A stretch of DNA of 64,000 nucleotides from positions 372,001-436,000 of the forward strand of contig CP128836.1 in assembly GCA_030388825.1 (NCBI GenBank), in the 5' to 3' direction. The DNA comes from Rossellomorea sp. AcN35-11. Lineage in GTDB: Bacteria; Bacillota; Bacilli; Bacillales; Bacillaceae_B. The position numbers were made by a program, and so were the translations under genes. How positions within the stretch are numbered: position 1 is the first letter of the stretch; the number at the start of each line of letters is the position of its first letter. Of the stretch, positions 1 through 64,000 are shown piece after piece. Below the pieces are notes generated by a model. That model was not told the DNA's origin, made no database searches, and was given only the letters and a program-made list of their open reading frames with translations.

Positions 1-2
1 AT

Positions 3-1190
3 GAAGAACGAGAGAAACTAACCTGGAAATTCCCCAATAGTAATGTTAATAAGTTACCCACAGACTTATTGAAACCACTGGTGATCTATGAGCCACCTGA
101 CTCTGATACAAAGAGAGAATTTGAAGCGATTGAAAGAGAGGCATTGGCTCTTAAACACCCATGCAAGGTCGTAGATGTTAGGCACGGTCCACGAGTAACC
201 CAATATCAACTACAACCAAAGAAAGGCGTTAATATCACTGGATACAAGCGGTTTAATGCTAACTTCCAAGCGGCTTTGTTTGCTAATAAACTGAATATGT
301 ACATTCCTATTCCCGGGACGAACCGAGTAGGAATCGAAATCCCAACTAAACACCCATTCCCCGTGCAGCTAAGAGGGCTATTGGAGGATGAGGAATACCA
401 GGCGAAAAAGAGGCCTTTAAGCTTTCCATTGGGAATGGACCTGTATGGCAAACCGATATTCGCTGATCTCGCTTCGATGCCACACCTATTAGTGGCCGGT
501 GCCACCGGAGCTGGTAAGTCTGTCTTTCTAAACTCACTGATCTTGAGCCTTTTATACGGAAATGAGCCTCACGAGTTAAAGTTCCTTTTCATTGACCCGA
601 AACAAGTGGAATTATCCATTTACGAAGGAATACCTCATTTAAGATCTACAGTCGTGAAAGATGCCAAGAGAGCTGGAGAAGCACTAAGTAGCTTAGTGAA
701 GGAAATGATGAACCGGTACAGTTTAATGGAAGAGGCAGGAGTGCGGAACATTGACGGCTACAATGCAAAACTACTAAAGAAAGACCCCAAAGCACTTAAA
801 CTTCCATACATTGTCGCTGTGGTGGACGAGGTAGCGGATTTAATAATGGCCGATGAAGAAGGGCATGTAGAACACTATATTGTCCGATTAGCCCAACTAG
901 CAAGGGCAGCCGGTATCCATATGGTGATCGCCACACAGAGACCCACGAAAAAGGTGCTCTCCCCAATAATAAAGGCAAATATGCCTGTAAGGATTGCTTT
1001 TTCAGTAGCGTCTAGCATGGATTCTATGACTATTCTCGATCAGACAGGGGCAGAAAATCTACTAGGAAAAGGAGATATGCTTTATCAACCAAAGGACGGA
1101 CCAAGAAGAAGATTACAGTCTGGGTTTGTTTCTGATGAAGAAACTGAAAAAGTAGTTGAGTATATACGAAAGAAATACCCTCCTAAGTAA
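3..1190 (+). CDS. FtsK/SpoIIIE-type DNA translocase (5' end outside window)
   Basis: This is a hexameric dsDNA-pumping ATPase motor. Counting from the TTG at 69, the Walker A motif GATGAGKS is at residues 144-151, Walker B VVDEVADL at about 251-258, and an ATQRP sensor follows. The frame stays open from 69 back to base 3, and the extra residues resemble the linker before the SpoIIIE alpha domain, so the true start lies left of the window. The protein ends soon after the motor (KKYPPK) and has no gamma (KOPS-reading) winged helix. Plasmid and phage FtsK-like motors are often this short. It may move or segregate this replicon; that role is inferred. Confidence 0.9.
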   Translation, partial: EEREKLTWKFPNSNVNKLPTDLLKPLVIYEPPDSDTKREFEAIEREALALKHPCKVVDVRHGPRVTQYQLQPKKGVNITGYKRFNANFQAALFANKLNMYIPIPGTNRVGIEIPTKHPFPVQLRGLLEDEEYQAKKRPLSFPLGMDLYGKPIFADLASMPHLLVAGATGAGKSVFLNSLILSLLYGNEPHELKFLFIDPKQVELSIYEGIPHLRSTVVKDAKRAGEALSSLVKEMMNRYSLMEEAGVRNIDGYNAKLLKKDPKALKLPYIVAVVDEVADLIMADEEGHVEHYIVRLAQLARAAGIHMVIATQRPTKKVLSPIIKANMPVRIAFSVASSMDSMTILDQTGAENLLGKGDMLYQPKDGPRRRLQSGFVSDEETEKVVEYIRKKYPPK

Positions 1191-1192
1191 GA

Positions 1193-1221
1193 TTGACAAT
1201 ATATAGGGATGAATATATAGT
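1193..1221 (+). promoter_or_regulatory. consensus sigma-A promoter
   Basis: TTGACA (1193-1198) and TATAGT (1216-1221) are separated by exactly 17 bp, directly after the FtsK stop. It should drive the HAD gene at 1308. The leader contains a perfect 7-bp hairpin, GTAGGGG/CCCCTAC, at 1256-1273. Confidence 0.75.
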
Positions 1222-1307
1222 AATAATACCCAAAGATACAAAAAAACGGATATCTGTAGGGGTATGCCCCTACTAGGTAGTCTCAAAATATATCAGAGGT
1301 GAACCAT

Positions 1308-2045
1308 TTGATTAAACTTGTTGTTTTCGACCTAGACAAAACCATAGCACCTCACTCCCAAAGAGGAGACATTAGAAATCACCTCATTTCATTAGAAGAC
1401 AAAGGGATTAGGCTAATGTTTATATCCTCAAAGCCCACTACATATGTATCTGGTTTTGTACAGAGTCTAGGAATCACAGAAGCTATCATTGTAGGGGAAA
1501 ATGGAGCGGAAATTCACTTCAATCTCAATTATCCCGTTCACAAAACTTATGTGTACTGCGAACACGAAGTGGACCAATTAGCAACACTTCAAGTTGATTT
1601 GCTACTAAAGTACACACGAGATATATGGTTTCAGCCAAATAACGTGAATGTGAGTGCTTTTAGCCGTAATAGCCGCATCCACTCCCTAGTTAAAAAAGAT
1701 ATAAAAGACTTTGTGAGTACACACAAAAACTTCTCCTATAATGAAAATCTCGAAGAGAACTCATTCGAAATCCATCCAAGTCAATCAGACCGTGGAGCAG
1801 GAATTAGAGTTGTAATGAGAGAATTAGGATTAAAACCACCAGAGGTAATCGGAATAGGAAATACTCGTAATGATAAGCCTTTATTTCTAGAAGGCATTCA
1901 TTCTATTAGCTGGAGTCAAAGTACAGCTAATCATAAAGTTTTAAACACATCGCAAGCCATCAATAAAGTGAATGAATTGATATCAGAAGAAGAGAAATTC
2001 AGTTTAAGCAATATCTATTACTTCGAGGCATACAAAAAAGCCTAA
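1308..2045 (+). CDS. HAD-superfamily (Cof / sucrose-phosphatase-like) hydrolase
   Basis: The nucleophile motif DLDKT is at residues 8-12, SSK (motif II) at about 40-42, and GNTRND (motif IV) at about 184-189. The cap-type insertion and 245-residue length fit Cof-type or mannosyl-3-phosphoglycerate phosphatase-type HADs, which hydrolyse small phosphate esters in the cytosol. The usual motif III lysine region reads DRGAG, with Arg at the expected place. The TTG at 1308 is chosen because AGAGGTG sits about 6 nt upstream; the in-frame GTG at 1299 overlaps that ribosome site. Substrate unknown. Confidence 0.8.
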   Translation: MIKLVVFDLDKTIAPHSQRGDIRNHLISLEDKGIRLMFISSKPTTYVSGFVQSLGITEAIIVGENGAEIHFNLNYPVHKTYVYCEHEVDQLATLQVDLLLKYTRDIWFQPNNVNVSAFSRNSRIHSLVKKDIKDFVSTHKNFSYNENLEENSFEIHPSQSDRGAGIRVVMRELGLKPPEVIGIGNTRNDKPLFLEGIHSISWSQSTANHKVLNTSQAINKVNELISEEEKFSLSNIYYFEAYKKA

Positions 2046-2062
2046 GAAAGTTAAACGCATAT

Positions 2063-2117
2063 TGGGAAGCACCCGGGTTAAGGATGGTATCTACCGTTCT
2101 TACCCGGGGTTTTTTAT
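2063..2117 (+). terminator. hairpin + U-run between HAD gene and lipoprotein gene
   Basis: CCCGGGTTAAG pairs with CTTACCCGGG and is followed by GTTTTTT. It can terminate the HAD transcript or act as an attenuator for the next gene, whose AAAGGAGG site follows at once. Confidence 0.65.
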
Positions 2118-2137
2118 TTAATAAAGGAGGAAGCCAT

Positions 2138-2710
2138 ATGAAATTCAAATTTAAGAAAGCTTTACCTGTATTTTTTGCTGGCTTATTATTAGTGGCTTGT
2201 GCACCAAGCGATGAACCTTCGAATACAGAACAAAACGAAGAAGCGAAACAAGATCAGAAACATAAAGAGAGCGAAAAAGTAAAGACAGAAGGGGAACAAG
2301 AGATAGATGGATCTCAAGAAACTGAAGATGGACCACTTACAAAAGAAAAAGCAATAAAAGGAGCAAAAGCAGTCCTGGACACACAGGTGAAGGCGATAGA
2401 AGAAGAGGACGTTGATTTATATATGTCTACATTACTGACTGCCGGAGAACAAGCTGATTATACTAAAGAGCAGTTAAAATTGTCCTTTGAAGCAAATGAT
2501 TTAATAGTAGAATTTGAGAATATTGATGTTGAATCTGTATCCGATGATTTTAATACAGTAGTTTTAGAAGTAGTTCAAATCACTAGGAGCAAGGAAGAGA
2601 ACAGAGATTTTATCGATAGTAAAGTTACACTCATTCAAACTCTCGAACACACCCACGAAACATGGTTAATTACGAGTACTGAACATAAATCTATGAAGGC
2701 ACTCGAATAG
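2138..2710 (+). CDS. predicted lipoprotein
   Basis: 190 residues. A short charged N-terminus, a hydrophobic stretch and the lipobox LLVAC (Cys about residue 19) predict export and lipidation on the outer face of the membrane. A charged, disordered linker (about 25-60) precedes a folded C-terminal half that could be an NTF2/DUF4878-like domain; this is a guess. The start is the ATG following AAAGGAGGAAGCCAT; an upstream in-frame GTG at 2084 lies inside the terminator hairpin and was rejected. Confidence 0.8.
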   Translation: MKFKFKKALPVFFAGLLLVACAPSDEPSNTEQNEEAKQDQKHKESEKVKTEGEQEIDGSQETEDGPLTKEKAIKGAKAVLDTQVKAIEEEDVDLYMSTLLTAGEQADYTKEQLKLSFEANDLIVEFENIDVESVSDDFNTVVLEVVQITRSKEENRDFIDSKVTLIQTLEHTHETWLITSTEHKSMKALE

Positions 2711-2767
2711 TTATACTTAACAACGTCATGATTTTTAATAAAAAATGTCGCTAGTTTTAATATTCAT

Positions 2768-2800
2768 TGTCACAACTTAGAATGAAAGGTGTCACAACTT
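2768..2800 (+). repeat. two 11-bp direct repeats, 22-bp period
   Basis: TGTCACAACTT occurs at 2768-2778 and again at 2790-2800. The 22-bp spacing is about two helical turns, as in operators bound on one DNA face. They lie upstream of the acidic lipoprotein gene. The binding protein is unknown. Confidence 0.5.
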
Positions 2801-2876
2801 CATTAGTAGTAAAACACCATGGCGCTTGTTCTCACATACACGGTTTGATAGACTAATAATTAGGTTTCAACAATGG

Positions 2877-2935
2877 AGGAAGCACCCATTCAAGTAGCAG
2901 TGATCTGCTCTTGGTTGGGTGCTTTTTTGGTTTAT
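2877..2935 (+). promoter_or_regulatory. leader hairpin with U-run before lipoprotein gene
   Basis: AAGCACCCA pairs with TTGGGTGCTT; an inner AGCAG/CTGCT stem is present and TTTTTT follows. It sits directly upstream of the ribosome site, so it resembles the attenuator-like leaders elsewhere in the window, although no extended -10 is obvious here. Confidence 0.55.
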
Positions 2936-2962
2936 TCTAATAAAAAATGGAGGAATTTGATT

Positions 2963-3247
2963 ATGACAAAGAAATCTTTTCTTAAAAAATCTGGTTTAAT
3001 CTTAATGGGAGCGGCCCTTACCGCAGCATTAGTAGGTTGCTCTGATTCTGAGGAAACCGAAAAAGAAGTAACTGAAGAAGAAGTTGCAGAAGAGTCAACT
3101 GAAACTGAAGAAGTGGAGAGCGGCGAAGAGGTAGCGGAGGAAGAAGCAACTGTCGAGGAAGAGCCATTGGATAGTGAAGAGGGCGCTGAAGGAAGTGCTG
3201 AAGAAGAGACATCTTCAGAAGACACTGAAACTGAGAAAGAAGAATAA
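2963..3247 (+). CDS. small acidic predicted lipoprotein
   Basis: 94 residues. A lysine-rich N-terminus, a hydrophobic core and the lipobox LVGC (Cys about 29) indicate a lipidated surface protein. Everything after the Cys is a Glu/Ser/Thr-rich low-complexity tail with hardly any hydrophobic residue, so it is probably disordered. The ATG at 2963 follows ATGGAGGAATTTG; the longer in-frame GTG start (2873) would run through the leader hairpin. Function unknown. Confidence 0.75.
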   Translation: MTKKSFLKKSGLILMGAALTAALVGCSDSEETEKEVTEEEVAEESTETEEVESGEEVAEEEATVEEEPLDSEEGAEGSAEEETSSEDTETEKEE

Positions 3248-3257
3248 AATCATTAAA

Positions 3258-3296
3258 AACGCAAGCCTGCTACATTTGTAGGCTTGCGTTTTTTAA
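3258..3296 (+). terminator. rho-independent terminator
   Basis: AACGCAAGCCT pairs with AGGCTTGCGTT and is followed by a T-run. It ends the acidic lipoprotein transcript. Confidence 0.85.
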
Positions 3297-3326
3297 TAAA
3301 ACAATCTAAATTAATACCGGTTAATA

Positions 3327-3623
3327 TTAGAATAGTAGCAGTTGTCCTACTGAATCGCATTTTACTTTTTGTTTTTTATCAGTTTTTATATGATTGGTAT
3401 TATCACTTTTATGAGCATCTGCGAATGAAGAATGTATTTCGATTGATAAATTCCTCTTTTTTGCCTCTCTTAACAAGTTTCTTTGACCTGTTTTTCTCCT
3501 CTCACGTTCTAAACAGTAGACTAATTCTTCATCCGTTAATTTAGGGATTCTCCCTAGCACGTTTATGTCATTACAAGATGTATGAAGGACCCAACGAACA
3601 TTTTCTCTATTTTCCACCAACAT
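3327..3623 (-). CDS. small hypothetical protein
   Basis: About 98 residues with mixed charged composition and a predicted helical middle (LTDEELVYCLERERRK). AAGGAG lies just before the candidate starts (TTG, ATG, TTG and GTG are adjacent in frame, so the exact start is uncertain). The composition looks protein-like, unlike the overlapping plus-strand reading frame. It ends facing the lipoprotein terminator. No family recognised. Confidence 0.55.
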   Translation of the reverse strand: MLVENRENVRWVLHTSCNDINVLGRIPKLTDEELVYCLERERRKTGQRNLLREAKKRNLSIEIHSSFADAHKSDNTNHIKTDKKQKVKCDSVGQLLLF

Positions 3624-3711
3624 CAACTCCTTGATTTAAGAATAATACTTAATTGAAAAAAGGTAAAAAAAACGAACACCTATTTTGTTTAGTAATTCTC
3701 TCTGACAGTGC

Positions 3712-3868
3712 TATAATGGTATATATACTCATTTAATTATTAATATTTTCTCTTTATGCAAGGAGAATGAACGTTTCTCAAAAACGCCGATATTAGCGCG
3801 ATCAACTGTTTGTTTACAGAATGTTGACCGTTAATATGGGCGTTTTTTATGTCCAAAAATTATTAAAG
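3712..3868 (+). promoter_or_regulatory. two-hairpin leader 1 (extended -10 + attenuator-like hairpin)
   Basis: TGC-TATAAT (-10 at 3712-3717) is followed by a small hairpin at 3748-3767 (TTCTC/GAGAA, loop with ATGC), then a long hairpin at 3781-3844 (AACGCCgATATTA with TAATATgGGCGTT) ending in a T-run, then GTCCA, then AAAGGAG. GTCCA can pair with the TGGGC of the hairpin's 3' arm. Confidence 0.7.
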
Positions 3869-3880
3869 GAGAGATCAAGT

Positions 3881-4213
3881 ATGACGAAAAGAGTTTTAGT
3901 ATTAATGGAGGTTCCAGAAGAACAAACGGTAGAAGGCACTAAATACAGCGTAGAACAGGCTTTTGGGAAAGATGTCCAAGTTCATGAGGTTAGTTTCTAT
4001 CCTTTTGAACAAAACGTTTTAAAACCACATTACCTGGATATCTATGATGACGCTGAGGCTTACTTCAGCAGTAACGATATCTTTTTATCCAATGACCAAT
4101 TAGCACGAATTGCCGAGATTGTTGGTGAAGAAGAAGCTGATAATGGTGAAGCCCGCAACAACCGTATTATAAGCGCAGCTAACTTACTAGGATATTTACC
4201 AGAGGAGGACTAA
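3881..4213 (+). CDS. hypothetical protein, first gene of an operon
   Basis: 110 residues, acidic, probably cytosolic, starting MTKRVLVLMEVP. The ATG follows AAAGGAGAGATCAAGT right after leader 1; the earlier in-frame GTG (3821) is inside the leader. It is spaced 3 nt from the next gene, so the two are probably co-translated. No family recognised. Confidence 0.8.
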   Translation: MTKRVLVLMEVPEEQTVEGTKYSVEQAFGKDVQVHEVSFYPFEQNVLKPHYLDIYDDAEAYFSSNDIFLSNDQLARIAEIVGEEEADNGEARNNRIISAANLLGYLPEED

Positions 4214-4216
4214 TGC

Positions 4217-4543
4217 GTGCAAGCAATTAATTGGGCAAGAAGCTATAGTTTGAAGAATCCTATGAATCAAAAACAAATGGAGGATGCCATTCAATCTCTT
4301 TCTGAAGGCAAATTAGGGGATATGGATGATTACAGCCAAGAAGCATTCACTAAAACATTTTGCGAGGGTATTCTTCATTTAGAAGGTAATCTTCTATACG
4401 GAAATGACATTCACCCACACAAAGCCGAACGATTCATCAATCCAACCGAATACAAGAGAAAGTACAAGGAAGTCGAGAAAATTGTAGCGAATTCCATCGA
4501 AAGACAAAAAAGATTATATCTCCAAATGATCAACTCAAAATAA
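4217..4543 (+). CDS. hypothetical protein
   Basis: 108 residues, GTG start behind AGGAGG. Predicted mostly helical with a basic C-terminus. It follows the 3881 gene by 3 nt in the same operon. No known domain seen. Confidence 0.75.
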   Translation: MQAINWARSYSLKNPMNQKQMEDAIQSLSEGKLGDMDDYSQEAFTKTFCEGILHLEGNLLYGNDIHPHKAERFINPTEYKRKYKEVEKIVANSIERQKRLYLQMINSK

Positions 4544-4574
4544 ACCAAAAATTATTGAATAGGAGCGATTACAC

Positions 4575-5189
4575 ATGTTTGAAGCATTCGCACAAGGAAG
4601 ACAAGATGAATTCTTGAAATTTGATGAATTAAAGGTAGAACTACTTCTTACGCATGGTACACCAAAAGACCACCTTTGGTTAACAGATCTTGACCTTACT
4701 AAAGATGGGAAAGGCATTTTATTCTACCATGAAAGTGGAAATATGCTTTCGTATGGTATTTTTGAATTAGACAGTGTAGAATCCTTTGAAGAAGCATGCA
4801 AAGAGGTATCACGTTACTTCACCGGGGATGAACCTACTAATAATGAAAAAGGAGAGACCGAATTGAAATCTTTATTTGACGGTACCTTTATTGAAGATAT
4901 TAATTTTAAAATTGATACTGATCGAATGTTAGCATTTGAATTCAGAGCTGCAGAAGAAGTTTACATTGAGGAAGGCGACTTCGACGCAGATACATTCCGC
5001 ATTGAGTACTTCAAAGAATCCAAACAAATCTACGTAGCAACGACGTTTGATGAGGATTATGACGTAGGCGAGGAAATCACTCATCTTTGCGATACGAAAG
5101 CAATGTTTGAGTATTGCCTAGAAAAAGATAAAACTGAAGAAATCGAAGACCATACAGAAGAATATATCCAACATTGTGAAGGTGAATAG
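4575..5189 (+). CDS. hypothetical acidic protein
   Basis: 204 residues, strongly acidic in the second half (many Glu/Asp), no membrane segment. Two similar-sized parts are joined by a charged linker around residue 93 (TGDEPTNNEKGE). The ATG follows AGGAGCGATTACAC. It lies in the operon started by leader 1, with the next gene 2 nt downstream. No family recognised. Confidence 0.75.
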   Translation: MFEAFAQGRQDEFLKFDELKVELLLTHGTPKDHLWLTDLDLTKDGKGILFYHESGNMLSYGIFELDSVESFEEACKEVSRYFTGDEPTNNEKGETELKSLFDGTFIEDINFKIDTDRMLAFEFRAAEEVYIEEGDFDADTFRIEYFKESKQIYVATTFDEDYDVGEEITHLCDTKAMFEYCLEKDKTEEIEDHTEEYIQHCEGE

Positions 5190-5191
5190 TA

Positions 5192-5395
5192 ATGAATACA
5201 TTTACTTTCGCAGAGGTTACATGGGTTAGGGTCTTTGTTTATTACAACAAGCCCTTCCTTTCCCTAGAAGAGATCACTTTAGACGGTAAGGAAACACCAG
5301 TAGAGGGTTGGATGAGGTTAGATGAATTCGAGAACAATGAAGAAATCTCATTCTTATACAGCAGTAAAGAGAGTATTATCGAAGGAACTTCATGA
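5192..5395 (+). CDS. small hypothetical protein
   Basis: 67 residues; starts 2 nt after the previous stop, so translation is likely coupled. Acidic, no recognised domain. A terminator follows. Confidence 0.65.
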   Translation: MNTFTFAEVTWVRVFVYYNKPFLSLEEITLDGKETPVEGWMRLDEFENNEEISFLYSSKESIIEGTS

Positions 5396-5405
5396 TTATC
5401 TTTAT

Positions 5406-5443
5406 GAACCCGTTTCTATTTGGTTAGAAGCGGGTTCTTCTTT
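5406..5443 (+). terminator. rho-independent terminator (CCCG...CGGG type)
   Basis: GAACCCGttTCTA pairs with AGAAGCGGGTTC, followed by TTCTTT. It ends the 3881-5395 operon. Confidence 0.75.
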
Positions 5444-5558
5444 GCTTCCTTAGAACATTGCAAGAATTGATGAGCCAATCATTACAACATGAACCTAATC
5501 AAGTTTACATGCTAATATAAGAACAGTCGGAAAAAGATACTAAAGGAGAAGATTATAG

Positions 5559-5981
5559 ATGATGATGAGAAAAATAGTAGACCAATTAACTAACAAAGAA
5601 CTTCAAACGTGCTTCCATGAGCTTGATGAATGGATGAAGACAGGCATCTTAAAAAAGGGCGGTTCTGTAAGAGCCATTCATGAAGATATAGAAACAAAGT
5701 TAGATGTTGAAGTTGATTTAAGGTCAGTAGAGAAAGAGATTCTCTATATAATCGGTGAACGATCCTCTAGTGGCCAGTCTGAAAGAGAAACGAATGGAAC
5801 GAATTTAACCCCTTTTGAAGAAATCTACCAGTTGAACAATGCCATGAGAGAAGCAATTTCCACAATCAAAGGTACTGATGCGGAGTATTTTGAAGAAGCA
5901 CAATTGGATTATTTAATTAAACTCTCCCAAGAATTAATAGATGAAGCCACTAATGTAAAACGTTGGTTTAAACAAGATTAA
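5559..5981 (+). CDS. hypothetical helical protein
   Basis: About 140 residues. Three ATG codons in a row follow AAAGGAGAAGATTATAG; the first is reported. Predicted almost all-helical, with a Ser/Gly/Glu-rich linker near residues 68-80. Cytosolic. Function unknown. Confidence 0.75.
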   Translation: MMMRKIVDQLTNKELQTCFHELDEWMKTGILKKGGSVRAIHEDIETKLDVEVDLRSVEKEILYIIGERSSSGQSERETNGTNLTPFEEIYQLNNAMREAISTIKGTDAEYFEEAQLDYLIKLSQELIDEATNVKRWFKQD

Positions 5982-6023
5982 TACTCCGTTAAGGGTACTC
6001 AAATGGACAAGAGGAGCAGGAAA

Positions 6024-6479
6024 ATGAAGCAAAAATATTTCGAAGATGTGAATGGATTAAAATTGATTGTTAAACATCGCAGGTCAGCGGTGTTTTTTGA
6101 GGGCATAGCAAATATAGAAAAGCCAAACATATACAAAGGAAATGATCATAGATCTTATATCTGTATTACAGAGTTAAAACGGACTTACACATTCTCTGGA
6201 GAGATATTTCAGGAATTATGTGATTACTGCAACCAGATCGCTTTTGAATCTTGGTCAATCTTCACTCCCAAGCCGATTGATGGTCTTGGTGCGGAATACG
6301 ACGATTACTATGACAAAGACTTTGACAACAACGGAAGACTATCTATCAGCGAATTAGGAATGGATATTGAAGGCCCCTACACCCAACTGAAATCAGATGG
6401 TGAAGTTGTGCGCTTGATAAAGTTCAATAAACGAAAGTTCGAGTCATTCTTATATGACCTAAATCGAATCGTCAGCTAA
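6024..6479 (+). CDS. hypothetical protein
   Basis: 151 residues, mixed alpha/beta composition, aromatic-rich. ATG 6024 is chosen because GAGGAG lies just upstream; the in-frame ATG at 6003 contains that site within its own coding sequence and has no ribosome site. An acidic aromatic stretch (EYDDYYDKD) is at about residues 91-99. No family recognised. Confidence 0.7.
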   Translation: MKQKYFEDVNGLKLIVKHRRSAVFFEGIANIEKPNIYKGNDHRSYICITELKRTYTFSGEIFQELCDYCNQIAFESWSIFTPKPIDGLGAEYDDYYDKDFDNNGRLSISELGMDIEGPYTQLKSDGEVVRLIKFNKRKFESFLYDLNRIVS

Positions 6480-6536
6480 CAATACTACACTGAATATCAA
6501 CAGTGTTTATCGTAAAAAAAGAGAAGGAGTAATAAA

Positions 6537-6644
6537 ATGAAGAAATGCCATTTATGTGAAGCAAAAGCAGAGAAAACATATACATTAGGGGTTTTAAAGC
6601 TTTGTAAATCTTGCTATGGAAAAGTTACCAATAGGTTCAACTAA
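6537..6644 (+). CDS. 35-residue zinc-ribbon miniprotein
   Basis: MKKCHLCEAKA is followed later by LCKSCYGK, giving a CxxC...CxxC pair spaced to bind one zinc ion. The ATG follows GAGAAGGAGTAATAAA. Such miniproteins may bind nucleic acid or protein; the function here is unknown. Confidence 0.6.
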   Translation: MKKCHLCEAKAEKTYTLGVLKLCKSCYGKVTNRFN

Positions 6645-6751
6645 TATACAATTCAACGATCTAATAGCCACTCAAGTTGTAACACAAGCGGGTATACCAA
6701 TTCACAGAATATGCAAGTGTAGAATTTATTGATACATGGAGGAATTTAAGT

Positions 6752-6943
6752 ATGAACGAAATGAACAGATTATATGGAAAACTTCTTATCGATAAACGTG
6801 TTGAATCAGATGGTTTAAGTTACGGCAGAGTCTTACGAAAAGGCACTGTGTTCAGGCACATTTCAGCTGCTACTGATAAAAGACTTGGCAGATTTAAAGA
6901 GTTCACGTTCGAATTTAAAGATGATGAAGTGCAGTGGATTTAG
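6752..6943 (+). CDS. small hypothetical protein
   Basis: 63 residues with an ATG behind TGGAGGAATTTAAGT. Basic middle and acidic end, no membrane segment. Nothing recognisable. Confidence 0.6.
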   Translation: MNEMNRLYGKLLIDKRVESDGLSYGRVLRKGTVFRHISAATDKRLGRFKEFTFEFKDDEVQWI

Positions 6944-7004
6944 TGTGGAAGGAACAGTATAGTAGTATTAAACGACAGACATAGTTCGATAGGAGGGACT
7001 AAGA

Positions 7005-7157
7005 ATGCAAGTAAAGGACTTAATAAAAGTTCTCCAAGAATTGGACCAGGATTTAGAAACATGTGTAGGAGATTCACAGTATGCAGATAGACCAATCACA
7101 AAAGCAGAGGTAAAAATCCAAGATGGGAAACTAAAGATTGGAGTATTCCCAAAGTAG
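7005..7157 (+). CDS. 50-residue hypothetical protein
   Basis: ATG preceded by AGGAGGGACTAAGA. It begins MQVKDLIKVLQELDQDL, a helix plus strand pattern seen in many short phage and plasmid proteins (LIxxLxxLpxd). Function unknown. Confidence 0.6.
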   Translation: MQVKDLIKVLQELDQDLETCVGDSQYADRPITKAEVKIQDGKLKIGVFPK

Positions 7158-7196
7158 AGATGAAATGACCTTTCATGAATCTAGGAGGTATATATT

Positions 7197-7358
7197 TTGA
7201 ATTACTCAGAGAAGAAAGCGTTAGATGCTTATATCACAGGCAGCACCGTAGTAAGAGAAGAAGATGCACCAGCTGTCATGAAAGAATTAGAAAACCATAA
7301 CGGAACTTATTATGATGATATCCGCATGAATGGACTGGTTTCTATTGAGAAAGGTTAA
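7197..7358 (+). CDS. 53-residue hypothetical protein
   Basis: TTG start placed by CTAGGAGGTATATATT just upstream. Acidic, soluble. It lies 39 nt after the previous small gene, probably in the same transcript. No family recognised. Confidence 0.55.
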   Translation: MNYSEKKALDAYITGSTVVREEDAPAVMKELENHNGTYYDDIRMNGLVSIEKG

Positions 7359-7402
7359 TTCTTAGAGTCATAGGTCAAAAACCTAAAAATTATAATAGCT
7401 GA

Positions 7403-7437
7403 CCCCGCTCCTCAAACCAAAGGGAGCGGTTTTTTAT
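7403..7437 (+). terminator. terminator of the GGAGCGG family
   Basis: CCGCTCC pairs with GGGAGCGG and is followed by TTTTTT. It separates the small-gene cluster from the ADP-ribosyltransferase-like gene; the next start is only about 20 nt on, so an attenuator role is possible. Confidence 0.75.
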
Positions 7438-7455
7438 AGAAAGAAGGTTTGAAAA

Positions 7456-7860
7456 ATGAAGAAGATCGATACTCTTACTGTTTACCACGGCCGAAACAAT
7501 CATGATGATGTCACAGAAGATATTATGTTCTTTTCATCTGACGAAAACTTTTCGAAGGATTACGGTCAAGTAAAGCAATATACCATCACTATCCAGGAGC
7601 CATTTCATACATGCGAAAAAGAACATGTAACAAGACTCTTGGAGAGAGTTAGTCTTTTAAAGGACACATACGATGATCAAGAATATACTAATTACGATGA
7701 GTTATCAGAGGCCGGCTTATTTTATCGAGATACATGGGAAATCTTTGAGCCTCATATTAGAAAAATCGAGCAGTTAGGTTTCAATGGAATGATCATTTAT
7801 GAAGGTGGCATAGAAAATTATATCTGCTTTCATAATACCCAGTACAGTCAAAAACATTAA
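7456..7860 (+). CDS. ADP-ribosyltransferase-fold-like protein
   Basis: 134 residues. The N-terminus VYHGR, then FFSSDENFSKDYG, then a late GFNGMIIYEG...FHNTQ follow the order seen in small ART/PARP-like domains of phages and polyvalent proteins (yHGt, FsS, aY, gyDGii, v.f...Q). If correct it would bind NAD+ and may ADP-ribosylate a target. A catalytic Glu cannot be assigned with confidence. The ATG follows AAGAAGGTTTGAAAA. Three other possible ART-fold genes lie in this window (19355, 21984, 43816). Confidence 0.55.
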   Translation: MKKIDTLTVYHGRNNHDDVTEDIMFFSSDENFSKDYGQVKQYTITIQEPFHTCEKEHVTRLLERVSLLKDTYDDQEYTNYDELSEAGLFYRDTWEIFEPHIRKIEQLGFNGMIIYEGGIENYICFHNTQYSQKH

Positions 7861-7895
7861 CATTGTGATACCATAGATACCAGGAGATGATACTT

Positions 7896-7949
7896 ATGAA
7901 GATAATCGGGCCAAAGTCCCAAACCACGCCTTTGAGTACTATCCTGTAG
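7896..7949 (+). CDS. 17-residue upstream ORF (leader peptide)
   Basis: ATG behind CAGGAGATGATACTT; the stop falls inside the left arm of the hairpin 7935-7952/7974-7991. A ribosome on this ORF would cover and open that hairpin, so it may control the gene at 8009. This is inferred from the arrangement only. Confidence 0.4.
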   Translation: MKIIGPKSQTTPLSTIL

Positions 7950-7991
7950 AGAAGAAATGAAACTCCTTGAGTCTCTCTACGGGATAGTACC
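7935..7991 (+). promoter_or_regulatory. 18-bp hairpin without U-run before CDS 8009
   Basis: The left arm 7935-7952 starts AGTACTATCC; the right arm 7974-7991 ends GGATAGTACC. It has two mismatched or wobble positions and a 21-nt loop. The ribosome site GGGAGAGG follows within about 8 nt. There is no T-run, so it is not a terminator; translational control is more likely. Confidence 0.55.
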
Positions 7992-8008
7992 TATCTCAGG
8001 GAGAGGAC

Positions 8009-8284
8009 GTGGATCCAATGGAAAGAAATCAAGGTTATTACCGACACCACAGAAAAAGAGTCATAAAAAGCAAATTAGAAGTGGTTAAACACGTTTGGGG
8101 TTTTGCAGAACATGATGATCATTCATGGGTAAAACAACCAGGTAGGCTAGATAAGGCAGGACTAAACTGTTCTTGTAAGATGTGCAAATACGAAAAACAC
8201 TATTCCATTCCTAAAGCTAACAACAAAGCCAAGCGGGATGGAATGAAAGAAGAAATCAACGACTACACTCAAGGTAATTGGTAA
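8009..8284 (+). CDS. small basic CSCxMC-motif protein
   Basis: 91 residues. Basic N-terminus (YYRHHRKRVIKSK), a Trp, and LNCSCKMCKYEK near residue 51: this layout matches a widespread family of short bacterial/phage proteins with CSCxMC that probably binds zinc. The biochemical role of that family is not known to me. GTG 8009 sits behind GGGAGAGG; ATG 8018 is an alternative start. Confidence 0.65.
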   Translation: MDPMERNQGYYRHHRKRVIKSKLEVVKHVWGFAEHDDHSWVKQPGRLDKAGLNCSCKMCKYEKHYSIPKANNKAKRDGMKEEINDYTQGNW

Positions 8285-8303
8285 ACAACATATACAGCAC
8301 GAG

Positions 8304-8340
8304 AGCCTGTTCCTTCACAGAAAGGAGCGGGTTTTTTATT
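8304..8340 (+). terminator. terminator (GGAGCGGG family)
   Basis: An imperfect stem between CCTGTTCC and GGAGCGGG is followed by TTTTTTATT after the CSCxMC gene. Confidence 0.55.
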
Positions 8341-8464
8341 ATGTTATGGCATCGGACCAAGAACGACTAAGTTGTTTGTACCTACTTTTAGGCATTTTCC
8401 TGAACGGCTGCTTGCGAAGATAACGGTTGTGAAGGGACATATAATATTTCGTTATTATTAACAA

Positions 8465-8502
8465 AAAGACCAACTCAGTTTACTATAAACTCAGTTGGTC
8501 TT
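8465..8502 (-). terminator. hairpin A flanking the bacteriocin cassette
   Basis: A near-perfect palindrome (GACCAACTCAGTTTA...) that terminates the leftward 8566-8877 gene (T-run on the minus strand). An almost identical copy lies at 10160-10201. Confidence 0.75.
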
Positions 8503-8565
8503 GTTCATCGGTGTATTACTAGATTAGAAAGAGAGAGCATTTCTCTTTCTAACTCGGAACTACCT

Positions 8566-8877
8566 TTATAAGTATCTAGTTCTCATTAGAGTTCCATTGG
8601 AGTTATATGTTTTTACCATATAGTGTGTTCCTGCACCATCTTCATCCTTATACCATTCCTCATACCAACCATCACTTAAGCTGTGATCAGTATAAAACCA
8701 TTCCCACGAATATCCACTGCCAGGATTGACAACAGCATTACTAATAGGGTTTTCTTTACTTGAATCTACGATGGCTAATGGATGAAACTCATCATTACCC
8801 TTAGCCTCTGAAATGTGGCTAGATGACAAAGAACCAAGAATTACACAACTTACCAAAACTATTTTTTTCAATTCCAT
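8566..8877 (-). CDS. small secreted protein
   Basis: 103 residues. Signal peptide MELKKIVLVSCVILGS...SEAKG predicts secretion. The mature part is rich in Trp, Tyr, Gly and Asp (SGYSWEWFYTD, DGWYEEWYKD), like secreted beta-sheet peptides. AAAGGAGGAG precedes the ATG. It is divergent from the bacteriocin-like gene, so it could be an accessory or self-protection protein; no family recognised. Confidence 0.7.
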   Translation of the reverse strand: MELKKIVLVSCVILGSLSSSHISEAKGNDEFHPLAIVDSSKENPISNAVVNPGSGYSWEWFYTDHSLSDGWYEEWYKDEDGAGTHYMVKTYNSNGTLMRTRYL

Positions 8878-8994
8878 CTCCTCCTTTTGTTCAGTGTAAT
8901 ATTAACGACAATCAAAATATAATTCAATATTAAAAGGAAAATATTACTATAATTATAAAATATTAGAATAGGTTAGATTTCCCTTATAATATCT

Positions 8995-9070
8995 AAATTT
9001 ATCCAATTAGATCTCGATATTTGGACAAAAACGGTTGGATTTCAGGGATTACAAAATATTGGATAAATGT
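8995..9070. promoter_or_regulatory. inverted ATTTATCCAAT / ATTGGATAAAT boxes
   Basis: ATTTATCCAATT near 8998 and ATTGGATAAAT near 9058 are inverted copies about 60 bp apart in the AT-rich divergent intergenic region. They could bind a regulator of the two secreted-product genes. Confidence 0.35.
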
Positions 9071-9114
9071 AATAATAAGGCAGTAGTTTTAAAACCAGAA
9101 AGGGGAAGGTAGAA

Positions 9115-9810
9115 ATGAAGAAAATTTTTATGAGTTTGTTAGTGTTACTATTACTAGTATCGCAAGGAGCGGGAGCTTTTGCTCATTCAAACTCCGAACC
9201 AACGTTAAAGGAAGATTGCGATTGCGGAGACGGAACTAACATAACAGCCTCTGATGTTCCTGACGGTATTACGGTAATGAGCAACAAGGAAATCAAGAAA
9301 ATTGCCGGAAAACTTCATAGAAATAAAGAATATAAAGAGTCATTAAAGTGGTTTAAAGAAAGCGGTCTAGAGATAAGCGATCTAGTAGCAGGTCTGCATA
9401 TGGAGGAGCTAGTATTTGAAAATGGAAAGAGCTTTAGTAATATTAATCACATAGCCTTTAATGGAATATCTTCAGATAAAAAGACTAGAGGATTAATAGT
9501 TGCAATTATTGACAATGAAACAAATGAACTATTGCACCTAAAAGCTGACATATTTTACAATATTAGTGAAGACGGATTTGAATCAATGCAAACATATACA
9601 CCTGGTGAAGGTATTGGAGAAAAAATAACGAAAAAGAAATTAGATCAGGCAAAAGAAGGAGAATTCTCAACGCTTGGCTTTAGTCCATGTGTGCACGCAT
9701 CTGTTTGGATTTGTATTTACCACTGCGGTATGTGGGCGCTAATTAATGGTATCGCAGGGGTGACATGTTCAGCAATATGCGGTTATGCATTTGCGTATGC
9801 CTGCTCATAA
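9115..9810 (+). CDS. bacteriocin precursor-like protein (immunity/bacteriocin fusion type)
   Basis: 231 residues. It has a signal peptide (ending near AGAFAHS), a soluble middle domain, and a C-terminal 45 residues with seven Cys and long hydrophobic runs (CVHAS, CIYHC, TCSAICGYA, YACS). This order matches the Bacillus proteins named 'putative immunity/bacteriocin fusion', related to halocin C8, in which the Cys-rich C-terminus is released as the antimicrobial and the N-terminal part may protect the producer. Processing here is inferred. Strong AGAAAGGGGAAGG ribosome site; next gene 9 nt downstream. Confidence 0.7.
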   Translation: MKKIFMSLLVLLLLVSQGAGAFAHSNSEPTLKEDCDCGDGTNITASDVPDGITVMSNKEIKKIAGKLHRNKEYKESLKWFKESGLEISDLVAGLHMEELVFENGKSFSNINHIAFNGISSDKKTRGLIVAIIDNETNELLHLKADIFYNISEDGFESMQTYTPGEGIGEKITKKKLDQAKEGEFSTLGFSPCVHASVWICIYHCGMWALINGIAGVTCSAICGYAFAYACS

Positions 9811-9819
9811 AGAGGTGAG

Positions 9820-10026
9820 GTGATTAAAATAGGAAAGAGAATATTTTGGGCTCTAAACTGTGTTATTTCAGGATTATTAATCGGATATGGAATGTTTATG
9901 GTTACAATATCAGATGTCGTTAAGCTTGGTACTGTATTAGCATTGGTGGGTGTCTCTCATGCTGTGTTAAGCCTTTGGGGATACAAGAAATTTGTAGGTA
10001 AAGGCATATTCCATATGAACAAATGA
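9820..10026 (+). CDS. small two-TM membrane protein, possible immunity partner
   Basis: 68 residues, GTG start behind AAGAGGTGAG. Two hydrophobic helices (about 8-30 and 37-55) with a basic C-terminus. It lies 9 nt after the bacteriocin-like gene in the same transcript, a position and shape typical of bacteriocin immunity or export helpers. Sequence alone does not prove this. Confidence 0.6.
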   Translation: MIKIGKRIFWALNCVISGLLIGYGMFMVTISDVVKLGTVLALVGVSHAVLSLWGYKKFVGKGIFHMNK

Positions 10027-10050
10027 TAAATTTCAAAGAGATATAAACAA

Positions 10051-10077
10051 AAGTCGGGGATTTATTATCCCCGACTT
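10051..10077 (+). terminator. rho-independent-type hairpin
   Basis: AAGTCGGGGAT pairs with ATCCCCGACTT after the bacteriocin cassette. The T-run is poor. Confidence 0.65.
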
Positions 10078-10156
10078 ATCACTTCGAGGACCAGAATAGA
10101 AAGAGCAGCTGAAGAGAATGTAATGTTTCTCCACCTTATCAGCACTGTTTACCCAT

Positions 10157-10205
10157 AAAAAAAGACCAACTCAGTTTACTATAAACTAAGTTGGTCTTTT
10201 TTTGA
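10157..10205 (+). repeat. hairpin B, near copy of hairpin A
   Basis: A palindrome differing from the copy at 8465-8502 by one base in the right arm, in the same orientation and followed by TTTTTTT. Together the copies bracket the bacteriocin-like genes (about 1.7 kb). It also works as a terminator. Confidence 0.7.
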
Positions 10206-10324
10206 GGCAAAGCTAATAATCTACTCAAAATTCGAACACCCCCAACTTCAATAAACAATACCACAAAAATTTAGTACCAAACAATTCTGAGAGATGAAAC
10301 TAGTTAATCCATTAGCCGTCATGC

Positions 10325-10500
10325 TATAATGGAACTATTAACAAACCTAACTTTTCACTTTCTTTCCTCTTTGCAGAGAAAAGACTAATCCATAAGCGCA
10401 TTTCAGCAATGTGATCTTTTTCGTAAAACTACGTATGTAGAAGATCATCTTGCTGAAATGCGTTTTTTTGCATTTCAAAAAAAACATACTTTAAGGAGAG
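10325..10500 (+). promoter_or_regulatory. two-hairpin leader 2
   Basis: TGC-TATAAT (10325-10330), small hairpin 10362-10383 (CTTTCCTCT/AGAGAAAAG, loop TTGC), then a very stable hairpin 10396-10462 (CGCATTTCAGCAA / TTGCTGAAATGCG) with TTTTTTT. GCATTTCA after the U-run is an 8-bp exact complement of TGAAATGC in the 3' arm. Confidence 0.7.
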
Positions 10501-10507
10501 AATTATT

Positions 10508-11546
10508 ATGGCGAACAACACAACAGCAACAAAAGGACTTTACTTAGAGAGCAGCCACAAAAGAAGGACAAGCATTTATCTGCGTTAATCGAAAAGGCTG
10601 GTATGCTTACATGGGTGAAAACGGAATTGAAATCATCACTACTAACGCTTACTACGATAACTCACTGTACAGAGATCCGAAAGATATAACATTAGGGTCT
10701 GATGAAGAAAAAATATGTGCTATCAATAAGAACTTCGGAATGAACATTTTTGATGAAATCACAGAATCTCTTGATAAATACCTAACAGTATTTATTAATG
10801 CAGTAGAGTACACTCAGTATGCCCGTGTAATCTTGACTGATAAGGAAGTGAAAGAGTGTACGGATGCTCTTTTCAGCAACCTGACTTTTCATGCGCTGAA
10901 TCTAGAGACTGAAGCAGGCAAGGATAAATTTTACGATTTACTATATCGGGAATTTGAAAAAAGGGATCAAACAATGGAAATTCCTTTTTCAATTGATGAT
11001 CCTTATTGGGAACCGAAAGATGTGAAGCGGGATATGCTAGCTAGAATTCTAAAACCTGTAGAATTCACTGTTGAAAGCGCAAATAAACTCTTTGGTCATT
11101 GGTACAAAGGAGAAGTAGGTAAGGAAATTATGATGAGTCGTCAACATTTCATCTACTTCCAACACCAAGGAAAAGTTGAGTTAGCAAACAGTACAATGAG
11201 CGGAGAAAAAATTCCTAAAGCTCAGCTAGAGTATGATGGACTCATCTTAAGTGAGAATGACAAACTTCTCGAATTAGTACAAGCGAAGGGTAGTCAATTC
11301 GCACTCGCACTAGACAAAGAGGAAAGGCATCAATTGTTCTATAAGCATGAGAACAATATGTATTCATATTACAAACCATTGATAGAAGTCGGGGATAAGG
11401 TAATTCTTTCTTCTGCACCTGAACAAGAGATTACTGTAAAACAAGTTGGTAGCAAAGAAGGACAAACAATTATCCTTTACGCTTACCAGGACAAGCCGCA
11501 CTTTTCTTATCTGAAAGAAATCAATGAGATCAATCATTCAAAATAA
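10508..11546 (+). pseudogene. hypothetical protein gene with one frameshift
   Basis: ATG 10508 follows TAAGGAGAGAATTATT right after leader 2. The frame breaks near 10558 (one A too many in CAAAAG) and continues in the frame of 10611. Repaired, the product is about 345 residues, acidic, cytosolic and of no recognised family (QAFICVNRKGWYAYMG spans the join). Whether the extra base is real or a sequencing error cannot be told here. Confidence 0.65.
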
Positions 11547-11627
11547 CGATGTTAAGAGGGGCTATTCGTATGGCCCCTCCAAAAAGAAAATATATAACAG
11601 AATAGTCTCATATCAGGAGGAATTGTG

Positions 11628-12173
11628 ATGGAAATGAATATCAAAGGTTTGGTAGTAAATGAAGACGATAATGTGAAGTTCTTCATCGTTGACCTTTATA
11701 ACAATGAAGTGGTATATACCGTTAGTCAATTAAAAGAAAGCATGGACTTTTATAAAGTAGAGGGTATCGAGATTAAAAACGGGGCACTATCGTTAACTAA
11801 AAACTTTCCCAAATATAAACTTGAAGGCTTGGAAAAGATCGAATCCATTATGACTATTTTAGAAAGCAATATGGAATTGAAAAAACAGTTAGCAGGTATC
11901 GATGAAAAGGCAGTTTCCTTATCTTTCTCCCATAACAACATTTGTATTATCAAGTCATTCCGAGATGCAGACTACTTCACAGATTACGATTATGAAGAAG
12001 ATGGATACAATAGTGCAGAATTCACTGGTTGGGATACCATTCCAATGATTGTGGCACCCCACCTCAAAGGAATCGTTTCAAAGGATAAGATTTCTTGTGG
12101 CGGAGGGGAAAAACTTTGGTTTTCAGTTGAAGTATATTGCAACGAATTCGCAAAACTCGAAGAAATATCTTAA
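11628..12173 (+). CDS. hypothetical protein
   Basis: 181 residues, ATG behind CAGGAGGAATTGTG (the preceding in-frame GTG is too close). Soluble, acidic, alpha/beta composition. It lies behind a GAGGGGC/GCCCCTC hairpin (11556-11579) that follows the previous gene. No family recognised. Confidence 0.75.
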   Translation: MEMNIKGLVVNEDDNVKFFIVDLYNNEVVYTVSQLKESMDFYKVEGIEIKNGALSLTKNFPKYKLEGLEKIESIMTILESNMELKKQLAGIDEKAVSLSFSHNNICIIKSFRDADYFTDYDYEEDGYNSAEFTGWDTIPMIVAPHLKGIVSKDKISCGGGEKLWFSVEVYCNEFAKLEEIS

Positions 12174-12202
12174 AACAATAAATCCTCAAAAGATTGAAGT
12201 TA

Positions 12203-12232
12203 AAAGGGCTATTAATTAGCCCTTTTTTTACT
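12203..12232 (+). terminator. terminator / leader hairpin
   Basis: AAAGGGCTATTAATTAGCCC followed by TTTTTTT; the next ribosome site (AAAAGGAGAGAG) starts 6 nt later. Confidence 0.75.
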
Positions 12233-12248
12233 AAAAGGAGAGAGAATA

Positions 12249-12986
12249 ATGATTTTTGTAAATGCTAACGACGTAAGAAATAAAGAGGTAGATGTAAATG
12301 TTGGTGATAGAGTAAAGCTTACCATATGGGATTTAGGGATTGTGGAAGGAATTGTAGTAGGTATTAAAGAGAAGAAATTAATGATCGAGAATGGAAGCTT
12401 TAATGGTGGTTGTTATGAGCAAGTTGATTATTCTGGTTTAGAAACCCAAAGCTCATTCGAAATAGATGCAGATGAAGTGTTTGAATGTGAGGTTGCGAGC
12501 TTTAATACTATGACACCTCTTACACTGGTAAATAAAGCGTTGTCCCTAAATTTCTGTGGGTCTGAATCTCTAACCATGTCTCCGTCCTTCTATAAAGATT
12601 ATATGAGTTTCATGAAGGACGGCCGTTATGCTCAGCACTACAGCCAATACCCTATTAATGTAGATTATTCATTGAGGAATGAGTACGTGGTAAAAGCTGT
12701 TCCTAACCAGGATACTTTAAAACATATGAAGACCCCGCTACAAAATTATTGGATTGATTTTTATCTTAGAGGAAAATGGGAAGGCAGCCATTTAATATCT
12801 GTGTTCCCTGATGAACTCTTAAATCAAATCGATGCGGAAAAAGATAAGTTTCAAATAAAGACCAATAAGTCTTCGTACGCTTTTAGAGTTAGATCTACTG
12901 ATGATAATTCTATTGTAGCTAGAGGAACATTAACATTACTTTATTTCATCGATAAGACTATGAAAGAAAAAATTGAAGCAGCATAG
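12249..12986 (+). CDS. hypothetical protein
   Basis: 245 residues, soluble. The first third is beta-rich with a VGDRVKLTIW...EGIVVGI pattern like a small SH3/KOW-type barrel; the rest has no recognised domain. The ATG sits behind AAAAGGAGAGAGAATA. Confidence 0.75.
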   Translation: MIFVNANDVRNKEVDVNVGDRVKLTIWDLGIVEGIVVGIKEKKLMIENGSFNGGCYEQVDYSGLETQSSFEIDADEVFECEVASFNTMTPLTLVNKALSLNFCGSESLTMSPSFYKDYMSFMKDGRYAQHYSQYPINVDYSLRNEYVVKAVPNQDTLKHMKTPLQNYWIDFYLRGKWEGSHLISVFPDELLNQIDAEKDKFQIKTNKSSYAFRVRSTDDNSIVARGTLTLLYFIDKTMKEKIEAA

Positions 12987-12995
12987 GTTAAAAGG

Positions 12996-13025
12996 AGCTC
13001 TCTTAAGGAGAGCTCGTTTTTTATA
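12996..13025 (+). terminator. rho-independent terminator
   Basis: GAGCTCTC pairs with GAGAGCTC, followed by GTTTTTTAT. Confidence 0.8.
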
Positions 13026-13052
13026 TAATCTTATTATTGTAGGAGGCCATAA

Positions 13053-14183
13053 ATGAGAAACGAACATAGCAGCGATTTTATACTAGCTTCTTTAAGCTCC
13101 TTTAAATCAGAATTCGACGAAACAATGAAGTACATGAGAACCAAGATGGAACAAAACCCTAACCCTTCATTAGGCTGGATACTTAAACCGTTCTTCTTCG
13201 CTTTTATATCTTTTAAAGTTAAGATCAAAGAAGGAGAGGTCAAGAACTTCGTTACAGACCTTTTGGGAAGCACATATTTCACGGTTATCTTTATGATGAT
13301 TTTAGGTATGAAAGAACTTAATCTCCCTTGGGGTGAGATACCTTTTAGCGATAACCTGTATCTAATATTAGTTATTGGTAGTTACATGGTATCGGTCATT
13401 CACAATTTTCATAGGTTAACCAGGATCAGAGACGAACGATTTGATATTAGTGCTTATGCATTTATCAAGAAGGAAGAATTTCAACTTTTCCAGCACTACA
13501 AGGAAGCCAAACCATTCACTTTCAATAACCTCTATGATCACCTTAGAGACCTCACAAACGCGACCATTAAAGAGATTCAAGGTTTCAAAGAACACATGGT
13601 GATTAAGGATGAGCATTTATGGGAAAAGGAAGAAAGAATAAAGAAATTATCAGAGCAGCTAGAGAAAGAAGAGGAAGCCAACGAGAGTTTGCTCAAAAAG
13701 TTAGAAGAACTTGTCAGCGAGTACAAACGACAAAATCAACTCTTTAATCACACAATTGATTCTGTGCAGTCTATGAATCAAGATTGTCTTTCAAAGGATG
13801 ATCTAAGAGTGATCACTGATTACTCTTTGTTTGAAGAATTTGAAGGGAAACTACACCGAATTGCGCATCACAAAACCGCAAACACACCAAAAATTATAGA
13901 CCCAGAACATTCTAAGTATCGGAAATGGGCTGTATCTAGAGTCTACCACTCTACTGATGATGTAATTGAATTAGATGAAAGTCACGGAAGAGTGATAGCT
14001 TCGAAAAAATTTGTTACTCCAAATGGTACTTTTGTGTATTCTTTCCACTTCCATGAGTCAGCCGAGGAAATCTATGCTATAATCGAGAAAGAAGAACTGC
14101 ATAGATTGTTGTATGTCTTGGTATTATTCTACAAAGACACACCCGCTTACCTTAAGGAGGTAGAGGAATATGGGATCAGTTAA
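13053..14183 (+). CDS. membrane-anchored coiled-coil protein
   Basis: 376 residues. Two hydrophobic helices (about 72-86 and 103-120) anchor it. A long heptad-like charged region (about 185-245, many Glu/Lys/Leu) predicts a coiled coil, and a soluble C-terminal domain follows. ATG behind AGGAGGCCATAA. It overlaps the next gene by 14 nt, so the two are translationally coupled. Function unknown; the shape fits a scaffold or signalling protein. Confidence 0.7.
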   Translation: MRNEHSSDFILASLSSFKSEFDETMKYMRTKMEQNPNPSLGWILKPFFFAFISFKVKIKEGEVKNFVTDLLGSTYFTVIFMMILGMKELNLPWGEIPFSDNLYLILVIGSYMVSVIHNFHRLTRIRDERFDISAYAFIKKEEFQLFQHYKEAKPFTFNNLYDHLRDLTNATIKEIQGFKEHMVIKDEHLWEKEERIKKLSEQLEKEEEANESLLKKLEELVSEYKRQNQLFNHTIDSVQSMNQDCLSKDDLRVITDYSLFEEFEGKLHRIAHHKTANTPKIIDPEHSKYRKWAVSRVYHSTDDVIELDESHGRVIASKKFVTPNGTFVYSFHFHESAEEIYAIIEKEELHRLLYVLVLFYKDTPAYLKEVEEYGIS

Positions 14184-14388
14184 CACGATCAGAAGAAGAG
14201 TATCCATACGAAACGGTATGTCTATAGTAAAAGAAGTCGAAAATGCGCGAAACACTTACCAACTTTCAAAAACAGACCATTTTCCTAAAGAAACTACCGT
14301 AAGAAAAGCAAACGAATACCATGAAGCAGATGAACTTATTGAACGCCTGCACTCTGTAAATATAGCCTTATCTGCGGCAACTAAGTAA
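14170..14388 (+). CDS. small basic hypothetical protein
   Basis: 72 residues. The ATG lies inside the end of the coiled-coil gene, behind AAGGAGGTAGAGGAAT. Arg-rich N-terminus (IRRRVSIRNG). Likely made together with its neighbour. Confidence 0.6.
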   Translation: MGSVNTIRRRVSIRNGMSIVKEVENARNTYQLSKTDHFPKETTVRKANEYHEADELIERLHSVNIALSAATK

Positions 14389-14456
14389 AAGCATGAATAT
14401 TATAGAACCGAACACACTAGGATATTATAAACATATCTTTTAGGGGCGTGTGGGTT

Positions 14457-14576
14457 TTGAATGAAAACAATAAAGTTGTTCCGTTATTTAAGCGAATCAA
14501 AATTAAATCAACAGAGAAACTCATCAAGTCTTTTGAAGATGAGCTCAAAAAACATAAGAAACGTAAAAAGCGGTGA
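14457..14576 (+). CDS. 39-residue basic peptide
   Basis: TTG start, ending in a run of Lys/Arg (KKHKKRKKR). A TAGGGGCG site lies upstream. An alternative reading from ATG 14461 gives a less protein-like sequence. Its 3' end overlaps a terminator stem. Confidence 0.4.
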   Translation: MNENNKVVPLFKRIKIKSTEKLIKSFEDELKKHKKRKKR

Positions 14577-14605
14577 AGGGTAAATACTCTTCTCCGCTTT
14601 TTTAT
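14564..14605 (+). terminator. rho-independent terminator
   Basis: AAAAAGCGGTGAAG pairs with CTTCTCCGCTTTTTT. Confidence 0.75.
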
Positions 14606-14752
14606 ATTTCCGCAACCTTAAAGAAGTGATGGTGTAGCGTTTTAAGAATAATTTTCCCCTTCACGTGCCATAATCCTCTAGAACAGTTATCATAGCTTTT
14701 AGGTCTAAACAGTAGACAAATCTTAACTTCGAAATCCCGGGAGGAAAAGAGG

Positions 14753-14914
14753 ATGATTAACCACATGAAGTTATTCTGGCATAAGTTAAATTTAAGAAAA
14801 AACATAGCATTGCTTGATGGATGCTTAGATCAAAACATAAGAGAGAAATTACTCAACAACATTCACCACCACGAAAAATCTATGATCATTTGTAGAGAAA
14901 AGTCAGGAAAATGA
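14753..14914 (+). CDS. 53-residue hypothetical protein
   Basis: ATG behind GGGAGGAAAAGAGG. Basic helical peptide with a HHH motif. No family recognised; it ends 40 nt before the next gene. Confidence 0.5.
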   Translation: MINHMKLFWHKLNLRKNIALLDGCLDQNIREKLLNNIHHHEKSMIICREKSGK

Positions 14915-14953
14915 TAGTATACATAGTTCCGAAAGAGGGGGGAGGTACTGATT

Positions 14954-15439
14954 ATGAAAAAAAGAAAAGCGTTAATGCTCGCCACACTTCTCACTATAGG
15001 GGTAGGATATTGGGTAGTCATTGGACAAACGTTTAAGATGAATGAAGAGCTGAAGGAAGCCAGGCTTGAAAGAAAAAAATCCGATCCAAATTATCAAGCA
15101 AAAGGTTTTATCGGAATCGGAGAGGAATTAAAATTAGAATATATACAGCATATAGAGGGAGACGAATATAATATCGGTTTTAAGGAAAACGATCAACTGA
15201 AATGGGAGAAGGTAGGAGGATTCTCACATCATTTGACCACGCTACTCGATGAGGAAGAGACGACAGCTTACATCGTGCGGGAGAATGACAAAGAAAGAGG
15301 ATATATGTTAGTAGCTAATTACACTTTGCATATTCCAGAGAACTTCAAAATAGATGGTGGGACAGTTGAGAAGCTAAGGTCCGGAAGAGGTAATAGAAGT
15401 GAATATGAGGATATTAAGACAGAGATGATCTACTATTAA
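14954..15439 (+). CDS. single-pass membrane-anchored protein
   Basis: 161 residues: one N-terminal hydrophobic helix (about 7-25) without a clear cleavage site, then an extracellular acidic domain. GGGGGGAGG lies upstream of the ATG. Convergent with the next gene, which has a similar layout (Lys/Arg-rich start, one helix, YGQ/IGQ after it), so the two may be related in function. Confidence 0.7.
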   Translation: MKKRKALMLATLLTIGVGYWVVIGQTFKMNEELKEARLERKKSDPNYQAKGFIGIGEELKLEYIQHIEGDEYNIGFKENDQLKWEKVGGFSHHLTTLLDEEETTAYIVRENDKERGYMLVANYTLHIPENFKIDGGTVEKLRSGRGNRSEYEDIKTEMIYY

Positions 15440-15447
15440 ATATATAA

Positions 15448-15482
15448 AAACGGAAGTGAACGTTCTCACTTCCGTTTTTATA
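15448..15482. terminator. bidirectional terminator
   Basis: AAAAACGGAAGTGA pairs with TCACTTCCGTTTTT; it serves both convergent genes. Confidence 0.85.
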
Positions 15483-15977
15483 TTATTGATAATATTCATT
15501 TACGATTTCATTTATATCTTTTGTGTTTTGGGCAAGTTCATCTCTTTTATCCAGGATATTTTTCGTTACTTCGACTACAGCAGAGTCATCTTTCGATAAA
15601 TCATTTAATTTCACCGCTTCTTCAACAGCACTATCCATGATTTCAAGACCATTGAGTACTTCTTGTTTGACCGCTTGAGTATCCTCATAACTCAGTTCAT
15701 ATGTAGAAATGGATGATTTGGTCTCCTCAATTCTTTTAGTAATACTGCCCGGATCACACATGAACTTTGATACTTTGTCATCTGCACCAAACACACATGA
15801 CGCAACCTCTTCTCTTAGTGGGAAGAATTCTTTATCTAATGCATCCCCTCTAAAAGCCCACATTTCTTCTGCTTTATTTGTGTACATTTGACCATAAACC
15901 ACAAATACTCCGATTACCGTTAGAACTAGTAGAGATACTGCTAAAATAATTGGCTTTTTTTTCGATCTCTTTTCCAT
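15483..15977 (-). CDS. membrane-anchored helical protein
   Basis: 164 residues. KRSKKK, one hydrophobic helix (about 9-28), then an extracytoplasmic mostly helical domain with two Cys (SCVFG, MCDPG) that may form a disulfide. GGAGGAAAAC precedes the ATG. Resembles LemA-like or toxin-stalk helical proteins only in general shape; no family assigned. Confidence 0.7.
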   Translation of the reverse strand: MEKRSKKKPIILAVSLLVLTVIGVFVVYGQMYTNKAEEMWAFRGDALDKEFFPLREEVASCVFGADDKVSKFMCDPGSITKRIEETKSSISTYELSYEDTQAVKQEVLNGLEIMDSAVEEAVKLNDLSKDDSAVVEVTKNILDKRDELAQNTKDINEIVNEYYQ

Positions 15978-16164
15978 GTTTTCCTCCTAGATGTATGAAA
16001 GTGTGATTGCAACAATCTCTAATACAGGTTAACAATATATCACTCTCATGTATACAAATGGAACATCCATTAAAAATAAGGGGGACACCTAAGAGAACAA
16101 TTATAAAATCATCAGGTCCAAAATCTATACCTCTACAAAAGAGGTAAATTTAAAAGGTATTTGA

Positions 16165-16332
16165 TATAATAAGATTATTAGTTCCTTAATTTCATTTTGT
16201 ATTTTCTCTTAGGCAGAGGGAATATCCGTTTTTAAAACACTCCATCCGAGTGAACAAGTTATCTTTTCTAAAGATAAAATTCATTGTTCCTTTGGATGGG
16301 GTGTTTTTTTATTACCTCAAACATTTTAAAAA
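16165..16332 (+). promoter_or_regulatory. two-hairpin leader 3
   Basis: TGA-TATAAT (16165-16170), small hairpin about 16203-16222 (TTCTCT/AGAGGGAA), then hairpin 16236-16303 (ACACTCCATCCGA.. with ..GGATGGGGTGT) and TTTTTTT. ACCTCA after the U-run can pair with TGGGGT in the 3' arm. Confidence 0.65.
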
Positions 16333-16346
16333 GGAGAGATGTGAAA

Positions 16347-16448
16347 ATGTTTAAGATTTGGGAATGAAAAGAGTATGTTCCGTCCGAGAAACAAGCAGAA
16401 TTCGATAGTAATTTTCTAACCGATACACAATCAGAGGAGGAGAACTAA
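16347..16448 (+). pseudogene. 33-codon ORF with an in-frame TGA
   Basis: ATG behind AAAGGAGAGATGTGAAA after leader 3. It reads MFKIWE, then TGA at codon 7, then KEYVPSEKQAEFDSNF... in the same frame to TAA, which overlaps the next ATG (TAATG). Either a nonsense mutation of a Trp codon, a sequencing error, or a 6-residue leader peptide. Confidence 0.45.
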
Positions 16449-16699
16449 TGACAGAAAGGCTAAATGTAGTGGAAGTAACATTGCTAAATGGTAAACAAGT
16501 GCAGGTAAACAAAGTTGTTGTTACTCTCGACACACAAAAAATTAAAGAAATGAGCATTGAAGTTTTTGGAAAAGAAAAGAAAATTTTCGATTCAGACATT
16601 GAATATTTAATTGAAAAATATTACGGCGTGACAAACTATCAATACGATACGCGCAACGGCGATTTAATACTTGAAATCGATTCTACTGAACTTAAATAG
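16448..16699 (+). CDS. hypothetical protein
   Basis: 83 residues, ATG overlapping the previous stop (TAATG), with AGAGGAGGAG upstream. Beta-rich first half (VVEVTLLNGKQVQVNKVVV), acidic C-terminus. Translationally coupled to its neighbours. No family recognised. Confidence 0.7.
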   Translation: MTERLNVVEVTLLNGKQVQVNKVVVTLDTQKIKEMSIEVFGKEKKIFDSDIEYLIEKYYGVTNYQYDTRNGDLILEIDSTELK

Positions 16700-16710
16700 G
16701 GAGGAAAATA

Positions 16711-17134
16711 ATAACAGTAAACCAGTATTCACAATTGAAACAAAAGCACCAACAAGAGGTGAACAACTTTCCTATGCAATTCGCTTTTAGCGACCAACAA
16801 TTTGCTGAAGGGATGAAAAAACTAGGATTGGGAGTAGGAGACGAAGATAAGGTCGTTTCCATTGGAGCCGGTGGATTTATTCTCAAAAGTGACGTGAAGG
16901 CATATAAAGAGATGGGTCAGAAACAAAAATCTGAAATGCAAGCCTGCAATCGATGGAGATGAGGACGGTAAAGGTTTTATTCAAGATATGTTCTCTTACG
17001 AATTAGCGAATCACGAATACGGATACACACGCGAACTGGAACCAGCTTTAAGCGCATTAGGACTTTCAATTGGAGAGCTTAATTCAAATGAAAAACTCTT
17101 AACTGGATTAAAGGCAGCATTAGAACACTTCTAA
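16711..17134 (+). pseudogene. DUF7659-like protein, frameshifted and lacking an ATG start
   Basis: The frame starts right after GGGAGGAAAATA at an ATA codon (the first standard start, TTG 16735, is too far and inside the conserved N-terminus). Residues such as FPMQFAFS, EGMKKLGL and VSIGAGGFI resemble a small phage/plasmid family I know as DUF7659. The frame breaks near 16940 (one extra base in CAAG) and continues DGDEDGKGF...ALEHF to 17134. Function unknown. Non-standard start plus frameshift suggests decay or sequence error. Confidence 0.6.
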
Positions 17135-17171
17135 TTAACCATCACTGAACATAATAACCAGGAGGTATCTT

Positions 17172-17490
17172 ATGGTAAAGAACCAATTATTCATTCCGGT
17201 GATTCCCTTGCATTAAGCAGGGGTTGGGATTCCGCAGATGATTCGGTAAGAGATTAGCCCTTACCCTGAATGAAGTATTCGGTATATCCGAACACTTGCA
17301 AAGGTATTCGGAATTTCCGGATACCTTAAGTATTCAGCTTAAAATTATAGGTCAGGTATGAGAAATCAAGTTTACTACCTTAGTAAATGGATAAATCTCC
17401 GCTAGGTGTTGCTATCCTAGTCGCACGGTCTATATCTCCCTTATCACTTCAGAATATAAAAATTCTAAACGTGATAAGGAGAGAATCGGA
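17172..17490 (+). other. gene-poor stretch with a broken small ORF and tandem palindromes
   Basis: ATG 17172 has a good AGGAGG site but stops after 14 codons; the neighbouring frame continues GDSLALSRGWDSADD to 17257, so this may be another frameshifted miniprotein. The rest holds the palindromes listed separately and the upstream region of the C5 methyltransferase. Confidence 0.4.
17277..17325. promoter_or_regulatory. tandem TATTCGG...CCG palindromes (candidate operator)
   Basis: TATTCGGTATATCCGAAC (from about 17277) and GGTATTCGGAATTTCCGGATACC-type palindrome (17303-17325, one mismatch in 11 bp) are similar and about 27 bp apart; further GATTCGG and GTATTCAG words lie on each side. Probably a regulator site, possibly iterons, upstream of the C5 methyltransferase. 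Confidence 0.5.
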
Positions 17491-18780
17491 ATGAGAAAAA
17501 GAAATGATGTAGTAGTTGTAGGAATTTTTGCTGGAGCAGGTGGCCTAGATCTTGGCCTTAAACAAGCAGGTTTTGAGGTGAAAGTAGCCATAGAATTAGA
17601 TAAAACAGCTTGTGAGACTTATAAACTCAATAACCCTGAAACTACTGTTTGGTGTGCTGACATTGCTGATGTGAGAGGTTCTCATATTAAGAAAGTAGTA
17701 GGAGAGAAAAAAATCATCTTAGCGGGCGGGCCACCATGTCAGTCGTGGAGCGACTTTCAGAACGAAATCAAAGATAGTAGAAAGGGGTTAGAGGACCAAC
17801 GCGGCCAACTTATCTACCAATATCTCAGAATAGCTCACGAGTTAAAAGATCAACTGGAAGCGGTAGTTTTTGAGAATGTAGCTTATATGGTAGGAGAGAA
17901 ACACTTAAACTCCTTTAATCAGTTTAGAACTAAACTCAATCAAGTAACAGGTCTTAAGCTGCAGTATCAAGTCTTAAATGCAATCGATTATGGTACCGCT
18001 CAGTTACGTGAACGTGTCATCATGCTAGGCGTTAGAGGGCAAGATACACCTTTCCAGCACCTAGAACCCTTAGATGGTCCTAGAACCCTTAGAGAGGCTC
18101 TTAGAAACGTACCTGAGTCCGATTATTTCCACTTCAAACGGGAGCATCGTCCTGTAATGGAAAAAATCAAAGAAGGGCAGTGTTGGAATGCTTTGGATCC
18201 TCAAGAAGCGTTTGCTGCTATGGGATACAAGTACAAAGGCGTTTGTAACTCCTGCCGCAATCAGTTCCAAGGTAAAAATAAGTGTCCAAAATGCGGATCT
18301 ACCAATATTCGAAATGGATTTGGAATCACATCATATTTCAGACGATTATCCTGGTCGAAACCATCTTTCACTATATGTACTGTTAGCACAACCAAAGAAC
18401 ACGGTATGCTAGCTCATCCAACTGAGCAACGCGGTCTTTCAATTAGGGAATGTGCTCGAATCCAAGGTTTCCCGGATGACTTCCAATTCAAAGGGAAGAT
18501 TTGGGAGCAACAAAGAGCAATTGGTAATGCCGTTCCGGTTCCTATGGGTAAAGCTATCGGGTTAGCATTACAGAAAATGATTCCAGTAACCAATAGTACA
18601 ATCGAAACAACTATGAGCAACCAGGTATTAAATTTGATCCGAAGGAACCCTAAAGTAAATCAACTAACGACTCTTGAAAAAGACTTTCTCTCTTCTGCTA
18701 TTGCTAAAGAAAAGAGAGGAGAAATTTTTCCTGAAAGATATAACATTTATCTAAATGAAATTCACAAAAGAATTAGCTAA
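17491..18780 (+). CDS. C5-cytosine DNA methyltransferase
   Basis: 429 residues with all core motifs: SAM site FAGAGGLDLG (13-22), PCQSW with catalytic Cys (PPCQSWS, 81-87), ENV (128-130), QLRER (171-175), RIQGFPDDF (about 323-331) and GNAVP (345-349). A CxxC...CxxC zinc ribbon (252, 255, 265, 268) sits in the target-recognition region. It transfers a methyl group to C5 of cytosine in an unknown DNA site. No restriction endonuclease is adjacent, so it is an orphan enzyme, as common on phages and plasmids. AAGGAGAGAATCGG precedes the ATG. Confidence 0.93.
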   Translation: MRKRNDVVVVGIFAGAGGLDLGLKQAGFEVKVAIELDKTACETYKLNNPETTVWCADIADVRGSHIKKVVGEKKIILAGGPPCQSWSDFQNEIKDSRKGLEDQRGQLIYQYLRIAHELKDQLEAVVFENVAYMVGEKHLNSFNQFRTKLNQVTGLKLQYQVLNAIDYGTAQLRERVIMLGVRGQDTPFQHLEPLDGPRTLREALRNVPESDYFHFKREHRPVMEKIKEGQCWNALDPQEAFAAMGYKYKGVCNSCRNQFQGKNKCPKCGSTNIRNGFGITSYFRRLSWSKPSFTICTVSTTKEHGMLAHPTEQRGLSIRECARIQGFPDDFQFKGKIWEQQRAIGNAVPVPMGKAIGLALQKMIPVTNSTIETTMSNQVLNLIRRNPKVNQLTTLEKDFLSSAIAKEKRGEIFPERYNIYLNEIHKRIS

Positions 18781-18792
18781 GGAGTGCTATTA

Positions 18793-19212
18793 ATGACCAC
18801 ATTATTTAACGGAGCCAAAAAACTTTGTTGGAATATTGTATTTAAAGAAGGGAAGTTCAACGTATTAAGCCCAGACACCAATTCGCAATTTGAAACAGAG
18901 GACTTTAATGAAGCGATCAATTGGTGTAACGATTCTTTCGTTCTTATTCCAAATGACTTGATGAAGTTAGTAGAAGATAAAAAAGAAAAACTATGTAAAG
19001 AGCATTTAGAAGAGTGGGAAAGGTATTACCAAGGCGTTTGGAATATGTCCGGTAAAAACATGTTAATTAGGAAAGTTTATGACTTCACCTATGAATACAA
19101 CGAACTTAGAAGAGAGTTAGAACTAGAACATGACCGAAATGATTACGACTATGTATCTGATGTGTTAAAAGAAATGGTATTGGATCACTTCGAAAATCAT
19201 TCAAAGAGGTAA
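18793..19212 (+). CDS. hypothetical protein downstream of C5 methyltransferase
   Basis: 139 residues, ATG behind AAGGAGTGCTATTA, 12 nt after the methyltransferase stop, so in the same operon. Charged, mostly helical, several Trp. Could be an accessory protein of the methyltransferase, but nothing in its sequence shows that. Confidence 0.7.
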   Translation: MTTLFNGAKKLCWNIVFKEGKFNVLSPDTNSQFETEDFNEAINWCNDSFVLIPNDLMKLVEDKKEKLCKEHLEEWERYYQGVWNMSGKNMLIRKVYDFTYEYNELRRELELEHDRNDYDYVSDVLKEMVLDHFENHSKR

Positions 19213-19279
19213 GAATTACAACAGATGCAGCCGATGTTGACTATATCTAAAGTATCTACAGAATAAAGTAAACCATTTT

Positions 19280-19314
19280 GGTGTGTTGGCAGTTAGCCGG
19301 CACACCACTTTTTA
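19280..19314 (+). terminator. terminator / leader hairpin
   Basis: GGTGTGTtGGC pairs with GCCgGCACACC, followed by ACTTTTT. Confidence 0.7.
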
Positions 19315-19354
19315 AAAAAACAAATGAAGTTTAAAACTAGGAGAGATAATCAGT

Positions 19355-19894
19355 ATGTATCATCACGGAACAAGTATAGAAAATGCCTTGAAAATACTAA
19401 ATATGGACCGTTTTGTAGGGAAGAAAAAACACGAAAACCACCAACATTCGTATGTCTCGTTTTCAGCCAATTTTCATATATCTAAAGATTTTGGTGAAAT
19501 TGTGTTCTCGGTTGAACCAAAATCAAGTTCGTTATTAGAAGTAGAATATGAAGATAATGAATGGATCAAAAACAATCAAGAAATCATTGAGTACGTAGGT
19601 GTGTGGTATTCAAGTTTAGAAGAAACAGAACAAGAAATGCACGCCATGCAGTTTGAAGAAGAATATGTTATAAAAGATTCTTGTGATTGCTGGAATATCT
19701 TGAAGAGCATTACCATCATCGCAAGAGAAGACGAAGATATCCAAGAAACCAAAGAACAGTTAAAGAGAGTGGTAGGAGACACAATTCCTATAGAAACCTA
19801 CCGTTACATTATCCCTGCACCATCTCCATTCCAATTTGCGCAAGAAAATAAGTTAGAGGAAATGCTAAAGGAGATAGAAGAGCTTATCGGCTAA
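19355..19894 (+). CDS. possible ADP-ribosyltransferase-fold protein
   Basis: 179 residues. It opens MYHHGTSIENALKIL and continues with a YVSFSA segment, the HGTS...A..I start typical of ART/RNA-phosphotransferase folds. The rest (a CDCW motif, acidic C-terminus) gives no firm match and no catalytic Glu can be named. ATG behind AGGAGAGATAATCAGT. Soluble. Treat as a fold-level guess. Confidence 0.45.
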   Translation: MYHHGTSIENALKILNMDRFVGKKKHENHQHSYVSFSANFHISKDFGEIVFSVEPKSSSLLEVEYEDNEWIKNNQEIIEYVGVWYSSLEETEQEMHAMQFEEEYVIKDSCDCWNILKSITIIAREDEDIQETKEQLKRVVGDTIPIETYRYIIPAPSPFQFAQENKLEEMLKEIEELIG

Positions 19895-19934
19895 TTTTTT
19901 ATTATAATCAATGAATCCAAGGAGGAACCATACC

Positions 19935-20249
19935 ATTAAAACCACTAAACAACAATATAGAAGAAACTCTAAAAAGGAATCTTTTTTCGTCACTTTGAGT
20001 AGTGTAGGGAATCCGGATTTCGGACAAGATCCAAACAATTCCCTTCTTGGAGTGCCTAATGAAACCAGAAAAATCAACTCATTAGAAGAAGCATCGCAAG
20101 CCTGCAGTGAATACATCAACACGTATGGTTTAGGTGGTGGCAATTGGAGCGGAGGCTATGTATACGATACTAAACACAAACAAGTAGCTTACATTTCCTA
20201 TAACGGCCGCATCTGGGAAAAAGGAAGCGAGTACTACTTAGAAGCGTAA
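19935..20249 (+). CDS. small conserved-looking protein with apparent ATT start
   Basis: About 104 residues. AAGGAGG lies at 19919-19925 and the first suitable codon after it in frame is ATT (9-nt spacing). The in-frame ATG at 19911 precedes the ribosome site. Basic N-terminus, then VGNPDFGQDPN and a Gly-rich GLGGGNWSGGYVYD segment ending in SYNGRIWE. I recognise no function. Compare the ATA start at 16711. Confidence 0.6.
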   Translation: MKTTKQQYRRNSKKESFFVTLSSVGNPDFGQDPNNSLLGVPNETRKINSLEEASQACSEYINTYGLGGGNWSGGYVYDTKHKQVAYISYNGRIWEKGSEYYLEA

Positions 20250-20299
20250 ATTTTATAGACTAAAACCAAATAACAATTGAAAAAGAGGAGCTGCTATTC

Positions 20300-20716
20300 A
20301 TGAATGCACAAAGAGTAATCAGTTTAATCGAAAAAGAAATTGACCAATTAGTAAGGGATATGAGCCAAGTCACCAACGAAGTATCGGTCAATGCCTTGAA
20401 GGTCGCTGTAAGTAGCAGAGAAGACAGAATTGAAGAACTAAAGGAAAAGTATAGTGATTCAAACAATGAAGAGTACTATTATAAACAATACATTACTCAC
20501 AATGGAATTGATGGGCACTGGAACGTGATCCAGGTAAAAGGTGAAGCAGCTCGATATTTTGTTTTGAATGGTAATATAGATGTCCCAGACCCAAGACCGT
20601 TCATTAGCCATGGTTGGATCGAACAGAATCCTGGTGAACTCTGGTTTACAGATGGAGAAGACTTCACAGACCTATTAAGTTGGGAGAAAGTTGACGGAGT
20701 ACTGATCGCTTTCTAA
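20300..20716 (+). CDS. hypothetical protein
   Basis: 138 residues: an N-terminal predicted coiled coil (about 5-50) and a C-terminal Trp-rich domain (HWNVIQVKG, HGWIEQNPGELWF). ATG behind AAGAGGAGCTGCTATTC. No family recognised. Confidence 0.7.
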   Translation: MNAQRVISLIEKEIDQLVRDMSQVTNEVSVNALKVAVSSREDRIEELKEKYSDSNNEEYYYKQYITHNGIDGHWNVIQVKGEAARYFVLNGNIDVPDPRPFISHGWIEQNPGELWFTDGEDFTDLLSWEKVDGVLIAF

Positions 20717-20749
20717 TAAGAGAAATGATTAAACAGAATTACCCATACC

Positions 20750-20782
20750 CGCTTCTACTCTTTTGTAAGAGGGAGCGGGTCA
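20750..20782 (+). terminator. terminator (GGAGCGGGT family)
   Basis: ACCCGCTTCTACTC pairs with GAGGGAGCGGGT. Confidence 0.65.
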
Positions 20783-20820
20783 TATACATAGAATGTTCGA
20801 TATCCCGGTGAGGCATGTGC

Positions 20821-20972
20821 TATAATTAGTACAAACATCTTAATTTCAACTTCACTTTTCTATGCAGAAAAGAGTTCAATTCTTTAAAAAGCATTTGATT
20901 TATGCTCCTGTTCATACAGACGTATAAATGAAATGCTTTTTTACATTTCAAAATTAATAAAACAAAAGGAGA
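20821..20972 (+). promoter_or_regulatory. two-hairpin leader 4
   Basis: TGC-TATAAT (20821-20826), small hairpin about 20853-20875 (ACTTTTCT/AGAAAAG, loop ATGC), then AAAGCATTTGATTTAT paired with ATAAATGAAATGCTTT and a T-run (20887-20942). CATTTCA after the U-run is an exact 7-bp complement of TGAAATG in the 3' arm. Confidence 0.7.
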
Positions 20973-20980
20973 GAGAATTA

Positions 20981-21220
20981 ATGAAGCACAAAAAGTTATT
21001 ATTAATCGGATTTAGCAATTGGGATTACTATCTTAACGAAGATGAAACAGGGGTTATGTCTGTTGCAAAGAAAGATAGCGGGGCAGCAACCACTTACTTT
21101 GGAAGCGTAGAGTATTTCACAAAATGGCTGCTTCAAAATTTATCAGAGGACGATAAATACGAGCGCCGTTTAACTCCTGCAGGTTTTAAGTTGATTCCTC
21201 ATTATCAAATCACTGCTTAA
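20981..21220 (+). CDS. small hypothetical protein
   Basis: 79 residues, ATG behind AAAGGAGAGAGAATTA after leader 4. Begins MKHKKLLLIGFSNWDYYLNE. Soluble, no recognised domain. Confidence 0.7.
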   Translation: MKHKKLLLIGFSNWDYYLNEDETGVMSVAKKDSGAATTYFGSVEYFTKWLLQNLSEDDKYERRLTPAGFKLIPHYQITA

Positions 21221-21296
21221 AGAAGGGTTTTCTCTGCAGTTTGGAGAACATGAGTTATTAATCATATAATAATTAAAAACGGAAGCGGGTGAGAAC

Positions 21297-21860
21297 ATGA
21301 GCTTACCAGACAAAAAAGAAATATCTATTGATGAGTTTTATCACCTAAGAGAGGATTCCAATCAGTTGATGGAATATATCGATGGGGTTATTTTTATGTC
21401 ACCATCACCCTCTACTCGTCATCAAAGAATATCCGGTCGTTTACACGCTCAACTTTTTCATCTTTTGGATGGTACGGATTGCGAAGTATTCCATGCGCCC
21501 TTTGATGTAGAATTAAACAATGAAGAGAATGAGGGTACTAAGATCGTGATTCCCGATTTATCGGTTATATGCGATAAATCCGGTTTAGGCGAAAACAAGT
21601 TTACTGGAGTCCCTTCTCTAATTGTGGAGATTATCAGCCCTTCAAACCAATCACATGACCTGGTTTTTAAATTAAATCTCTATATGCAATATGGAGTGAA
21701 GGAGTACTGGATTGTTAACCCACTGTTAAATACGATCCAAGTCTATACATTAGATGAAAACAAGGAATACAAGCTTCATGACCTTGCGAAAGATCATGGA
21801 ACCATACAATCAAAACTACTGAAAGATTTCATCGTTGATGTAGAGAAGACTTTTTGTTGA
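21297..21860 (+). CDS. Uma2-family PD-(D/E)XK endonuclease
   Basis: 187 residues. Conserved features of the Uma2 (DUF820) family are present: an N-terminal YHLREDSNQLMEYIDG, RHQRISGRL, IVIPDLSVIC (metal-binding Asp), LIVEIISPSN (E-x-I core) and KLNLYMQYGVKEYWIVNP. The family has a restriction-endonuclease fold; its cellular substrates are not well known. Weak ribosome site (GGGTGAGAAC). It lies between leader 4 and an ART-like gene. Confidence 0.88.
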   Translation: MSLPDKKEISIDEFYHLREDSNQLMEYIDGVIFMSPSPSTRHQRISGRLHAQLFHLLDGTDCEVFHAPFDVELNNEENEGTKIVIPDLSVICDKSGLGENKFTGVPSLIVEIISPSNQSHDLVFKLNLYMQYGVKEYWIVNPLLNTIQVYTLDENKEYKLHDLAKDHGTIQSKLLKDFIVDVEKTFC

Positions 21861-21882
21861 ATAAATGAATAAATACTATTCA

Positions 21883-21935
21883 AAACCCGCTTTTCCTGGG
21901 ACTTAAATTTAACAGGGAGCGGGTTTTTTCTGTCC
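21883..21935 (+). terminator. terminator (GGAGCGGG family), possible leader of ART-like gene
   Basis: AAACCCGCTTTTCCTG pairs with CAGGGAGCGGGTTTTTT; the next gene starts about 50 nt on. Confidence 0.7.
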
Positions 21936-21983
21936 AAAGAATCCTGGATATAGAAGCACTACGAAGGAGAGTGTAAAAGAATA

Positions 21984-22532
21984 ATGATTAACCTACACGT
22001 TGAAACTGATACACCACAACCAAAACTGAGCAAAGACGAAGAAAAAACTCTGTTAGACTATTTAGGGCCGAGAGTGAAGAATACAAAATTTTACGATTTA
22101 ATCAAAGGATTCGAATGTGAACACGATATAGCATACAGAGGGAGTGCTTATCAATCAAGACACATAATTAAAGGATCTTTATACGAACCATGGGATGTCA
22201 CTTCGTGGTCAAAAGACCATAACGTTGCCTTGAATTTTGCCTCAGAATGTTATGTTCCTGAAGACCTTTTAGAAGAGATCATGGAAGAAGAGGGATTAAC
22301 AGTAGAAGAAGCCTTCGATTTGTTTGTGCCGGTACTTTTCGTATGGAAAAATGCATTGGGGTTAGACGTGAATGATATTCTTCCGGACCAAGTTTTTAAA
22401 AGTGAAAAAGAAATTATTACACAGTATATGAATTTCAGAGTTGAAGAAATAGAAGAGTTGCCACTTAATAACCATAAACTCCATAAGAGCTATTTTAAGG
22501 TGTTGGTATCATTGGATAGAAGTAATATCTAA
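21984..22532 (+). CDS. R-S-E type ADP-ribosyltransferase-like protein
   Basis: 182 residues. In order: IAYRGS (Arg 52), DVTSWSKD (the S-T-S-like strand, 72-78) and SEKEII with Glu 141 and Glu 143 (the E-x-E pair). This spacing is that of the arginine-specific mono-ADP-ribosyltransferases. It would transfer ADP-ribose from NAD+ to a protein. There is no signal peptide, so it acts inside the producing cell, as phage Alt/Mod enzymes do on host proteins. Target unknown. AAGGAGAGTGTAAAAGAATA precedes the ATG. Confidence 0.65.
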   Translation: MINLHVETDTPQPKLSKDEEKTLLDYLGPRVKNTKFYDLIKGFECEHDIAYRGSAYQSRHIIKGSLYEPWDVTSWSKDHNVALNFASECYVPEDLLEEIMEEEGLTVEEAFDLFVPVLFVWKNALGLDVNDILPDQVFKSEKEIITQYMNFRVEEIEELPLNNHKLHKSYFKVLVSLDRSNI

Positions 22533-22596
22533 CTTTCTTGTAATACGGAAGTAAATCTACAATTTGTAACATCGACATTTAAATTAATCACACTCG

Positions 22597-22652
22597 AAAT
22601 CCGCTTCTGTTTATTAGTTATTTCATAATAAATGAGCGGATTTTTACTATCT
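22597..22652 (+). promoter_or_regulatory. leader hairpin with U-run
   Basis: AAATCCGCTTCTG... pairs with ..AATGAGCGGATTTTT; the ribosome site of the N6 methyltransferase follows at once. Confidence 0.55.
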
Positions 22653-22668
22653 AAAAGGAGAGAGATCA

Positions 22669-23982
22669 ATGAACAAAACACAAGAACTAGGAGCAAAATT
22701 TATTCAATCACTGTCAAATGAAGAATACATCAAACGGATGGAGAAAGTGACCGCCATCACTAAGAGCCCTCTTTATACCCAGCCACCGAAGAATTATAAA
22801 GACTCTTTTAATTTCGGCTGGATGAGGGGTATTGCAATGGAAGTGGAAACATTACTCCACGGCCGGTGGTTTGCTTGGCTTAAAATTAATGCCAAAGGGG
22901 AATTTACTAAAGTGGATGTAATTCCTGAAATCAAATTCGATATGAACGCCAGGACGGAAAGAGAAGTCACGAAGATGTTGGAGAAGTGTATGCACATTGT
23001 CCGAAATGATGGATATCAGATGTATGAGTTTATAGAGTGGATTGGGTACAGTCTGGGGATCGCTTTATTTAAGAAACCACCATTCTCAGAAAGGGCATGG
23101 GAACAACTCTATGAAACATTCAGTTTAGACCTTATGTTGTATTACCCAGCCGACCACTTGAGTCAATTTGTAGCAGAGAACGGGCAAGGAGGTTCACTGG
23201 ATTATTACCCAACACCTTTCCAGGTAACGGATGCAATCACAAGGATGCTTAATGCAGATAACGATGACTTTACAGCGCACAAAATTAGCACACACGAACC
23301 ATGTCTGGGAGCCGCCGCAATGTATTTATCTTCTAAAAGCCTGATGTTATCCGGAGGTGATCTATCACCATTCATGTGTAAGGTTGCGAGTATTCAAGCG
23401 TTTTGTTGGCTGCCATGGTTACTTTACACACCGACTCCTATTGTCGGGTTACATTTGAGCAAAGAGGAAATGAGGGTGAACAACTACTTTGAATTCGATA
23501 CCAACACTCGTATTTACTGTGGTGATGCATTAATCGGAGAACTCCAGGCCCCTAAAGAAATTTTCAAAGAGGATAGTGAAATTGTTGATATTCACTTAAA
23601 CCCTCTAGACCTAAAGAAGAGGGAAATCTTCAAATACGAAGAAGAGTTAGAACAGATAATGGAAAATTGGTCCAATGCCTCGAAGGAAGAAAGATTCCGG
23701 GTCGTAAGAGCACAAGCAAGAGAACTTCCATTTGGTAATATAGTAACAAACCCACCATTTAACTCTAAGGTTGGCAAATGGTACAGAGAACAGACAGAAG
23801 CGATCGAGAAGTCTAATATGGAATTCATCAAACAACGAGAAGAACGTCTCAAAAATAAGAAAGTATCGATCCTAGAACCGCAGCTCAAACAGATTCAAAA
23901 AGAGGTAGAGAAAAAGATCCAAGTAACCAAGGAAACCAAAAATGTCGCTGAAGGACAATACGAATTCCAGCTATTTGGATAA
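22669..23982 (+). CDS. N6-adenine DNA methyltransferase-like protein
   Basis: 437 residues. An N-terminal helical region (1-165) precedes a Rossmann methyltransferase domain: YYPTP (179-183), a motif I-like HEPCLGAAAMYL (209-220, equivalent to DPACGSGAM) and motif IV NPPF (361-364). NPPF is the adenine-N6 catalytic motif of type I HsdM-like enzymes. The motif I glycines are reduced (CLGAA), so activity needs testing. Basic, helical C-terminus. No specificity subunit or nuclease nearby. AAAGGAGAGAGATCA precedes the ATG. Confidence 0.8.
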   Translation: MNKTQELGAKFIQSLSNEEYIKRMEKVTAITKSPLYTQPPKNYKDSFNFGWMRGIAMEVETLLHGRWFAWLKINAKGEFTKVDVIPEIKFDMNARTEREVTKMLEKCMHIVRNDGYQMYEFIEWIGYSLGIALFKKPPFSERAWEQLYETFSLDLMLYYPADHLSQFVAENGQGGSLDYYPTPFQVTDAITRMLNADNDDFTAHKISTHEPCLGAAAMYLSSKSLMLSGGDLSPFMCKVASIQAFCWLPWLLYTPTPIVGLHLSKEEMRVNNYFEFDTNTRIYCGDALIGELQAPKEIFKEDSEIVDIHLNPLDLKKREIFKYEEELEQIMENWSNASKEERFRVVRAQARELPFGNIVTNPPFNSKVGKWYREQTEAIEKSNMEFIKQREERLKNKKVSILEPQLKQIQKEVEKKIQVTKETKNVAEGQYEFQLFG

Positions 23983-23986
23983 AGAC

Positions 23987-24022
23987 AAAATCCCGCAATA
24001 TTTCGTTGCGGGATCTTTTTGT
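23987..24022 (+). terminator. rho-independent terminator
   Basis: AATCCCGCAAT pairs with GTTGCGGGATC, followed by TTTTT. Confidence 0.8.
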
Positions 24023-24188
24023 GTTTATATTCATCCTTGATACATACATTTCGAAACAGGAGCGGGTTTAGAAAAAAACTGATTCCATAGGTGTACTTGT
24101 TGTTGCCGTCCAGTATGTAATTTGAAAGAATTATGACCAAAGGTGGAATGTTTTGGGAAAGCCTTTTGAAAGGGGTTGATCTTATAGA

Positions 24189-26645
24189 ATGAGGAGAAGT
24201 AAAAAAAAGAAGAAAAATTATATCAAAGTCAGGATAAATATTTTGTTCTTTGTTATCTTTTTATTATTTTCATCCCTTCTTTTAAGATTAGGTTATGTCC
24301 AAATTGTATCCGGTGAGGAGTATAAACGAATAGTTGAACAAACTGAAGAAGTAACAGTGAGTTATAGCGTTCCTAGAGGTAAGATATATGACCGAACAGG
24401 GAAAGTCATTGTAGACAATAGAGCCAGAAACGCAATTACCTATACTCCTCCTCAATACTCTCGTCCCGATGAAATGCTGACAGTGGCTAGAAAGCTTGCT
24501 CAGTACATCGAAATGGATACTGAAGCTGTAACTACAAGAGACAAAAAAGACTTTTGGATCCTTCTTAATAGTGAAGCAGCAGATAGTTTAGTGACAACCA
24601 AAGAAAAAGAAGAGATTAAGAATAATAAAGATTTGACAGAGAATGAGAGCAACGGAAGAATTTACAGATTAATTTTGGACCGTATCTTAGAAGATGACCT
24701 CAACAGCTTGACGGAACAAGACCTGGAAGATCTTGCGATTTATCGAGAATTTAGCAACGGATATGCATTAACCCCAAAAATCATTAAAAATAAAGGAGTT
24801 ACAGAAGAAGAGTTTGCTGTAGTCAGCGAACACTTATCAGAACTGCCTGGTATAAACACAACTACTGATTGGGAAAGAACCTATCCGTTCGATAATACTC
24901 TAAGGTCTATTTTAGGAAAGGTATCTTCATCACGCGAAGGACTTCCAAGAGAAAACATCGATACTTACTTGGCAAGAGGATATAAACGTAATGATAGAGT
25001 AGGTACTAGTCAATTAGAGCTTCAATACGAAAATGTCCTAAGAGGTCAGAAAGAAGAGATTAAAAACATAACCAAAGATGGAATCGTACTTAAATCCGTA
25101 TTAGTGAAAAAAGGAGAGCGCGGCAAGGATCTGGTTATTACAATTGATATTGATCTTCAACAAGCAGTAGAGGAAATTGTTACAGAAGAACTGCTGAAAA
25201 ACGTAAAGCAACCGAGATCTTCCTTTCTCGATCGTGCTTATGTGGTCATGATAGACCCAAATACCGGAGAAATATTAGCTCTTGTAGGGAAGAGAGCACT
25301 AAAGGATGAAGAAACCGGCAAGCACTATGTAATTGACGATGCATTAGGCACTTATACTAGCTTCTATGAGGTTGGATCAGCAGTAAAAGGAGCTACGGTA
25401 CTTACGGGGTATATGACCGGCGTTCTAACTCCAGGGCAATCCTTAGTGGATGAACCCATCAAAATAGCAAGGACCCCTAAGAAAGCATCTTGGTTTAATC
25501 AGAAGGGGTGGGCGAATCAATCGATGAACGATCGATTCGCATTAGAAATTTCATCAAACTCCTATATGTTCAAGGTGGCCATGCGGTTAGCAGGAAACCC
25601 CTATTATGTACCACATGCCGGAATAAAAGGTACAGAGTCCGATTTGATCAATATGAGGAATCATTTTAATCAGTTAGGTTTAGGAGTGAACACAGGAATC
25701 GACTTACCAGGGGAAGTTGACGGGTATCAAGGTCGATTCACAACGCCAGGTAACCTACTGGACTTCGCCATAGGACAGTTCGATACCTACACCCCTTTAC
25801 AACTTGCTCAATACGTATCTACAGTAGCTAACGGAGGGTACAGAATACAACCACACATCTTAAAAGAGGTACGTCAGCCGGATACCGAAACAGGACAACC
25901 TGGACCCATTCAAATGATTAAAGAAACCAAGGTTTTGAACAAGGTGAATGTTACACCAGAACAACTTCTTAACGTCCAAAAAGGGTTTTATCAGGTATAT
26001 CATAATTCAAGGGGGACTGCAGCAAGCCACTTCAGAAACGCACCATATGTTGCAGCTGGTAAGTCTGGAACCGCACAATCCTATCATAGGGATCCCAAGA
26101 CAGGGGAATTTTATGATACCTATAACACTACCCTTATTGGATATGCACCTTATGAGAATCCCGAAATAGCTTTCTCGACCGTTGTTCCAAAATCACATAA
26201 TTCTTCAACAGATCCCTATATAAATAAAGAGATCTCCAGAAAAGTAATGGATGCCTATTACAAGCTAAAGAAAAAGCGAGAGATAGGGGTACAAGAAGTC
26301 CCAAGCGAACTTCTGGAAGAAGAGGTTGAAAGTGTTGATGCAAACACAGAAACGAATGTGATTCATCCTAATGGTAACGAACAGTTACCCTCCTTATCAG
26401 ATGAAACAACAGGCAACAACTCGGATGTATTAGAAGAAAGTGAACCAGAACAACCAACGAGTGAAGATATAGAACAAGACACAGACGCTCTTACAGAAGA
26501 GGCACATGAAGGAGAAGAGGTTCCAAGAGGAGAAATCAATGAAGATGAAATAGAGTCCGTTTCAGAACCTTCCGTAGTCATGGAAGTCCAAGATAACGAG
26601 GTGGACGAAACAACCAATGAGGAAGAATATTTTTCTACTGAGTAA
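24189..26645 (+). CDS. class B penicillin-binding protein (peptidoglycan transpeptidase)
   Basis: 818 residues. A Lys/Arg-rich start and one transmembrane helix (about 18-36) anchor it outside the membrane. The PBP dimer domain follows, then the transpeptidase with SAVK (Ser 397, Lys 400), SSN (455-457) and KSGT (625-628). It crosslinks peptidoglycan stem peptides. A strongly acidic, Ser/Thr/Glu-rich tail (about 715-818) is unusual and probably disordered; no PASTA domain. It is the first gene of a co-directional block with NrnA-like, CdaA and CdaR. It resembles PBP2b/PbpI-type enzymes. Confidence 0.92.
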   Translation: MRRSKKKKKNYIKVRINILFFVIFLLFSSLLLRLGYVQIVSGEEYKRIVEQTEEVTVSYSVPRGKIYDRTGKVIVDNRARNAITYTPPQYSRPDEMLTVARKLAQYIEMDTEAVTTRDKKDFWILLNSEAADSLVTTKEKEEIKNNKDLTENESNGRIYRLILDRILEDDLNSLTEQDLEDLAIYREFSNGYALTPKIIKNKGVTEEEFAVVSEHLSELPGINTTTDWERTYPFDNTLRSILGKVSSSREGLPRENIDTYLARGYKRNDRVGTSQLELQYENVLRGQKEEIKNITKDGIVLKSVLVKKGERGKDLVITIDIDLQQAVEEIVTEELLKNVKQPRSSFLDRAYVVMIDPNTGEILALVGKRALKDEETGKHYVIDDALGTYTSFYEVGSAVKGATVLTGYMTGVLTPGQSLVDEPIKIARTPKKASWFNQKGWANQSMNDRFALEISSNSYMFKVAMRLAGNPYYVPHAGIKGTESDLINMRNHFNQLGLGVNTGIDLPGEVDGYQGRFTTPGNLLDFAIGQFDTYTPLQLAQYVSTVANGGYRIQPHILKEVRQPDTETGQPGPIQMIKETKVLNKVNVTPEQLLNVQKGFYQVYHNSRGTAASHFRNAPYVAAGKSGTAQSYHRDPKTGEFYDTYNTTLIGYAPYENPEIAFSTVVPKSHNSSTDPYINKEISRKVMDAYYKLKKKREIGVQEVPSELLEEEVESVDANTETNVIHPNGNEQLPSLSDETTGNNSDVLEESEPEQPTSEDIEQDTDALTEEAHEGEEVPRGEINEDEIESVSEPSVVMEVQDNEVDETTNEEEYFSTE

Positions 26646-26724
26646 ACAATTTGTACTTTTCCTTTACACTCTCATTGAAACTATTTATGCTTAAGGTAAG
26701 CCTATATTTCCTATATGTCTTTAT

Positions 26725-26795
26725 CACTTCGTAAAGAAACACCCATTGAAGCACAAGCGGGTTCACTCGTCTTGCTATCAATGGGTGTTTTCTTA
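26725..26795 (+). promoter_or_regulatory. leader hairpin with U-run before nrnA-like gene
   Basis: AAACACCCATTGA pairs with TCAATGGGTGTTTT; an inner CAAGCGGGT...CTTGC stem is present. A purine-rich ribosome site follows about 25 nt later. Confidence 0.6.
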
Positions 26796-26823
26796 TACAT
26801 ACACTACAAAAAGAGGAGCTATA

Positions 26824-27767
26824 ATGATGATCCAAAAACAGATTACTGAAAAAATTAAAGAATTTAATACTATTATTATCTTTCGCCACGAAATGCCTGA
26901 TCCAGATGCATTAGGTTCTCAAGGCGGCTTGCAAAAAGCCATTCAACATTCTTTCCCAAAGAAGAATGTGTTCGTTGTAGGTGAAGAAGAGGACAAACTT
27001 AAATTTATGAATACCATGGACAACGTACCAGATAAGGAATTCGAAGATGCATTAATTATAGTTATGGATACAGCAATTAAAAACCGAATAAGCGATCACC
27101 GTTTTAACCAAGGGCAATATCTAATCAAGATTGACCATCACCCAGAAACAGAACCCTTTGGAGATTTAAATTGGGTTGATACATCTTTCAGTTCTGCTAG
27201 TGAGATGGTGTGCGATTTAATCGCCAATTCACCTGAGAGCTTGGGTTATCTTCAGATGCTGCAAGACTATTATTCAGCGGTATTGTGGGAGATACCGGAC
27301 GATTCCAGTACCCAAATACGACAGAGCAAACGCTTCTATATGCAGGTCAGTTACTAAGCTATAATTTCAGCGCTCAAGACTTCTATAAAGAGTTATACAA
27401 AGAAAGTAGAAGCGTAGCAAAGCTGAAAGGTATGGCGTTAACTCATTACGAACTTACTGAAAATGGGGTAGCTTATTATGTTGTTTCTAAAGAGACGATG
27501 GAACAACTTAATGTAACAGCACATGAAGCATCGAATCTTGTGAATTGCCTTTCAAATATTGAAGGAAACCACATTTGGTTATTCTTCATTGAAGCAGATT
27601 ATGGATATAGAGTCCGGATCCGATCTAAAGAAGTAGCGATAAACAAAGTGGCCCAAAAATTCGGGGGTGGTGGGCACCCACTAGCTTCCGGAGTGAAGGT
27701 AGAAAATCAAGAAGTCGGTGAACAACTTATTCGTGCCTTAGACGAGAAATTAACAAATAGGGAATAG
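26824..27767 (+). pseudogene. nrnA: NrnA-like DHH/DHHA1 phosphodiesterase, one frameshift
   Basis: DHH-family motifs are in order: RHEMPDPDALGSQ, VMDTA, KIDHHPE (the DHH), then after the break GDTGRF and the DHHA1 signature GGGGHPLASG. This is the NrnA type (oligoribonuclease and pAp phosphatase), which also degrades pApA, the product of c-di-AMP hydrolysis. The frame breaks near 27290 where TGTGGGAG lacks one G; repaired length is about 315 residues, normal for NrnA. It lies directly upstream of cdaA. Activity depends on whether the missing base is real. Confidence 0.8.
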
Positions 27768-27826
27768 AGCGACTTCGCTCTATTTCCTTCCTTTTTAAAA
27801 AATGTGAATAGGAAAGGGGGAGCAAA

Positions 27827-28633
27827 GTGGTATTAGATATTACTTTAGCGATCGTCGATTTGCTAATCGTAACCTTTTTACTCTACAAAACTATAATGAT
27901 CTTTCATAATACAAAAGCGATTCAAATATTAAAAGGCATCGTCGTTATTTTGATTGTATGGGTAGCAAGTGGAGTCTTAGGTTTAAATACGTTGAAATTT
28001 ATCATTTCACAATTATCCTTATACGGTATCCTCGCATTAATCATTTTATTCCAACCTGAAATCAGAAACGCCCTTGAAAAATTAGGAAGGAAGAATTTCA
28101 CTTACAAATCCTCAACCAATAAAGAATCACACTCCAACTACAAATTAATTGAAGACATCATCCAATCATCTACCCACATGAGCAAACACAAGATAGGAGC
28201 TCTAATTTGCATTGAACTAGAGGACTCTCTATCAGAATATGTCCAAACAGGAATTGAATTGAATTCAAAAACTTCAAAAGAACTATTAATTAGTATTTTT
28301 TCTGGGAAGGTCCCGCTGCATGATGGCGCTTTAATCATTCGAGGAGGACGAGCAGAGGCCGCTAGTTGTTTCTTACCCTTATCAGGTAACAACTCCCTTT
28401 CTAAAGAATTAGGTACGCGTCACAGGGCAGGAGTGGGCTTGAGTGAGCTATCGGATGCTTTAACCGTGATCGTAAGCGAAGAAACAGGAAGCATTTCGGT
28501 TACTAAGGACCATAAGCTCCACAGGGGTGTTTCGTTAGAAGTGTTAAGGAATCTCTTGGAAGAATCATTGATTGAAAAGAAGGAGAAACCAAAAATTAAA
28601 CCTTTTCTGAAGGGAGGGTTTAGAAGAAAATGA
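27827..28633 (+). CDS. cdaA: diadenylate cyclase CdaA
   Basis: 268 residues. Three N-terminal transmembrane helices (about 5-75), then the DAC (DisA_N) domain with LHDGALII (DGA, 166-168) and GTRHRAGVG (RHR, 198-200), the two motifs that bind ATP and metal. It makes c-di-AMP from two ATP at the inner membrane face. The GTG start follows GAAAGGGGGAGCAAA. It overlaps cdaR by 4 nt, as in the chromosomal operon, but glmM is absent. A plasmid or phage copy would add c-di-AMP to the host pool. Confidence 0.93.
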   Translation: MVLDITLAIVDLLIVTFLLYKTIMIFHNTKAIQILKGIVVILIVWVASGVLGLNTLKFIISQLSLYGILALIILFQPEIRNALEKLGRKNFTYKSSTNKESHSNYKLIEDIIQSSTHMSKHKIGALICIELEDSLSEYVQTGIELNSKTSKELLISIFSGKVPLHDGALIIRGGRAEAASCFLPLSGNNSLSKELGTRHRAGVGLSELSDALTVIVSEETGSISVTKDHKLHRGVSLEVLRNLLEESLIEKKEKPKIKPFLKGGFRRK

Positions 28634-29625
28634 AAAAAGAAATCTTCATAAGAATCGGGGTCTTTATCATTTCATTATTGCTGGCTAGCATCTTAGCCAT
28701 AAACGTTAGTACCTTAGGGGAAGAGAGAAATCATGAGTTTTCATTCACAAACTCCACTGAGGGGATATATGTAATCGAAGAACTTAATATCGAATACCGT
28801 TATGATAAAACAAAGTATGAAGTGGTCCCTTTTGTAACGAAGCCATATGCAGTCATTAAAGGAGATAAAAGTAAAATTAATTTAATGAAATGGGGCGAAG
28901 AACCTCAATTTTACATTGAACTTTCAGGTAAGCCACCAGGCACTTACAGGGAGGAGATTAGTTACACAGGAATTAACAAGGATCTGGAAGTGGAATTTTA
29001 CCCGGGTATTGTTGACCTGAGGTTAATGGAGCAGCAAACCATTCGATTAACTCCATCTATTGAGTTAATAGGGATGGATAAGGTTAAAGAAAACTACATT
29101 ATATCAGTGCCAGAATTATTGAAAGAGGAAGTCCTTATTCGCGATATTCAAGATAAACTGAACCAGGTTGGCCAAGTAAAAGGGGAAATAGATGTTTCAA
29201 AATTAACGAAAACAAAAGAATTTGAAGTCTCCTTATCCGTTTACAACCGAGATGGTAACTTAATGCCGGATATTAATCTATTAGATAAGAACATTAAAGT
29301 GAAGGTGCCGGTCGAAAAGAAAGTGACAATTGTAAAAGAGGAAGTGATCAAAAAAATTGTAGTGGTTGAAGCACCAAAGGAACCAAAAGTAGAAAATCCT
29401 TTACCGAAACAAGAAGGTATATTATCATTTGTTAACATTCCTGAAAATCTAGACCTAACCAATACTTCAAGTGACCTAAAATGGACAGGTAACGTAACCA
29501 TTGATGTAAAAGGGTTTAAGGAAGGAAAGTATGAGATGACAGTAGATGATGCAGGTACTAAAAAGACTGTGAAATTTGTCTTAAAGTCAAATCCTCCTGA
29601 AGAAAATGAAGATACAGATGAATAA
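28630..29625 (+). CDS. cdaR: CdaR (YbbR-domain regulator of CdaA)
   Basis: 331 residues, overlapping the cdaA stop (ATGA). One N-terminal membrane helix (about 7-25) and extracytoplasmic YbbR-type beta repeats (EEISYTGINKDLEVEFYP type segments near 100-120, and later ones), then a Glu-rich tail. CdaR binds CdaA at the membrane and tunes its activity. Here it ends the PBP/NrnA/CdaA/CdaR block and is followed by a terminator. Confidence 0.9.
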   Translation: MKKEIFIRIGVFIISLLLASILAINVSTLGEERNHEFSFTNSTEGIYVIEELNIEYRYDKTKYEVVPFVTKPYAVIKGDKSKINLMKWGEEPQFYIELSGKPPGTYREEISYTGINKDLEVEFYPGIVDLRLMEQQTIRLTPSIELIGMDKVKENYIISVPELLKEEVLIRDIQDKLNQVGQVKGEIDVSKLTKTKEFEVSLSVYNRDGNLMPDINLLDKNIKVKVPVEKKVTIVKEEVIKKIVVVEAPKEPKVENPLPKQEGILSFVNIPENLDLTNTSSDLKWTGNVTIDVKGFKEGKYEMTVDDAGTKKTVKFVLKSNPPEENEDTDE

Positions 29626-29637
29626 TTCCATTAAAAA

Positions 29638-29677
29638 AACCGCTCTACTCTTATTTACAGAGTAGGCGGTTTTATTT
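29638..29677 (+). terminator. rho-independent terminator
   Basis: AACCGCTCTACTC pairs with GAGTAGGCGGTTTT. It ends the cdaA-cdaR block. Confidence 0.8.
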
Positions 29678-29752
29678 ATTTTCTTTAACCAACTTTTTGT
29701 TGTTTTAGTTGAGAATGAACCATTTTATTTTAAAGAGGAGCAGGTATTTAAT

Positions 29753-30022
29753 TTACCAATCAAACTTAGGTAAGTTAGATTCTATAGGACCATCGCAATC
29801 AAGCATAATCCATTTACAATCATTTTTCTCTGCAGTAATCATTAATAACATGATATCAGCTGGCATTTCTACTTCCTTATATCCAGGGGATACATAGATC
29901 CACCACCCATATCCTTCTTTATCATAGTGAACGACACCATTAATTCCTTCTCCATCTAACACATCTTTTGTTGCTTCTGAAATATGAGCTGTAGATAATA
30001 CCAACATTTTTTCTGTTTTCAT
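29753..30022 (-). CDS. DUF5983-like protein
   Basis: 89 residues. STAHISEAT, GYGWWIYV and a C-terminal CKWIMLDCDGP...LPKFDW match the layout of the DUF5983 family, common on phages and plasmids and of unknown function. AGAGAGGATTT lies upstream of the ATG. First from the right edge of a set of four leftward genes read from leader M. Confidence 0.7.
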   Translation of the reverse strand: MKTEKMLVLSTAHISEATKDVLDGEGINGVVHYDKEGYGWWIYVSPGYKEVEMPADIMLLMITAEKNDCKWIMLDCDGPIESNLPKFDW

Positions 30023-30041
30023 TTCGAAAAATCCTCTCTGA

Positions 30042-30239
30042 TTATAGGTTAATTGTTTCTTTTTCTACTACTAATTGAATTTCCTTGTAAGCTTTACGGC
30101 TCTCTTCAAGTTCTTTTTGAACCACTTTTAATTTTTTTAAATGATATTCTTCAACTATCTCCAAATTCTTAATATCAGACTCTAACAACTCTTTGGTACG
30201 TTCAGCTGCAGATGAGTTTATTAATGTGCGATTTTCCAT
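30042..30239 (-). CDS. small coiled-coil protein
   Basis: 65 residues, almost entirely charged helix (LEIVEEYHLKKLKVVQKEL). The ATG at 30239 is 9 nt after AAGGAGGG; the GTG three codons earlier overlaps that site. Function unknown. Confidence 0.65.
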   Translation of the reverse strand: MENRTLINSSAAERTKELLESDIKNLEIVEEYHLKKLKVVQKELEESRKAYKEIQLVVEKETINL

Positions 30240-30324
30240 AACAAACACCCTCCTTGCTTACAAAAGTTATAGCCACGATCAAAGGGGACACTTAATCCCC
30301 TTAGCGGCTGATAAAACCTATAAT

Positions 30325-30702
30325 TTATGCTGTTACACCGTACCTTTTATCGGCTATAAGTGAAAATTCCTCACTTAGTTGCTGGTCGATAAAACTAACG
30401 CCCTTCAGGAAACCTATTAAGATCAGTTCCATGTCACGTTCAATTGAGTGATTTTGCTTCTCTTTTGCGAGGTTCAACATTTTTAAATTGTCCTCAAGCT
30501 CTTGTCTCAAGTCGCTGCCCGTTCTCACCATCTTACAACGTGAAGAAAAGGTAAAGGACGGTCGTTTTAACTCATCCCAAGAGATTCCATAAGTCTGCAT
30601 GATAACAGCGATTTCTGATTGATTTATTGTAATCCTATCGGATGCATAATGATTTGCATGAACTAACTCCCTTAATTTATTCATCAATTTTACTTTTTCC
30701 AT
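30325..30702 (-). CDS. hypothetical helical protein
   Basis: 125 residues, GGAGGGAACGCAAAA before the ATG. Helical, with a YGISWDELKRPSF segment in the middle. No family recognised. It is between other leftward genes of the same operon. Confidence 0.7.
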   Translation of the reverse strand: MEKVKLMNKLRELVHANHYASDRITINQSEIAVIMQTYGISWDELKRPSFTFSSRCKMVRTGSDLRQELEDNLKMLNLAKEKQNHSIERDMELILIGFLKGVSFIDQQLSEEFSLIADKRYGVTA

Positions 30703-30796
30703 TTTTGCGTTCCCTCCGAAATATAGATAAATTTTAGTTTTTTTGCTGCATTGATACTAGGCACTTCAATTACCATTGTGTAGGGGATCAACATTA

Positions 30797-31390
30797 TTAC
30801 ATCCCCATGTCGCCCTTTTGAACTTTTCGAATAGAACCTGTGCAATCAGCTTGTTCACATTGAGCCAGACCATCTTCATACATTTCATTACACTCATTGC
30901 ATAGGTACACATATTCATCTTCTCTCTCGTACCATAGTTCTTCATCCTGGTTAAATTCATACAAGTCTGAAGCGATACTTAAGAATAAATCTTTGTTGAA
31001 AATTCCTGCATCAAAGAACCGGTAATTTTCACGTTCAAGAACACCAATGAGTTGATCTTCTGTAAGTCCTTTTTGACGAGATTTGTTTTCTTGATCCGCT
31101 GTCCACTGCATATGTTTAAAATCTTCAGCTAAATACGAATGGAGCGGGTGAAGGGGCACATCACGCTTTAATACTTCTCCAAAATAAAAAGACATATCAT
31201 GAAGACGCGGATTCAATTGTGAATGTGCATCATAAGTTCCGGATAGCAGGTAACCATGTAATTCAAAAGTTTCCTCCCGAATCTTCGATACAACCCCAAC
31301 CGAATAACCTTCTTCCGTGGTGACACCAATATAATCCCCAACTTCAATACCTTTTGTTAGAACATTCTTCTCTGTACTCTTTACTGTCAT
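30797..31390 (-). CDS. hypothetical protein with C-terminal zinc ribbon
   Basis: 197 residues. The N-terminal VGDYIGVTTEEGYSVGVVSKI resembles a small barrel; the C-terminus has CNEC and CEQADC, a likely zinc ribbon. AAAGGAGAGATTGTA precedes the ATG, directly behind the minus-strand two-hairpin leader. First gene of the leftward operon to 29753. Function unknown. Confidence 0.75.
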   Translation of the reverse strand: MTVKSTEKNVLTKGIEVGDYIGVTTEEGYSVGVVSKIREETFELHGYLLSGTYDAHSQLNPRLHDMSFYFGEVLKRDVPLHPLHSYLAEDFKHMQWTADQENKSRQKGLTEDQLIGVLERENYRFFDAGIFNKDLFLSIASDLYEFNQDEELWYEREDEYVYLCNECNEMYEDGLAQCEQADCTGSIRKVQKGDMGM

Positions 31391-31397
31391 TACAATC

Positions 31398-31571
31398 TCT
31401 CCTTTGATAGTTGTTTTAGAAGCATAAAAAACACTTCTTTTAAGGGACCAAACTCCAATTCCTAAACACAGTTAGAAAAAAGATCACCTAAAAGAAGTGT
31501 TTTTAATTTGAATCAGCCTCTGCATAGAAGCGATATAGTTAATGGTTAAATAGGGTATATCTATAATTATA
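31398..31571 (-). promoter_or_regulatory. two-hairpin leader M (minus strand)
   Basis: Read on the minus strand: TGC-TATAAT (plus 31566-31571), small hairpin GCTTCT-ATGC-AGAGGC near 31515-31535, then ACACTTCTTTT paired with AAAAGAAGTGT and TTTTTT. CTTCT after the U-run pairs with AGAAG of the 3' arm. It shows that the leader design is used on both strands. Confidence 0.7.
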
Positions 31572-31714
31572 GCATTTACGATTTCAGGATTCTATTATGG
31601 CAAAACTTTTATTGTACATTAGGTATTTTACTTTACGGTGGAAACGAAACCTCACCCAACCATAGATTTTTAAAATCCAGGCAAGAGAAAATCACTTTCC
31701 CATTGAGAGTGTGC

Positions 31715-32070
31715 TACAATATATATATACTTCTTTTAATTTTATTTTTCTCCCTTTCAAGAGCAAGGGCGTACATTATCTCTTAAGTATTTTTCTTCAG
31801 GAGAGGAATGAAATTAGTATATCCATATAAGGTTATAAAGGCACTTTGATTAAGCCATCGACATTCGCTTGAATGAGTACTGTTTATTCAGTCATTGATG
31901 TTTAATCTAAGTGCTTTTTTGCTTATTCAGGGCTTATCTAATTTCGAAGAACCCAAAACCCTGAACTAATCCACCAATTTAACAAAAGCGCCGATTCAAG
32001 CGATTTAATGTCAAAACCTTAAATGTTTGAATGGACGCTTTTTATTGTCCAAAAGAATAGGGAAGAGGAG
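31715..32070 (+). promoter_or_regulatory. leader 5 with two successive terminator-like hairpins
   Basis: TGC-TACAAT (31715-31720). The first hairpin is GCACTTtGATTAA with TTAATCtaAAGTGC and TTTTTT (31841-31920), then TTCAGGG/CCCTGAA (31926-31965), then a second U-run hairpin AAAGCGcCgATTCAA with TTGAATgGaCGCTTT (31985-32043). GTCCA after it is an exact complement of TGGAC in the second 3' arm. Confidence 0.65.
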
Positions 32071-32078
32071 AGATTATT

Positions 32079-32234
32079 ATGTTAAAAACAATGATCAGAA
32101 AGAGTAATTTGTATTTTTTTGGAGAAGAGGATATTACAACTCATGATTTCGCCTGGTTCTATGGTTTTTACGCTTTTTTAGCTGTCATTGCCATTATTGT
32201 TGCGACTGTAAATATTTTAGCGGGTACGATGTAA
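32079..32234 (+). CDS. 51-residue membrane protein
   Basis: ATG behind GGAAGAGGAGAGATTATT. Basic start, acidic stretch GEEDITTHD, then one long hydrophobic helix (about 25-47). It ends 1 nt before the next ATG. Function unknown. Confidence 0.65.
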   Translation: MLKTMIRKSNLYFFGEEDITTHDFAWFYGFYAFLAVIAIIVATVNILAGTM

Positions 32235-32235
32235 G

Positions 32236-32514
32236 ATGACACTCCAAGAATACAATAAAGCGTTATTTATTTTTGGATCTATTGATAAGGTAAAAAGACA
32301 CTTAGACCGAGACAAGAAAGACTTAGCAGACCTACGGGTGAAAGAGTTGATCCACAGAAGTGATGTAGTGTGGAAAAACCAAAACGGCACCACGATCGTA
32401 AAGACAACTCCAGAAAGCACTTTCGAACTAAACAAAAAAATTCTAAATGATAGAATTCATTTATGGACTAAACTTTTAGAAAAGCACGAAGAAATACTTC
32501 GTGCGGCCGTATAG
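32236..32514 (+). CDS. small helical hypothetical protein
   Basis: 92 residues, starting 1 nt after the membrane protein stop, so translation is coupled. Charged helices around DKVKRHLDRDKKDLADLR. No recognised family. Confidence 0.65.
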   Translation: MTLQEYNKALFIFGSIDKVKRHLDRDKKDLADLRVKELIHRSDVVWKNQNGTTIVKTTPESTFELNKKILNDRIHLWTKLLEKHEEILRAAV

Positions 32515-32545
32515 CGAGAGGATCATTCCTCTCGCTTTTTTTTAT
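32513..32545 (+). terminator. rho-independent terminator
   Basis: GCGAGAGG pairs with CCTCTCGC, followed by TTTTTTTT. Confidence 0.85.
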
Positions 32546-32624
32546 TTTTTGTATAATCGCTTACAATATCCATCCGCATTTTCTTGTGATAAATTTATTT
32601 TGTACAAGTCCCCAGGACTATTTT

Positions 32625-32655
32625 TAGGCACTTTTTAAGTGCCTCTTTTTTTATT
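32625..32655 (+). promoter_or_regulatory. short leader hairpin before dsbA-like gene
   Basis: AGGCACTTTTTAAGTGCCT with TTTTTTT, about 25 nt before the ATG. Confidence 0.6.
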
Positions 32656-32676
32656 ATTAATCAACGAGGTGAGCAC

Positions 32677-33322
32677 ATGTTTAAAAAAGAAAACCTTCCG
32701 GCTGTTTTATTAATTGCCATAGGAATCGCATGCGTATCTTTAATAATCTTTGGCAGCATAACGAGAGAAACAGTCGAGGAGTTTGACCTTGCCACAGAAA
32801 ACGACCCATTTCTAGGCAAAGAAGAAGCACCTGTGGAAATTGTGAACTTTTCAGATTTTAAATGTCCGTGGTGCAAAAAATGGGAACAAGAGGTTCTTCC
32901 TCAAATTCAGTCGGATTACATAAACGAAGGGGAAGCGAAAGTGGTATTTAAGCATTTACCTTTCCTTGCAGAGGATTCAATGACAGGTGCTCTAGCTGGT
33001 GAAGCGATCTATCAACAAAAACCCGACTTGTTCTGGAAGTATATTGAGTTGATGTTTAAGAATCAAAAAAATGGCCACAACGAAAAATGGATCACACATG
33101 ACTTCCTAATGGATTTAGCAAAAAAAAGAATTGCCCGGCCTAGACTATGAGTTGCTATCCAAGGATATTGCAGAACAAACATATCTAGATGAGGTTGATG
33201 CTGATAAAAGAGTAGCAATTAACTCCAATGCAACAAGTACCCCAGCCATCTTTATTAATGGTAAGCGAATTAAAGATGCATTCGACTATGATGAAATTCA
33301 AAAAGCTATAGAAGCCGAATAA
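32677..33322 (+). pseudogene. DsbA-like thiol oxidoreductase (BdbD type), one frameshift
   Basis: N-terminal membrane anchor (about 8-28), then a thioredoxin fold with CPWC (Cys 63, Cys 66), HLPFLAEDS, and after the break the cis-Pro segment TPAIFINGKRI. It would make disulfide bonds in exported proteins; the window has Cys-rich exported products. The frame breaks at a run of eight A near 33125 (seven would restore it). Repaired length is about 214 residues, usual for the family. Confidence 0.8.
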
Positions 33323-33325
33323 CAA

Positions 33326-33720
33326 GGATAAAACCCCCCTTTCCGAACTGGTAAGGGGTTCCGTTTAGGGAGAGAAAATAGCAAATAGCATTATAAAGCA
33401 GGTCTAATCCGCATATGAATTAGACCTGCTTTATTTGTTGTTATAACAATGTTCTCATTCGTTTTGGGAGTGAATTAGCACATCAAATAGCACCTTAATT
33501 AACAAGCGTACAATAATAATTATTGTACAGCTTAAAAATGAGGTGCTAATTAGGGTGTTAAATGACTTGTCAATTCGCATCCTGTTCTTGCGGATATGAG
33601 CCTCTATTGAGGAATTGTGTGATACAATTGTAAATAATGGATATTCCATTAAAGGGCAGGTTAATGGAATAAACGAAACTTAAATAATGAGGATTTCGTC
33701 TAATAGCAAAGAGTTTTTTT
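33326..33720. other. hairpin-rich noncoding island
   Basis: About 390 bp without a convincing gene. It holds a terminator-like stem at 33395-33433 (AAAGCAGGTCTAAT with its complement), a nested cruciform at 33488-33548 (arms TAGCACCT/AGGTGCTA around a perfect 21-bp palindrome at 33508-33528), and a 10-bp stem ATTCCATTAA/TTAATGGAAT at 33643-33670. TGA-TACAAT at 33623-33628 may be the promoter of the next gene. Confidence 0.55.
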
Positions 33721-33736
33721 GAAAAGGGGGATTGTA

Positions 33737-33964
33737 ATGAATTCTCAAACTTATATGTTGTTAGGATGGCTAAGTATTCTTACCAGTGGAGTCATTTATA
33801 CTTTAGAGCGACTAACGAATGCAATTGTGTTTGTTGGTGTAAATGTTAGTGATGAAATGTTCTCATCTCAACCAGCTTCAACGTCTCTCACTGGCAATTT
33901 GTTTTTCATTTTATTTTTGTTTTTAAGCATTTGGTTCTTCTATAAATCCAAGAAAGTAAAATGA
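33737..33964 (+). CDS. small two-TM membrane protein
   Basis: 75 residues, ATG behind AAAAGGGGGATTGTA. Two hydrophobic helices (about 7-35 and 52-70) with a short outer loop and a KSKKVK end. Function unknown. Confidence 0.65.
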   Translation: MNSQTYMLLGWLSILTSGVIYTLERLTNAIVFVGVNVSDEMFSSQPASTSLTGNLFFILFLFLSIWFFYKSKKVK

Positions 33965-34056
33965 TTTGTAGTGCCGTTTGTTGGACAAAGTGGTTACCAC
34001 CTCCTTGTTCAAGAAAAGGGTGCTTTAACGGAATAAGAAGTTAATAAAGACATAAA

Positions 34057-34088
34057 AACCCAGAGTCATTAGCTCTGGGTTTTTTACT
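34057..34088 (+). terminator. rho-independent terminator
   Basis: AACCCAGAG pairs with CTCTGGGTT, followed by TTTT. Confidence 0.85.
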
Positions 34089-34169
34089 GTTAAATATAGT
34101 GCTATTTACATCACTATTTCTGCTGCTAATTGGGGGTAGTTGACGAACCTCTTAATTTAAGAGAAGAAT

Positions 34170-35270
34170 TTACTTTTCAGAATCTAAATACTCCCACTTC
34201 TCGTTAAGAACAAATTCGTATATACGAGCAGATTGAACGTCCGAATATCCTAAAATTTCTTGTAATTTATCCAAATCTTTAAATTTATTATAATGTCTTA
34301 CTCCGAAACTATGACGAAGCTTATGGGCTGTAAGAAGGGGCTTATCAAAGGCCTGTGAGTATTTTTCGATCATGTTCTGAATTGCTCTTTTGGTTATTGC
34401 CTGTCCAGGGGATTGCTGGTTTGTTAAAAATAAAGAGTATTGATTTTCAGATGGTTCGTATTGTTCAGTACGCATGTTCAAATATCTCTGTAAATCAGAA
34501 GATGCCCGTTCTGTTAAATCTATACCAATGGATTTTCCACTTTTCCTCGAAACATGTAATATCCCTTTATCTAAATCAACGTCATTCATTGAAAGGTTTG
34601 CGACTTCTGCAGCTGTGATCCCTGTCTCTAACATTAACGAGATGATGGCCAAGTCACGTTCTTTATTCTCTTGGTGCCTTCGCCTGCTCAATTTTTTCAA
34701 GTTTGGAAGTTCACCATATCCTTTAATAATGAAATTCAAGTACTCCTCGATTTCATCTCCTACAAGAATACTCCTTCGAATTCTACTAGCAGAAACGACA
34801 GGGTCGTAGACGACATTTTCTACTTCGACTTCTTCTATAACGTTATGAGATAACAACGGCTCCATTTTCTCATCTTTAGCGACATAGGTTAACCAATAGA
34901 ACAACGCACGCAATGCAGCGAACTTTCGATGTATTGTTTGGTGATTTAATTTTTTTCCCTTCACCTTACGGCCGCCACGGTATTCTCGTTTATCTAGGTA
35001 GGATACATAGTCTTTTTGCACCTGACTTACCTTTAACTCTTCCAGTGTGTTGAGAGATATATGTTTAATTTCTTCAACGTCTGATATTCCTTCTTCAAGG
35101 ATCCACTCTAAAAAATCCTCAATATCTATTGCGTACCCCCGCAGAGTAGAAGGGGACAGGCTATGCAACTTACTCTTAAAGTAATCCTGGATGTACCCGG
35201 GGAACACCTTCATATGTCTAAACAAATATGTACGATCTTGCTCAGCAGTTTTTTTCAACAACTCAATCAC
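34170..35270 (-). CDS. XerS-like tyrosine recombinase with substituted catalytic residues
   Basis: 366 residues. The N-terminal SAM-like core-binding domain (LSPSTLRGYAIDIEDFLEWI) and C-terminal catalytic domain follow the Firmicutes XerS layout. Lys (about 243/246), HKLRHSF (His 316, Arg 319) and Tyr 351 are present. The first Arg of the catalytic set is replaced by Thr 219 (GITAAE instead of the usual GxRxxE), and the position usually His/Trp is Tyr 342 (LGY). It may be inactive, a DNA-binding protein, or unusual in mechanism. It would otherwise resolve replicon dimers. GTG start behind AAGGGTGAG. Confidence 0.85.
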   Translation of the reverse strand: MIELLKKTAEQDRTYLFRHMKVFPGYIQDYFKSKLHSLSPSTLRGYAIDIEDFLEWILEEGISDVEEIKHISLNTLEELKVSQVQKDYVSYLDKREYRGGRKVKGKKLNHQTIHRKFAALRALFYWLTYVAKDEKMEPLLSHNVIEEVEVENVVYDPVVSASRIRRSILVGDEIEEYLNFIIKGYGELPNLKKLSRRRHQENKERDLAIISLMLETGITAAEVANLSMNDVDLDKGILHVSRKSGKSIGIDLTERASSDLQRYLNMRTEQYEPSENQYSLFLTNQQSPGQAITKRAIQNMIEKYSQAFDKPLLTAHKLRHSFGVRHYNKFKDLDKLQEILGYSDVQSARIYEFVLNEKWEYLDSEK

Positions 35271-35496
35271 CTCACCCTTATAAAAGTACTAGATACATAC
35301 GTTCGGTTAATATCTATTTTACCAACAAAAAATAAATCTACCAAATACAGAAACAATTAGGAAAAAATTATCGCTCGTAATAGCCATTTCTTTTTATGAC
35401 CTTTACTATATTGTAGTAACAAGAAAATCTAGAATATATTTCAATTAATATAAATCGGTTTCGATTAATTTCAAAGGTTAGAGGGGCGACAGACAT

Positions 35497-36823
35497 ATGA
35501 ATAAAATGTTAATTAAAGGCGGCAATAAATTAAACGGAAAAGTAAGAATTAGTGGAGCGAAAAACAGCGCGGTTGCTATATTACCTGCTACCATTCTTTC
35601 AGATACACCCGTAAAGATTAATGGTTTACCAAATATTTCAGATGTGCATATTCTGACTGATTTATTAAATGATGTTGGAGGAGAAGCAACTCTTAATAAT
35701 AATACACTCACGTTAAACCCTGATGGGATGAACTTCAATCCCGTAAAAAAAGATAAAGCTCAAAAACTGAGAGCTTCCTATTATTTTATGGGAGCTATGT
35801 TAGGAAAATACAAAAAAGCGCAAATTGGCTTACCGGGAGGATGCCACTTAGGTCCTCGACCGATCGATCTGCACATCAAAGGATTCGAGGCTTTAGGTGC
35901 AAAGGTATCGGAAACAAATGATGGAGATATGTATCTTCACGCTGAAGAACTTCGCGGTGCTGATATCTACTTAGACTTTGCAAGCGTGGGTGCGACTATT
36001 AACATTATGCTTGCAGCCTCTAAAGCAAAAGGAAAAACTGTAATTACAAATGCTGCTCAGGAGCCAGAGATTGTCGATGTGGCCAATTTCTTAATGAGTA
36101 TGGGAGCAGACATTAAAGGCGCAGGAACAAACACCATTTCTATACAGGGAGTGGAGGAGCTAAAAGGGGAAGAACACACCATCATTCCTGACCGTATGGA
36201 AGCAGGTACTTATACTATTTTAGCTGCAGGCTATTGGAGAAAAAATTGTAATTGAAAACATAATCCCTGAACACTTAGAACCCCTATTCGCCAAGCTGAA
36301 AGAAATGGGAGCAAATTTATTTGTAGAAGAAGATCGCGTTACAGTAACAAGAACCAATGGACTGAAATCAGTTGACGTTACAACACAAGTTCACCCAGGA
36401 TTCCCAACTGATTTACAACAACCCTTCACAACTCTATTGAACGTCGCTGAAGGCAAAGGGACTGTCACAGATACTATTTATAACGAGCGTTTCAAACAAA
36501 TCCACGAGATCTCTAAAATGGGTGGAGACGGAAAAGTAAAAGGAAATACCGTTACCATCGCTGGCAAGAATCATCTTCATGGTGCAAAAGTGAAGGCCAG
36601 TGATTTAAGAGCCGGAGCCGCATTAGTGATTGCCGGCCTAATCGCAGAAGGTGTTACTGAGATCACAGGAGTTGAACATATTGAAAGAGGATACTCTGAG
36701 ATTGTAGAAAAACTTACGACTTTAGGAGCAACTATCTGGTATGAAACACAAGAGGAGTACCGCTTTTCCAAGCCTCAGTTTCGCAAGCCGATCCTAAGTA
36801 ATTTAAGTTTAGTCAACAGCTAA
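35497..36823 (+). pseudogene. murA: UDP-N-acetylglucosamine 1-carboxyvinyltransferase (MurA), one frameshift
   Basis: First committed step of peptidoglycan synthesis: transfer of enolpyruvate from PEP to UDP-GlcNAc. The start [20 protein letters not shown] and the catalytic loop [13 protein letters not shown] (Cys 116, the fosfomycin target) are intact; [10 protein letters not shown] and the C-terminal RAGAALVIAGL follow. The frame breaks near 36229 (GCAGGCTATT; removing one G gives LAAAIGEK). Repaired length is about 441 residues, slightly longer than usual. It is closest in feel to MurAB/MurZ-type proteins. ATG behind AGAGGGGCGACAGACAT. Chromosomes always carry murA, so this would be an extra copy. 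Confidence 0.85.
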
Positions 36824-36829
36824 TGGAAT

Positions 36830-36882
36830 TAAGAGCAAACAGGAGTCCTATCTAAGGAGGTCTTGCTTGCTCTTTCTTTACA
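36830..36882 (+). terminator. terminator-like hairpin
   Basis: AGAGCAA pairs with TTGCTCT around a purine-rich loop, followed by TTTCTTT, after murA. Confidence 0.5.
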
Positions 36883-36896
36883 CCTAAACAACGTGA

Positions 36897-37060
36897 TACA
36901 ATTATCTCAACACTTTATTAATTCATCTTTGCGTTATCTCACGAGAGATACCTTGTACACAAATAAAAAGCGTTTCTCTAAGCGTATAATTGAGTCTTAA
37001 AAGACCGGTTTATCCGTTTAAAGAAGCGCTTTTTTTGCGTTTCAAAAAAACTTTGGAGGG
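36897..37060 (+). promoter_or_regulatory. two-hairpin leader 6
   Basis: TGA-TACAAT (36897-36902), small hairpin TATCTC-ACGA-GAGATA (36935-36950), then AAAAGCGtTTCT paired with AGAAgCGCTTTT and TTTT (36966-37036). GCGTTTC (37037-37043) pairs with GAAGCGC of the 3' arm with one G-U. Confidence 0.7.
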
Positions 37061-37067
37061 ATTAACA

Positions 37068-37640
37068 ATGGAAAATTTTTTGGAGAAAGAATTCAAACAT
37101 CACAAGTGGTTTTTAGGAGGAGTTACTGTCGGGTATGCATTAGATTATTTCGCCAAAGGAGAGGGGTATTTAGATAAAAAGCTAACTCCAAAAAAGGAAA
37201 TGAGCCTGTTCGAAGAAGACAATTATGATGATGTTCTTCGTAGCAGCGATTATAGGGACCGAGCAACGTACAGACTAAGCAAAGAAGAAAAAGCTTACTT
37301 TCTAGAAAGAGTAGAATACTGGAGAGAAAGAAAAGAGAGAGAGCACAAAGAGTGGTTGGAAACAGAAATCGACCTAGAAAAAGGATTGAAGAGATTATTA
37401 GCTGGAAATTCTTATTATGATGTTTCTTATGCAGAAAGACAGCGAGATGTCTGGCGGGATAAGTATAACGATCAAGAAATGGTTTCAGTGTGGGAAGGGT
37501 ATGTAAAGGAAAGGATGCAAAGTAGAAATATGATAGATAACCTAATCTCCCTTCACCGGGACACCATCAAAACAAACGGAGATTTCCGTAAATTTGAAGA
37601 AATCTTAAGAACCGAAGTTTATGACAAGTTCCCAGCGTAA
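37068..37640 (+). CDS. hypothetical protein
   Basis: 190 residues, ATG behind TTGGAGGGATTAACA after leader 6. A weakly hydrophobic N-terminal part (FLGGVTVGYALDYF) and a long, highly charged helical rest (ERVEYWRERKEREHKEW). Soluble or peripheral. No family recognised. Confidence 0.7.
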   Translation: MENFLEKEFKHHKWFLGGVTVGYALDYFAKGEGYLDKKLTPKKEMSLFEEDNYDDVLRSSDYRDRATYRLSKEEKAYFLERVEYWRERKEREHKEWLETEIDLEKGLKRLLAGNSYYDVSYAERQRDVWRDKYNDQEMVSVWEGYVKERMQSRNMIDNLISLHRDTIKTNGDFRKFEEILRTEVYDKFPA

Positions 37641-37648
37641 AAATCACC

Positions 37649-37762
37649 TATAATATACATCTATTGCTGCATTAGATATATTCTAATTAACTAAAAAATA
37701 TTAACGAGAAGCACTCGGAAACTAACCACAGTTTTCGTGTGCTTTTTTGTTTATATAAGGAG
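37649..37762 (+). promoter_or_regulatory. leader 7: promoter and hairpin with U-run
   Basis: TATAAT at 37649-37654, with no clear extended TG. The hairpin AAGCACtcGGAAACT pairs with AGTTTTCgtGTGCTT and TTTTT (37709-37748). No post-U-run complement seen. Confidence 0.5.
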
Positions 37763-37775
37763 TGTATCTAACGCA

Positions 37776-38030
37776 ATGAGAATAGATGTTGAAAATCCGA
37801 TGGTGATAGATCTACTTTGGGACAGAAACAAAAGAGCAGTAGAACTAGAGAGCGTAGAAGACTTAGAAGAAGTAAATTGCAAAGTATGTAACGAACCATG
37901 GTTTCTTGAAGAAATCGGAGAAGGCATTGAGGAATCTCAACGATGGGAAGACCAGTATATATGCAGCAGAAAAGAGTGTTTAGAAACACATTATAAAGGT
38001 TGGTCTGAAACCGCTCAAAATAAATACTAA
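37776..38030 (+). CDS. small putative zinc-binding protein
   Basis: 84 residues. CKVC (about 35-38) and a later CSRKEC could bind zinc; acidic first half. AAGGAG is 14 nt before the ATG, an unusually long spacing, so the start is uncertain. Confidence 0.6.
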   Translation: MRIDVENPMVIDLLWDRNKRAVELESVEDLEEVNCKVCNEPWFLEEIGEGIEESQRWEDQYICSRKECLETHYKGWSETAQNKY

Positions 38031-38059
38031 CATCATAGATTCTTAGGAGGAATTCAATC

Positions 38060-38686
38060 ATGAAAACAAAACTATCAGTAATCACACTATTAAGCTCAAC
38101 TTTACTATTAGGCGCTTGCAGTGAGGCCAGTGTAAAGGAAGTATCCACAAACAAAACCGAAGAAACAGTTAAGACTAATAAAAAAGAAGAAGTCAAGAAT
38201 ACAGAAACCGTGATGTTCAATACCGGAGATGAAATGGTTGAATTAAAACTAAAGTCTGATTTCTATGGAGATAAGAAAGTTTACGTTCCTGAAGGCATGG
38301 AAGCAAAACATTCTGAGGAACAAGAAAATGAAAAATTTTCTTTGCGCCTTGAGGGAGAAGAAGGTGCATTAAAGGATGTAATCATTGCTTTCTGGGAAGA
38401 GGTACCATGGAAGCCAGGTTTAGAAAGGAATTTAAGGTGGTTTGATAGGCACATAAACTTCTCGAACGAATTACCATCAGAAGAAGTCATAGACCTTGAG
38501 AAGTACGGATTACAAGATAAGTTCGACAAAGGGTACAAACTAACTCACGGGGACACCATGTTGGTATACAAGGTGATGAAGTATAAAGGTCCAGAATTGT
38601 ACGAAGCGAGAGTATACATTGAGGACATGAAGAAATTCGATAATGATGAGTTCGTAATGACCATGTTCCAAAACATGGAGCAATAA
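38060..38686 (+). CDS. predicted lipoprotein
   Basis: 208 residues. The lipobox LLGAC (Cys about 20) predicts a lipid-anchored surface protein; a Lys/Glu/Thr linker leads to a folded domain rich in Trp and charged residues (WEEVPWKPGLERNLRWFD). TTAGGAGGAATTCAATC precedes the ATG. Function unknown. Confidence 0.8.
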   Translation: MKTKLSVITLLSSTLLLGACSEASVKEVSTNKTEETVKTNKKEEVKNTETVMFNTGDEMVELKLKSDFYGDKKVYVPEGMEAKHSEEQENEKFSLRLEGEEGALKDVIIAFWEEVPWKPGLERNLRWFDRHINFSNELPSEEVIDLEKYGLQDKFDKGYKLTHGDTMLVYKVMKYKGPELYEARVYIEDMKKFDNDEFVMTMFQNMEQ

Positions 38687-38687
38687 A

Positions 38688-38724
38688 AAAAAAGACCACG
38701 CTGCAAACTAAGCGTGGTCTTTTT
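38688..38724. terminator. bidirectional terminator
   Basis: AAAAGACCACGCT pairs with AGCGTGGTCTTTT. It overlaps the last codons of the leftward zinc-finger gene. Confidence 0.8.
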
Positions 38725-39202
38725 TGTTTTCTTTAGCATATTTCTGATAATGCTTAGAGCAATAACCCTTGGACTGATGAAAACGATCGCAGCCCGGGAA
38801 ATTGCAAATCCGCTCACCTTGTTCATTCAAAGTCACTTCTATTGTTTCTCTTTTACTTGTCGTCCCATTCCTCAACTGTTTATAATGCTTTCCACACCTA
38901 CCTTTAGCTTGAACAGAGCGAGTACACCCTTCAACTTCGCACACCCGGTGACCATTTATGATAAATTGTATAGCATCCACTTCTTTTAATTTTTCTAAAT
39001 GAGTAGTACAAAGGGGAATACCCTCTAGAGAATAACTATCACAATCTTCCACCTTACATATTACTTTTGAGGTATTCTGCTGCGACTTAACGTAATTGGC
39101 ATCTCCGTATTTTCTCCATCTTTGATAATGTTTAGAGCACATATTTTTTACAGCGGCTTTCTTATTGCAATACTCAACATTACATATACGTAGACCGTCC
39201 AT
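38708..39202 (-). CDS. protein with four tandem C-x(4)-C...C-x2-H zinc fingers
   Basis: 164 residues made of four repeats of about 35-40 residues: CNVEYC...CSKHY, CKVEDC...CTTHL, CEVEGC...CGKHY, CNFPGC...CSKHY. Each can bind one zinc with three Cys and one His. Between them are basic helices (QRWRKYG, KQLRNG). Such repeats occur in phage and plasmid proteins and likely bind nucleic acid. The start ATG 39202 follows AAGGAGATTGAA; the longer frame to 39241 has no ribosome site. Confidence 0.75.
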   Translation of the reverse strand: MDGLRICNVEYCNKKAAVKNMCSKHYQRWRKYGDANYVKSQQNTSKVICKVEDCDSYSLEGIPLCTTHLEKLKEVDAIQFIINGHRVCEVEGCTRSVQAKGRCGKHYKQLRNGTTSKRETIEVTLNEQGERICNFPGCDRFHQSKGYCSKHYQKYAKENKKDHA

Positions 39203-39283
39203 TTCAATCTCCTTATCTTTTATTTGATATGATTTTATCACTTAGGTTAGTAGAGAAACAAAGGAATTAATAAGATAGTATGT

Positions 39284-39446
39284 TACAATAAAATAAATCA
39301 TGTTTAATTTTTTATCTGCACATCTTATGAAAGGTGAGCGCCATATCTTTAAGAATACGCCGATCCGAGCGTCCAAAGCTGCACTATGCAGAATCTTTGA
39401 ATGTTGGGATGGGCGTTTTTTATTATGCCCAAACAAAAACTAGGAG
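39284..39446 (+). promoter_or_regulatory. two-hairpin leader 8
   Basis: TGT-TACAAT (39284-39289), small hairpin CATCTT-ATGA-AAGGTG (about 39321-39335), then ACGCCgATCC paired with GGATgGGCGT with an inner CAAAG/CTTTG and CTGCA/TGCAG stem, and TTTTTT (39356-39420). GCCCA after the U-run pairs perfectly with TGGGC of the 3' arm. Confidence 0.75.
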
Positions 39447-39453
39447 GGAAAGT

Positions 39454-39915
39454 ATGAAAAAAGAACACGAAAAATTACTGCAGAAATTTAAGAGGTGCAT
39501 TGATGAAAGGGATCTAAGAGCTATGGATAACAATTTATACACATATCTAAATAACTACTGTAGCTTTATTGCTCATTACAACATCTCAGGATTTAAACAA
39601 TATTACCAAGATGAGAAATTTTTGATATTCGTTGATCACTTTATTAATCCTCCATTCGGCCTACCACTTACTTATACAAGCGGAATTCCGGAGCAAGATG
39701 AGGTTAATACCATTAATCAAGAGATGATCAACTATGTAACAAAACACTTAAAGCAAATCAAATTCGAATTTGAGAACAAAGAATACTCCAGGAAGATTAA
39801 ATTATTAAAACAATTGGCGGAGGAAGTTGGCTATGAAGTAAAGCCGAAAGGGACACTGGATGTTATGGACCTAGATACAATCATCAACGAAGATGGCCAG
39901 TTAGCACTCATTTAA
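39454..39915 (+). CDS. hypothetical protein
   Basis: 153 residues, ATG behind TAGGAGGGAAAGT after leader 8. Mostly helical and basic at the N-terminus. It is 12 nt before the DUF6884-like gene, so in the same operon. No domain recognised. Confidence 0.7.
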   Translation: MKKEHEKLLQKFKRCIDERDLRAMDNNLYTYLNNYCSFIAHYNISGFKQYYQDEKFLIFVDHFINPPFGLPLTYTSGIPEQDEVNTINQEMINYVTKHLKQIKFEFENKEYSRKIKLLKQLAEEVGYEVKPKGTLDVMDLDTIINEDGQLALI

Positions 39916-39927
39916 GGAGAGATAGCA

Positions 39928-40833
39928 GTGAAGCGAATAGCATTTGTTACAGAATCGAAGAACCGACCAGAGAAACCCATGCCAGCGTATCAATTTTACG
40001 CCGGCCCCAATAATCGATGGGTGAAAGGCATAGTCGATTATATGGAAGCCCGGGAGTTTCCACATGAACACATTTACTTTTTAAGTCTTGTTAAAGAAGA
40101 AGTCATTCACTATGAGCAAGAAATTAGTTCAGAAGATTACGAAGCGGTAGAATACTATTCTTCGAAAAAGAAATCAAAACTCACTCAACAAATCAAACAA
40201 TTATTAAAATCTTACACAGACGAACACAACGGACAAATATATGTGGAACTACACCTGTCGAGGAGCAACTATTCATTCCTTACTAGGATTTTAGAAGATA
40301 TGGATATTCCATATCATGTAGAAGCAGACGGAATTCCACTCGGACCGAAGCAGACTCACTATAAGCAACTGATCCAGGAAGAATTGGATAGGAAGAGGAT
40401 TAGAGAAATTCAACGCGAGAAATGGTCGCTGACTTCTCTGATTAAAGAGAAGACCCCACAGGAGGCCAAACACATTTTAGATACCTTTGCACCCAAAGCA
40501 AAGTTATTCGGGGTAGAAGACCTCTTCCAGGAACTCAGAGACAACCTCAAGAAACACTATCAAGCCGATAGGGATATGAGGAAGGCTCGAGAGGAAGCAG
40601 ACGAGTTAGCCATAAAAGAAGATACTACAGGAGAGCTGGAAGACTTCTTCCGTAATCAATATTCCATCAGTAACTTATTTGAGGATATAGACCAGTATGA
40701 GAATCTGAAAAGCAAATATGGTAAAGCGATTGCCAAGCTACAACGGGCGTTAATTAAGAGAGAATACGAATCTCAGAATCGACACAAGCTACAAGGCACC
40801 TTATTAAAAATACAAATTGCATTATTGAAATAA
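39928..40833 (+). CDS. DUF6884-like protein
   Basis: 301 residues, GTG start behind AAGGAGAGATAGCA. The N-terminal half (VTESKNRPEKPMPAYQFY, then YFLSLVKEEV, ISSEDYEAVEYY) has the order of DUF6884 domains, often found near nucleic-acid-modification genes. The C-terminal half is a long charged helical region. Followed by a beta-class DNA methyltransferase, which fits a DNA-related role; that is inference. Confidence 0.6.
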   Translation: MKRIAFVTESKNRPEKPMPAYQFYAGPNNRWVKGIVDYMEAREFPHEHIYFLSLVKEEVIHYEQEISSEDYEAVEYYSSKKKSKLTQQIKQLLKSYTDEHNGQIYVELHLSRSNYSFLTRILEDMDIPYHVEADGIPLGPKQTHYKQLIQEELDRKRIREIQREKWSLTSLIKEKTPQEAKHILDTFAPKAKLFGVEDLFQELRDNLKKHYQADRDMRKAREEADELAIKEDTTGELEDFFRNQYSISNLFEDIDQYENLKSKYGKAIAKLQRALIKREYESQNRHKLQGTLLKIQIALLK

Positions 40834-41100
40834 GAAGGGATGGTCTATGAAACATACTAATAAAAGACGTAGAAAAATTCTCTAATCTAGGTGTGAAAGG
40901 GTAACAAAGAACACATGGAGTGAAGGACGATCCTTGTGAGTTTCTCTTTGTTTGAGTCCATTGATGACCTTGCCCCCACTCAACTCTCTATCGAGAAAAG
41001 TAGCACAACCATAAATCCTTCCATATGTTTGTGGTTGCAGGAAGAACGCAGACTTCTACCTTTTCCGTGATCAATTAATATTTGAGACCGGAAAGGGAGA
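40834..41100 (+). ncRNA. structured leader region with 12-residue ORF
   Basis: ATG 40847 opens MKHTNKRRRKIL (stop 40883-40885). Downstream are several stems: AACAAAGAA/TTCTCTTTGTT around AAGGA..TCCTT, CAACCA/TGGTTG near 41008-41038, and GAAG/CTTC. It is either a cis-regulatory leader of the methyltransferase gene or a small RNA. No promoter was identified. Confidence 0.4.
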
Positions 41101-41106
41101 TTTTCT

Positions 41107-41919
41107 ATGAAACTTGGACAATTCGAATTAAACAATTTATATACAGAAGATAATGTAGAAGCACTAAAAAAAATACCACCCAACAGCATTGATTTGACGA
41201 TTACAAGCCCTCCATACGATGACCTGCGTGATTACAATGGGTATTCATTGAACCTAGATGAATTAGTCCCATTATTACACCGGGCCACTAAAGTAGGAGG
41301 AGTAGTCGTTTGGGTAGTAGCTGACAAAACAGAAAACGGTAGTGAATCCGGAAGCAGCTTCAAACAAGCCCTGAAGTTCATGGAAGTTGGTTTTAATCTT
41401 CATGACACTATGATCTATGAGAAGGATTCCACTTGTTTTCCTAACCCTAAAAGGTATCATCAAATCTTTGAGTACATGTTTGTTTTTTCAAAGGGAGCAC
41501 CAAAGACCGCGAACCTTATTAAAGACAGAAAGAATAAACATGTAGGTGATTTCCTTAAAGGAGGAGAAAGAACAAAGGACGGCCAACTCATTTACAGAAG
41601 AAGAGGAAGTAAGATAGAGGAGTATGGAGCTCGCAATAACATTTGGAAATATAATGTCGGGTATATGAAATCTTCGAAAGATAAGATTGCTTATGAACAT
41701 CCGGCCATTATGCCTGAAAAGTTAGCCGAGGATCACATTTTATCTTGGTCTAATCCTGGTGATGTTGTTTTAGATGTATTTAGCGGGAGCGGGACCGCAG
41801 CGAAGATGGCTTATCTTAACGATAGACACTACCTCGGTTTTGATATCTCGGAAGAATATAATAAATTAGCAGCTAAAAGGATCCGACGATTCCAAAATCA
41901 AATAAGTTTAAGTATCTAA
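41107..41919 (+). CDS. beta-class DNA methyltransferase (N4-cytosine or N6-adenine)
   Basis: 270 residues. The catalytic motif TSPPY (33-37) comes first and the SAM motif FSGSGT (225-230) last, with HPAIMPEKL (198-206) before it: the permuted beta-class order. TSPPY is typical of N4-cytosine methyltransferases, although N6-adenine activity cannot be excluded. Orphan: no nuclease adjacent. AAAGGGAGATTTTCT precedes the ATG. Third DNA methyltransferase of this window. Confidence 0.88.
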   Translation: MKLGQFELNNLYTEDNVEALKKIPPNSIDLTITSPPYDDLRDYNGYSLNLDELVPLLHRATKVGGVVVWVVADKTENGSESGSSFKQALKFMEVGFNLHDTMIYEKDSTCFPNPKRYHQIFEYMFVFSKGAPKTANLIKDRKNKHVGDFLKGGERTKDGQLIYRRRGSKIEEYGARNNIWKYNVGYMKSSKDKIAYEHPAIMPEKLAEDHILSWSNPGDVVLDVFSGSGTAAKMAYLNDRHYLGFDISEEYNKLAAKRIRRFQNQISLSI

Positions 41920-41923
41920 AGTT

Positions 41924-41957
41924 TAGCTTCCGTACTAATGTACGGAAGCTTTTTATT
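41924..41957 (+). terminator. rho-independent terminator
   Basis: AGCTTCCGTAC pairs with GTACGGAAGCT, followed by TTTTATTT. Confidence 0.85.
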
Positions 41958-42045
41958 TCTATGCACACCGATTATTCCATATAGTGACAATACACTGAAC
42001 AAGTGGTAGGCTATATACGGATGAGCAGAAAGGATGAAGGTAACG

Positions 42046-42369
42046 ATGTCAGAAATCACAGAAGAACACTACTATAGCCATGTAAATGGATATTGGAAGC
42101 ACGAGTATGAAACAGGAGGTTTTTTCAGTAAAACACCCTTTAAAAAAACCTACAAGAAAAAATGGTCATTTCACTGTATTAACTGTGAAGAAAAAGTAAC
42201 AGTACCTACGAATCCAGAAGGCCATTATTACGTGTGGAATGTATGTAGGGGGTATCCTTTCAATAGGGAACCGAAGAATTCAGCACTACTATGCTCAAAG
42301 AAATGTGCGGACGAAGGATATAAAAGACTAACTTTAGAAATGATTCAAAACGGAAGATTAAAAGAATAA
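42046..42369 (+). CDS. small putative zinc-binding protein
   Basis: About 107 residues. CINC and later CSKKC (plus a Cys in VCRGY) could form a zinc site; aromatic-rich N-terminus (HYYSHVNGYW). ATG 42046 follows GAAGGTAACG; ATG 42034 is in frame and possible. No family recognised. Confidence 0.6.
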   Translation: MSEITEEHYYSHVNGYWKHEYETGGFFSKTPFKKTYKKKWSFHCINCEEKVTVPTNPEGHYYVWNVCRGYPFNREPKNSALLCSKKCADEGYKRLTLEMIQNGRLKE

Positions 42370-42439
42370 GATGAAAGAAAACTAAGTTACAAACCATCTA
42401 CAACAAATACTCTTAACCCTTGTTATAATGATTTTATGT

Positions 42440-42592
42440 TATACTATATATAATCTAATTATTTAATTCTATACACTTCTCATTTATGAAACTGAGAACT
42501 TTAAAACGCCTAATCAAGCGTTCAAGTCTGCTTTGCAGATATATTGAACTTTTGATTGGGCGTTTTTTATGTCCAACAAAATCAAAGGAGGA
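42440..42592 (+). promoter_or_regulatory. two-hairpin leader 9
   Basis: Two possible extended -10s: TGT-TATAAT (42424-42429) and TGT-TATACT (42440-42445). Small hairpin TTCTCA-...-TGAGAA with ATGA loop (42478-42499), then AACGCCtAATCAA paired with TTGATTgGGCGTT (inner GTTCAA/TTGAAC and CTGC/GCAG) and TTTTTT. GTCCAA (42571-42576) pairs with TTGGGC of the 3' arm. Confidence 0.75.
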
Positions 42593-42597
42593 ATAAT

Positions 42598-43200
42598 ATG
42601 TCTTATACTATCGAGTACAACCGGGTTATCTACAAAGATGAAAATGGAATGATGTTGCTTCTGATCAAACAAGGAGATAACAATGTTTACGATCACAATA
42701 ATCGTCGTACTAGAAATTGGTACCTAGAGGTAGTAGGGAAAGAAAGTGATTTATGGAAAGTGATTGGTCGAAGAGCAGGATCCACCATGGGGGGAGGGAT
42801 TCAGAAAGCAAAAGGTTGGAACGATACAAACTATTTTCATATCGAAGACTACGTTAAGTTGTATAGAAAGAAGATCAACCAAGCTAGACCCTTTGAACAA
42901 ATGTTAGATAACTTCATTGTCACTTTTGTCTTCTATTTAGCTGAAGACTGGGAAAGTGATAAATACTCCAAAACGGAACAGGAGCATTTAAGAAATTGCA
43001 ATGACACCTTCAGTAAGTTAATTGATAAATATGATATTAAGCAGAGTGGCACACACTATTACAACGACATCAGAAAGGAATATTCATTATCGATATACAA
43101 TATAGAGGATTTGTACCATATTTTAAAAAATGTCCCACAAAGCCATTATCAGTATAGTGTAAGTGGATTCAGATTAATTGCTCGTAAAAGTAAAATATAA
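42598..43200 (+). CDS. hypothetical protein, paralogue of the next gene
   Basis: 200 residues, ATG behind AAAGGAGGAATAAT. An N-terminal beta-rich part (MSYTIEYNRVIYKDENGMM) is followed by a basic loop and a helical half. The following locus (43220-43749) encodes a broken paralogue with the same order: IEYN, E/GERAGR or GRRAGS, (I)E(D/N)Y(V/I)..Y(K/R)K. No family recognised. Confidence 0.7.
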   Translation: MSYTIEYNRVIYKDENGMMLLLIKQGDNNVYDHNNRRTRNWYLEVVGKESDLWKVIGRRAGSTMGGGIQKAKGWNDTNYFHIEDYVKLYRKKINQARPFEQMLDNFIVTFVFYLAEDWESDKYSKTEQEHLRNCNDTFSKLIDKYDIKQSGTHYYNDIRKEYSLSIYNIEDLYHILKNVPQSHYQYSVSGFRLIARKSKI

Positions 43201-43219
43201 TGAGAGTGGAGGAAAACCA

Positions 43220-43749
43220 ATGATAGAATATAATTCCATAATATTCGAAGGAAAACCCAGACGAAAATTCAGAAACAGAAAAATACCTACTAGTTAACGA
43301 GGGAGAATCAGAAGATAACACGAAGTGGAAGGTTCTTACTAAAGGATGGGACTACAATTTGTGGTGTGAAATAGGCGAACGTGCCGGCAGAGCTGAAGCG
43401 AGAGAGATAACCATCCCAGGGGAGTACAATTTCAATAGAAAATTATATTTCTAAATACAAGAAATTAATAAAGAAACCCATTGGAATTTCTAAGTTATTC
43501 GACCTCTTCACCATTTTTATTGTTATAGAAGAAGAACACAAAGATTTCAAGTATTATAAAGATGATGTAGAGAAGTATGGATTCACTAAAGACTCGACTA
43601 CTTATCGACAAGAAGTTAGAAGGGAAGAAGAATACCTCCTGATAATATTCCCAGTCAGTGCTATTCGTTTATTTATAAAAGAGGACCAGCCGCTTAATGT
43701 ATTAATTGACCAACCAATAGAACACACCGACCAATTATCTTTGTTTTAG
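43220..43749 (+). pseudogene. broken paralogue of 42598 with two frameshifts
   Basis: ATG 43220 behind GTGGAGGAAAACCA. Removing one G near 43249 (GAAGGAAAAC) and one G near 43421 (CCAGGGGAG) gives one frame of about 175 residues that follows the neighbour: MIEYN..., WKVLTKGWDYNLW, IGERAGRAEAR, ENYISKYKK. Both faults are one extra base in a G run. Confidence 0.6.
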
Positions 43750-43815
43750 GTTCTTTTTTCAAAGATTGTTGCCATCTGGTAAAATATATAAAAAATACGT
43801 GAGGTGTTTTGGATA

Positions 43816-44250
43816 GTGCCTAATTATATAGAAGTAGACGGGAATTGGAAGAAATTTTACGATGCAAAACCATCAGAAGAATTATTACTGTTGCACGCTA
43901 CAAGTTTAGAGAATGCAAAAAAAATATGTAAAAATGACTTCCTACCTAAAAATCGTAATTGGGAGGACTCAGAGGAAGGTTATGTATATTTAGCTGGAAG
44001 TCGATACAATTTAGGGACTTACCTTCGTTACACAGAGAATGCAATCATTCGTATTTTGGTCAGGAAAGAACTATTATTACCCGATAATAATAGTGTAGAT
44101 TGGAAAGAATATGTGAAATTTAACAGAGATGAACTAAAGAAAGATAAAGTAAACATAAAAGAACCCACTTCCTTTGACACATTCAAACATATCGGTCAAG
44201 TGAAGGCGAGAATTGAAGATATTACAATTATTGATTTTTATAAAACATAA
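43816..44250 (+). CDS. possible ADP-ribosyltransferase-fold protein
   Basis: About 144 residues. LLLLHATSLENAKKICKND followed by GYVYLAG...YLRYTENAIIRI resembles the start and middle of ART/KptA-like folds (H.Ts...a..I; VyLa.s). The remainder has no motif I can name. Start GTG 43816 is 9 nt after GAGGTG; GTG 43804 is in frame upstream. Confidence 0.45.
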   Translation: MPNYIEVDGNWKKFYDAKPSEELLLLHATSLENAKKICKNDFLPKNRNWEDSEEGYVYLAGSRYNLGTYLRYTENAIIRILVRKELLLPDNNSVDWKEYVKFNRDELKKDKVNIKEPTSFDTFKHIGQVKARIEDITIIDFYKT

Positions 44251-44364
44251 GGTACTCAAACAGAGTACCTTTTTTATATGATAAAACAACACCCCTTACG
44301 AAAAGGGCCTTGTTTTAAGTTGGAAAGAGCCTACTTCCGGTTACGAAGTAGGCTTCTTCTTTTT
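44249..44364 (+). terminator. terminator pair
   Basis: GGTACTC/GAGTACC with TTTTTTA (44251-44277), and AAGCCTACTTC-type stem GCCTACTTC/GAAGTAGGC with TTCTTCTTTTT (about 44329-44364). Confidence 0.7.
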
Positions 44365-44452
44365 GGCTAAGTCAAAACTAGATATCCTTATACTATTGCT
44401 CATTTAGGGAAAAAGGTTGAGGGTGAAGATCCTGGTGGCGATGTTTATGTGT

Positions 44453-44607
44453 TATACTTTATATATACCTTTTTAAATTCACAAAACTTCTCCCTTATGA
44501 AAGAGAGAAACCCAAAAACGCCGAATCATGCGTTCAAGCTGCTTATGCAGATTAATTGAACTCATGGTTGGGCGTTTTTAATTTTTTGTCCAACAAATTC
44601 AAAGGAG
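44453..44607 (+). promoter_or_regulatory. two-hairpin leader 10
   Basis: TGT-TATACT (44453-44458), small hairpin TTCTCCCTT-ATG-AAAGAGAGAA (44488-44509), then ACGCCgAAtCATG paired with CATGgTTgGGCGT (inner GTTCAA/TTGAAC, CTGC/GCAG) with U-run (44517-44581). GTCCAAC (44588-44594) pairs over 7 bp with GTTGGGC of the 3' arm. Confidence 0.75.
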
Positions 44608-44617
44608 GAATAAACTT

Positions 44618-44797
44618 ATGTGTTATCACTGCTATGATGGGGGCTGCGCTTACTGCACAGGCTTCTTACCAAAGTCCCAAACGGAGAGCTCAGTCGAGGT
44701 ACCAAAACGCTCTCTGAAGGAAATCAAGCGTTTAAAGAACAAACCAGACCACGAAGGCATGCAACTAACAAAACAATCCAAAGAGATTACCCAGTAG
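44618..44797 (+). CDS. 59-residue Cys-rich protein
   Basis: ATG behind AAAGGAGGAATAAACTT after leader 10. Starts MCYHCYDGGCAYCTG, with four Cys and one His, a likely zinc site, then a basic tail. Function unknown. Confidence 0.6.
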   Translation: MCYHCYDGGCAYCTGFLPKSQTESSVEVPKRSLKEIKRLKNKPDHEGMQLTKQSKEITQ

Positions 44798-44812
44798 AAA
44801 GAGGAGATAAGA

Positions 44813-45376
44813 ATGGTAAGAGATTATTGTAGAGCTTGTGGCAAAATACATTGGAACAACTACATTACAGGTACAGAATATGGAGATTTAGCAATGTGTA
44901 ACAAAGAATGTAGCGATTATTATAAAGGTGACCTGGAAGGGAAAATTGGAACGGAAACAATCGAGGGACATGAGGTGATATTGTATTTTAACCAAGAGCT
45001 TTTCAAAGAACCCATGGAAGTTGCAGTGCACCGCAAGGAGGACCACTTGATCGGTCCAAAATATGTAGAATTCGCAACATTACGAACAAGAAACCTTCAT
45101 ATCGCTTGTACCTTTGGATATGACGGATACAAAGAAGTAACATCTACACATTTTAAATTCCGGATCTTGGAACTTAATGAACAGGGTGCTTGGAGAAGGA
45201 CGAGGAAAGCCATACCGGTCGAACACATTAAAGCCAATCCACCAGAAACAAAAGAAGAATCTTTAGAGAAATTAAGAAGGGTGTTTGAGCAATATTTAGC
45301 CTATTACAAAATGTCAGAAGGCGGACCGGGAGGAAGTCATACAGATAACCAACTTCAGCAGCTAGCCTTATTTTAA
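44813..45376 (+). CDS. hypothetical protein with N-terminal zinc ribbon
   Basis: 187 residues. CRACGKIH and CNKECSDYY near the N-terminus form a likely zinc ribbon; a beta-rich middle and a C-terminus ending QQLALF follow. GAGGAGATAAGA before the ATG; 15 nt after the Cys-rich gene. No family recognised. Confidence 0.7.
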   Translation: MVRDYCRACGKIHWNNYITGTEYGDLAMCNKECSDYYKGDLEGKIGTETIEGHEVILYFNQELFKEPMEVAVHRKEDHLIGPKYVEFATLRTRNLHIACTFGYDGYKEVTSTHFKFRILELNEQGAWRRTRKAIPVEHIKANPPETKEESLEKLRRVFEQYLAYYKMSEGGPGGSHTDNQLQQLALF

Positions 45377-45383
45377 TAATATT

Positions 45384-45420
45384 CTCCCGCTTCTTTGAAC
45401 AATACAAGGGGCGGGTCTAA
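45384..45420 (+). terminator. terminator-like hairpin (CGGGT family)
   Basis: CTCCCGCTTC...ATACAAGGGGCGGGT; weak T-run. Confidence 0.45.
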
Positions 45421-45530
45421 TAAAGCATCTCTTATGAGTGATTAATCTATTCAGTTAGAAAAAGCTGTTATCAGCTCTTAATCATTGATAAGAGATGCTT
45501 TTTTTGCATTTCTAAAACCAATTAAAGGAG
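45421..45530 (+). promoter_or_regulatory. leader 11 (attenuator-like hairpin, no own promoter seen)
   Basis: AAGCATCTCTTAT..TGATTAA pairs with TTAATCA..ATAAGAGATGCTT over more than 20 bp with inner GCTG/CAGC and TTTTTTT (45422-45505). GCATTTCT (45506-45513) pairs with AGAGATGC of the 3' arm (one G-U). Confidence 0.65.
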
Positions 45531-45539
45531 AGATGAATA

Positions 45540-45914
45540 GTGCAATACAAAATCAGAATGTTGGTTTCAGATGGATCTTTACAAGCAGGAGAGACTTATT
45601 GGGCCGAGGAGTTTCCTAGCCAGCCGGACTGGATGTTTGCTGATAACCTACGGGTACCAAAATGGAGAGTTAATGACATGTTCGAGTATGTCGGAATCAG
45701 TTATGTGATTCCCGGCGTGAATAAGCGAATCTACATGAATGAAACCACGAGTGGCTATGAAGTACACGTGAGTGGAATGAGGCCGTTTCATTTGAACAAA
45801 TACTCCAAGAAGACCTTTTTCATCAATAAGAAAAGATTGTATATCACATTAAGACATGAAGGGGATAAGGTCACACACGAAATGTACGAAGGCATTGCTC
45901 AAGAGTACGCATAA
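45540..45914 (+). CDS. hypothetical protein
   Basis: 124 residues, GTG start behind AAAGGAGAGATGAATA. Beta-rich, several Trp and Tyr. No family recognised. Confidence 0.7.
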   Translation: MQYKIRMLVSDGSLQAGETYWAEEFPSQPDWMFADNLRVPKWRVNDMFEYVGISYVIPGVNKRIYMNETTSGYEVHVSGMRPFHLNKYSKKTFFINKKRLYITLRHEGDKVTHEMYEGIAQEYA

Positions 45915-45981
45915 TACAGAGTTATAGCATGTGTGTCTTTTTTAATTGCAGCTTATCATAGAAACAGTTGGAGGTTTTATC

Positions 45982-46419
45982 ATGCAAGGTATTAAATTTG
46001 TAGAAGGTCGTTCAATCAAACCAGGAGAGAAAGTGAGTGTGCATTTTAATATCCATAAAGGTGGTTTCTCAATCGTATCAATGGATAAGAACAATCCTGA
46101 CAAAGGTAGAGTTTGTGCACATTCAGAATACGTTCAAATCGAGGATGCAACTTTCCACGTCAGCGCGAAAACGTTAGAGAAAATAAAGAAACAGAAGAGA
46201 AAAGCAGTTTATGCCAGAGTTAGAGGCATTTTCGTCAGTGCGGAAAAAATAGAAGCCAATCATTATCACAAAGGGTATTGCAATCCTTATAAAACCGGCG
46301 TATTTGTAGATTATGCAACAAGAGACGAATTAAAGGAAGCTAAAAACGTTTATTTTTATGACAAGTTCTTTTCGTATTTACCCATTTACCAGTTATGGAA
46401 CTCTACAAAGGAGATGTAG
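45982..46419 (+). CDS. hypothetical phage/plasmid-type protein
   Basis: 145 residues. EKVSVHFNIHKGGFSIVSMD, an NPYKTGVFVDY segment and AKNVYFYDK resemble a small protein type I have seen on Bacillus phages and plasmids, of unknown function. Start ATG 45982 follows GTTGGAGGTTTTATC. The next gene starts 1 nt after the stop. Confidence 0.65.
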   Translation: MQGIKFVEGRSIKPGEKVSVHFNIHKGGFSIVSMDKNNPDKGRVCAHSEYVQIEDATFHVSAKTLEKIKKQKRKAVYARVRGIFVSAEKIEANHYHKGYCNPYKTGVFVDYATRDELKEAKNVYFYDKFFSYLPIYQLWNSTKEM

Positions 46420-46420
46420 G

Positions 46421-46807
46421 ATGGATTCTTCGCCAATAGAAATAATTAGACAGATAATTAAGTTATATAATGAAAAAGGTGTAAAATGGAAGCAATCAAG
46501 CGAAAAACATTTCGGGAGGGCACATTTAGATAAGAGAAAAAGAAGAAAAGACCTTCCTGAAAATTGGAGTTTAGAGGATTATAACAAACTCATACAGAAT
46601 ATTATTAATGGAGACAGTAATGATATTCATCTATATTATCTAGAAACGTTTTCACAAAGATATATTGTTTTCAGTGATCGAGTATGGATTGTTATCGTAG
46701 GAGAAAATACTGTTATGGAAAGCTGCATGCCAGGAAATCCCTCGAATTACTTCAGCAGAAATCCAGGGTATTTTTACTTAGGTAAAGTAAAGGACGTGTT
46801 AAAGTGA
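46421..46807 (+). CDS. possible BECR-fold ribonuclease toxin
   Basis: 128 residues, ATG behind AAAGGAGATGTAGG. KHFGRAHLDKRKRRKDLPENWSLEDYNKLI followed by beta strands (YIVFSDRVWIVIVGENTVMESCMPG) resembles small phage/colicin-type nucleases of the Barnase/EndoU/colicin/RelE class. Its stop overlaps the next gene by 4 nt, the usual spacing of toxin-antitoxin or toxin-immunity pairs. Catalytic residues cannot be assigned. Medium-low confidence in the function. Confidence 0.5.
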   Translation: MDSSPIEIIRQIIKLYNEKGVKWKQSSEKHFGRAHLDKRKRRKDLPENWSLEDYNKLIQNIINGDSNDIHLYYLETFSQRYIVFSDRVWIVIVGENTVMESCMPGNPSNYFSRNPGYFYLGKVKDVLK

Positions 46808-47139
46808 GCGAGTTTAAACAAGATATCCTAAACTACGGAGACGACATTAAGGACATTGATGCCGAACTTAGTTCATTTGAGTATCTTAGAATGTTATACG
46901 ATAGAACTGAAATCGAAAACATTATCGACAAACTAGACAAAGAAGAAAAATATCACCTTTTTATGTATGATTTTATGATGCTTAAGTCGATTGATAAGGT
47001 TTATAGTCATGTGAGTAAGGTATATGATTTTTCGAAGTCAGATGACAAAAACATTCCTTTAAATCAATGGTGGTGGCATCTAGACAAACTGGCAAAAGGA
47101 GAATTATCTGTTGCTGTAACATCGGAAAAGGTAGTTTGA
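46804..47139 (+). CDS. possible antitoxin/immunity partner
   Basis: 111 residues, GTG start overlapping the previous stop. Acidic, helical, ending NQWWWHLDKLAKGEL, an aromatic-rich end typical of small immunity-type proteins. Acidic protein paired with a basic neighbour fits neutralisation by binding. Inference from context. Confidence 0.5.
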   Translation: MSEFKQDILNYGDDIKDIDAELSSFEYLRMLYDRTEIENIIDKLDKEEKYHLFMYDFMMLKSIDKVYSHVSKVYDFSKSDDKNIPLNQWWWHLDKLAKGELSVAVTSEKVV

Positions 47140-47148
47140 AAACACATT

Positions 47149-47178
47149 AAAAACCGTCTACATGGCGGTTTTTCTTTT
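47149..47178 (+). terminator. rho-independent terminator
   Basis: AAAACCGtctacatgGCGGTTTTTC after the pair. Confidence 0.7.
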
Positions 47179-47249
47179 TGGAAAAGTTTGTGTATAAAGA
47201 AAGATATAGTAAAATGAAAAGCATACACCTAAAAAAGGAGAGGGATCTA

Positions 47250-47696
47250 ATGGACGAAGTTTATATTGAATCCCAAGACATTTTACTGACAACTATCAAA
47301 GAGTGGACCACTGACCAATTAGAGCAAGACCAAGAATACAACCTTTGTGATAACATGAGTGAAGATCTTATAGAGCCAAGCGGTATCACGTTGTTAAAAA
47401 CAAGTAGCGACTCCATTAAAGTCTCAATCGATTTGGATGGATCCGCTAAGCATTGGAATCATCTTTTTAGTCTCCCCAGCTATATTACAGCGATGAAGGA
47501 TGCGATAGCTAACTTCGATACACTCGAATTAGATGGTTGGGATATTGAAGAACGGAATCACATGTTCATTAATTATGGGTTTACAGCTTTCCAATACACC
47601 ACCGTTTCTGACATCCTTATTAAAGCAGAATCGTATAAATCAGAGGTAGAAAAGAAGACAGTCGAGATATTAGTGGAGCAAGCAAACAAATTATAA
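47250..47696 (+). CDS. hypothetical protein
   Basis: 148 residues, ATG behind AAAAAAGGAGAGGGATCTA; the longer in-frame TTG start has no ribosome site. Acidic, soluble, with a KHWNHLFSLPSYI segment in the middle. No family recognised. Confidence 0.7.
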   Translation: MDEVYIESQDILLTTIKEWTTDQLEQDQEYNLCDNMSEDLIEPSGITLLKTSSDSIKVSIDLDGSAKHWNHLFSLPSYITAMKDAIANFDTLELDGWDIEERNHMFINYGFTAFQYTTVSDILIKAESYKSEVEKKTVEILVEQANKL

Positions 47697-47701
47697 TAAG
47701 C

Positions 47702-47742
47702 AAAGCCCTATTCCTGTTTTATAGGAATAGGGCTATTCTTTT
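47702..47742. terminator. shared terminator
   Basis: AGCCCTATTCCT pairs with AGGAATAGGGCT; it lies between the convergent 47250 gene and the WxL operon. Confidence 0.8.
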
Positions 47743-47750
47743 GAGTACAC

Positions 47751-48809
47751 TTAATCAGTGAGGCTCTTTTTCTTCTTTCTTTTACGAAATATGATAGTGA
47801 CTATTACTAAGAGCACCGAAACCGCAATTACCAGTATGACACTCTTATCAGATGAACCCGAACCATCCACCCTTAAAGGGGACGGGTTTTTATTTACACT
47901 TATATTCGACCCAGAGGGATTGTATCTAACCCTCGTTTTGGCTATGATCTCACCATTATTATCTTTAATCTGAACTTCAACCTCTTCTTTAAATACAGAA
48001 CCATACCAAGGAACGTCAACTATAACTGCATTAAAAGGGGATATTTTAAAGTTCTCCTTTTTATAAGTGAACAACTCGTTACCATTTAGGTCTTTTACAG
48101 TAAAATCAAGTTGATCAGATTTATAAATGTATGGGTTATTATTAATCATTTCTAAACCAATAGAATAGTATTGGCTATTGGTATATATTTCACCTTTCCC
48201 CAACTCAAATATATCAATATAACCCTGTTCCTTTGTATCAACATTGATCTTTATACCAAAATTGTATCGGACTAAATTATCGAATTTAACAGAAATTGTG
48301 TCATCTTCATCATTAAAATTCTTCTCGTTATTAATATAAAGGGTTTCCAACATTATTCCACCGAGATATACACCTCCCGATGCGGAAGAGGGGACTTTGA
48401 GTTTTACCGGTAAAATTACTGTTTCTTTCGGTCCGACATATACCGACTTAGGAACTTCAATCCATTCCTTAATGGCAAACTCTTTATTAAGAAGATATGA
48501 ACTACTTACTTTCTTTTTCTCATCAATCAAAAGATCAGCAGTTTGACTAGTTAATCCATTTCCAGCTGCAATACTAATCTCTATTTGACCTTCAGTGGGG
48601 TTGTAAGCCTTAAGTGACATTTCAATAGTATCTCCAGGAGAAACATCCAGATCATAATAACTATTTTGCCCACTTCGTTGTTCCTTCGGAAATTCTAATT
48701 CGTATTTTATGCCACCTTGGAACCCTACAGCATTCACATTCTCGAACATCGTTATGAACACTACAAATAAAACAAAGAAACTTATCAGCATATATTTAGG
48801 CTTTTTCAT
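47751..48809 (-). CDS. WxL-associated DUF916/DUF3324 surface protein
   Basis: 352 residues. Signal peptide, then an N-terminal DUF916-type domain (peptidoglycan-binding, VSPGDTIEMSLKAYNPT), a DUF3324-type domain (host-binding, VGPKETVILPVKLKVP...GGVYLGGI), one C-terminal membrane helix (about 322-342) and a KRKKKK stop-transfer end. These proteins hold WxL proteins at the cell surface. It is second in a two-gene leftward operon after a WxL protein. Only two parts of the usual csc-type cluster are present. Confidence 0.85.
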   Translation of the reverse strand: MKKPKYMLISFFVLFVVFITMFENVNAVGFQGGIKYELEFPKEQRSGQNSYYDLDVSPGDTIEMSLKAYNPTEGQIEISIAAGNGLTSQTADLLIDEKKKVSSSYLLNKEFAIKEWIEVPKSVYVGPKETVILPVKLKVPSSASGGVYLGGIMLETLYINNEKNFNDEDDTISVKFDNLVRYNFGIKINVDTKEQGYIDIFELGKGEIYTNSQYYSIGLEMINNNPYIYKSDQLDFTVKDLNGNELFTYKKENFKISPFNAVIVDVPWYGSVFKEEVEVQIKDNNGEIIAKTRVRYNPSGSNISVNKNPSPLRVDGSGSSDKSVILVIAVSVLLVIVTIIFRKRKKKKSLTD

Positions 48810-48908
48810 AAAACACCCTTCTTCACATAAGTTATCTAGATTATGTATTCGTAGAAGAGAAACAACTATCTCTTCTACAAAATGTCCACAACTATCTACT
48901 TGAAAACG

Positions 48909-49529
48909 TTAAGGTAAAGCGTTTATTGACCAAGTTAGGACAGCTTCATAAGGAGTAGGGACACCAGAATAATTAACATCGTCTACCAAGATTTCAGATG
49001 GAGATAAACCCAGTTCGATTGCCCCCGCAGCAAAGTTCATAGTAAAGGAACCCATTCCTTTTCCAGGGTCAGCGGTAGCTAAAGTATATTCTGTTGAATC
49101 AATCGCTGCATATCCAACACCTGTAATAGTAGGAGTGGCTGCAGCGTTTGTAGAACCCTCAGCAATGATGCTAGATGGAGCATAGAGAATCAACGAACCC
49201 TTAGGCATTTGTAAAGGTGTTGTACCAACTGCAAATCCACCAGCAGGTGCAACCTCTGTAAGTTGAGATGACTGAACTGAAACAGTAAAACCATCTCCAG
49301 TTCCTCTTGAGTCATAAAATGTAAGACTCATTGGATCGGATGAGTATGAAGACATCCAAGAACCATCTTGACTTATGCTTAAAGGACTCAAAGAAGTCGT
49401 AGCAGGCAGACTACTGAATCCCATCCCACTACCACTTACAGATGCGTCAGTAGTTGTTGATGCAAAAGCTTGAGTTGATCCAAAACTCATTCCGAATACA
49501 CACATTAGTGCAAGTAATCGTATTTTCAT
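48909..49529 (-). CDS. WxL-domain surface protein
   Basis: 206 residues. Signal peptide ending near AFAS, then a Ser/Thr/Gly-rich WxL domain. The C-terminal YEAVLTWSINALP fits the YxxxLTWxLxxxP motif that attaches these proteins non-covalently to peptidoglycan. The first WxL tripeptide is not visible, so the domain is divergent. GAAGGTCAAGAGA before the ATG. Partner gene directly downstream. Confidence 0.8.
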   Translation of the reverse strand: MKIRLLALMCVFGMSFGSTQAFASTTTDASVSGSGMGFSSLPATTSLSPLSISQDGSWMSSYSSDPMSLTFYDSRGTGDGFTVSVQSSQLTEVAPAGGFAVGTTPLQMPKGSLILYAPSSIIAEGSTNAAATPTITGVGYAAIDSTEYTLATADPGKGMGSFTMNFAAGAIELGLSPSEILVDDVNYSGVPTPYEAVLTWSINALP

Positions 49530-49564
49530 TCTCTTGACCTTCTTTCCATATTAGTAAGTGAACG

Positions 49565-49602
49565 CAAAAAAGCACCACGAAAAATTCGCGGTGCTTCCGA
49601 GA
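49565..49602 (-). promoter_or_regulatory. leader hairpin of the WxL operon
   Basis: On the minus strand AAGCACCGCGAA pairs with TTCGTGGTGCTT and is followed by TTTT, some 35 nt before the WxL ATG. Confidence 0.6.
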
Positions 49603-49732
49603 TTCACTAAATAAATCTTAGCAAATCAAAGTAGAGAAGAAAAGTGTTAATTATTGGTGTGAAGATACTCTCGAATTTTTGTATGAGATTTTTGGTTTTA
49701 GTGGAATTTTAATTCCGAGAGGATATTTAGTA

Positions 49733-49880
49733 TAATTATAAGTGGGGGGTCACTACCCCCACCTATAATTAGAAATAGGTAAGGACACTTCCACTAACTA
49801 AGAGGTTAGTGAAAATCCGGGTATGGGACTGGTTCCCTGCCTAAAGTATATTATAGAAATATACTTTAGATAGGGAATCA
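49733..49880. other. cluster of strong stem-loops in a divergent intergenic region
   Basis: Three stems in 150 bp: TATAATTA..GTGGGGG with CCCCCAC..ATAATTA (about 49733-49772), CACTAACT/AGGTTAGTG (about 49793-49812), and TTCCCT..CTAAAGTATAT with ATATACTTTAG..AGGGAA (about 49831-49879); GGGAC/TTCCC lies between. No coding sequence. It could be an origin, a recombination site or a structured RNA; I cannot assign it to a known class. Confidence 0.55.
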
Positions 49881-49917
49881 AAAGAGGATGATAATTCAGA
49901 TCAGCGAATGAACGTGC

Positions 49918-50036
49918 TATACTGAAGTCAGGGAACAACCATGAATACTTTAACAAATACACAGGTAAGTATAAAAACGCTTGAGCGAACGAATCTAGAT
50001 ACGATTCTTTGCTCGAGCGTTTTTTATTTAGGAAGG
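49918..50036 (+). promoter_or_regulatory. leader 12
   Basis: TGC-TATACT (49918-49923), then AAACGCtTGAGC..GAATC paired with GATTC..GCTCgAGCGTTT and T-run (about 49974-50026), then GGAAGGAGG. No post-U-run complement is seen in this copy. Confidence 0.6.
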
Positions 50037-50046
50037 AGGTGATTTT

Positions 50047-50271
50047 ATGACAGAGTTAATTTTAAATAAAGATTTAATATGGTCTTCGGACTGGTGTGGC
50101 GAAGAAATTGGGTATGAACACATATCTATTGTCGGGTTATATCTAACCAGAGAGACGGAGATTCAGTTCTATATTGATATGGATTCATTAGAAATCTTAG
50201 AAGCATGGACCTTCGATGAAGACGACCAAGAAATACGATACGATCCCTTAATGTATTGCGTTAACTATTAA
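50047..50271 (+). CDS. small acidic hypothetical protein
   Basis: 74 residues, ATG behind GGAAGGAGGTGATTTT. Acidic, with Trp and two Cys. Its 3' end overlaps the stop of the opposite TcaA-like gene by 4 bp. Confidence 0.7.
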   Translation: MTELILNKDLIWSSDWCGEEIGYEHISIVGLYLTRETEIQFYIDMDSLEILEAWTFDEDDQEIRYDPLMYCVNY

Positions 50272-52163
50272 TCATTCGCTTCTTTAATTTCGGTAAATTT
50301 TAAGTCGCCATTATCTCCAAGACCACCAAAATACCTCCATTTAAAATTCTTCGTTTCTGATGTACCATCTCCATAAGTTATTTTGACTTTCTCGGTAGTA
50401 TACACAACTACATCACCGCCGTCTGCCCAATAATCGTATATATCGAATGAAACGTAACTTTCTTTTATCCCTTTTGAAGAAAGTTTACTTACCAATTCTT
50501 TTTGTGACTCATATAAGTTAGAATTTTTCATCAAGTAGGGTTCAACCAAAGAAAAATTATTATTATTTATTGCTTCGACAAGGCCCATTGCGTAATTTTC
50601 CGTTTCTTTCATAATGCCATCTGGAACATTCCCGCTATTTGTGAATACGCCATTAGAAGAAGGGGAGGCAACAACTTCTGTAGTATCAGATCCTACCCAA
50701 TTTGAAACGTATTCCTTAGGTTCCTTAACAACAAATTCTTTTGGATTCGTTAAGTGTTTTCCGCTAGTACTCTTATCCTCATCCACCAACCACTTCTTTT
50801 CAGTTGGATTATACTCTAGGTAATAATACTTCTGGTCCACAGCATCTCTATAATCATTAGAGTCTTTCGCAATAGAATTAAACCATTCTTTTGACGTATT
50901 CTCAGAAACTATATATGCTTGCCAAATGCCATCGGTAACATGCGTTTCAACTGAATCGAGGTCCATTTTAGAAGAAACATGTTGGAATTTTACTGTTCCT
51001 TCATTTCTCTTATAACTTTTTGCTTGATCCATAATTTCCGCTTTTCTCTCAGCGGTCGCGACAGTTAAATTGGATTCGTCCAGTGTTGTGACGGCAGCGT
51101 AATATTCAGAAATGTATGTTTGAATAGTTTCAGTAATCTCGGTGGTTAATTCATTACTTACTAACTTAACTTTCACTTCATCACTTTCGATAGGCACTTC
51201 TCTTGTTTTAACTTTCCCCCAAGGAAGGTCCGTTTCAACAGAGAGCTTCATAGAACCATCTACTAAGACCGGACCAAACGTGTTGCTCTCTGCTAGATTT
51301 ACACCCACATCCTTGCCATTAATGAGCAATTTAACTTCACCTTTTAAACCTGAAGGGAGAGATACCCTTACATCATCCGCTTCAATTTCAATGTATTTTC
51401 GCTCCAGCTGATAGGTGTCATCTAGAAGAACTTCCTCTTTAGCCACCAAATCCACGAAGTCTGTTTTTAGTTTCCCTTCAAGTTTGTGATAACCCGGGAC
51501 AAAGGGACCGAAAGTTGATTTATATTCCGGTTTATCAGATTTCCCAACTTCTTTACCATCAACAAGTAGAACAGTATCTTTATAATTTGTCCCTATTTCT
51601 ACGTATACAGGATCAACAGTGATTTTGTATTTGTCAAAGAAAAGGAACTTACCATCTTCCTCTAAATTAACTAAACCTGTTCCTACAAGGTCTTCCAATA
51701 ATCCTTGCATGTCACCATCTGCAGGGGAGGTATCAGAAGTCAGAATCCTTGCTTGTGACTTTAATAACTTTATTGTGCCTGGAATCAGATCAGGTTGTTC
51801 TTTAAAGAGTTTGATAAATCCTGCAATATTCTTTTCTGAGATTTTTAGTTTCTTGTCGTTAGAGTCTAATAACTTCGATACAGATTCAGCGTCGTGATTG
51901 ACTAGAGCAGTTTCAAACTTATCAATTAGTCGAGCTTCTGACGTTAAAGCCTCCCCAACTTTGAAAGCCCCTAACAATAAAATAGCCACAACTACACTAG
52001 AAGCTATCCATATCTTGCTTTTCTTAGACATCAGTTTTCTCTGCTTGTCTAATGGCCCGGATACCGTTTCCTTTTCTTCTGACAGAGAAACCTTATTGCC
52101 ACATTCTTTGCAAAATAACGCTTCTTCTTTTAATTGATTTCCACACTCTCGACAAAACTTCAT
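50268..52163 (-). CDS. TcaA-like zinc-ribbon membrane protein
   Basis: 631 residues. The N-terminal zinc ribbon (Cys 4, 7, 18, 21) is cytosolic; a single membrane helix lies at about 50-67; the large extracellular part has repeated TcaA-type beta domains and a C-terminal NTF2-like domain. In staphylococci TcaA affects cell-wall polymer attachment and glycopeptide susceptibility; Bacillus has relatives such as YvbJ. The role here is inferred from that. AGAGGAGAAATGGA precedes the ATG. Divergent from a second zinc-ribbon membrane protein. Confidence 0.82.
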   Translation of the reverse strand: MKFCRECGNQLKEEALFCKECGNKVSLSEEKETVSGPLDKQRKLMSKKSKIWIASSVVVAILLLGAFKVGEALTSEARLIDKFETALVNHDAESVSKLLDSNDKKLKISEKNIAGFIKLFKEQPDLIPGTIKLLKSQARILTSDTSPADGDMQGLLEDLVGTGLVNLEEDGKFLFFDKYKITVDPVYVEIGTNYKDTVLLVDGKEVGKSDKPEYKSTFGPFVPGYHKLEGKLKTDFVDLVAKEEVLLDDTYQLERKYIEIEADDVRVSLPSGLKGEVKLLINGKDVGVNLAESNTFGPVLVDGSMKLSVETDLPWGKVKTREVPIESDEVKVKLVSNELTTEITETIQTYISEYYAAVTTLDESNLTVATAERKAEIMDQAKSYKRNEGTVKFQHVSSKMDLDSVETHVTDGIWQAYIVSENTSKEWFNSIAKDSNDYRDAVDQKYYYLEYNPTEKKWLVDEDKSTSGKHLTNPKEFVVKEPKEYVSNWVGSDTTEVVASPSSNGVFTNSGNVPDGIMKETENYAMGLVEAINNNNFSLVEPYLMKNSNLYESQKELVSKLSSKGIKESYVSFDIYDYWADGGDVVVYTTEKVKITYGDGTSETKNFKWRYFGGLGDNGDLKFTEIKEAND

Positions 52164-52372
52164 TCCATTTCTCCTCTCTTAAGTCGTACCTGATATACAT
52201 ACCGTTAGAACTAGTTGACGGAACGGAAACAGGAAATTGGTCATATGTATATACTTATTCTGCATAGAGTAAATTATATATATATTTTCATAATATTTCC
52301 ACAATTGTTCTGAATATCCTTTATAATAGAACAATACGAACCAAAAATTAAAGTATTGGAGGTAGAACCATA

Positions 52373-53187
52373 ATGCTACAATGCCCTAAATGTCATTATG
52401 AAAATGAAGGAGGGGAAGTTTTGTGAAAGGTGCGGTTCTCCAGTAGGTAACACTGCTACTTCTAGTGAAACAGCTGCAGCAATATCTACGGAACCGAGAC
52501 GCAGCCAAGCTATAAACAATCAGTATCTTGAAGGTGCGAAAAACATATCCAGGTCTTACTTTAACTACTTTCTAGACGTACTAAAAAGTCCTTATTCATC
52601 TTTTATGTCTGTAAGTAAGGAACACTTTACACACGCTATTATCACTATTGCTTTATATTCAATCCTAATACCTTTAACTCTTTACTTCGGGTTTAAGAGT
52701 CTGGTAGGGGACTTGAGTAACGCAACCGGTGGATTATTCGGGTCAGAGGAAATTTTCTCTTCCATTTGGTGATTTTGTTGTAAAACCTGTTATCTCATAT
52801 GCAATTTTCATTTTGTTGGTCCTTGCATTCACTATGGGAATTCTTAAATTAAGAAAGGTACAATTCGAATACCAAGATGTAGTGGCACGCTTTGGAACCT
52901 CCTTAATACCAACTGTTGCGATATTATTCATCGGTTTACTGTTGTCGATCATGAACGTGGATTATTTTTTGTTCTTCGTCTTAATTGGTTTCGCAGCAAG
53001 TGTCTTTATGGTTCCGGCATTGGTTATATCAAGCTACAAAACTGACTCAACTAACGGGTTTGATGCCATTTATGGAATCCTTATCACCTACACACTGACC
53101 TTTATCACTTTATATATCATGAACGATTTCTTATTCAGCACCATTAAAGGGTACTTTGTGAACCTTTTTAGCAATAGTTTCTTTTAA
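52373..53187 (+). pseudogene. zinc-ribbon multi-TM protein, two frameshifts
   Basis: ATG 52373 behind TTGGAGGTAGAACCATA. Starts MLQCPKCHYENEG, then breaks in GAGGGGAAG near 52415 (one G too many; repaired CPKC...FCERCG ribbon), and again near 52753 in AATTTTC. Repaired length is about 270 residues with an N-terminal zinc ribbon and about five membrane helices (Yip1-like shape). Paired divergently with the TcaA-like gene, as zinc-ribbon membrane proteins often are in Bacillus. Confidence 0.65.
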
Positions 53188-53189
53188 TC

Positions 53190-53230
53190 GAAACCCTCTT
53201 TAGTCTCGATGAACTAAAGAGGGTTTTCTT
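53190..53230 (+). terminator. rho-independent terminator
   Basis: AACCCTCTTTAGT pairs with ACTAAAGAGGGTT, followed by TTC and TTTTA. Confidence 0.8.
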
Positions 53231-53253
53231 TTATGTAGGACGCGGCAATGTGG

Positions 53254-53402
53254 TATACTGATAATATACTTTTTAAAATCAACAACTACTCGTTCCAAGC
53301 GGAACATTAACTAAAACACTTCCTTAAGTGAATGATTTATTGCTTTGGCAAGAATCGTACATTTAAGGAAGTGTTTTTTGCGCTTCAATAACTAAAAAAG
53401 GA
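53254..53402 (+). promoter_or_regulatory. two-hairpin leader 13
   Basis: TGG-TATACT (53254-53259), small hairpin GTTCC-AAGC-GGAAC (53292-53305), then AACACTTCCTTAA paired with TTTAAGGAAGTGTT and TTTT (53315-53378). GCGCTTC after the U-run pairs with GAAGTGT of the 3' arm (two G-U). Confidence 0.7.
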
Positions 53403-53412
53403 GAGAGAAACA

Positions 53413-53793
53413 ATGGATGAACTATTTGGAGAAGTGATTTTTTCATACACAAGAGAGGACATGATCAATGATGGAGAACTGGTGGATGTTTCTGAAATGG
53501 CAAAAGAAGCTGGATTCAAAATCCCTGTTGGTATTAAAAAAGCAGTATATGAGGAATTAGTTGTACCATCAGAAAAGGATAAAGGCTATGGACAAGATGT
53601 AGAGGGAAGATTGTGGGATACATTGACCATGTTGAAGTATGGTATCAGAACAAATCCTCAAAAGCATACTTTCCAATTCCCGATCACTTACGTAATCCAG
53701 GGAGAAGCTCAAACAAAAATTTTAAAGGGTGCATTAGATAGCGATTCACAAGGACAACCAGCAATTACAGTAATGTTGCCATCAGAAGACTAA
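53413..53793 (+). CDS. DUF6573-like protein
   Basis: 126 residues. SYTREDMINDGELVDVSEMAKEAGF, a later EGRLWDTLTMLK and the ending AITVMLPSED follow the pattern of DUF6573, a small family on plasmids and phages without known biochemical function. ATG behind AAAGGAGAGAGAAACA after leader 13. Confidence 0.75.
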   Translation: MDELFGEVIFSYTREDMINDGELVDVSEMAKEAGFKIPVGIKKAVYEELVVPSEKDKGYGQDVEGRLWDTLTMLKYGIRTNPQKHTFQFPITYVIQGEAQTKILKGALDSDSQGQPAITVMLPSED

Positions 53794-53823
53794 TAAATAC
53801 TTATCTAAAGGAGAGAACACTAT

Positions 53824-54288
53824 ATGAAACACTATGAGGTTGGTTATAATTTATCAGGGAGTATTGTTGTACCGGCAGAAAGAATTGAGGATGTTAAAGA
53901 TCAGGTTAAGAATAGCGATTGCACATCAAGCTACGAGCTTTTCCACGGAGTTGCACTAAACTTTATTGATGCAGGAAACGACGCAATCACTATTAATGAT
54001 ATAAGGGAATACGATGCACCTCCAACAGAAAGAATTTACGAGCTTATTCAATTCACATTAAGCCGCGTGTCTGTTCAATCTACCGAAACGAAAATAGTCT
54101 CTTATTTAGAAGGAGAGAGGGAATCGACTCTAAATGTATTTTTTAATCGTTACTGGGGAGAAGAGAACACTAAATGTGTAGAGCCAGGCTCCCTTTATAA
54201 TCACATTAATCATTTAGAAGCAATCCAAGTTAACAAAAACCACGTAATCTCAGAGTTTGAAGCAGAAATCTTACTAAGATATCTATAA
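53824..54288 (+). CDS. hypothetical protein
   Basis: 154 residues, AAAGGAGAGAACACTAT before the ATG, 30 nt after the DUF6573-like gene, same operon. Acidic, soluble. No family recognised. Confidence 0.7.
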   Translation: MKHYEVGYNLSGSIVVPAERIEDVKDQVKNSDCTSSYELFHGVALNFIDAGNDAITINDIREYDAPPTERIYELIQFTLSRVSVQSTETKIVSYLEGERESTLNVFFNRYWGEENTKCVEPGSLYNHINHLEAIQVNKNHVISEFEAEILLRYL

Positions 54289-54301
54289 GGAGAGATATAT
54301 T

Positions 54302-54460
54302 ATGAAACCATTATACGTTCGACAGTTACCTACCAATTTACAGGAACAGATCCAAGAAGAACTAAAGAACAAAGGTCTAAATCAAGAGGATATCGACAAT
54401 GCCATGGATAGCAAACTGACAGACTTAGAGGATACAATTGATATCAGAAAGTATCTTTAA
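54302..54460 (+). CDS. 52-residue helical protein
   Basis: ATG behind AAGGAGAGATATATT. MKPLYVRQLPTNLQEQIQEEL... then an acidic amphipathic helix, a typical short phage/plasmid protein. 13 nt after the previous gene. Function unknown. Confidence 0.65.
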   Translation: MKPLYVRQLPTNLQEQIQEELKNKGLNQEDIDNAMDSKLTDLEDTIDIRKYL

Positions 54461-54520
54461 ATTCAATGAAAATCCATCACTTATGGTGAAGTAAAAGAAT
54501 TAATAACTCAACGAAGTAGT

Positions 54521-54555
54521 GGAGGTCTATTCCAAAGAATAGACCTCTTCTTAAT
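54521..54555 (+). promoter_or_regulatory. leader/terminator hairpin
   Basis: GAGGTCTATTC pairs with GAATAGACCTC, followed by TTCTT; the next ribosome site (GGGAGG) follows. Confidence 0.6.
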
Positions 54556-54574
54556 TATTGGGAGGAAAAAATCA

Positions 54575-55189
54575 ATGAAACCAGAGCAATTAAGAGATAT
54601 AGGATATCCATCTAACATCACAGAGTTAATAGGAAAAGATGAAAGCATTCAACTTATCGAAGAGACGGTTGACCAATATATCATACACGACACTTACAAT
54701 GAGGAAGATCGCGTCTTGCACATAAATAAAGAACCAGGTCTACGTGATGAACAATTTTGCTTCTTTAATAACGAAATAGACAAGGACGCTATTCTGTCGT
54801 TCGCCAAAACGCTACCTGACATACTCTACATGAACCTTAATAAAGTGTATTTCGTTGAAAAGGAACAAGATCTGCTAGGGGAAGTGGATGAAGAGAGTCC
54901 GAACCACACGTTTTTCTTTTCTGGAAAAGAGGATCCTCTAGGAATGTCGGTATATAGAGACTCCATTGCTTTTGTTAATCTCAATCAAGCAAGAGCAACA
55001 GCCCGGGAAGAGGAAAAAGATGACCTTCTTGTTTTAGGTTATTCCAAAGGGGAGGAAGCTTATTTTATGGATATTGTTTTACAGACCCTAGCTCACGAAC
55101 TTTTTCATCTTACTCAATTTAACCCATTAATAGAAGAACTGATTCCAGAAGGAGAAGAAGCTGCAGAGACCTTTTGTAGACACTACTAA
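54575..55189 (+). CDS. metalloprotease-like protein with HExxH-type motif
   Basis: 204 residues. TLAHELFHLTQF (HELFH, 174-178) is a zincin motif, and a possible third ligand Glu lies in EEAAETF (about 194-199). The N-terminal 150 residues have no recognised domain. Soluble, no signal peptide, so it would act inside the cell. Phage and plasmid zincins of this size are known; the substrate is unknown. ATG behind TGGGAGGAAAAAATCA. Confidence 0.6.
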   Translation: MKPEQLRDIGYPSNITELIGKDESIQLIEETVDQYIIHDTYNEEDRVLHINKEPGLRDEQFCFFNNEIDKDAILSFAKTLPDILYMNLNKVYFVEKEQDLLGEVDEESPNHTFFFSGKEDPLGMSVYRDSIAFVNLNQARATAREEEKDDLLVLGYSKGEEAYFMDIVLQTLAHELFHLTQFNPLIEELIPEGEEAAETFCRHY

Positions 55190-55252
55190 CCTCCACTATT
55201 CAATTAGTTGTGAATAGATGGTCTATAATAGACTATTAAAAAGGAAAAGCAA

Positions 55253-55290
55253 AAACCCGCCCTGTTTACAAGACAGGAACGGGCTTTTTT
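55253..55290 (+). terminator. rho-independent terminator
   Basis: AACCCGCCCTGT pairs with ACAGGAACGGGCTT, followed by TTTT. Confidence 0.75.
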
Positions 55291-55453
55291 CTATTTATAA
55301 GAGAGAGAGTATGGAATGCCTTCCATTTGATTAATATATTATCTCATAAATTTAGTGTCCGCAAAAATTGAAACGGAATTTCACCTGAGATATCCTTCTC
55401 GAAAAGGGTCTGATAATATATTTATTAATTGAGAAAAGGACGGAGTGAACAGA

Positions 55454-55927
55454 ATGAGAGAAATCATTAAACTGTTGGCTGAAGTGGTTAATATCCTTCA
55501 TGATAAATTAATCATTTTATTCAACGGGAATCTAGGAATGAATTTGACAGATAAGGACCTTCATTTTTGGATTATGGGCTTTATCGGAATGGCATCGTTC
55601 TTCTTTGTTTATTTCATCACTAAGTGGCTGTCTAGACTTCCTTTCGGTAATACCATGATATCTTTTCTATACACACTTACATTTATGGTAGTATTAGCAT
55701 TCGCAATCGAGATACAACAAGGAATTACCAACAGAGGGAAGATGGAATTCGCTGATGCTATTATAAGTTTATGGGGATATATAGTCTTATTCTTTGTTTA
55801 TCTTGGTGTTATTTTCTTATACCTTGGATGTCGCCATCTTTATAAAAAATTCAACACAAGAGAAAACGAAGAATCTGTCAGTGATGCTCCAGGCGAGAAC
55901 ACTCGGATGAACAGAAATGCTAAATAA
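55454..55927 (+). CDS. four-TM membrane protein, weakly VanZ-like
   Basis: 157 residues with four hydrophobic helices. AIEIQQGITNRGKMEFADAI has the E..Q...R....D pattern of VanZ-like proteins (VanZ lowers teicoplanin susceptibility), but the rest is not convincing. Start ATG 55454 is 7 nt after ACGGAG. Function uncertain. Confidence 0.6.
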   Translation: MREIIKLLAEVVNILHDKLIILFNGNLGMNLTDKDLHFWIMGFIGMASFFFVYFITKWLSRLPFGNTMISFLYTLTFMVVLAFAIEIQQGITNRGKMEFADAIISLWGYIVLFFVYLGVIFLYLGCRHLYKKFNTRENEESVSDAPGENTRMNRNAK

Positions 55928-55931
55928 TCGT

Positions 55932-55964
55932 CGCTCGGCTTATATGCCGAGCATTTTTTTGTTT
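55932..55964 (+). terminator. rho-independent terminator
   Basis: GCTCGGC pairs with GCCGAGC, followed by ATTTTTTT. Confidence 0.8.
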
Positions 55965-56035
55965 TCGCCTGAAATATCCACAATTCAATGCGTTTGCTAC
56001 GATGATTTTATAACTACATAAAGCGGAGGAGAGCC

Positions 56036-57094
56036 ATGCACTTATTGAAAAAATGGTTGAAAATTTGTACAAAGTCCTATAACAAGGCATTGAAGATGAA
56101 ATACCGTACACTTGCACTAATCACATTTTTATTTATTTTGGCGAACACCTTAGTAATGAATTACTTAGAACCCGGTACATTTGAGCACCCATTCCATATT
56201 GTTTGGTGGTTGATGACAACAATGACAACAGTTGGGTACGGAGACGTGTCACCAACAACGGAAATCGGCCAGTTATGGACCATGCTGATCGTATATCCAT
56301 TCGGGATAGGGTTGTTCGGAGTAGTAATCGGGCAAATAGTGGAATCGTTTGTAACCCACAAAAAACTAAAGGAAGAAGGGAAGTTAATGTTTAAGGGCGA
56401 GAATCATTATGTTGTGATTGGATGGACATCTAAGTCGAAGGAAACAATCAAGGAGTTGCTTTGCGGGAATGACGATACAAAGGTCGTATTAATTGACGAG
56501 TTAGAAAAGACTCCGATAGAAAATCAAAATGTTCACTATATAAACGGCAACCCAACAGACTATAACGTATTAAAAAGAGCAAAAATGGAAGAAGCGAAGG
56601 CCGTTCTGATTTTCGCTCAAGACTCTATTCCAAACAAAGATTTGGTGGACGGAAAGACTTTATTAATCGCTTCTACAATTGAAAATTTTGACGAAAAAAC
56701 AGAAGAAGACATTTATACCATTGTAGAGATCTTAGACGAAAAGCACGTAAAAAACTTCAAACACATAAAAGTAGATGAATTCGTCCTCTCAGAACAAACA
56801 ATCTCTCACTTAATGGCCAAGACCGCAAAACACTCAGGAGCCACACACTTGTTTACACAGTTACTTAGCAGCCAGGAAGGGAATGACGATTCCGACCTGT
56901 TCGAAATATCTGTTAAGGAGCACTGGAAGACCTACCACGACGCGTATGAAGAATTAAAAAGTGCCGGCGCTTTATTAGTTGCTGATGGTAAGGATATGAA
57001 TATTGTCCAAAAACTAAACAACAGGATCCCAAATGACGCTCAACTGTATGTCATTTGTAATAAAGACGTATACAATTCGTTAAACGAATACTAG
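56036..57094 (+). CDS. RCK-domain potassium channel (YugO/MthK type)
   Basis: 352 residues. Two membrane helices (about 25-42 and 78-98) bracket the pore filter TVGYGD (65-70). A cytosolic RCK (TrkA-N) domain starts at NHYVVIGW. A second regulatory region follows. It conducts K+ out of or into the cell. YugO is the Bacillus relative. CGGAGGAGAGCC precedes the ATG. Potassium proteins are the main targets of c-di-AMP, whose synthase is on the same replicon. Confidence 0.88.
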   Translation: MHLLKKWLKICTKSYNKALKMKYRTLALITFLFILANTLVMNYLEPGTFEHPFHIVWWLMTTMTTVGYGDVSPTTEIGQLWTMLIVYPFGIGLFGVVIGQIVESFVTHKKLKEEGKLMFKGENHYVVIGWTSKSKETIKELLCGNDDTKVVLIDELEKTPIENQNVHYINGNPTDYNVLKRAKMEEAKAVLIFAQDSIPNKDLVDGKTLLIASTIENFDEKTEEDIYTIVEILDEKHVKNFKHIKVDEFVLSEQTISHLMAKTAKHSGATHLFTQLLSSQEGNDDSDLFEISVKEHWKTYHDAYEELKSAGALLVADGKDMNIVQKLNNRIPNDAQLYVICNKDVYNSLNEY

Positions 57095-57097
57095 AAA

Positions 57098-57140
57098 AAA
57101 AGGCTCAGAGTCAGGGAAAATAGACTCCGAGCCTTTTGTT
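57098..57140. terminator. bidirectional terminator
   Basis: AAGGCTCaGAGTC pairs with GACTCcGAGCCTT; between the channel and the DUF350 gene. Confidence 0.8.
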
Positions 57141-57141
57141 T

Positions 57142-57528
57142 TTAGTAAGTTAAGCATCCAGCTACAACTAAACCAACCGCAATTGATAGGAGAAGCAGAA
57201 ATACTCCCACCGCTTGATTATCTTCATCAATTGATTTAGTGATATTGAACTTAGGTGTTAATAGCTCTGCAAGGTAGAACACTACAATCTGAGCTGCAAT
57301 ACCGATAGAACCCCAAGCAAGCATATCAACATAGTCCAGGGAACTAGCTGCAACCGTATAAAGGACAATACCTAACCCCACTAATCGACCACCAAGAACA
57401 TAAGCAGAAGCTTTATTTCCCTTTGAGATAAGAGAGAACTCCTTGTTTTTTGTTGTCATCTCCATTACGAACAGACCTACAACAAGTAATCCTACACTAA
57501 CTCCAATGTAAATTAAAAAGTTTAACAT
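57142..57528 (-). CDS. DUF350 membrane protein
   Basis: 128 residues with four hydrophobic helices; GNKASAYVLGGRLVGLGIVLY and SIDEDNQAVGVFLLLLSIAVGLV match the DUF350 (YjfL) family. Families with DUF350 are linked by gene neighbourhood to YjfC/YgiC-type ATP-grasp enzymes, as here. AGGAGGATGAATCA precedes the ATG. Last gene of a three-gene leftward operon. Confidence 0.85.
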   Translation of the reverse strand: MLNFLIYIGVSVGLLVVGLFVMEMTTKNKEFSLISKGNKASAYVLGGRLVGLGIVLYTVAASSLDYVDMLAWGSIGIAAQIVVFYLAELLTPKFNITKSIDEDNQAVGVFLLLLSIAVGLVVAGCLTY

Positions 57529-57552
57529 TGATTCATCCTCCTGAGCATTAAG

Positions 57553-58782
57553 TTATTTTGTACCAATAGGTAAGAAATACGATTCATTACCTGTGATTTT
57601 TTCACCAGCTCGCACACCAATCGCACTCGGCTGTCCAGCCAACAGAAAAGAACCAAACATGTACGACAGCTTTTCTTCACCTTTTTCTGTATTTAAGGTG
57701 ACGGTAGGCAATTCAGCATACTGCTGATATACAGGTAATTCATCTTCATAGGTTTGCATCGTATTTTTCTCTAACACATTCGCATCCTGGTGAATGGATA
57801 CTGTATCTCCTTCTCGGCCGAAAGAAGGCTTCTTTACAAAAGGACCACGGCCAATGAATGGATCCGAATCTAAATATGTAGGTAACATATATCGGAAAAT
57901 CGTTTCGCGTTCTTCGTCTGTATAAAACGGCCCATCCTCCGCTAATCCCCATATCAATGCTTGTACAGCTTTCGATTGGAGCAAGAAGGCTGAGATAGGA
58001 TTAAGCATAATTAATTTTCCTCTTCGGACTAAATCCAATAACTTCACACCTATTTTTTCACCTGATTCTTCATCTTGATCAAAAACAAGGTGTTCGATAG
58101 GGTAGGTTTGTCTGTATAACACATCAATAACTTTCCCGTCCGGATCCAATAGAGCATCATCTGTAATTCTTAGTTCTGATAAGGGGACCACTTTTGCTTC
58201 AACCTTAGCACATGATGCTAAGTACACAGTGGTATTCCAGTCCTCTTGGTGACCTTCATGAGATGTAAAGACGATATTGGGTGTGTGTTCTATATTAGCT
58301 GCTTCAATGCTTTTTGTGATGACTGTATTCAATATGGCAGACAATTGATTTTCAACGTTATGGTTAGGGTCCTGATACCCAAAATGTTCAGCAACTAACT
58401 TGTTTATCTTGAAACATTCCATAATAAAAGTAGGAGTATCTGAATTAATTTCCATTAGTTTAATTCCGTTCTTAGAAGCGATGAAATCAAACCGAGAAAT
58501 AATGGTTTCAGGTTGGATAGATTTCAATCGAAGGAACGGAATACTATCCATAGGAAAACCTAATTCAGCTAAACTGGCATCAGGAAGACTTCGAAGCAGG
58601 GGAGCTGTCTTATAAAAGATCTCTCCTAACTTTTTAGTGGCAACCCTTATGTCTTCAATTAACTCAGGTTCAACCTCTAAAACATTGTACAAGCCATATT
58701 CACCATCGAGGTCATACCAAAATTGCTCATACTGTGAATAAAACTGCGATCTTTTCTGTTTATACACCTCGTTGTTAATCAT
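57553..58782 (-). CDS. glutathionylspermidine synthase-like ATP-grasp ligase (YgiC/YjfC type)
   Basis: 409 residues. LMEINSDTPTFIMECF, VFTSHEGHQEDW, ISAFLLQSKAVQALIW and VKKPSFGREGDTV match the ATP-grasp domain of the GSP-synthase family; the amidase half of the E. coli Gsp enzyme is absent. These enzymes form a peptide-like bond using ATP; YgiC/YjfC substrates are not established. It lies between DUF350 and a small lipoprotein, the same grouping as E. coli yjfLMC/ygiBC. Confidence 0.87.
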   Translation of the reverse strand: MINNEVYKQKRSQFYSQYEQFWYDLDGEYGLYNVLEVEPELIEDIRVATKKLGEIFYKTAPLLRSLPDASLAELGFPMDSIPFLRLKSIQPETIISRFDFIASKNGIKLMEINSDTPTFIMECFKINKLVAEHFGYQDPNHNVENQLSAILNTVITKSIEAANIEHTPNIVFTSHEGHQEDWNTTVYLASCAKVEAKVVPLSELRITDDALLDPDGKVIDVLYRQTYPIEHLVFDQDEESGEKIGVKLLDLVRRGKLIMLNPISAFLLQSKAVQALIWGLAEDGPFYTDEERETIFRYMLPTYLDSDPFIGRGPFVKKPSFGREGDTVSIHQDANVLEKNTMQTYEDELPVYQQYAELPTVTLNTEKGEEKLSYMFGSFLLAGQPSAIGVRAGEKITGNESYFLPIGTK

Positions 58783-58785
58783 AAC

Positions 58786-59133
58786 TTAACCTCCGAAACC
58801 ACCTTTTGAACTAGAGCCGAATCCACTCTTAGATGAACTTTTTACCGACTTGTAAGTAGAAGATGATTTGTGAGTCTTATAGGACGAACTACTCTTAAGA
58901 GCTGATTTGCTCTTAAAAGGCTTACCATTCAGATAGTAATATCCGAAGAAATCTGAATCGTAATCATCACACTCCCACACTCCCAATTCATGATCGAACT
59001 CTAAATCATCACAGTCAATATCCGGTTGATCAGGTAGATACGCCTGTTGTTGCTGTCCACACCCGGTTAGTGTTAGGGATATTACTGCAGCACTTATGCC
59101 GGTTAATAACTTTTTTGTCTTTTTTGATTCCAT
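58786..59133 (-). CDS. small Ser/Lys-rich lipoprotein of the ATP-grasp operon
   Basis: 115 residues. Lipobox LTGC (Cys about 24); the mature protein has an acidic Cys-containing middle and a Ser/Lys/Gly-rich tail ending in GFGG. In E. coli the corresponding position is held by DUF1190 lipoproteins (YgiB), which also have Ser-rich tails; it could be the target of the ligase. ATG 59133 follows AGGAGGAATAT; the longer frame lacks a ribosome site. Confidence 0.7.
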   Translation of the reverse strand: MESKKTKKLLTGISAAVISLTLTGCGQQQQAYLPDQPDIDCDDLEFDHELGVWECDDYDSDFFGYYYLNGKPFKSKSALKSSSSYKTHKSSSTYKSVKSSSKSGFGSSSKGGFGG

Positions 59134-59227
59134 GATATTCCTCCTATCTCCTGTAATATCCATAGTTTACTATCCATAGTAGACTAATAGATAGAACTAG
59201 CGATTTTTTTGAAACGAGGGGTATACA

Positions 59228-59665
59228 ATGAAGTTAGAGTACAGGTTAGACGATGAAATCAATGAGTATCCAGCCCTTTGGCATTACAAGGATATTCCTT
59301 TAAGTGAACTAATTTCCCGCATGACTTGCGAATACTTAGTCAGAGATGGAAAAACATACGAAGTCACCATGACAACCAAAGAACCAAACAATGTCACAGT
59401 GATCTATGTAAAAGAGGAAGATTTTCAAAATAACCCTAACGAACATCACTATGGGTATATAGGCTTCGAATTTAAAGAGGTCATTAATAAAGATGAGTAC
59501 AAATTAGTCCAATCAAGAGATATTGAATCTCACTCTGAAGCCTCCCATATCTTACATTGCGATACGATGTACCTGGGTGAACATTTAGGGGAGTTCAAAG
59601 TAGATAGTCGTGAGATTGATGAGGACCGAAAGTGTTACGTTTATTACGGTACATTCGACAATTAA
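59228..59665 (+). CDS. hypothetical protein
   Basis: 145 residues, ATG behind ACGAGGGGTATACA. Acidic, beta-rich (YEVTMTTKEPNNVTVIYVKEED). Soluble. No family recognised. Confidence 0.7.
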   Translation: MKLEYRLDDEINEYPALWHYKDIPLSELISRMTCEYLVRDGKTYEVTMTTKEPNNVTVIYVKEEDFQNNPNEHHYGYIGFEFKEVINKDEYKLVQSRDIESHSEASHILHCDTMYLGEHLGEFKVDSREIDEDRKCYVYYGTFDN

Positions 59666-59873
59666 TATCCATAAAGTAAAAGGTAGGAGAGAAGAGCATT
59701 CGCCCCTCGATCCTATCTTCTTTGTACAATCTATTGAATTTTAAGTACAAACTTATCGAATAAGGAACCAACCAAAGGTAGCCAGAAAACTATAGGTAAA
59801 AGAATCGCCTGCCTTCGCCATTTTGAACTTTCTCAAGTATTGTAAAAAGAAAATTAAAAAAGGTGGATTATCA

Positions 59874-60470
59874 ATGAATTTAATAAAACTTCTTGAATTG
59901 CAACAGAAATTAAGAGACCGCATCGATTACAACGAATCAGACCGATTCGATAAATTAATCCTTGCCACCATTGTGGAAACAGGTGAGGCAGCCCAGATGT
60001 GGCGCTCTTTTAAGTACTGGAGCAAGGATCAAGAACCAAGAAGAGTAGTAGAAGCAGGGATTTGTACAAACTGCGCAGGCACAGGCGATCAATATTATGA
60101 TGATCCTGAAGCAGAAGAACCAGAGGCATGCCACAAGTGCAACGGAGAAGGCGAAGAACTTCAATACCCACTTCTTGAAGAATACGTAGATGGCCTGCAC
60201 TTCATCCTAGAATTAGGTCTAGAAATAAACTTTGAACACCTCCACTTAGTTCAACGTATAGAATCCGATGACAGCATTCTAAAATTATTCATCGAGGTAA
60301 CCGAGTGCATTATTACCTTCTCTAGAAGCAAGCACTCCAGTCATTATCGCATCCTTTTAGAAACGTACCTCCTTTTAGGAAATAAGTTAGGCTACACAGA
60401 AAACGAAATTGAAAGAGCCTATCTTGAAAAGAATAAGATCAATCATATTCGCCAAAACAGAGGCTATTAA
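59874..60470 (+). CDS. dimeric dUTPase-like protein with a CxxCxGxG zinc insertion
   Basis: 198 residues. LQQKLRDRI, the Mg-binding ETGE (35-38), FKYWS and LLEEYVDGLHFILELG follow the all-alpha dUTPase/MazG-type layout, which hydrolyses dUTP to dUMP. Between FKYWS and the EEYVDG helix lie CTNCAGTG (64-71) and CHKCNGEG (86-93), a DnaJ-like zinc finger not usual in this family. A phage or plasmid copy would protect replicating DNA from uracil. ATG behind AAAAGGTGGATTATCA. Confidence 0.75.
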   Translation: MNLIKLLELQQKLRDRIDYNESDRFDKLILATIVETGEAAQMWRSFKYWSKDQEPRRVVEAGICTNCAGTGDQYYDDPEAEEPEACHKCNGEGEELQYPLLEEYVDGLHFILELGLEINFEHLHLVQRIESDDSILKLFIEVTECIITFSRSKHSSHYRILLETYLLLGNKLGYTENEIERAYLEKNKINHIRQNRGY

Positions 60471-60493
60471 TCTGGTGAAGTAGGGGTAAGATT

Positions 60494-60724
60494 GTGGAAA
60501 TTAAGAAAGCAACAGAATTACTAAAAAGTCTACCTGAAGACTCAGGTTTAGCCTACGAGTAAAAGCAGGACCATAGACCAAAAGCACAATAATGGAGAGC
60601 AGATGAACTAGAGACTATCGAAGGACCCGTTCGGACATTAGAGACCGGTGATGTTGTAGGCTCATTAGAGATGGACGGACAGAAATTCGTTAGTAGTAAG
60701 CAACCTATCGGACTTAAAACATAA
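60494..60724 (+). pseudogene. small ORF with two in-frame TAA codons
   Basis: GTG 60494 opens MEIKKATELLKSLPEDSG...; TAA at 60560 and another TAA 30 nt on interrupt one continuous frame that goes on WRADELETIEGPVRTLE...GLKT to TAA 60722. Protein-like sequence on both sides suggests a decayed gene. Function unknown. Confidence 0.4.
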
Positions 60725-60732
60725 CAAAAAAA

Positions 60733-60775
60733 GAAAGACTCGCTTTTTATTTATTCAAGGAGCGGGTCTCTCGTC
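60733..60775 (+). terminator. terminator (GGAGCGGGT family), possible leader of ddl
   Basis: AGACTCGCTTT... pairs with ..GGAGCGGGTCT; the ddl ribosome site follows. Confidence 0.6.
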
Positions 60776-60792
60776 TAATTGGAGGTATAGAT

Positions 60793-61845
60793 ATGAAAAC
60801 AAATATGTGTCTCTTGTACGGTGGAAAGTCAGCAGAACATCATGTATCACTAAGAACCGCACTATCTGTCATTAATCATTTGGATACTTCTAAATTTACT
60901 GTTACTCCCGTCTACATCACAGAAGAAGGCCGGTGGGTTAAAGGTGAGTTAAACGAAGCACCAATTAAGAATGTAGAAAAATTACAATTTAATTCTACTG
61001 AAGAAACCACGGCAGTAGATATCCTTACCAAAACTGAAATCGATATCGTCTTCCCTTTACTCCATGGACCAAACGGAGAGGACGGGACCATCCAGGGTTT
61101 ACTTGAGGTCTTAAACATACCCTATGTAGGGAATGGTGTACTTGCTTCAGCAGCCGGAATGGATAAAATTGTGATGAAAAGCATCTTTAAGGATGCCGGT
61201 CTAGAACAGGTGGAGTACACATGGTTCACTCGCCGTTCATTCAAGGAGAATCCAGAGAACCCGTGTGATTCTGTAGAAAAAACAATTGGGTTCCCATGCT
61301 TTGTAAAGCCGGCCAATTTAGGTTCTAGTGTAGGCATCAATAAATGCAATGACAAAACCGAACTGTTAGAAGCTTTTAAAGAGGCATTTCAATATGACCG
61401 GCGCGTCATTGTTGAAGAGGGCGTTGTTGCCCGGGAGATAGAAGTAGGTGTGATCGGGAACGAAGAACCCTTATGCTCTGTAGTCGGTGAGATTGTACCC
61501 AAAAAGGATTTTTACGACTACAAAGCAAAATACGAAAATGGTGATACAGAACTCATGATACCAACGACTATAAGTGAGGATCTATACCAAATCGTGGAAC
61601 GACAAGCAATAGAGGCCTACAAATCCTTAGATTGCTCCGGTTTAGTACGAGCAGACTTCTTTTTAACAGCGGAAGGTAAGTTACTCATCAACGAAGTAAA
61701 TACAATGCCAGGTTTCACACCTGTCAGCATGTTCCCTTTACTTTGGAAGGAAACTGGGCTAGATTATCCTAGTCTGATAGAGAAATTAGTTGAGCTGGGA
61801 TTAGAAAGATATAAAGATAAACAAGAAACAAAATATTCATTTTAG
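60793..61845 (+). CDS. ddl: D-alanine-D-alanine ligase
   Basis: 350 residues. [13 protein letters not shown] (GGxSxEhxVS), [26 protein letters not shown] and the ATP-Mg motif [11 protein letters not shown] are all present. The omega-loop reads [11 protein letters not shown], the Tyr-containing form of D-Ala-D-Ala enzymes, not that of VanA-type D-lactate ligases, so it should make normal D-Ala-D-Ala for peptidoglycan. Chromosomes always carry ddl; this is a likely extra copy. TTGGAGGTATAGAT precedes the ATG. Confidence 0.93.
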
Positions 61846-61859
61846 AAGGAGGTGGAAAG

Positions 61860-62057
61860 ATGAGAAATTTCTTAAAAATTCTTATTGTCATTTCGATCGC
61901 ATCCTCATTGTATTTTGGATATAATATTTTCTATGTAGAAGGGCTTTCCAGCAAAATAACTAAGCTATACACATATGAATTTTATTTTTCAGCCACATTA
62001 TTAATAGGAACAACCTATTTATATTTAAAAGAGACGAAATACACTAAAGACAAATAA
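61860..62057 (+). CDS. small two-TM membrane protein
   Basis: 65 residues, ATG 14 nt after ddl, behind AGAAGGAGGTGGAAAG, so in the ddl operon. Two hydrophobic helices (about 5-24 and 40-56). Function unknown. Confidence 0.7.
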   Translation: MRNFLKILIVISIASSLYFGYNIFYVEGLSSKITKLYTYEFYFSATLLIGTTYLYLKETKYTKDK

Positions 62058-62063
62058 AACTAA

Positions 62064-62104
62064 AAGGGTCTTAGTTCCTACTGGAGAACTAAGACCCTTT
62101 TTAG
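62064..62104 (+). terminator. rho-independent terminator
   Basis: AGGGTCTTAGTTC pairs with GAACTAAGACCCT, followed by TTTT. Confidence 0.85.
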
Positions 62105-62209
62105 GCCTAACAGATATCCATTCTTCTGGATTTTCGCTTTCCCTATCCAGAGACTACCCAGTGTGCTAATTTTATATTCTAGAAATTTATGATAAATGAG
62201 GTAATAGAT

Positions 62210-62901
62210 ATGGACATACACCACGAAATATTAATTAAACTAGGGATTGCTACACTTCTCTTGGAATGATCATTGGATTCGAGAGGGAGCTCAAAAGGAA
62301 GCCTCTAGGGATTAAAACGACAATAATAATTTCCGTCGTTAGTTGTTTACTTACGATAGTTTCTATACAATCAGCCTACTCATTCCCTAAGAATGAAGAT
62401 ATTAACATCACAATGGACCCTCTACGCTTAGCCGCTCAGATTGTCTCGGGTATTGGTTTCCTTGGAGCAGGAGTAATTTTAAGAAGAGGAAATGAAACTA
62501 TTTTAGGACTTACAACAGCTGCTTTGATATGGGGTGCTGCAGGTCTAGGGATTGCAGTAGGTGCAGGTTTTTATATTGAAGCAACCGCAGGAGTAATACT
62601 ACTTATCATTAGTATTGAAGTTATCCCTATGCTCATTAGACTATTAGGACCTAAAAGTTTAAAAGAAAAAGAACTGCTGGTCCAACTTATAGTTATCGAA
62701 GCTGAAAAGATCGAGGAACTTATCCAATTAATTAAACAGAAAGAAGTCAACCTAAAACAAATACGAATCAATGATAAGAAACAAAATGAGCATCATGTAC
62801 AGATGAAAATCACAGTACATAAAAAGCGAAGAATAACAGATGTTTATTATTTACTTAACGAGATCAAGTATGTAAGAGGCGTGGATATCGAAGGGCTATA
62901 A
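62210..62901 (+). pseudogene. MgtC/SapB-family membrane protein, one frameshift
   Basis: ATG 62210 opens MDIHHEILIKLGIATLL, typical MgtC N-terminus, then the frame breaks near 62263 (TTGGAATG probably lacks one G); from 62266 it continues GFERELKRKPLGIKT, GFLGAGVILRRG and ALIWGAAGLGIAVGAG, the hallmark MgtC segments, and an ACT-like cytosolic end. MgtC proteins affect Mg2+ and phosphate homeostasis and membrane potential. Repaired length about 230 residues. Confidence 0.8.
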
Positions 62902-62937
62902 ATCTAAAAGCAACACAAAAACTCTTAATAAATAAAA

Positions 62938-62988
62938 AAGCCCGCTTTCTGGTGTTATGTTACATACCAGGAGCGGGTTTCGTTTTTA
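62938..62988. terminator. bidirectional terminator overlapping a coding end
   Basis: AGCCCGCTTTCTGGT pairs with ACCAGGAGCGGGTTT. Its right arm encodes the last residues (KPAPGM) of the leftward hydrolase. Confidence 0.7.
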
Positions 62989-63748
62989 AAAAATTAAGTG
63001 TGATACTGTTGAATTTTTCAGGTTGGTCTATATTGCATACGTGACCGGAATCGTTTATTAATTCCAAAGTTAATTCTGTTTGCTTCTCTACTAGCTGCTT
63101 CACAGGAGTTACAAATAAGTGATCTTCGCTTCCCATCACGAACAGGGTAGGAATACCTTTTGTGTCTAACTGTAAATTCTTTAAATAGGGGTTGATAGAT
63201 CTGGTCAACCCAAACCATCGAATAAATTCTTTCTGACACATTCTCTTCGCTTGTTTAACAAAAGTGTACCTTGATTCAACATGCGTATTCTTCGGCATTA
63301 TGATCCAAGCAAACAGTTTGTATAGAAGCATATATGGGAGGATGAATTTAAAGGCATTTCCTATTGCAAGTAAAAATTTTGTTCGGAAATTCAACTGTAT
63401 GACAGCTCCCGCCAAAATCATTGAGGAAAGACGCTCAGGATGACGACCTGCGAGGGTCTGAACTACGATAGTTCCAAGAGAAATTCCAATAAAATGTGAG
63501 GATGAAATGTTAAGGTGATCCAATACATCAATCACTTCTTCAGAAACGTCAACGAAGGTATCTCCTTTTTTCCATACAGAGTTGGAGCTGCCGTGACCTC
63601 TTAAATCAATTAGGAGCACATTAAATTCCTTCTTAAACACCTTTATTTGTTTAAACCAAATGCTTGAACTTCCCCCGGCCCCATGTATGAATGTTACCCA
63701 AGGAGCAAATTCATCTTTGTAATAGGTTTTATAATGTAACATAGCCAT
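62960..63748 (-). CDS. alpha/beta-fold hydrolase
   Basis: 262 residues. Oxyanion region FIHGAGGSSSIW, DLRGHGSS, nucleophile elbow GISLG (Ser), the acid in MGSEDHLF and the His in NDSGHVCN form the catalytic triad. Cytosolic esterase/lipase-type enzyme of unknown substrate. TGAGGTAGA lies near the start; the first two codons ATG GCT ATG leave the exact start open. Convergent with mgtC. Confidence 0.87.
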   Translation of the reverse strand: MAMLHYKTYYKDEFAPWVTFIHGAGGSSSIWFKQIKVFKKEFNVLLIDLRGHGSSNSVWKKGDTFVDVSEEVIDVLDHLNISSSHFIGISLGTIVVQTLAGRHPERLSSMILAGAVIQLNFRTKFLLAIGNAFKFILPYMLLYKLFAWIIMPKNTHVESRYTFVKQAKRMCQKEFIRWFGLTRSINPYLKNLQLDTKGIPTLFVMGSEDHLFVTPVKQLVEKQTELTLELINDSGHVCNIDQPEKFNSITLNFLKTKPAPGM

Positions 63749-63961
63749 TCTACCTCACAATCCATTGTGAAATGCAGTAAACCTGCGATTCTTGTATTCT
63801 ATTATATCTCAGAGTAAGGCCCCAATTCATTAATAGGCGATAGGAAAAAGAGAGTGTGGCGGGGGGAGAGAACAAAAACACACACAATACAAGAAAAGCA
63901 AAAAGTGAATAGGGTGTCTTAAACATACGATGAAACACTTAACTCAAAAGGTATAAATTGC
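63749..63961. other. intergenic region without convincing gene
   Basis: AT-rich; it holds a minus-strand TATAAT (plus 63801-63806) that may serve the hydrolase. A leftward 62-codon frame here has no ribosome site and was left out. Confidence 0.4.
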
Positions 63962-63967
63962 TATAAT
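63962..63967 (+). promoter_or_regulatory. extended -10 promoter at the right edge
   Basis: TGC-TATAAT, same form as the leader promoters, about 35 nt before the window end. Probably the start of another leader-controlled unit. Confidence 0.55.
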
Positions 63968-64000
63968 ACTATTATCATAAAAGCTTAGAGGAGCGAATTA

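What the first reader, a model, noticed from the sequence alone, without database searches (positions are those of the whole stretch)
3712..53402. Replicon-wide family of promoter + two-hairpin leaders in front of at least 13 transcription units
Seen directly: at 3712, 10325, 16165, 20821, 31571 (minus), 31715, 36897, 39284, 42440, 44453, 49918 and 53254 an extended -10 (TGnTATAAT/TACAAT/TATACT) without a good -35 is followed, in most copies, by a small hairpin with an ATGC/ATGA-type loop, and then by a terminator-like hairpin with a U-run placed before the ribosome site and ATG. 45421 has the hairpin without a promoter, 37649 has a promoter and hairpin without a clear TG, and 63962 shows another such promoter. 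The arm sequences differ but the architecture is conserved on both strands, which suggests selection on RNA structure. Most of these genes should be made only if RNA polymerase passes the terminator. Inference: a shared antitermination or processivity factor, a ligand-sensing RNA, or a set of about 150-nt small RNAs. I do not recognise the family.
Basis: partly seen in the sequence, partly recalled or inferred. Interest (0 to 1): 0.88.

Follow-up and report, generated by a model that had tools for sequence, protein, structure and literature searches.

The report
Megaplasmid-wide RNA termination switches
Several related large plasmids of soil bacteria have the same kind of folding RNA, built to stop transcription before the gene is reached, in front of many of their own operons, which points to a plasmid-run control system that I could not match to any known one.

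Summary
The window lies on a 628-kb plasmid (C2) with conjugation genes. A covariance model finds 35 such leaders in the whole genome, all on C2 (capped first look); a 400-kb chromosome sample has none. Plasmids of Peribacillus, Alkalihalophilus, Sporosarcina, Lysinibacillus, Paenibacillus and Cytobacillus carry them too, in part before orthologous operons such as that of a primase-like gene.

Each leader has an extended -10 promoter, hairpin P1 with an ANG(C/A) tetraloop, then a terminator just before the ribosome site. Swap tests support both (0 of 500), and P1 covaries. Among Lysinibacillus plasmids the P1 loop changed in concert: ANAC in 25 of 26 leaders of two plasmids, ANGC in 14 of 14 of a third (by eye). 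This implies a plasmid-borne recognition factor.

Best reading: a plasmid-wide transcription-attenuation regulon run by a plasmid-encoded RNA-binding factor; a ribosomal-S1 paralogue is a weak candidate. It matches no Rfam family; LoaP, ANTAR and ConAn do not fit.

The parts
3709..3869 (+). leader 1 (-10 to just before the start codon region)
   Evidence: cmsearch R1 98.2 bits, E 4.4e-12 (training member)
3709..3717 (+). extended -10 TGCTATAAT of leader 1
   Evidence: read
3748..3767 (+). P1 hairpin of leader 1 (TTCTCTTT-ATGC-AAGGAGAA)
   Evidence: P1 covariation
3785..3798 (+). A1:A2 antiterminator of leader 1 (CGC...GCG, only 3 bp in this copy)
   Evidence: swap test over 54 leaders
3782..3848 (+). 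terminator hairpin and U-run of leader 1
3851..3855 (+). segment C of leader 1 (GTCCA), can pair with TGGGC of the terminator 3' arm
   Evidence: swap test; A2:C control negative
10322..10489 (+). leader 2
   Evidence: R1 94.0 bits, E 1.8e-11 (training member)
16162..16331 (+). leader 3; A1:A2 = CACTC-CATCC-GAGTG
   Evidence: R1 104.5 bits, E 4.7e-13 (training member)
20818..20963 (+). leader 4
   Evidence: R1 81.4 bits, E 1.5e-9 (training member)
31405..31574 (-). leader 5, divergent from leader 6
   Evidence: R1 84.9 bits, E 4.5e-10 (training member)
31712..31907 (+). leader 6; followed by a second terminator of the same design
   Evidence: R1 36.7 bits, E 0.0095 (not in training)
31985..32043 (+). 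second terminator behind leader 6, with A1:A2-like arms but no P1 of its own
   Evidence: C2:404039; sequence
36894..37057 (+). leader 7
   Evidence: R1 93.0 bits, E 2.7e-11 (training member)
39281..39444 (+). leader 8
   Evidence: R1 105.1 bits, E 3.8e-13 (training member)
42437..42588 (+). leader 9
   Evidence: R1 102.5 bits, E 9.6e-13 (training member)
44450..44605 (+). leader 10
   Evidence: R1 102.6 bits, E 9.3e-13 (training member)
45367..45527 (+). leader-like terminator without promoter and with an atypical first hairpin
   Evidence: R1 40.6 bits, E 0.0024, model positions 24-167 (not in training)
49915..50025 (+). promoter plus terminator without P1: not counted as a member
   Evidence: no R1 match; limits approximate
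53251..53400 (+). leader 11
   Evidence: R1 95.5 bits, E 1.1e-11 (training member)

Best explanation
The leaders are transcription-attenuation switches that form one regulon on a family of large conjugative plasmids. Transcription starts at an ordinary extended -10 promoter. The nascent RNA first makes hairpin P1 (about 8-9 bp, ANGC/ANGA loop), then the small hairpin A1:A2. By default the later 3' arm B uses the A1:A2 loop as a toehold, displaces A2 and makes the long terminator (mean -31 kcal/mol) just before the ribosome site, so the gene stays off. When a plasmid-encoded RNA-binding factor sits on P1 and holds A1:A2 (or changes the polymerase so that B comes too late), polymerase passes the U-run; segment C then pairs with B and locks the open form. 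Shown: the parts, their pairing potential and its conservation, presence on related plasmids and absence from the chromosome sample, and the concerted loop change. Inferred: that the terminators work, the factor, the sign of control, the toehold kinetics and the lock role of C. Candidate factor (weak): the ribosomal-S1 paralogue encoded between the coupling protein and the relaxase-like gene.
For: 35 leaders in the whole genome, all on C2 (150 of 4040 first-look candidates scored); 0 in 400 kb of C1; 0 in 35 other genomes of the family (79 candidates scored each). Related plasmids: R1 at E <= 0.01 finds 12, 5, 11, 0, 5, 7, 8, 0 in W01-W08. Plasmids outside both models: R2 finds 8 in an L. fusiformis plasmid and 4 in a Cytobacillus solani plasmid (P1, A1:A2 and terminator legible by eye in 3 of 4). 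Leaders stand before the orthologous primase-like gene in C2, W01, W02, W03, W05, W06 and W07, with a diverged one in W04 (gene family). P1 covariation. Loop A at 1 in 56, G at 3 in 60, C/A at 4 in 64 of 65. Swap tests on 54 leaders: A1:A2 z 9.2, B:C z 9.4, terminator arms z 30.8; controls z -0.8 and -3.6; C pairs with B (z 8.6), not with A2 (z 0.2). Concerted loop change in Lysinibacillus: ANGC in 14 of 14 (W07), ANAC in 18 of 18 (W06) and 7 of 8 (L. fusiformis), read by eye; the script's own pick gives 13 of 14, 17 of 18 and 6 of 8. S1 paralogue: profile match to 30S S1, E 6e-21; S1 domain in 5 of 5 members scanned; found on W01-W07 and the L. fusiformis plasmid.
Against: No RNA or protein experiment exists. 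The factor is not identified. Two small proteins that looked specific (116 and 186 aa) have no match in the L. fusiformis plasmid, which has 8 leaders. The S1 paralogue is also on W04, which has one leader, and distant S1 paralogues are on W13 and W14, where R2 finds none; it may simply be a transfer protein. The C2 copy's S1 match is below Pfam's cut-off (19.9 against 22 bits). A fast-evolving factor, or one under 60 aa, would have escaped the comparison. Some A1:A2 stems are only 3-5 bp (mean -4.1 kcal/mol). The B:C test is weak in W03 (4 of 8 members beat their median swap, 13 of 500). Many C2 copies may share ancestry. Nothing shows whether the default is off. Leader 6 and 45367 have terminators without a typical P1 of their own, which a purely local switch does not explain.
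Confidence: 0.55

Rival explanations
1. Cis-acting RNA antitermination: P1 itself, as described for the put RNA or EAR, changes the polymerase that made it, without a dedicated protein, and the terminators block only spurious transcription from upstream.
For: One P1 close to each promoter; leader 6 is followed by two terminators. RNA-based processive antitermination is described for Gram-positive mobile elements and for the B. subtilis eps operon (passages).
Against: A conserved terminator/antiterminator switch would be superfluous. The P1 loop differs (ANGC versus ANAC) between plasmids whose hosts are all Lysinibacillus, which host polymerase hardly explains. Terminators with neither P1 nor a promoter before them exist, but I did not count them systematically.
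Confidence: 0.2
2. The factor works the other way: a plasmid protein binding P1 favours the terminator, as an autoregulatory or copy-number brake; the open form is the default until the protein builds up, for example after entry into a new cell.
For: Leaders on C2 stand before replication-type genes (primase-like gene with ssb and a DNA polymerase III beta gene behind it, DnaX-type, delta-subunit, ligase), which may need a brake. The anatomy does not fix the sign.
Against: The terminator is far more stable than A1:A2 (-31.3 against -4.1 kcal/mol), so termination is the likelier default.
Confidence: 0.15
3. No switch: constitutive attenuators or 5' mRNA-stabilising hairpins that set low expression and insulate genes.
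For: A second leader class on the same plasmids (-10 near the base of a GAAGCAC-type terminator-like hairpin) has no P1 or switch (39 rows on C2, some of them class I or duplicates; reversed control 0).
Against: Does not explain P1 loop conservation, concerted loop change, A1:A2 and C.
Confidence: 0.08

Closest known systems
LoaP / dfn leader antitermination (Bacillus velezensis)
   Same: A small tetraloop hairpin in the 5' leader, then an intrinsic terminator before the operon; a protein recognises the hairpin (passages of PMC12691694).
   Different: The dfn loop is UNCG, here ANGC/ANGA/ANAC; LoaP is a NusG paralogue, while the own genome has one NusG-domain match, on the chromosome. Here there are dozens of leaders per replicon, with an A1:A2/B:C switch.
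ANTAR (EutV/NasR/AmiR) dual-hairpin antitermination
   Same: Two hairpins, the second overlapping the terminator (passages of PMC3369931).
   Different: ANTAR loops are hexanucleotides with A1 and G4 in both; here P1 is a tetraloop with A1 and G3, and I see no conserved letters in the A1:A2 loops. No ANTAR gene found, but the search's controls were silent.
ConAn (pLS20) and canT (Tn916) processive antitermination
   Same: Mobile elements of Gram-positive bacteria with terminators read through by a special system (passages of PMC8955417 and PMC11658703).
   Different: As described there, one system serves a long operon; here a leader per operon. pLS20 (45 of 65.8 kb): best R1 match E 0.39, no R2 match at E <= 1; genes 28-30 have no convincing homologue (best E 0.005) on C2, W01, W03 or W07.
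BglG/SacY/LicT RAT attenuators
   Same: A small antiterminator hairpin overlapping the terminator and stabilised by a protein (one passage of PMC3369931; otherwise recalled).
   Different: RAT has no separate P1 and serves sugar genes (recalled); no RAT-type protein was searched for here.

Membership tests
LoaP regulon | NusG paralogue (LoaP) in the genome beside NusG | tested here: not met
   PF02357: one match in the own genome, on C1 (control rings in 10 of 14)
LoaP regulon | UNCG-type hairpin in the leader | tested here: not met
   loops ANGC/ANGA, ANAC in two plasmids
ANTAR leaders | hexaloops with A1 and G4 in both hairpins | tested here: not met
   definition from passages; loops; A1:A2 loops judged by eye
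ANTAR leaders | ANTAR protein PF03861 | tested here: inconclusive
   none in own genome, but nothing rang in the control set either
ANTAR leaders | second hairpin overlaps the terminator | tested here: met
   A1:A2 swap test
ConAn (pLS20) | homologues of the pLS20 start-of-operon genes, or a similar RNA | tested here: not met
   which gene is ConAn1 is recalled, so the three candidates 28-30 were tried
lambda nut / boxA-boxB | boxA-like motif before the hairpin | tested here: inconclusive
   CTTTAA in 1 of 54, expected 1.9; but looser YTWTTTAA in 13 of 54, expected 3.7, and TGCTNTTTAA in 1 of 54, expected 0.02. boxA letters are recalled
any Rfam family (riboswitch or leader) | match to a curated covariance model | tested here: not met
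   window: 0 at gathering score; 18 leader loci: only two group II introns reach gathering score
factor-dependent antitermination in general | read-through depends on a trans factor | not testable with these tools
   indirect only: concerted loop change

The most novel reading that the evidence does not exclude
A conjugative megaplasmid family runs its own replicon-scale antitermination regulon: a plasmid-borne ribosomal-S1-like protein, coevolving with the P1 tetraloop, opens dozens of three-state terminators (P1, A1:A2 against A:B, then B:C lock), so that the plasmid's replication and other operons are switched together, independently of host transcription factors. In a sister lineage with a distant S1 paralogue the P1 position is taken by another element (CAACC-n-GGTTAGC).
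Probability: 0.2. Interest if true: 0.92.

Novelty: new variant of a known kind. Interest (0 to 1): 0.78.

Why it matters
Very large conjugative plasmids carry hundreds of genes, and how they keep them silent or active is poorly known. A plasmid-wide attenuation regulon would be control of a whole replicon at the level of elongation, with its recognition code visible (tetraloop ANGC versus ANAC) and a short list of candidate factors. The RNA has no match in Rfam as searched here, so it would also be a new structured RNA class and a marker for this plasmid family.

Tried and rejected
Phage origin: the T4SS ATPase of C2 matches large plasmids at 58-67% identity, phage records only at low identity (the rows listed 21-25%), and no viral contig. 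Exact boxA core: not enriched, a looser form is. LoaP, ANTAR, ConAn: see the membership table. Factor candidates of 116 and 186 aa (A3, A4): in C2 and 6 of 6 leader plasmids and not in W04, but no match in the L. fusiformis plasmid; only weak PDB matches for A3 (best E 0.009); no convincing family for either. C pairing with A2 instead of B: rejected. The excess of ANAC-type hairpins in W04 is CRISPR-like repeats among the 40 of 110 rows printed. Literature: the listings, and passages of PMC2965389 (no word plasmid or phage in its main text) and PMC2864571 (its Bacillus-plasmid motif gave no Rfam match here), showed no description of this leader family. That is no proof of absence: most subscription papers are not held, nor was the paper I asked for by DOI (the main ConAn paper as I recall).

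Limits of the counts. R1 was built from 26 chosen C2 leaders and R2 from the 81 matches, so these match by construction. One search covered 86 sources, not every locus then held: all of W04 and parts of C2, W02, W03 and W05 were left out. One search used stricter filters. In wide searches only 79 or 7 candidates per genome were scored, so absences there are weak. The 54 leaders of the swap tests come from 73 candidates: 60 passed a P1 score of 12, 6 were then dropped by eye. The 65 P1 sequences are 61 of the 65 with score 12 or more (of 81 matches); four were dropped because the picked loop was in another register or place, and four weaker ones were added by eye. Selection by pairing inflates the percentage paired; the loop letters were not used for scoring.
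Full report
WHERE IT LIES. The window is C2:372001-436000 of a genome of 4,815,552 bases in two contigs; C2 is 628,214 bp. C2 has a VirB4-like ATPase and a coupling protein, RecA, FtsZ, LigA, a PolC-type polymerase and FlhB, and 25 predicted tRNA genes. Its VirB4-like ATPase is 58-67% identical to those of large plasmids of Peribacillus asahii (W01), Sporosarcina psychrophila (W02), Alkalihalophilus pseudofirmus pBpOF4-01 (W03), Paenibacillus (W04, W05) and Lysinibacillus (W06, W07), and 32% to that of Aneurinibacillus (W08). So this is a family of large plasmids with conjugation genes, not a phage. That they transfer themselves is inferred; the database's own typing calls these seven non-mobilizable.

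ANATOMY. In order: extended -10; a U/A-rich stretch (on C2 often with TTAATT, 15 of 27 against 2.8 expected; not so on the other plasmids); hairpin P1, whose loop begins mostly 42-51 nt after the start of the -10 element; then, 59-82 nt (median 72) after the -10, the terminator with a U-run of 5-9 nt; then, 23-38 nt later in 45 of 54, the start codon. P1 loop letters: A 56, G 60 and C/A 64 of 65 at positions 1, 3 and 4. P1 pairing: 89.8% of cells against 58.6% shuffled, covariation score 0.922 against 0.290 shuffled and at most 0.284 when slid (selection caveat in Tried and rejected).

THE SWITCH. The 5' arm of the terminator holds a small hairpin of its own, A1:A2, for instance CACTC-ATCC-GAGTG or CGCTTT-ATA-AAAGCG (sequences). 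A2 then is the mismatched part inside the terminator stem. A segment C after the U-run resembles A1 and can pair with the 3' arm B. If arms are swapped among 54 leaders, A1:A2 pairing falls from 11.6 to 9.2 (z 9.2) and B:C from 14.7 to 11.2 (z 9.4), with 0 of 500 permutations reaching the real value; 48 and 44 of 54 members beat their own median swap; two control pairings give z -0.8 and -3.6. C fits B and not A2 (z 8.6 against 0.2). Per plasmid, A1:A2 is supported in all four tested (at most 1 of 500), B:C in C2, W01 and W07 but weakly in W03 (13 of 500). Mean energies: terminator -31.3, A1:A2 -4.1 (shuffled -1.5), B:C -6.3 (C shuffled -2.6) kcal/mol. So three pairings that exclude one another are conserved: A1:A2, A1:B, B:C.

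ACROSS PLASMIDS. R1 at E <= 0.01: W01 12, W02 5, W03 11, W04 0, W05 5, W06 7, W07 8, W08 0. R2 finds one in W04, the leader of the primase-like gene, 8 in an L. fusiformis plasmid and 4 in a Cytobacillus solani plasmid, the last two outside both models. A sample of 397 genomes of the order gives, besides the own genome, 5 with a single R2 match at E <= 0.001 (7 candidates scored per genome). Leaders stand before orthologous genes: a gene with a DnaG-type zinc finger and DUF3854 in seven plasmids, with a diverged copy in W04; an NYN-domain gene directly in W03 and W07. On C2 they also stand before a DnaX-type gene, a polymerase III delta-subunit gene and the ligase gene (the delta-gene assignment is by position).

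A RECOGNITION CODE. In W07 (L. sphaericus) all 14 leaders have loop ANGC; in W06 (L. irui) all 18 have ANAC; in the L. fusiformis plasmid 7 of 8 have ANAC, one of them with an imperfect stem (my reading of the printed sequences; the script's automatic pick gives 13 of 14, 17 of 18 and 6 of 8). The matches are those of R2 at E <= 0.1. The hosts belong to one genus, so host polymerase is an unlikely cause; a partner carried by each plasmid is the simplest one.

WHICH PARTNER. Of 21 C2 ORFs (some antisense or repeated recombinases) with matches in all six leader-rich plasmids, many are transfer proteins. Two small ones not found in W04 looked specific but have no match in the L. fusiformis plasmid. 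Among those scanned, the only one with a recognised RNA-binding domain is a protein of about 300 aa between the coupling protein and the relaxase-like gene: S1 domain in 5 of 5 members scanned, though the C2 copy alone is below Pfam's cut-off; profile match to ribosomal protein S1 at E 6e-21; 99 plasmid records with a match, 18 over at least 80% of its length, distant S1 proteins included. This is a candidate by elimination, no more: W04 has it with one leader, and W13 and W14 have distant ones with no R2 match. In two plasmids with a distant paralogue (W11 Cytobacillus, W12 Priestia) single weak matches (E 0.004 and 0.008) show a CAACC..GGTTAGC element in place of P1; the same element occurs in G012, G216 and G354.

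MECHANISM. Best explanation and rivals are in their sections. Shown: parts, conservation, distribution, concerted change. Inferred: that the terminators work, that the default is off, that a plasmid protein acts on P1, and what C does.

SECOND CLASS. Other operons on C2 have a -10 close upstream of a hairpin that often starts GAAGCAC or similar, with a U-run, directly before the SD: 39 rows on C2, 6 on W01, 5 on W03, 4 on W07, 0 in reversed controls (some rows are class I leaders, duplicates or other hairpins). The typical ones lack P1 and the switch. I do not explain them.

KNOWN OR NEW. No Rfam family. Closest in kind are LoaP/dfn, ANTAR dual hairpins, and ConAn or canT of other mobile elements; none fits as a member. 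I rate it a new variant of a known kind: antitermination at leader terminators, but in dozens of copies, with an extra lock segment, on a plasmid family.

Noticed in passing
C2, e.g. 502621 (-), 515313 (-), 111879 (-); also W01, W03, W07; similar hairpins on W04: Second leader class: -10 close before a GAAGCAC(N)G...GTGCTTT-like hairpin with U-run right before the SD; no P1, no switch; 39 rows on C2 against 0 reversed, not all typical.
   Followed up: partly
C2:486198-490574 (L009) and C2:354945-355998 (L011): 20 and 5 predicted tRNA genes on the plasmid.
   Followed up: no
C2:182282-183364 (FlhB family), 312563-313570 (RecA), 110209-111417 (FtsZ), 615305-619621 (PolC type), 285927-287906 (LigA): Core-type genes on a plasmid with conjugation genes; FlhB suggests flagellar genes, the rest of which I saw only as unscanned ORFs.
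   Followed up: no
window 35497-36255: EPSP-synthase-type (MurA-like, recalled) ORF covering only profile positions 2-247 of 417; near an integrase gene (34170-35270, minus).
   Followed up: no
window 27827-29625: Gene with DAC and CdaA_N domains followed by a YbbR-like gene, near a penicillin-binding-protein gene (24189-26645).
   Followed up: no
W11:38665-38829, W12:9342-9504, G012 C2, G216 C16, G354 C4: Variant leaders with CAACC-n-GGTTAGC in place of P1 and a similar terminator design; one further copy of the element on G012 C1.
   Followed up: partly
W04 (NZ_CP043762.1) 35421-36435 and from 164623 on: Two CRISPR-like arrays, repeat containing CGCACTCCATACAGAGTGCG, on a Paenibacillus plasmid (40 of 110 rows printed).
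   Followed up: no
C2:149290-151092, 268075-269907, 272464-274377: Proteins with relatives across the plasmids that look like group II intron proteins (recalled, not scanned); a group II intron RNA lies beside leader C2:148272.
   Followed up: no
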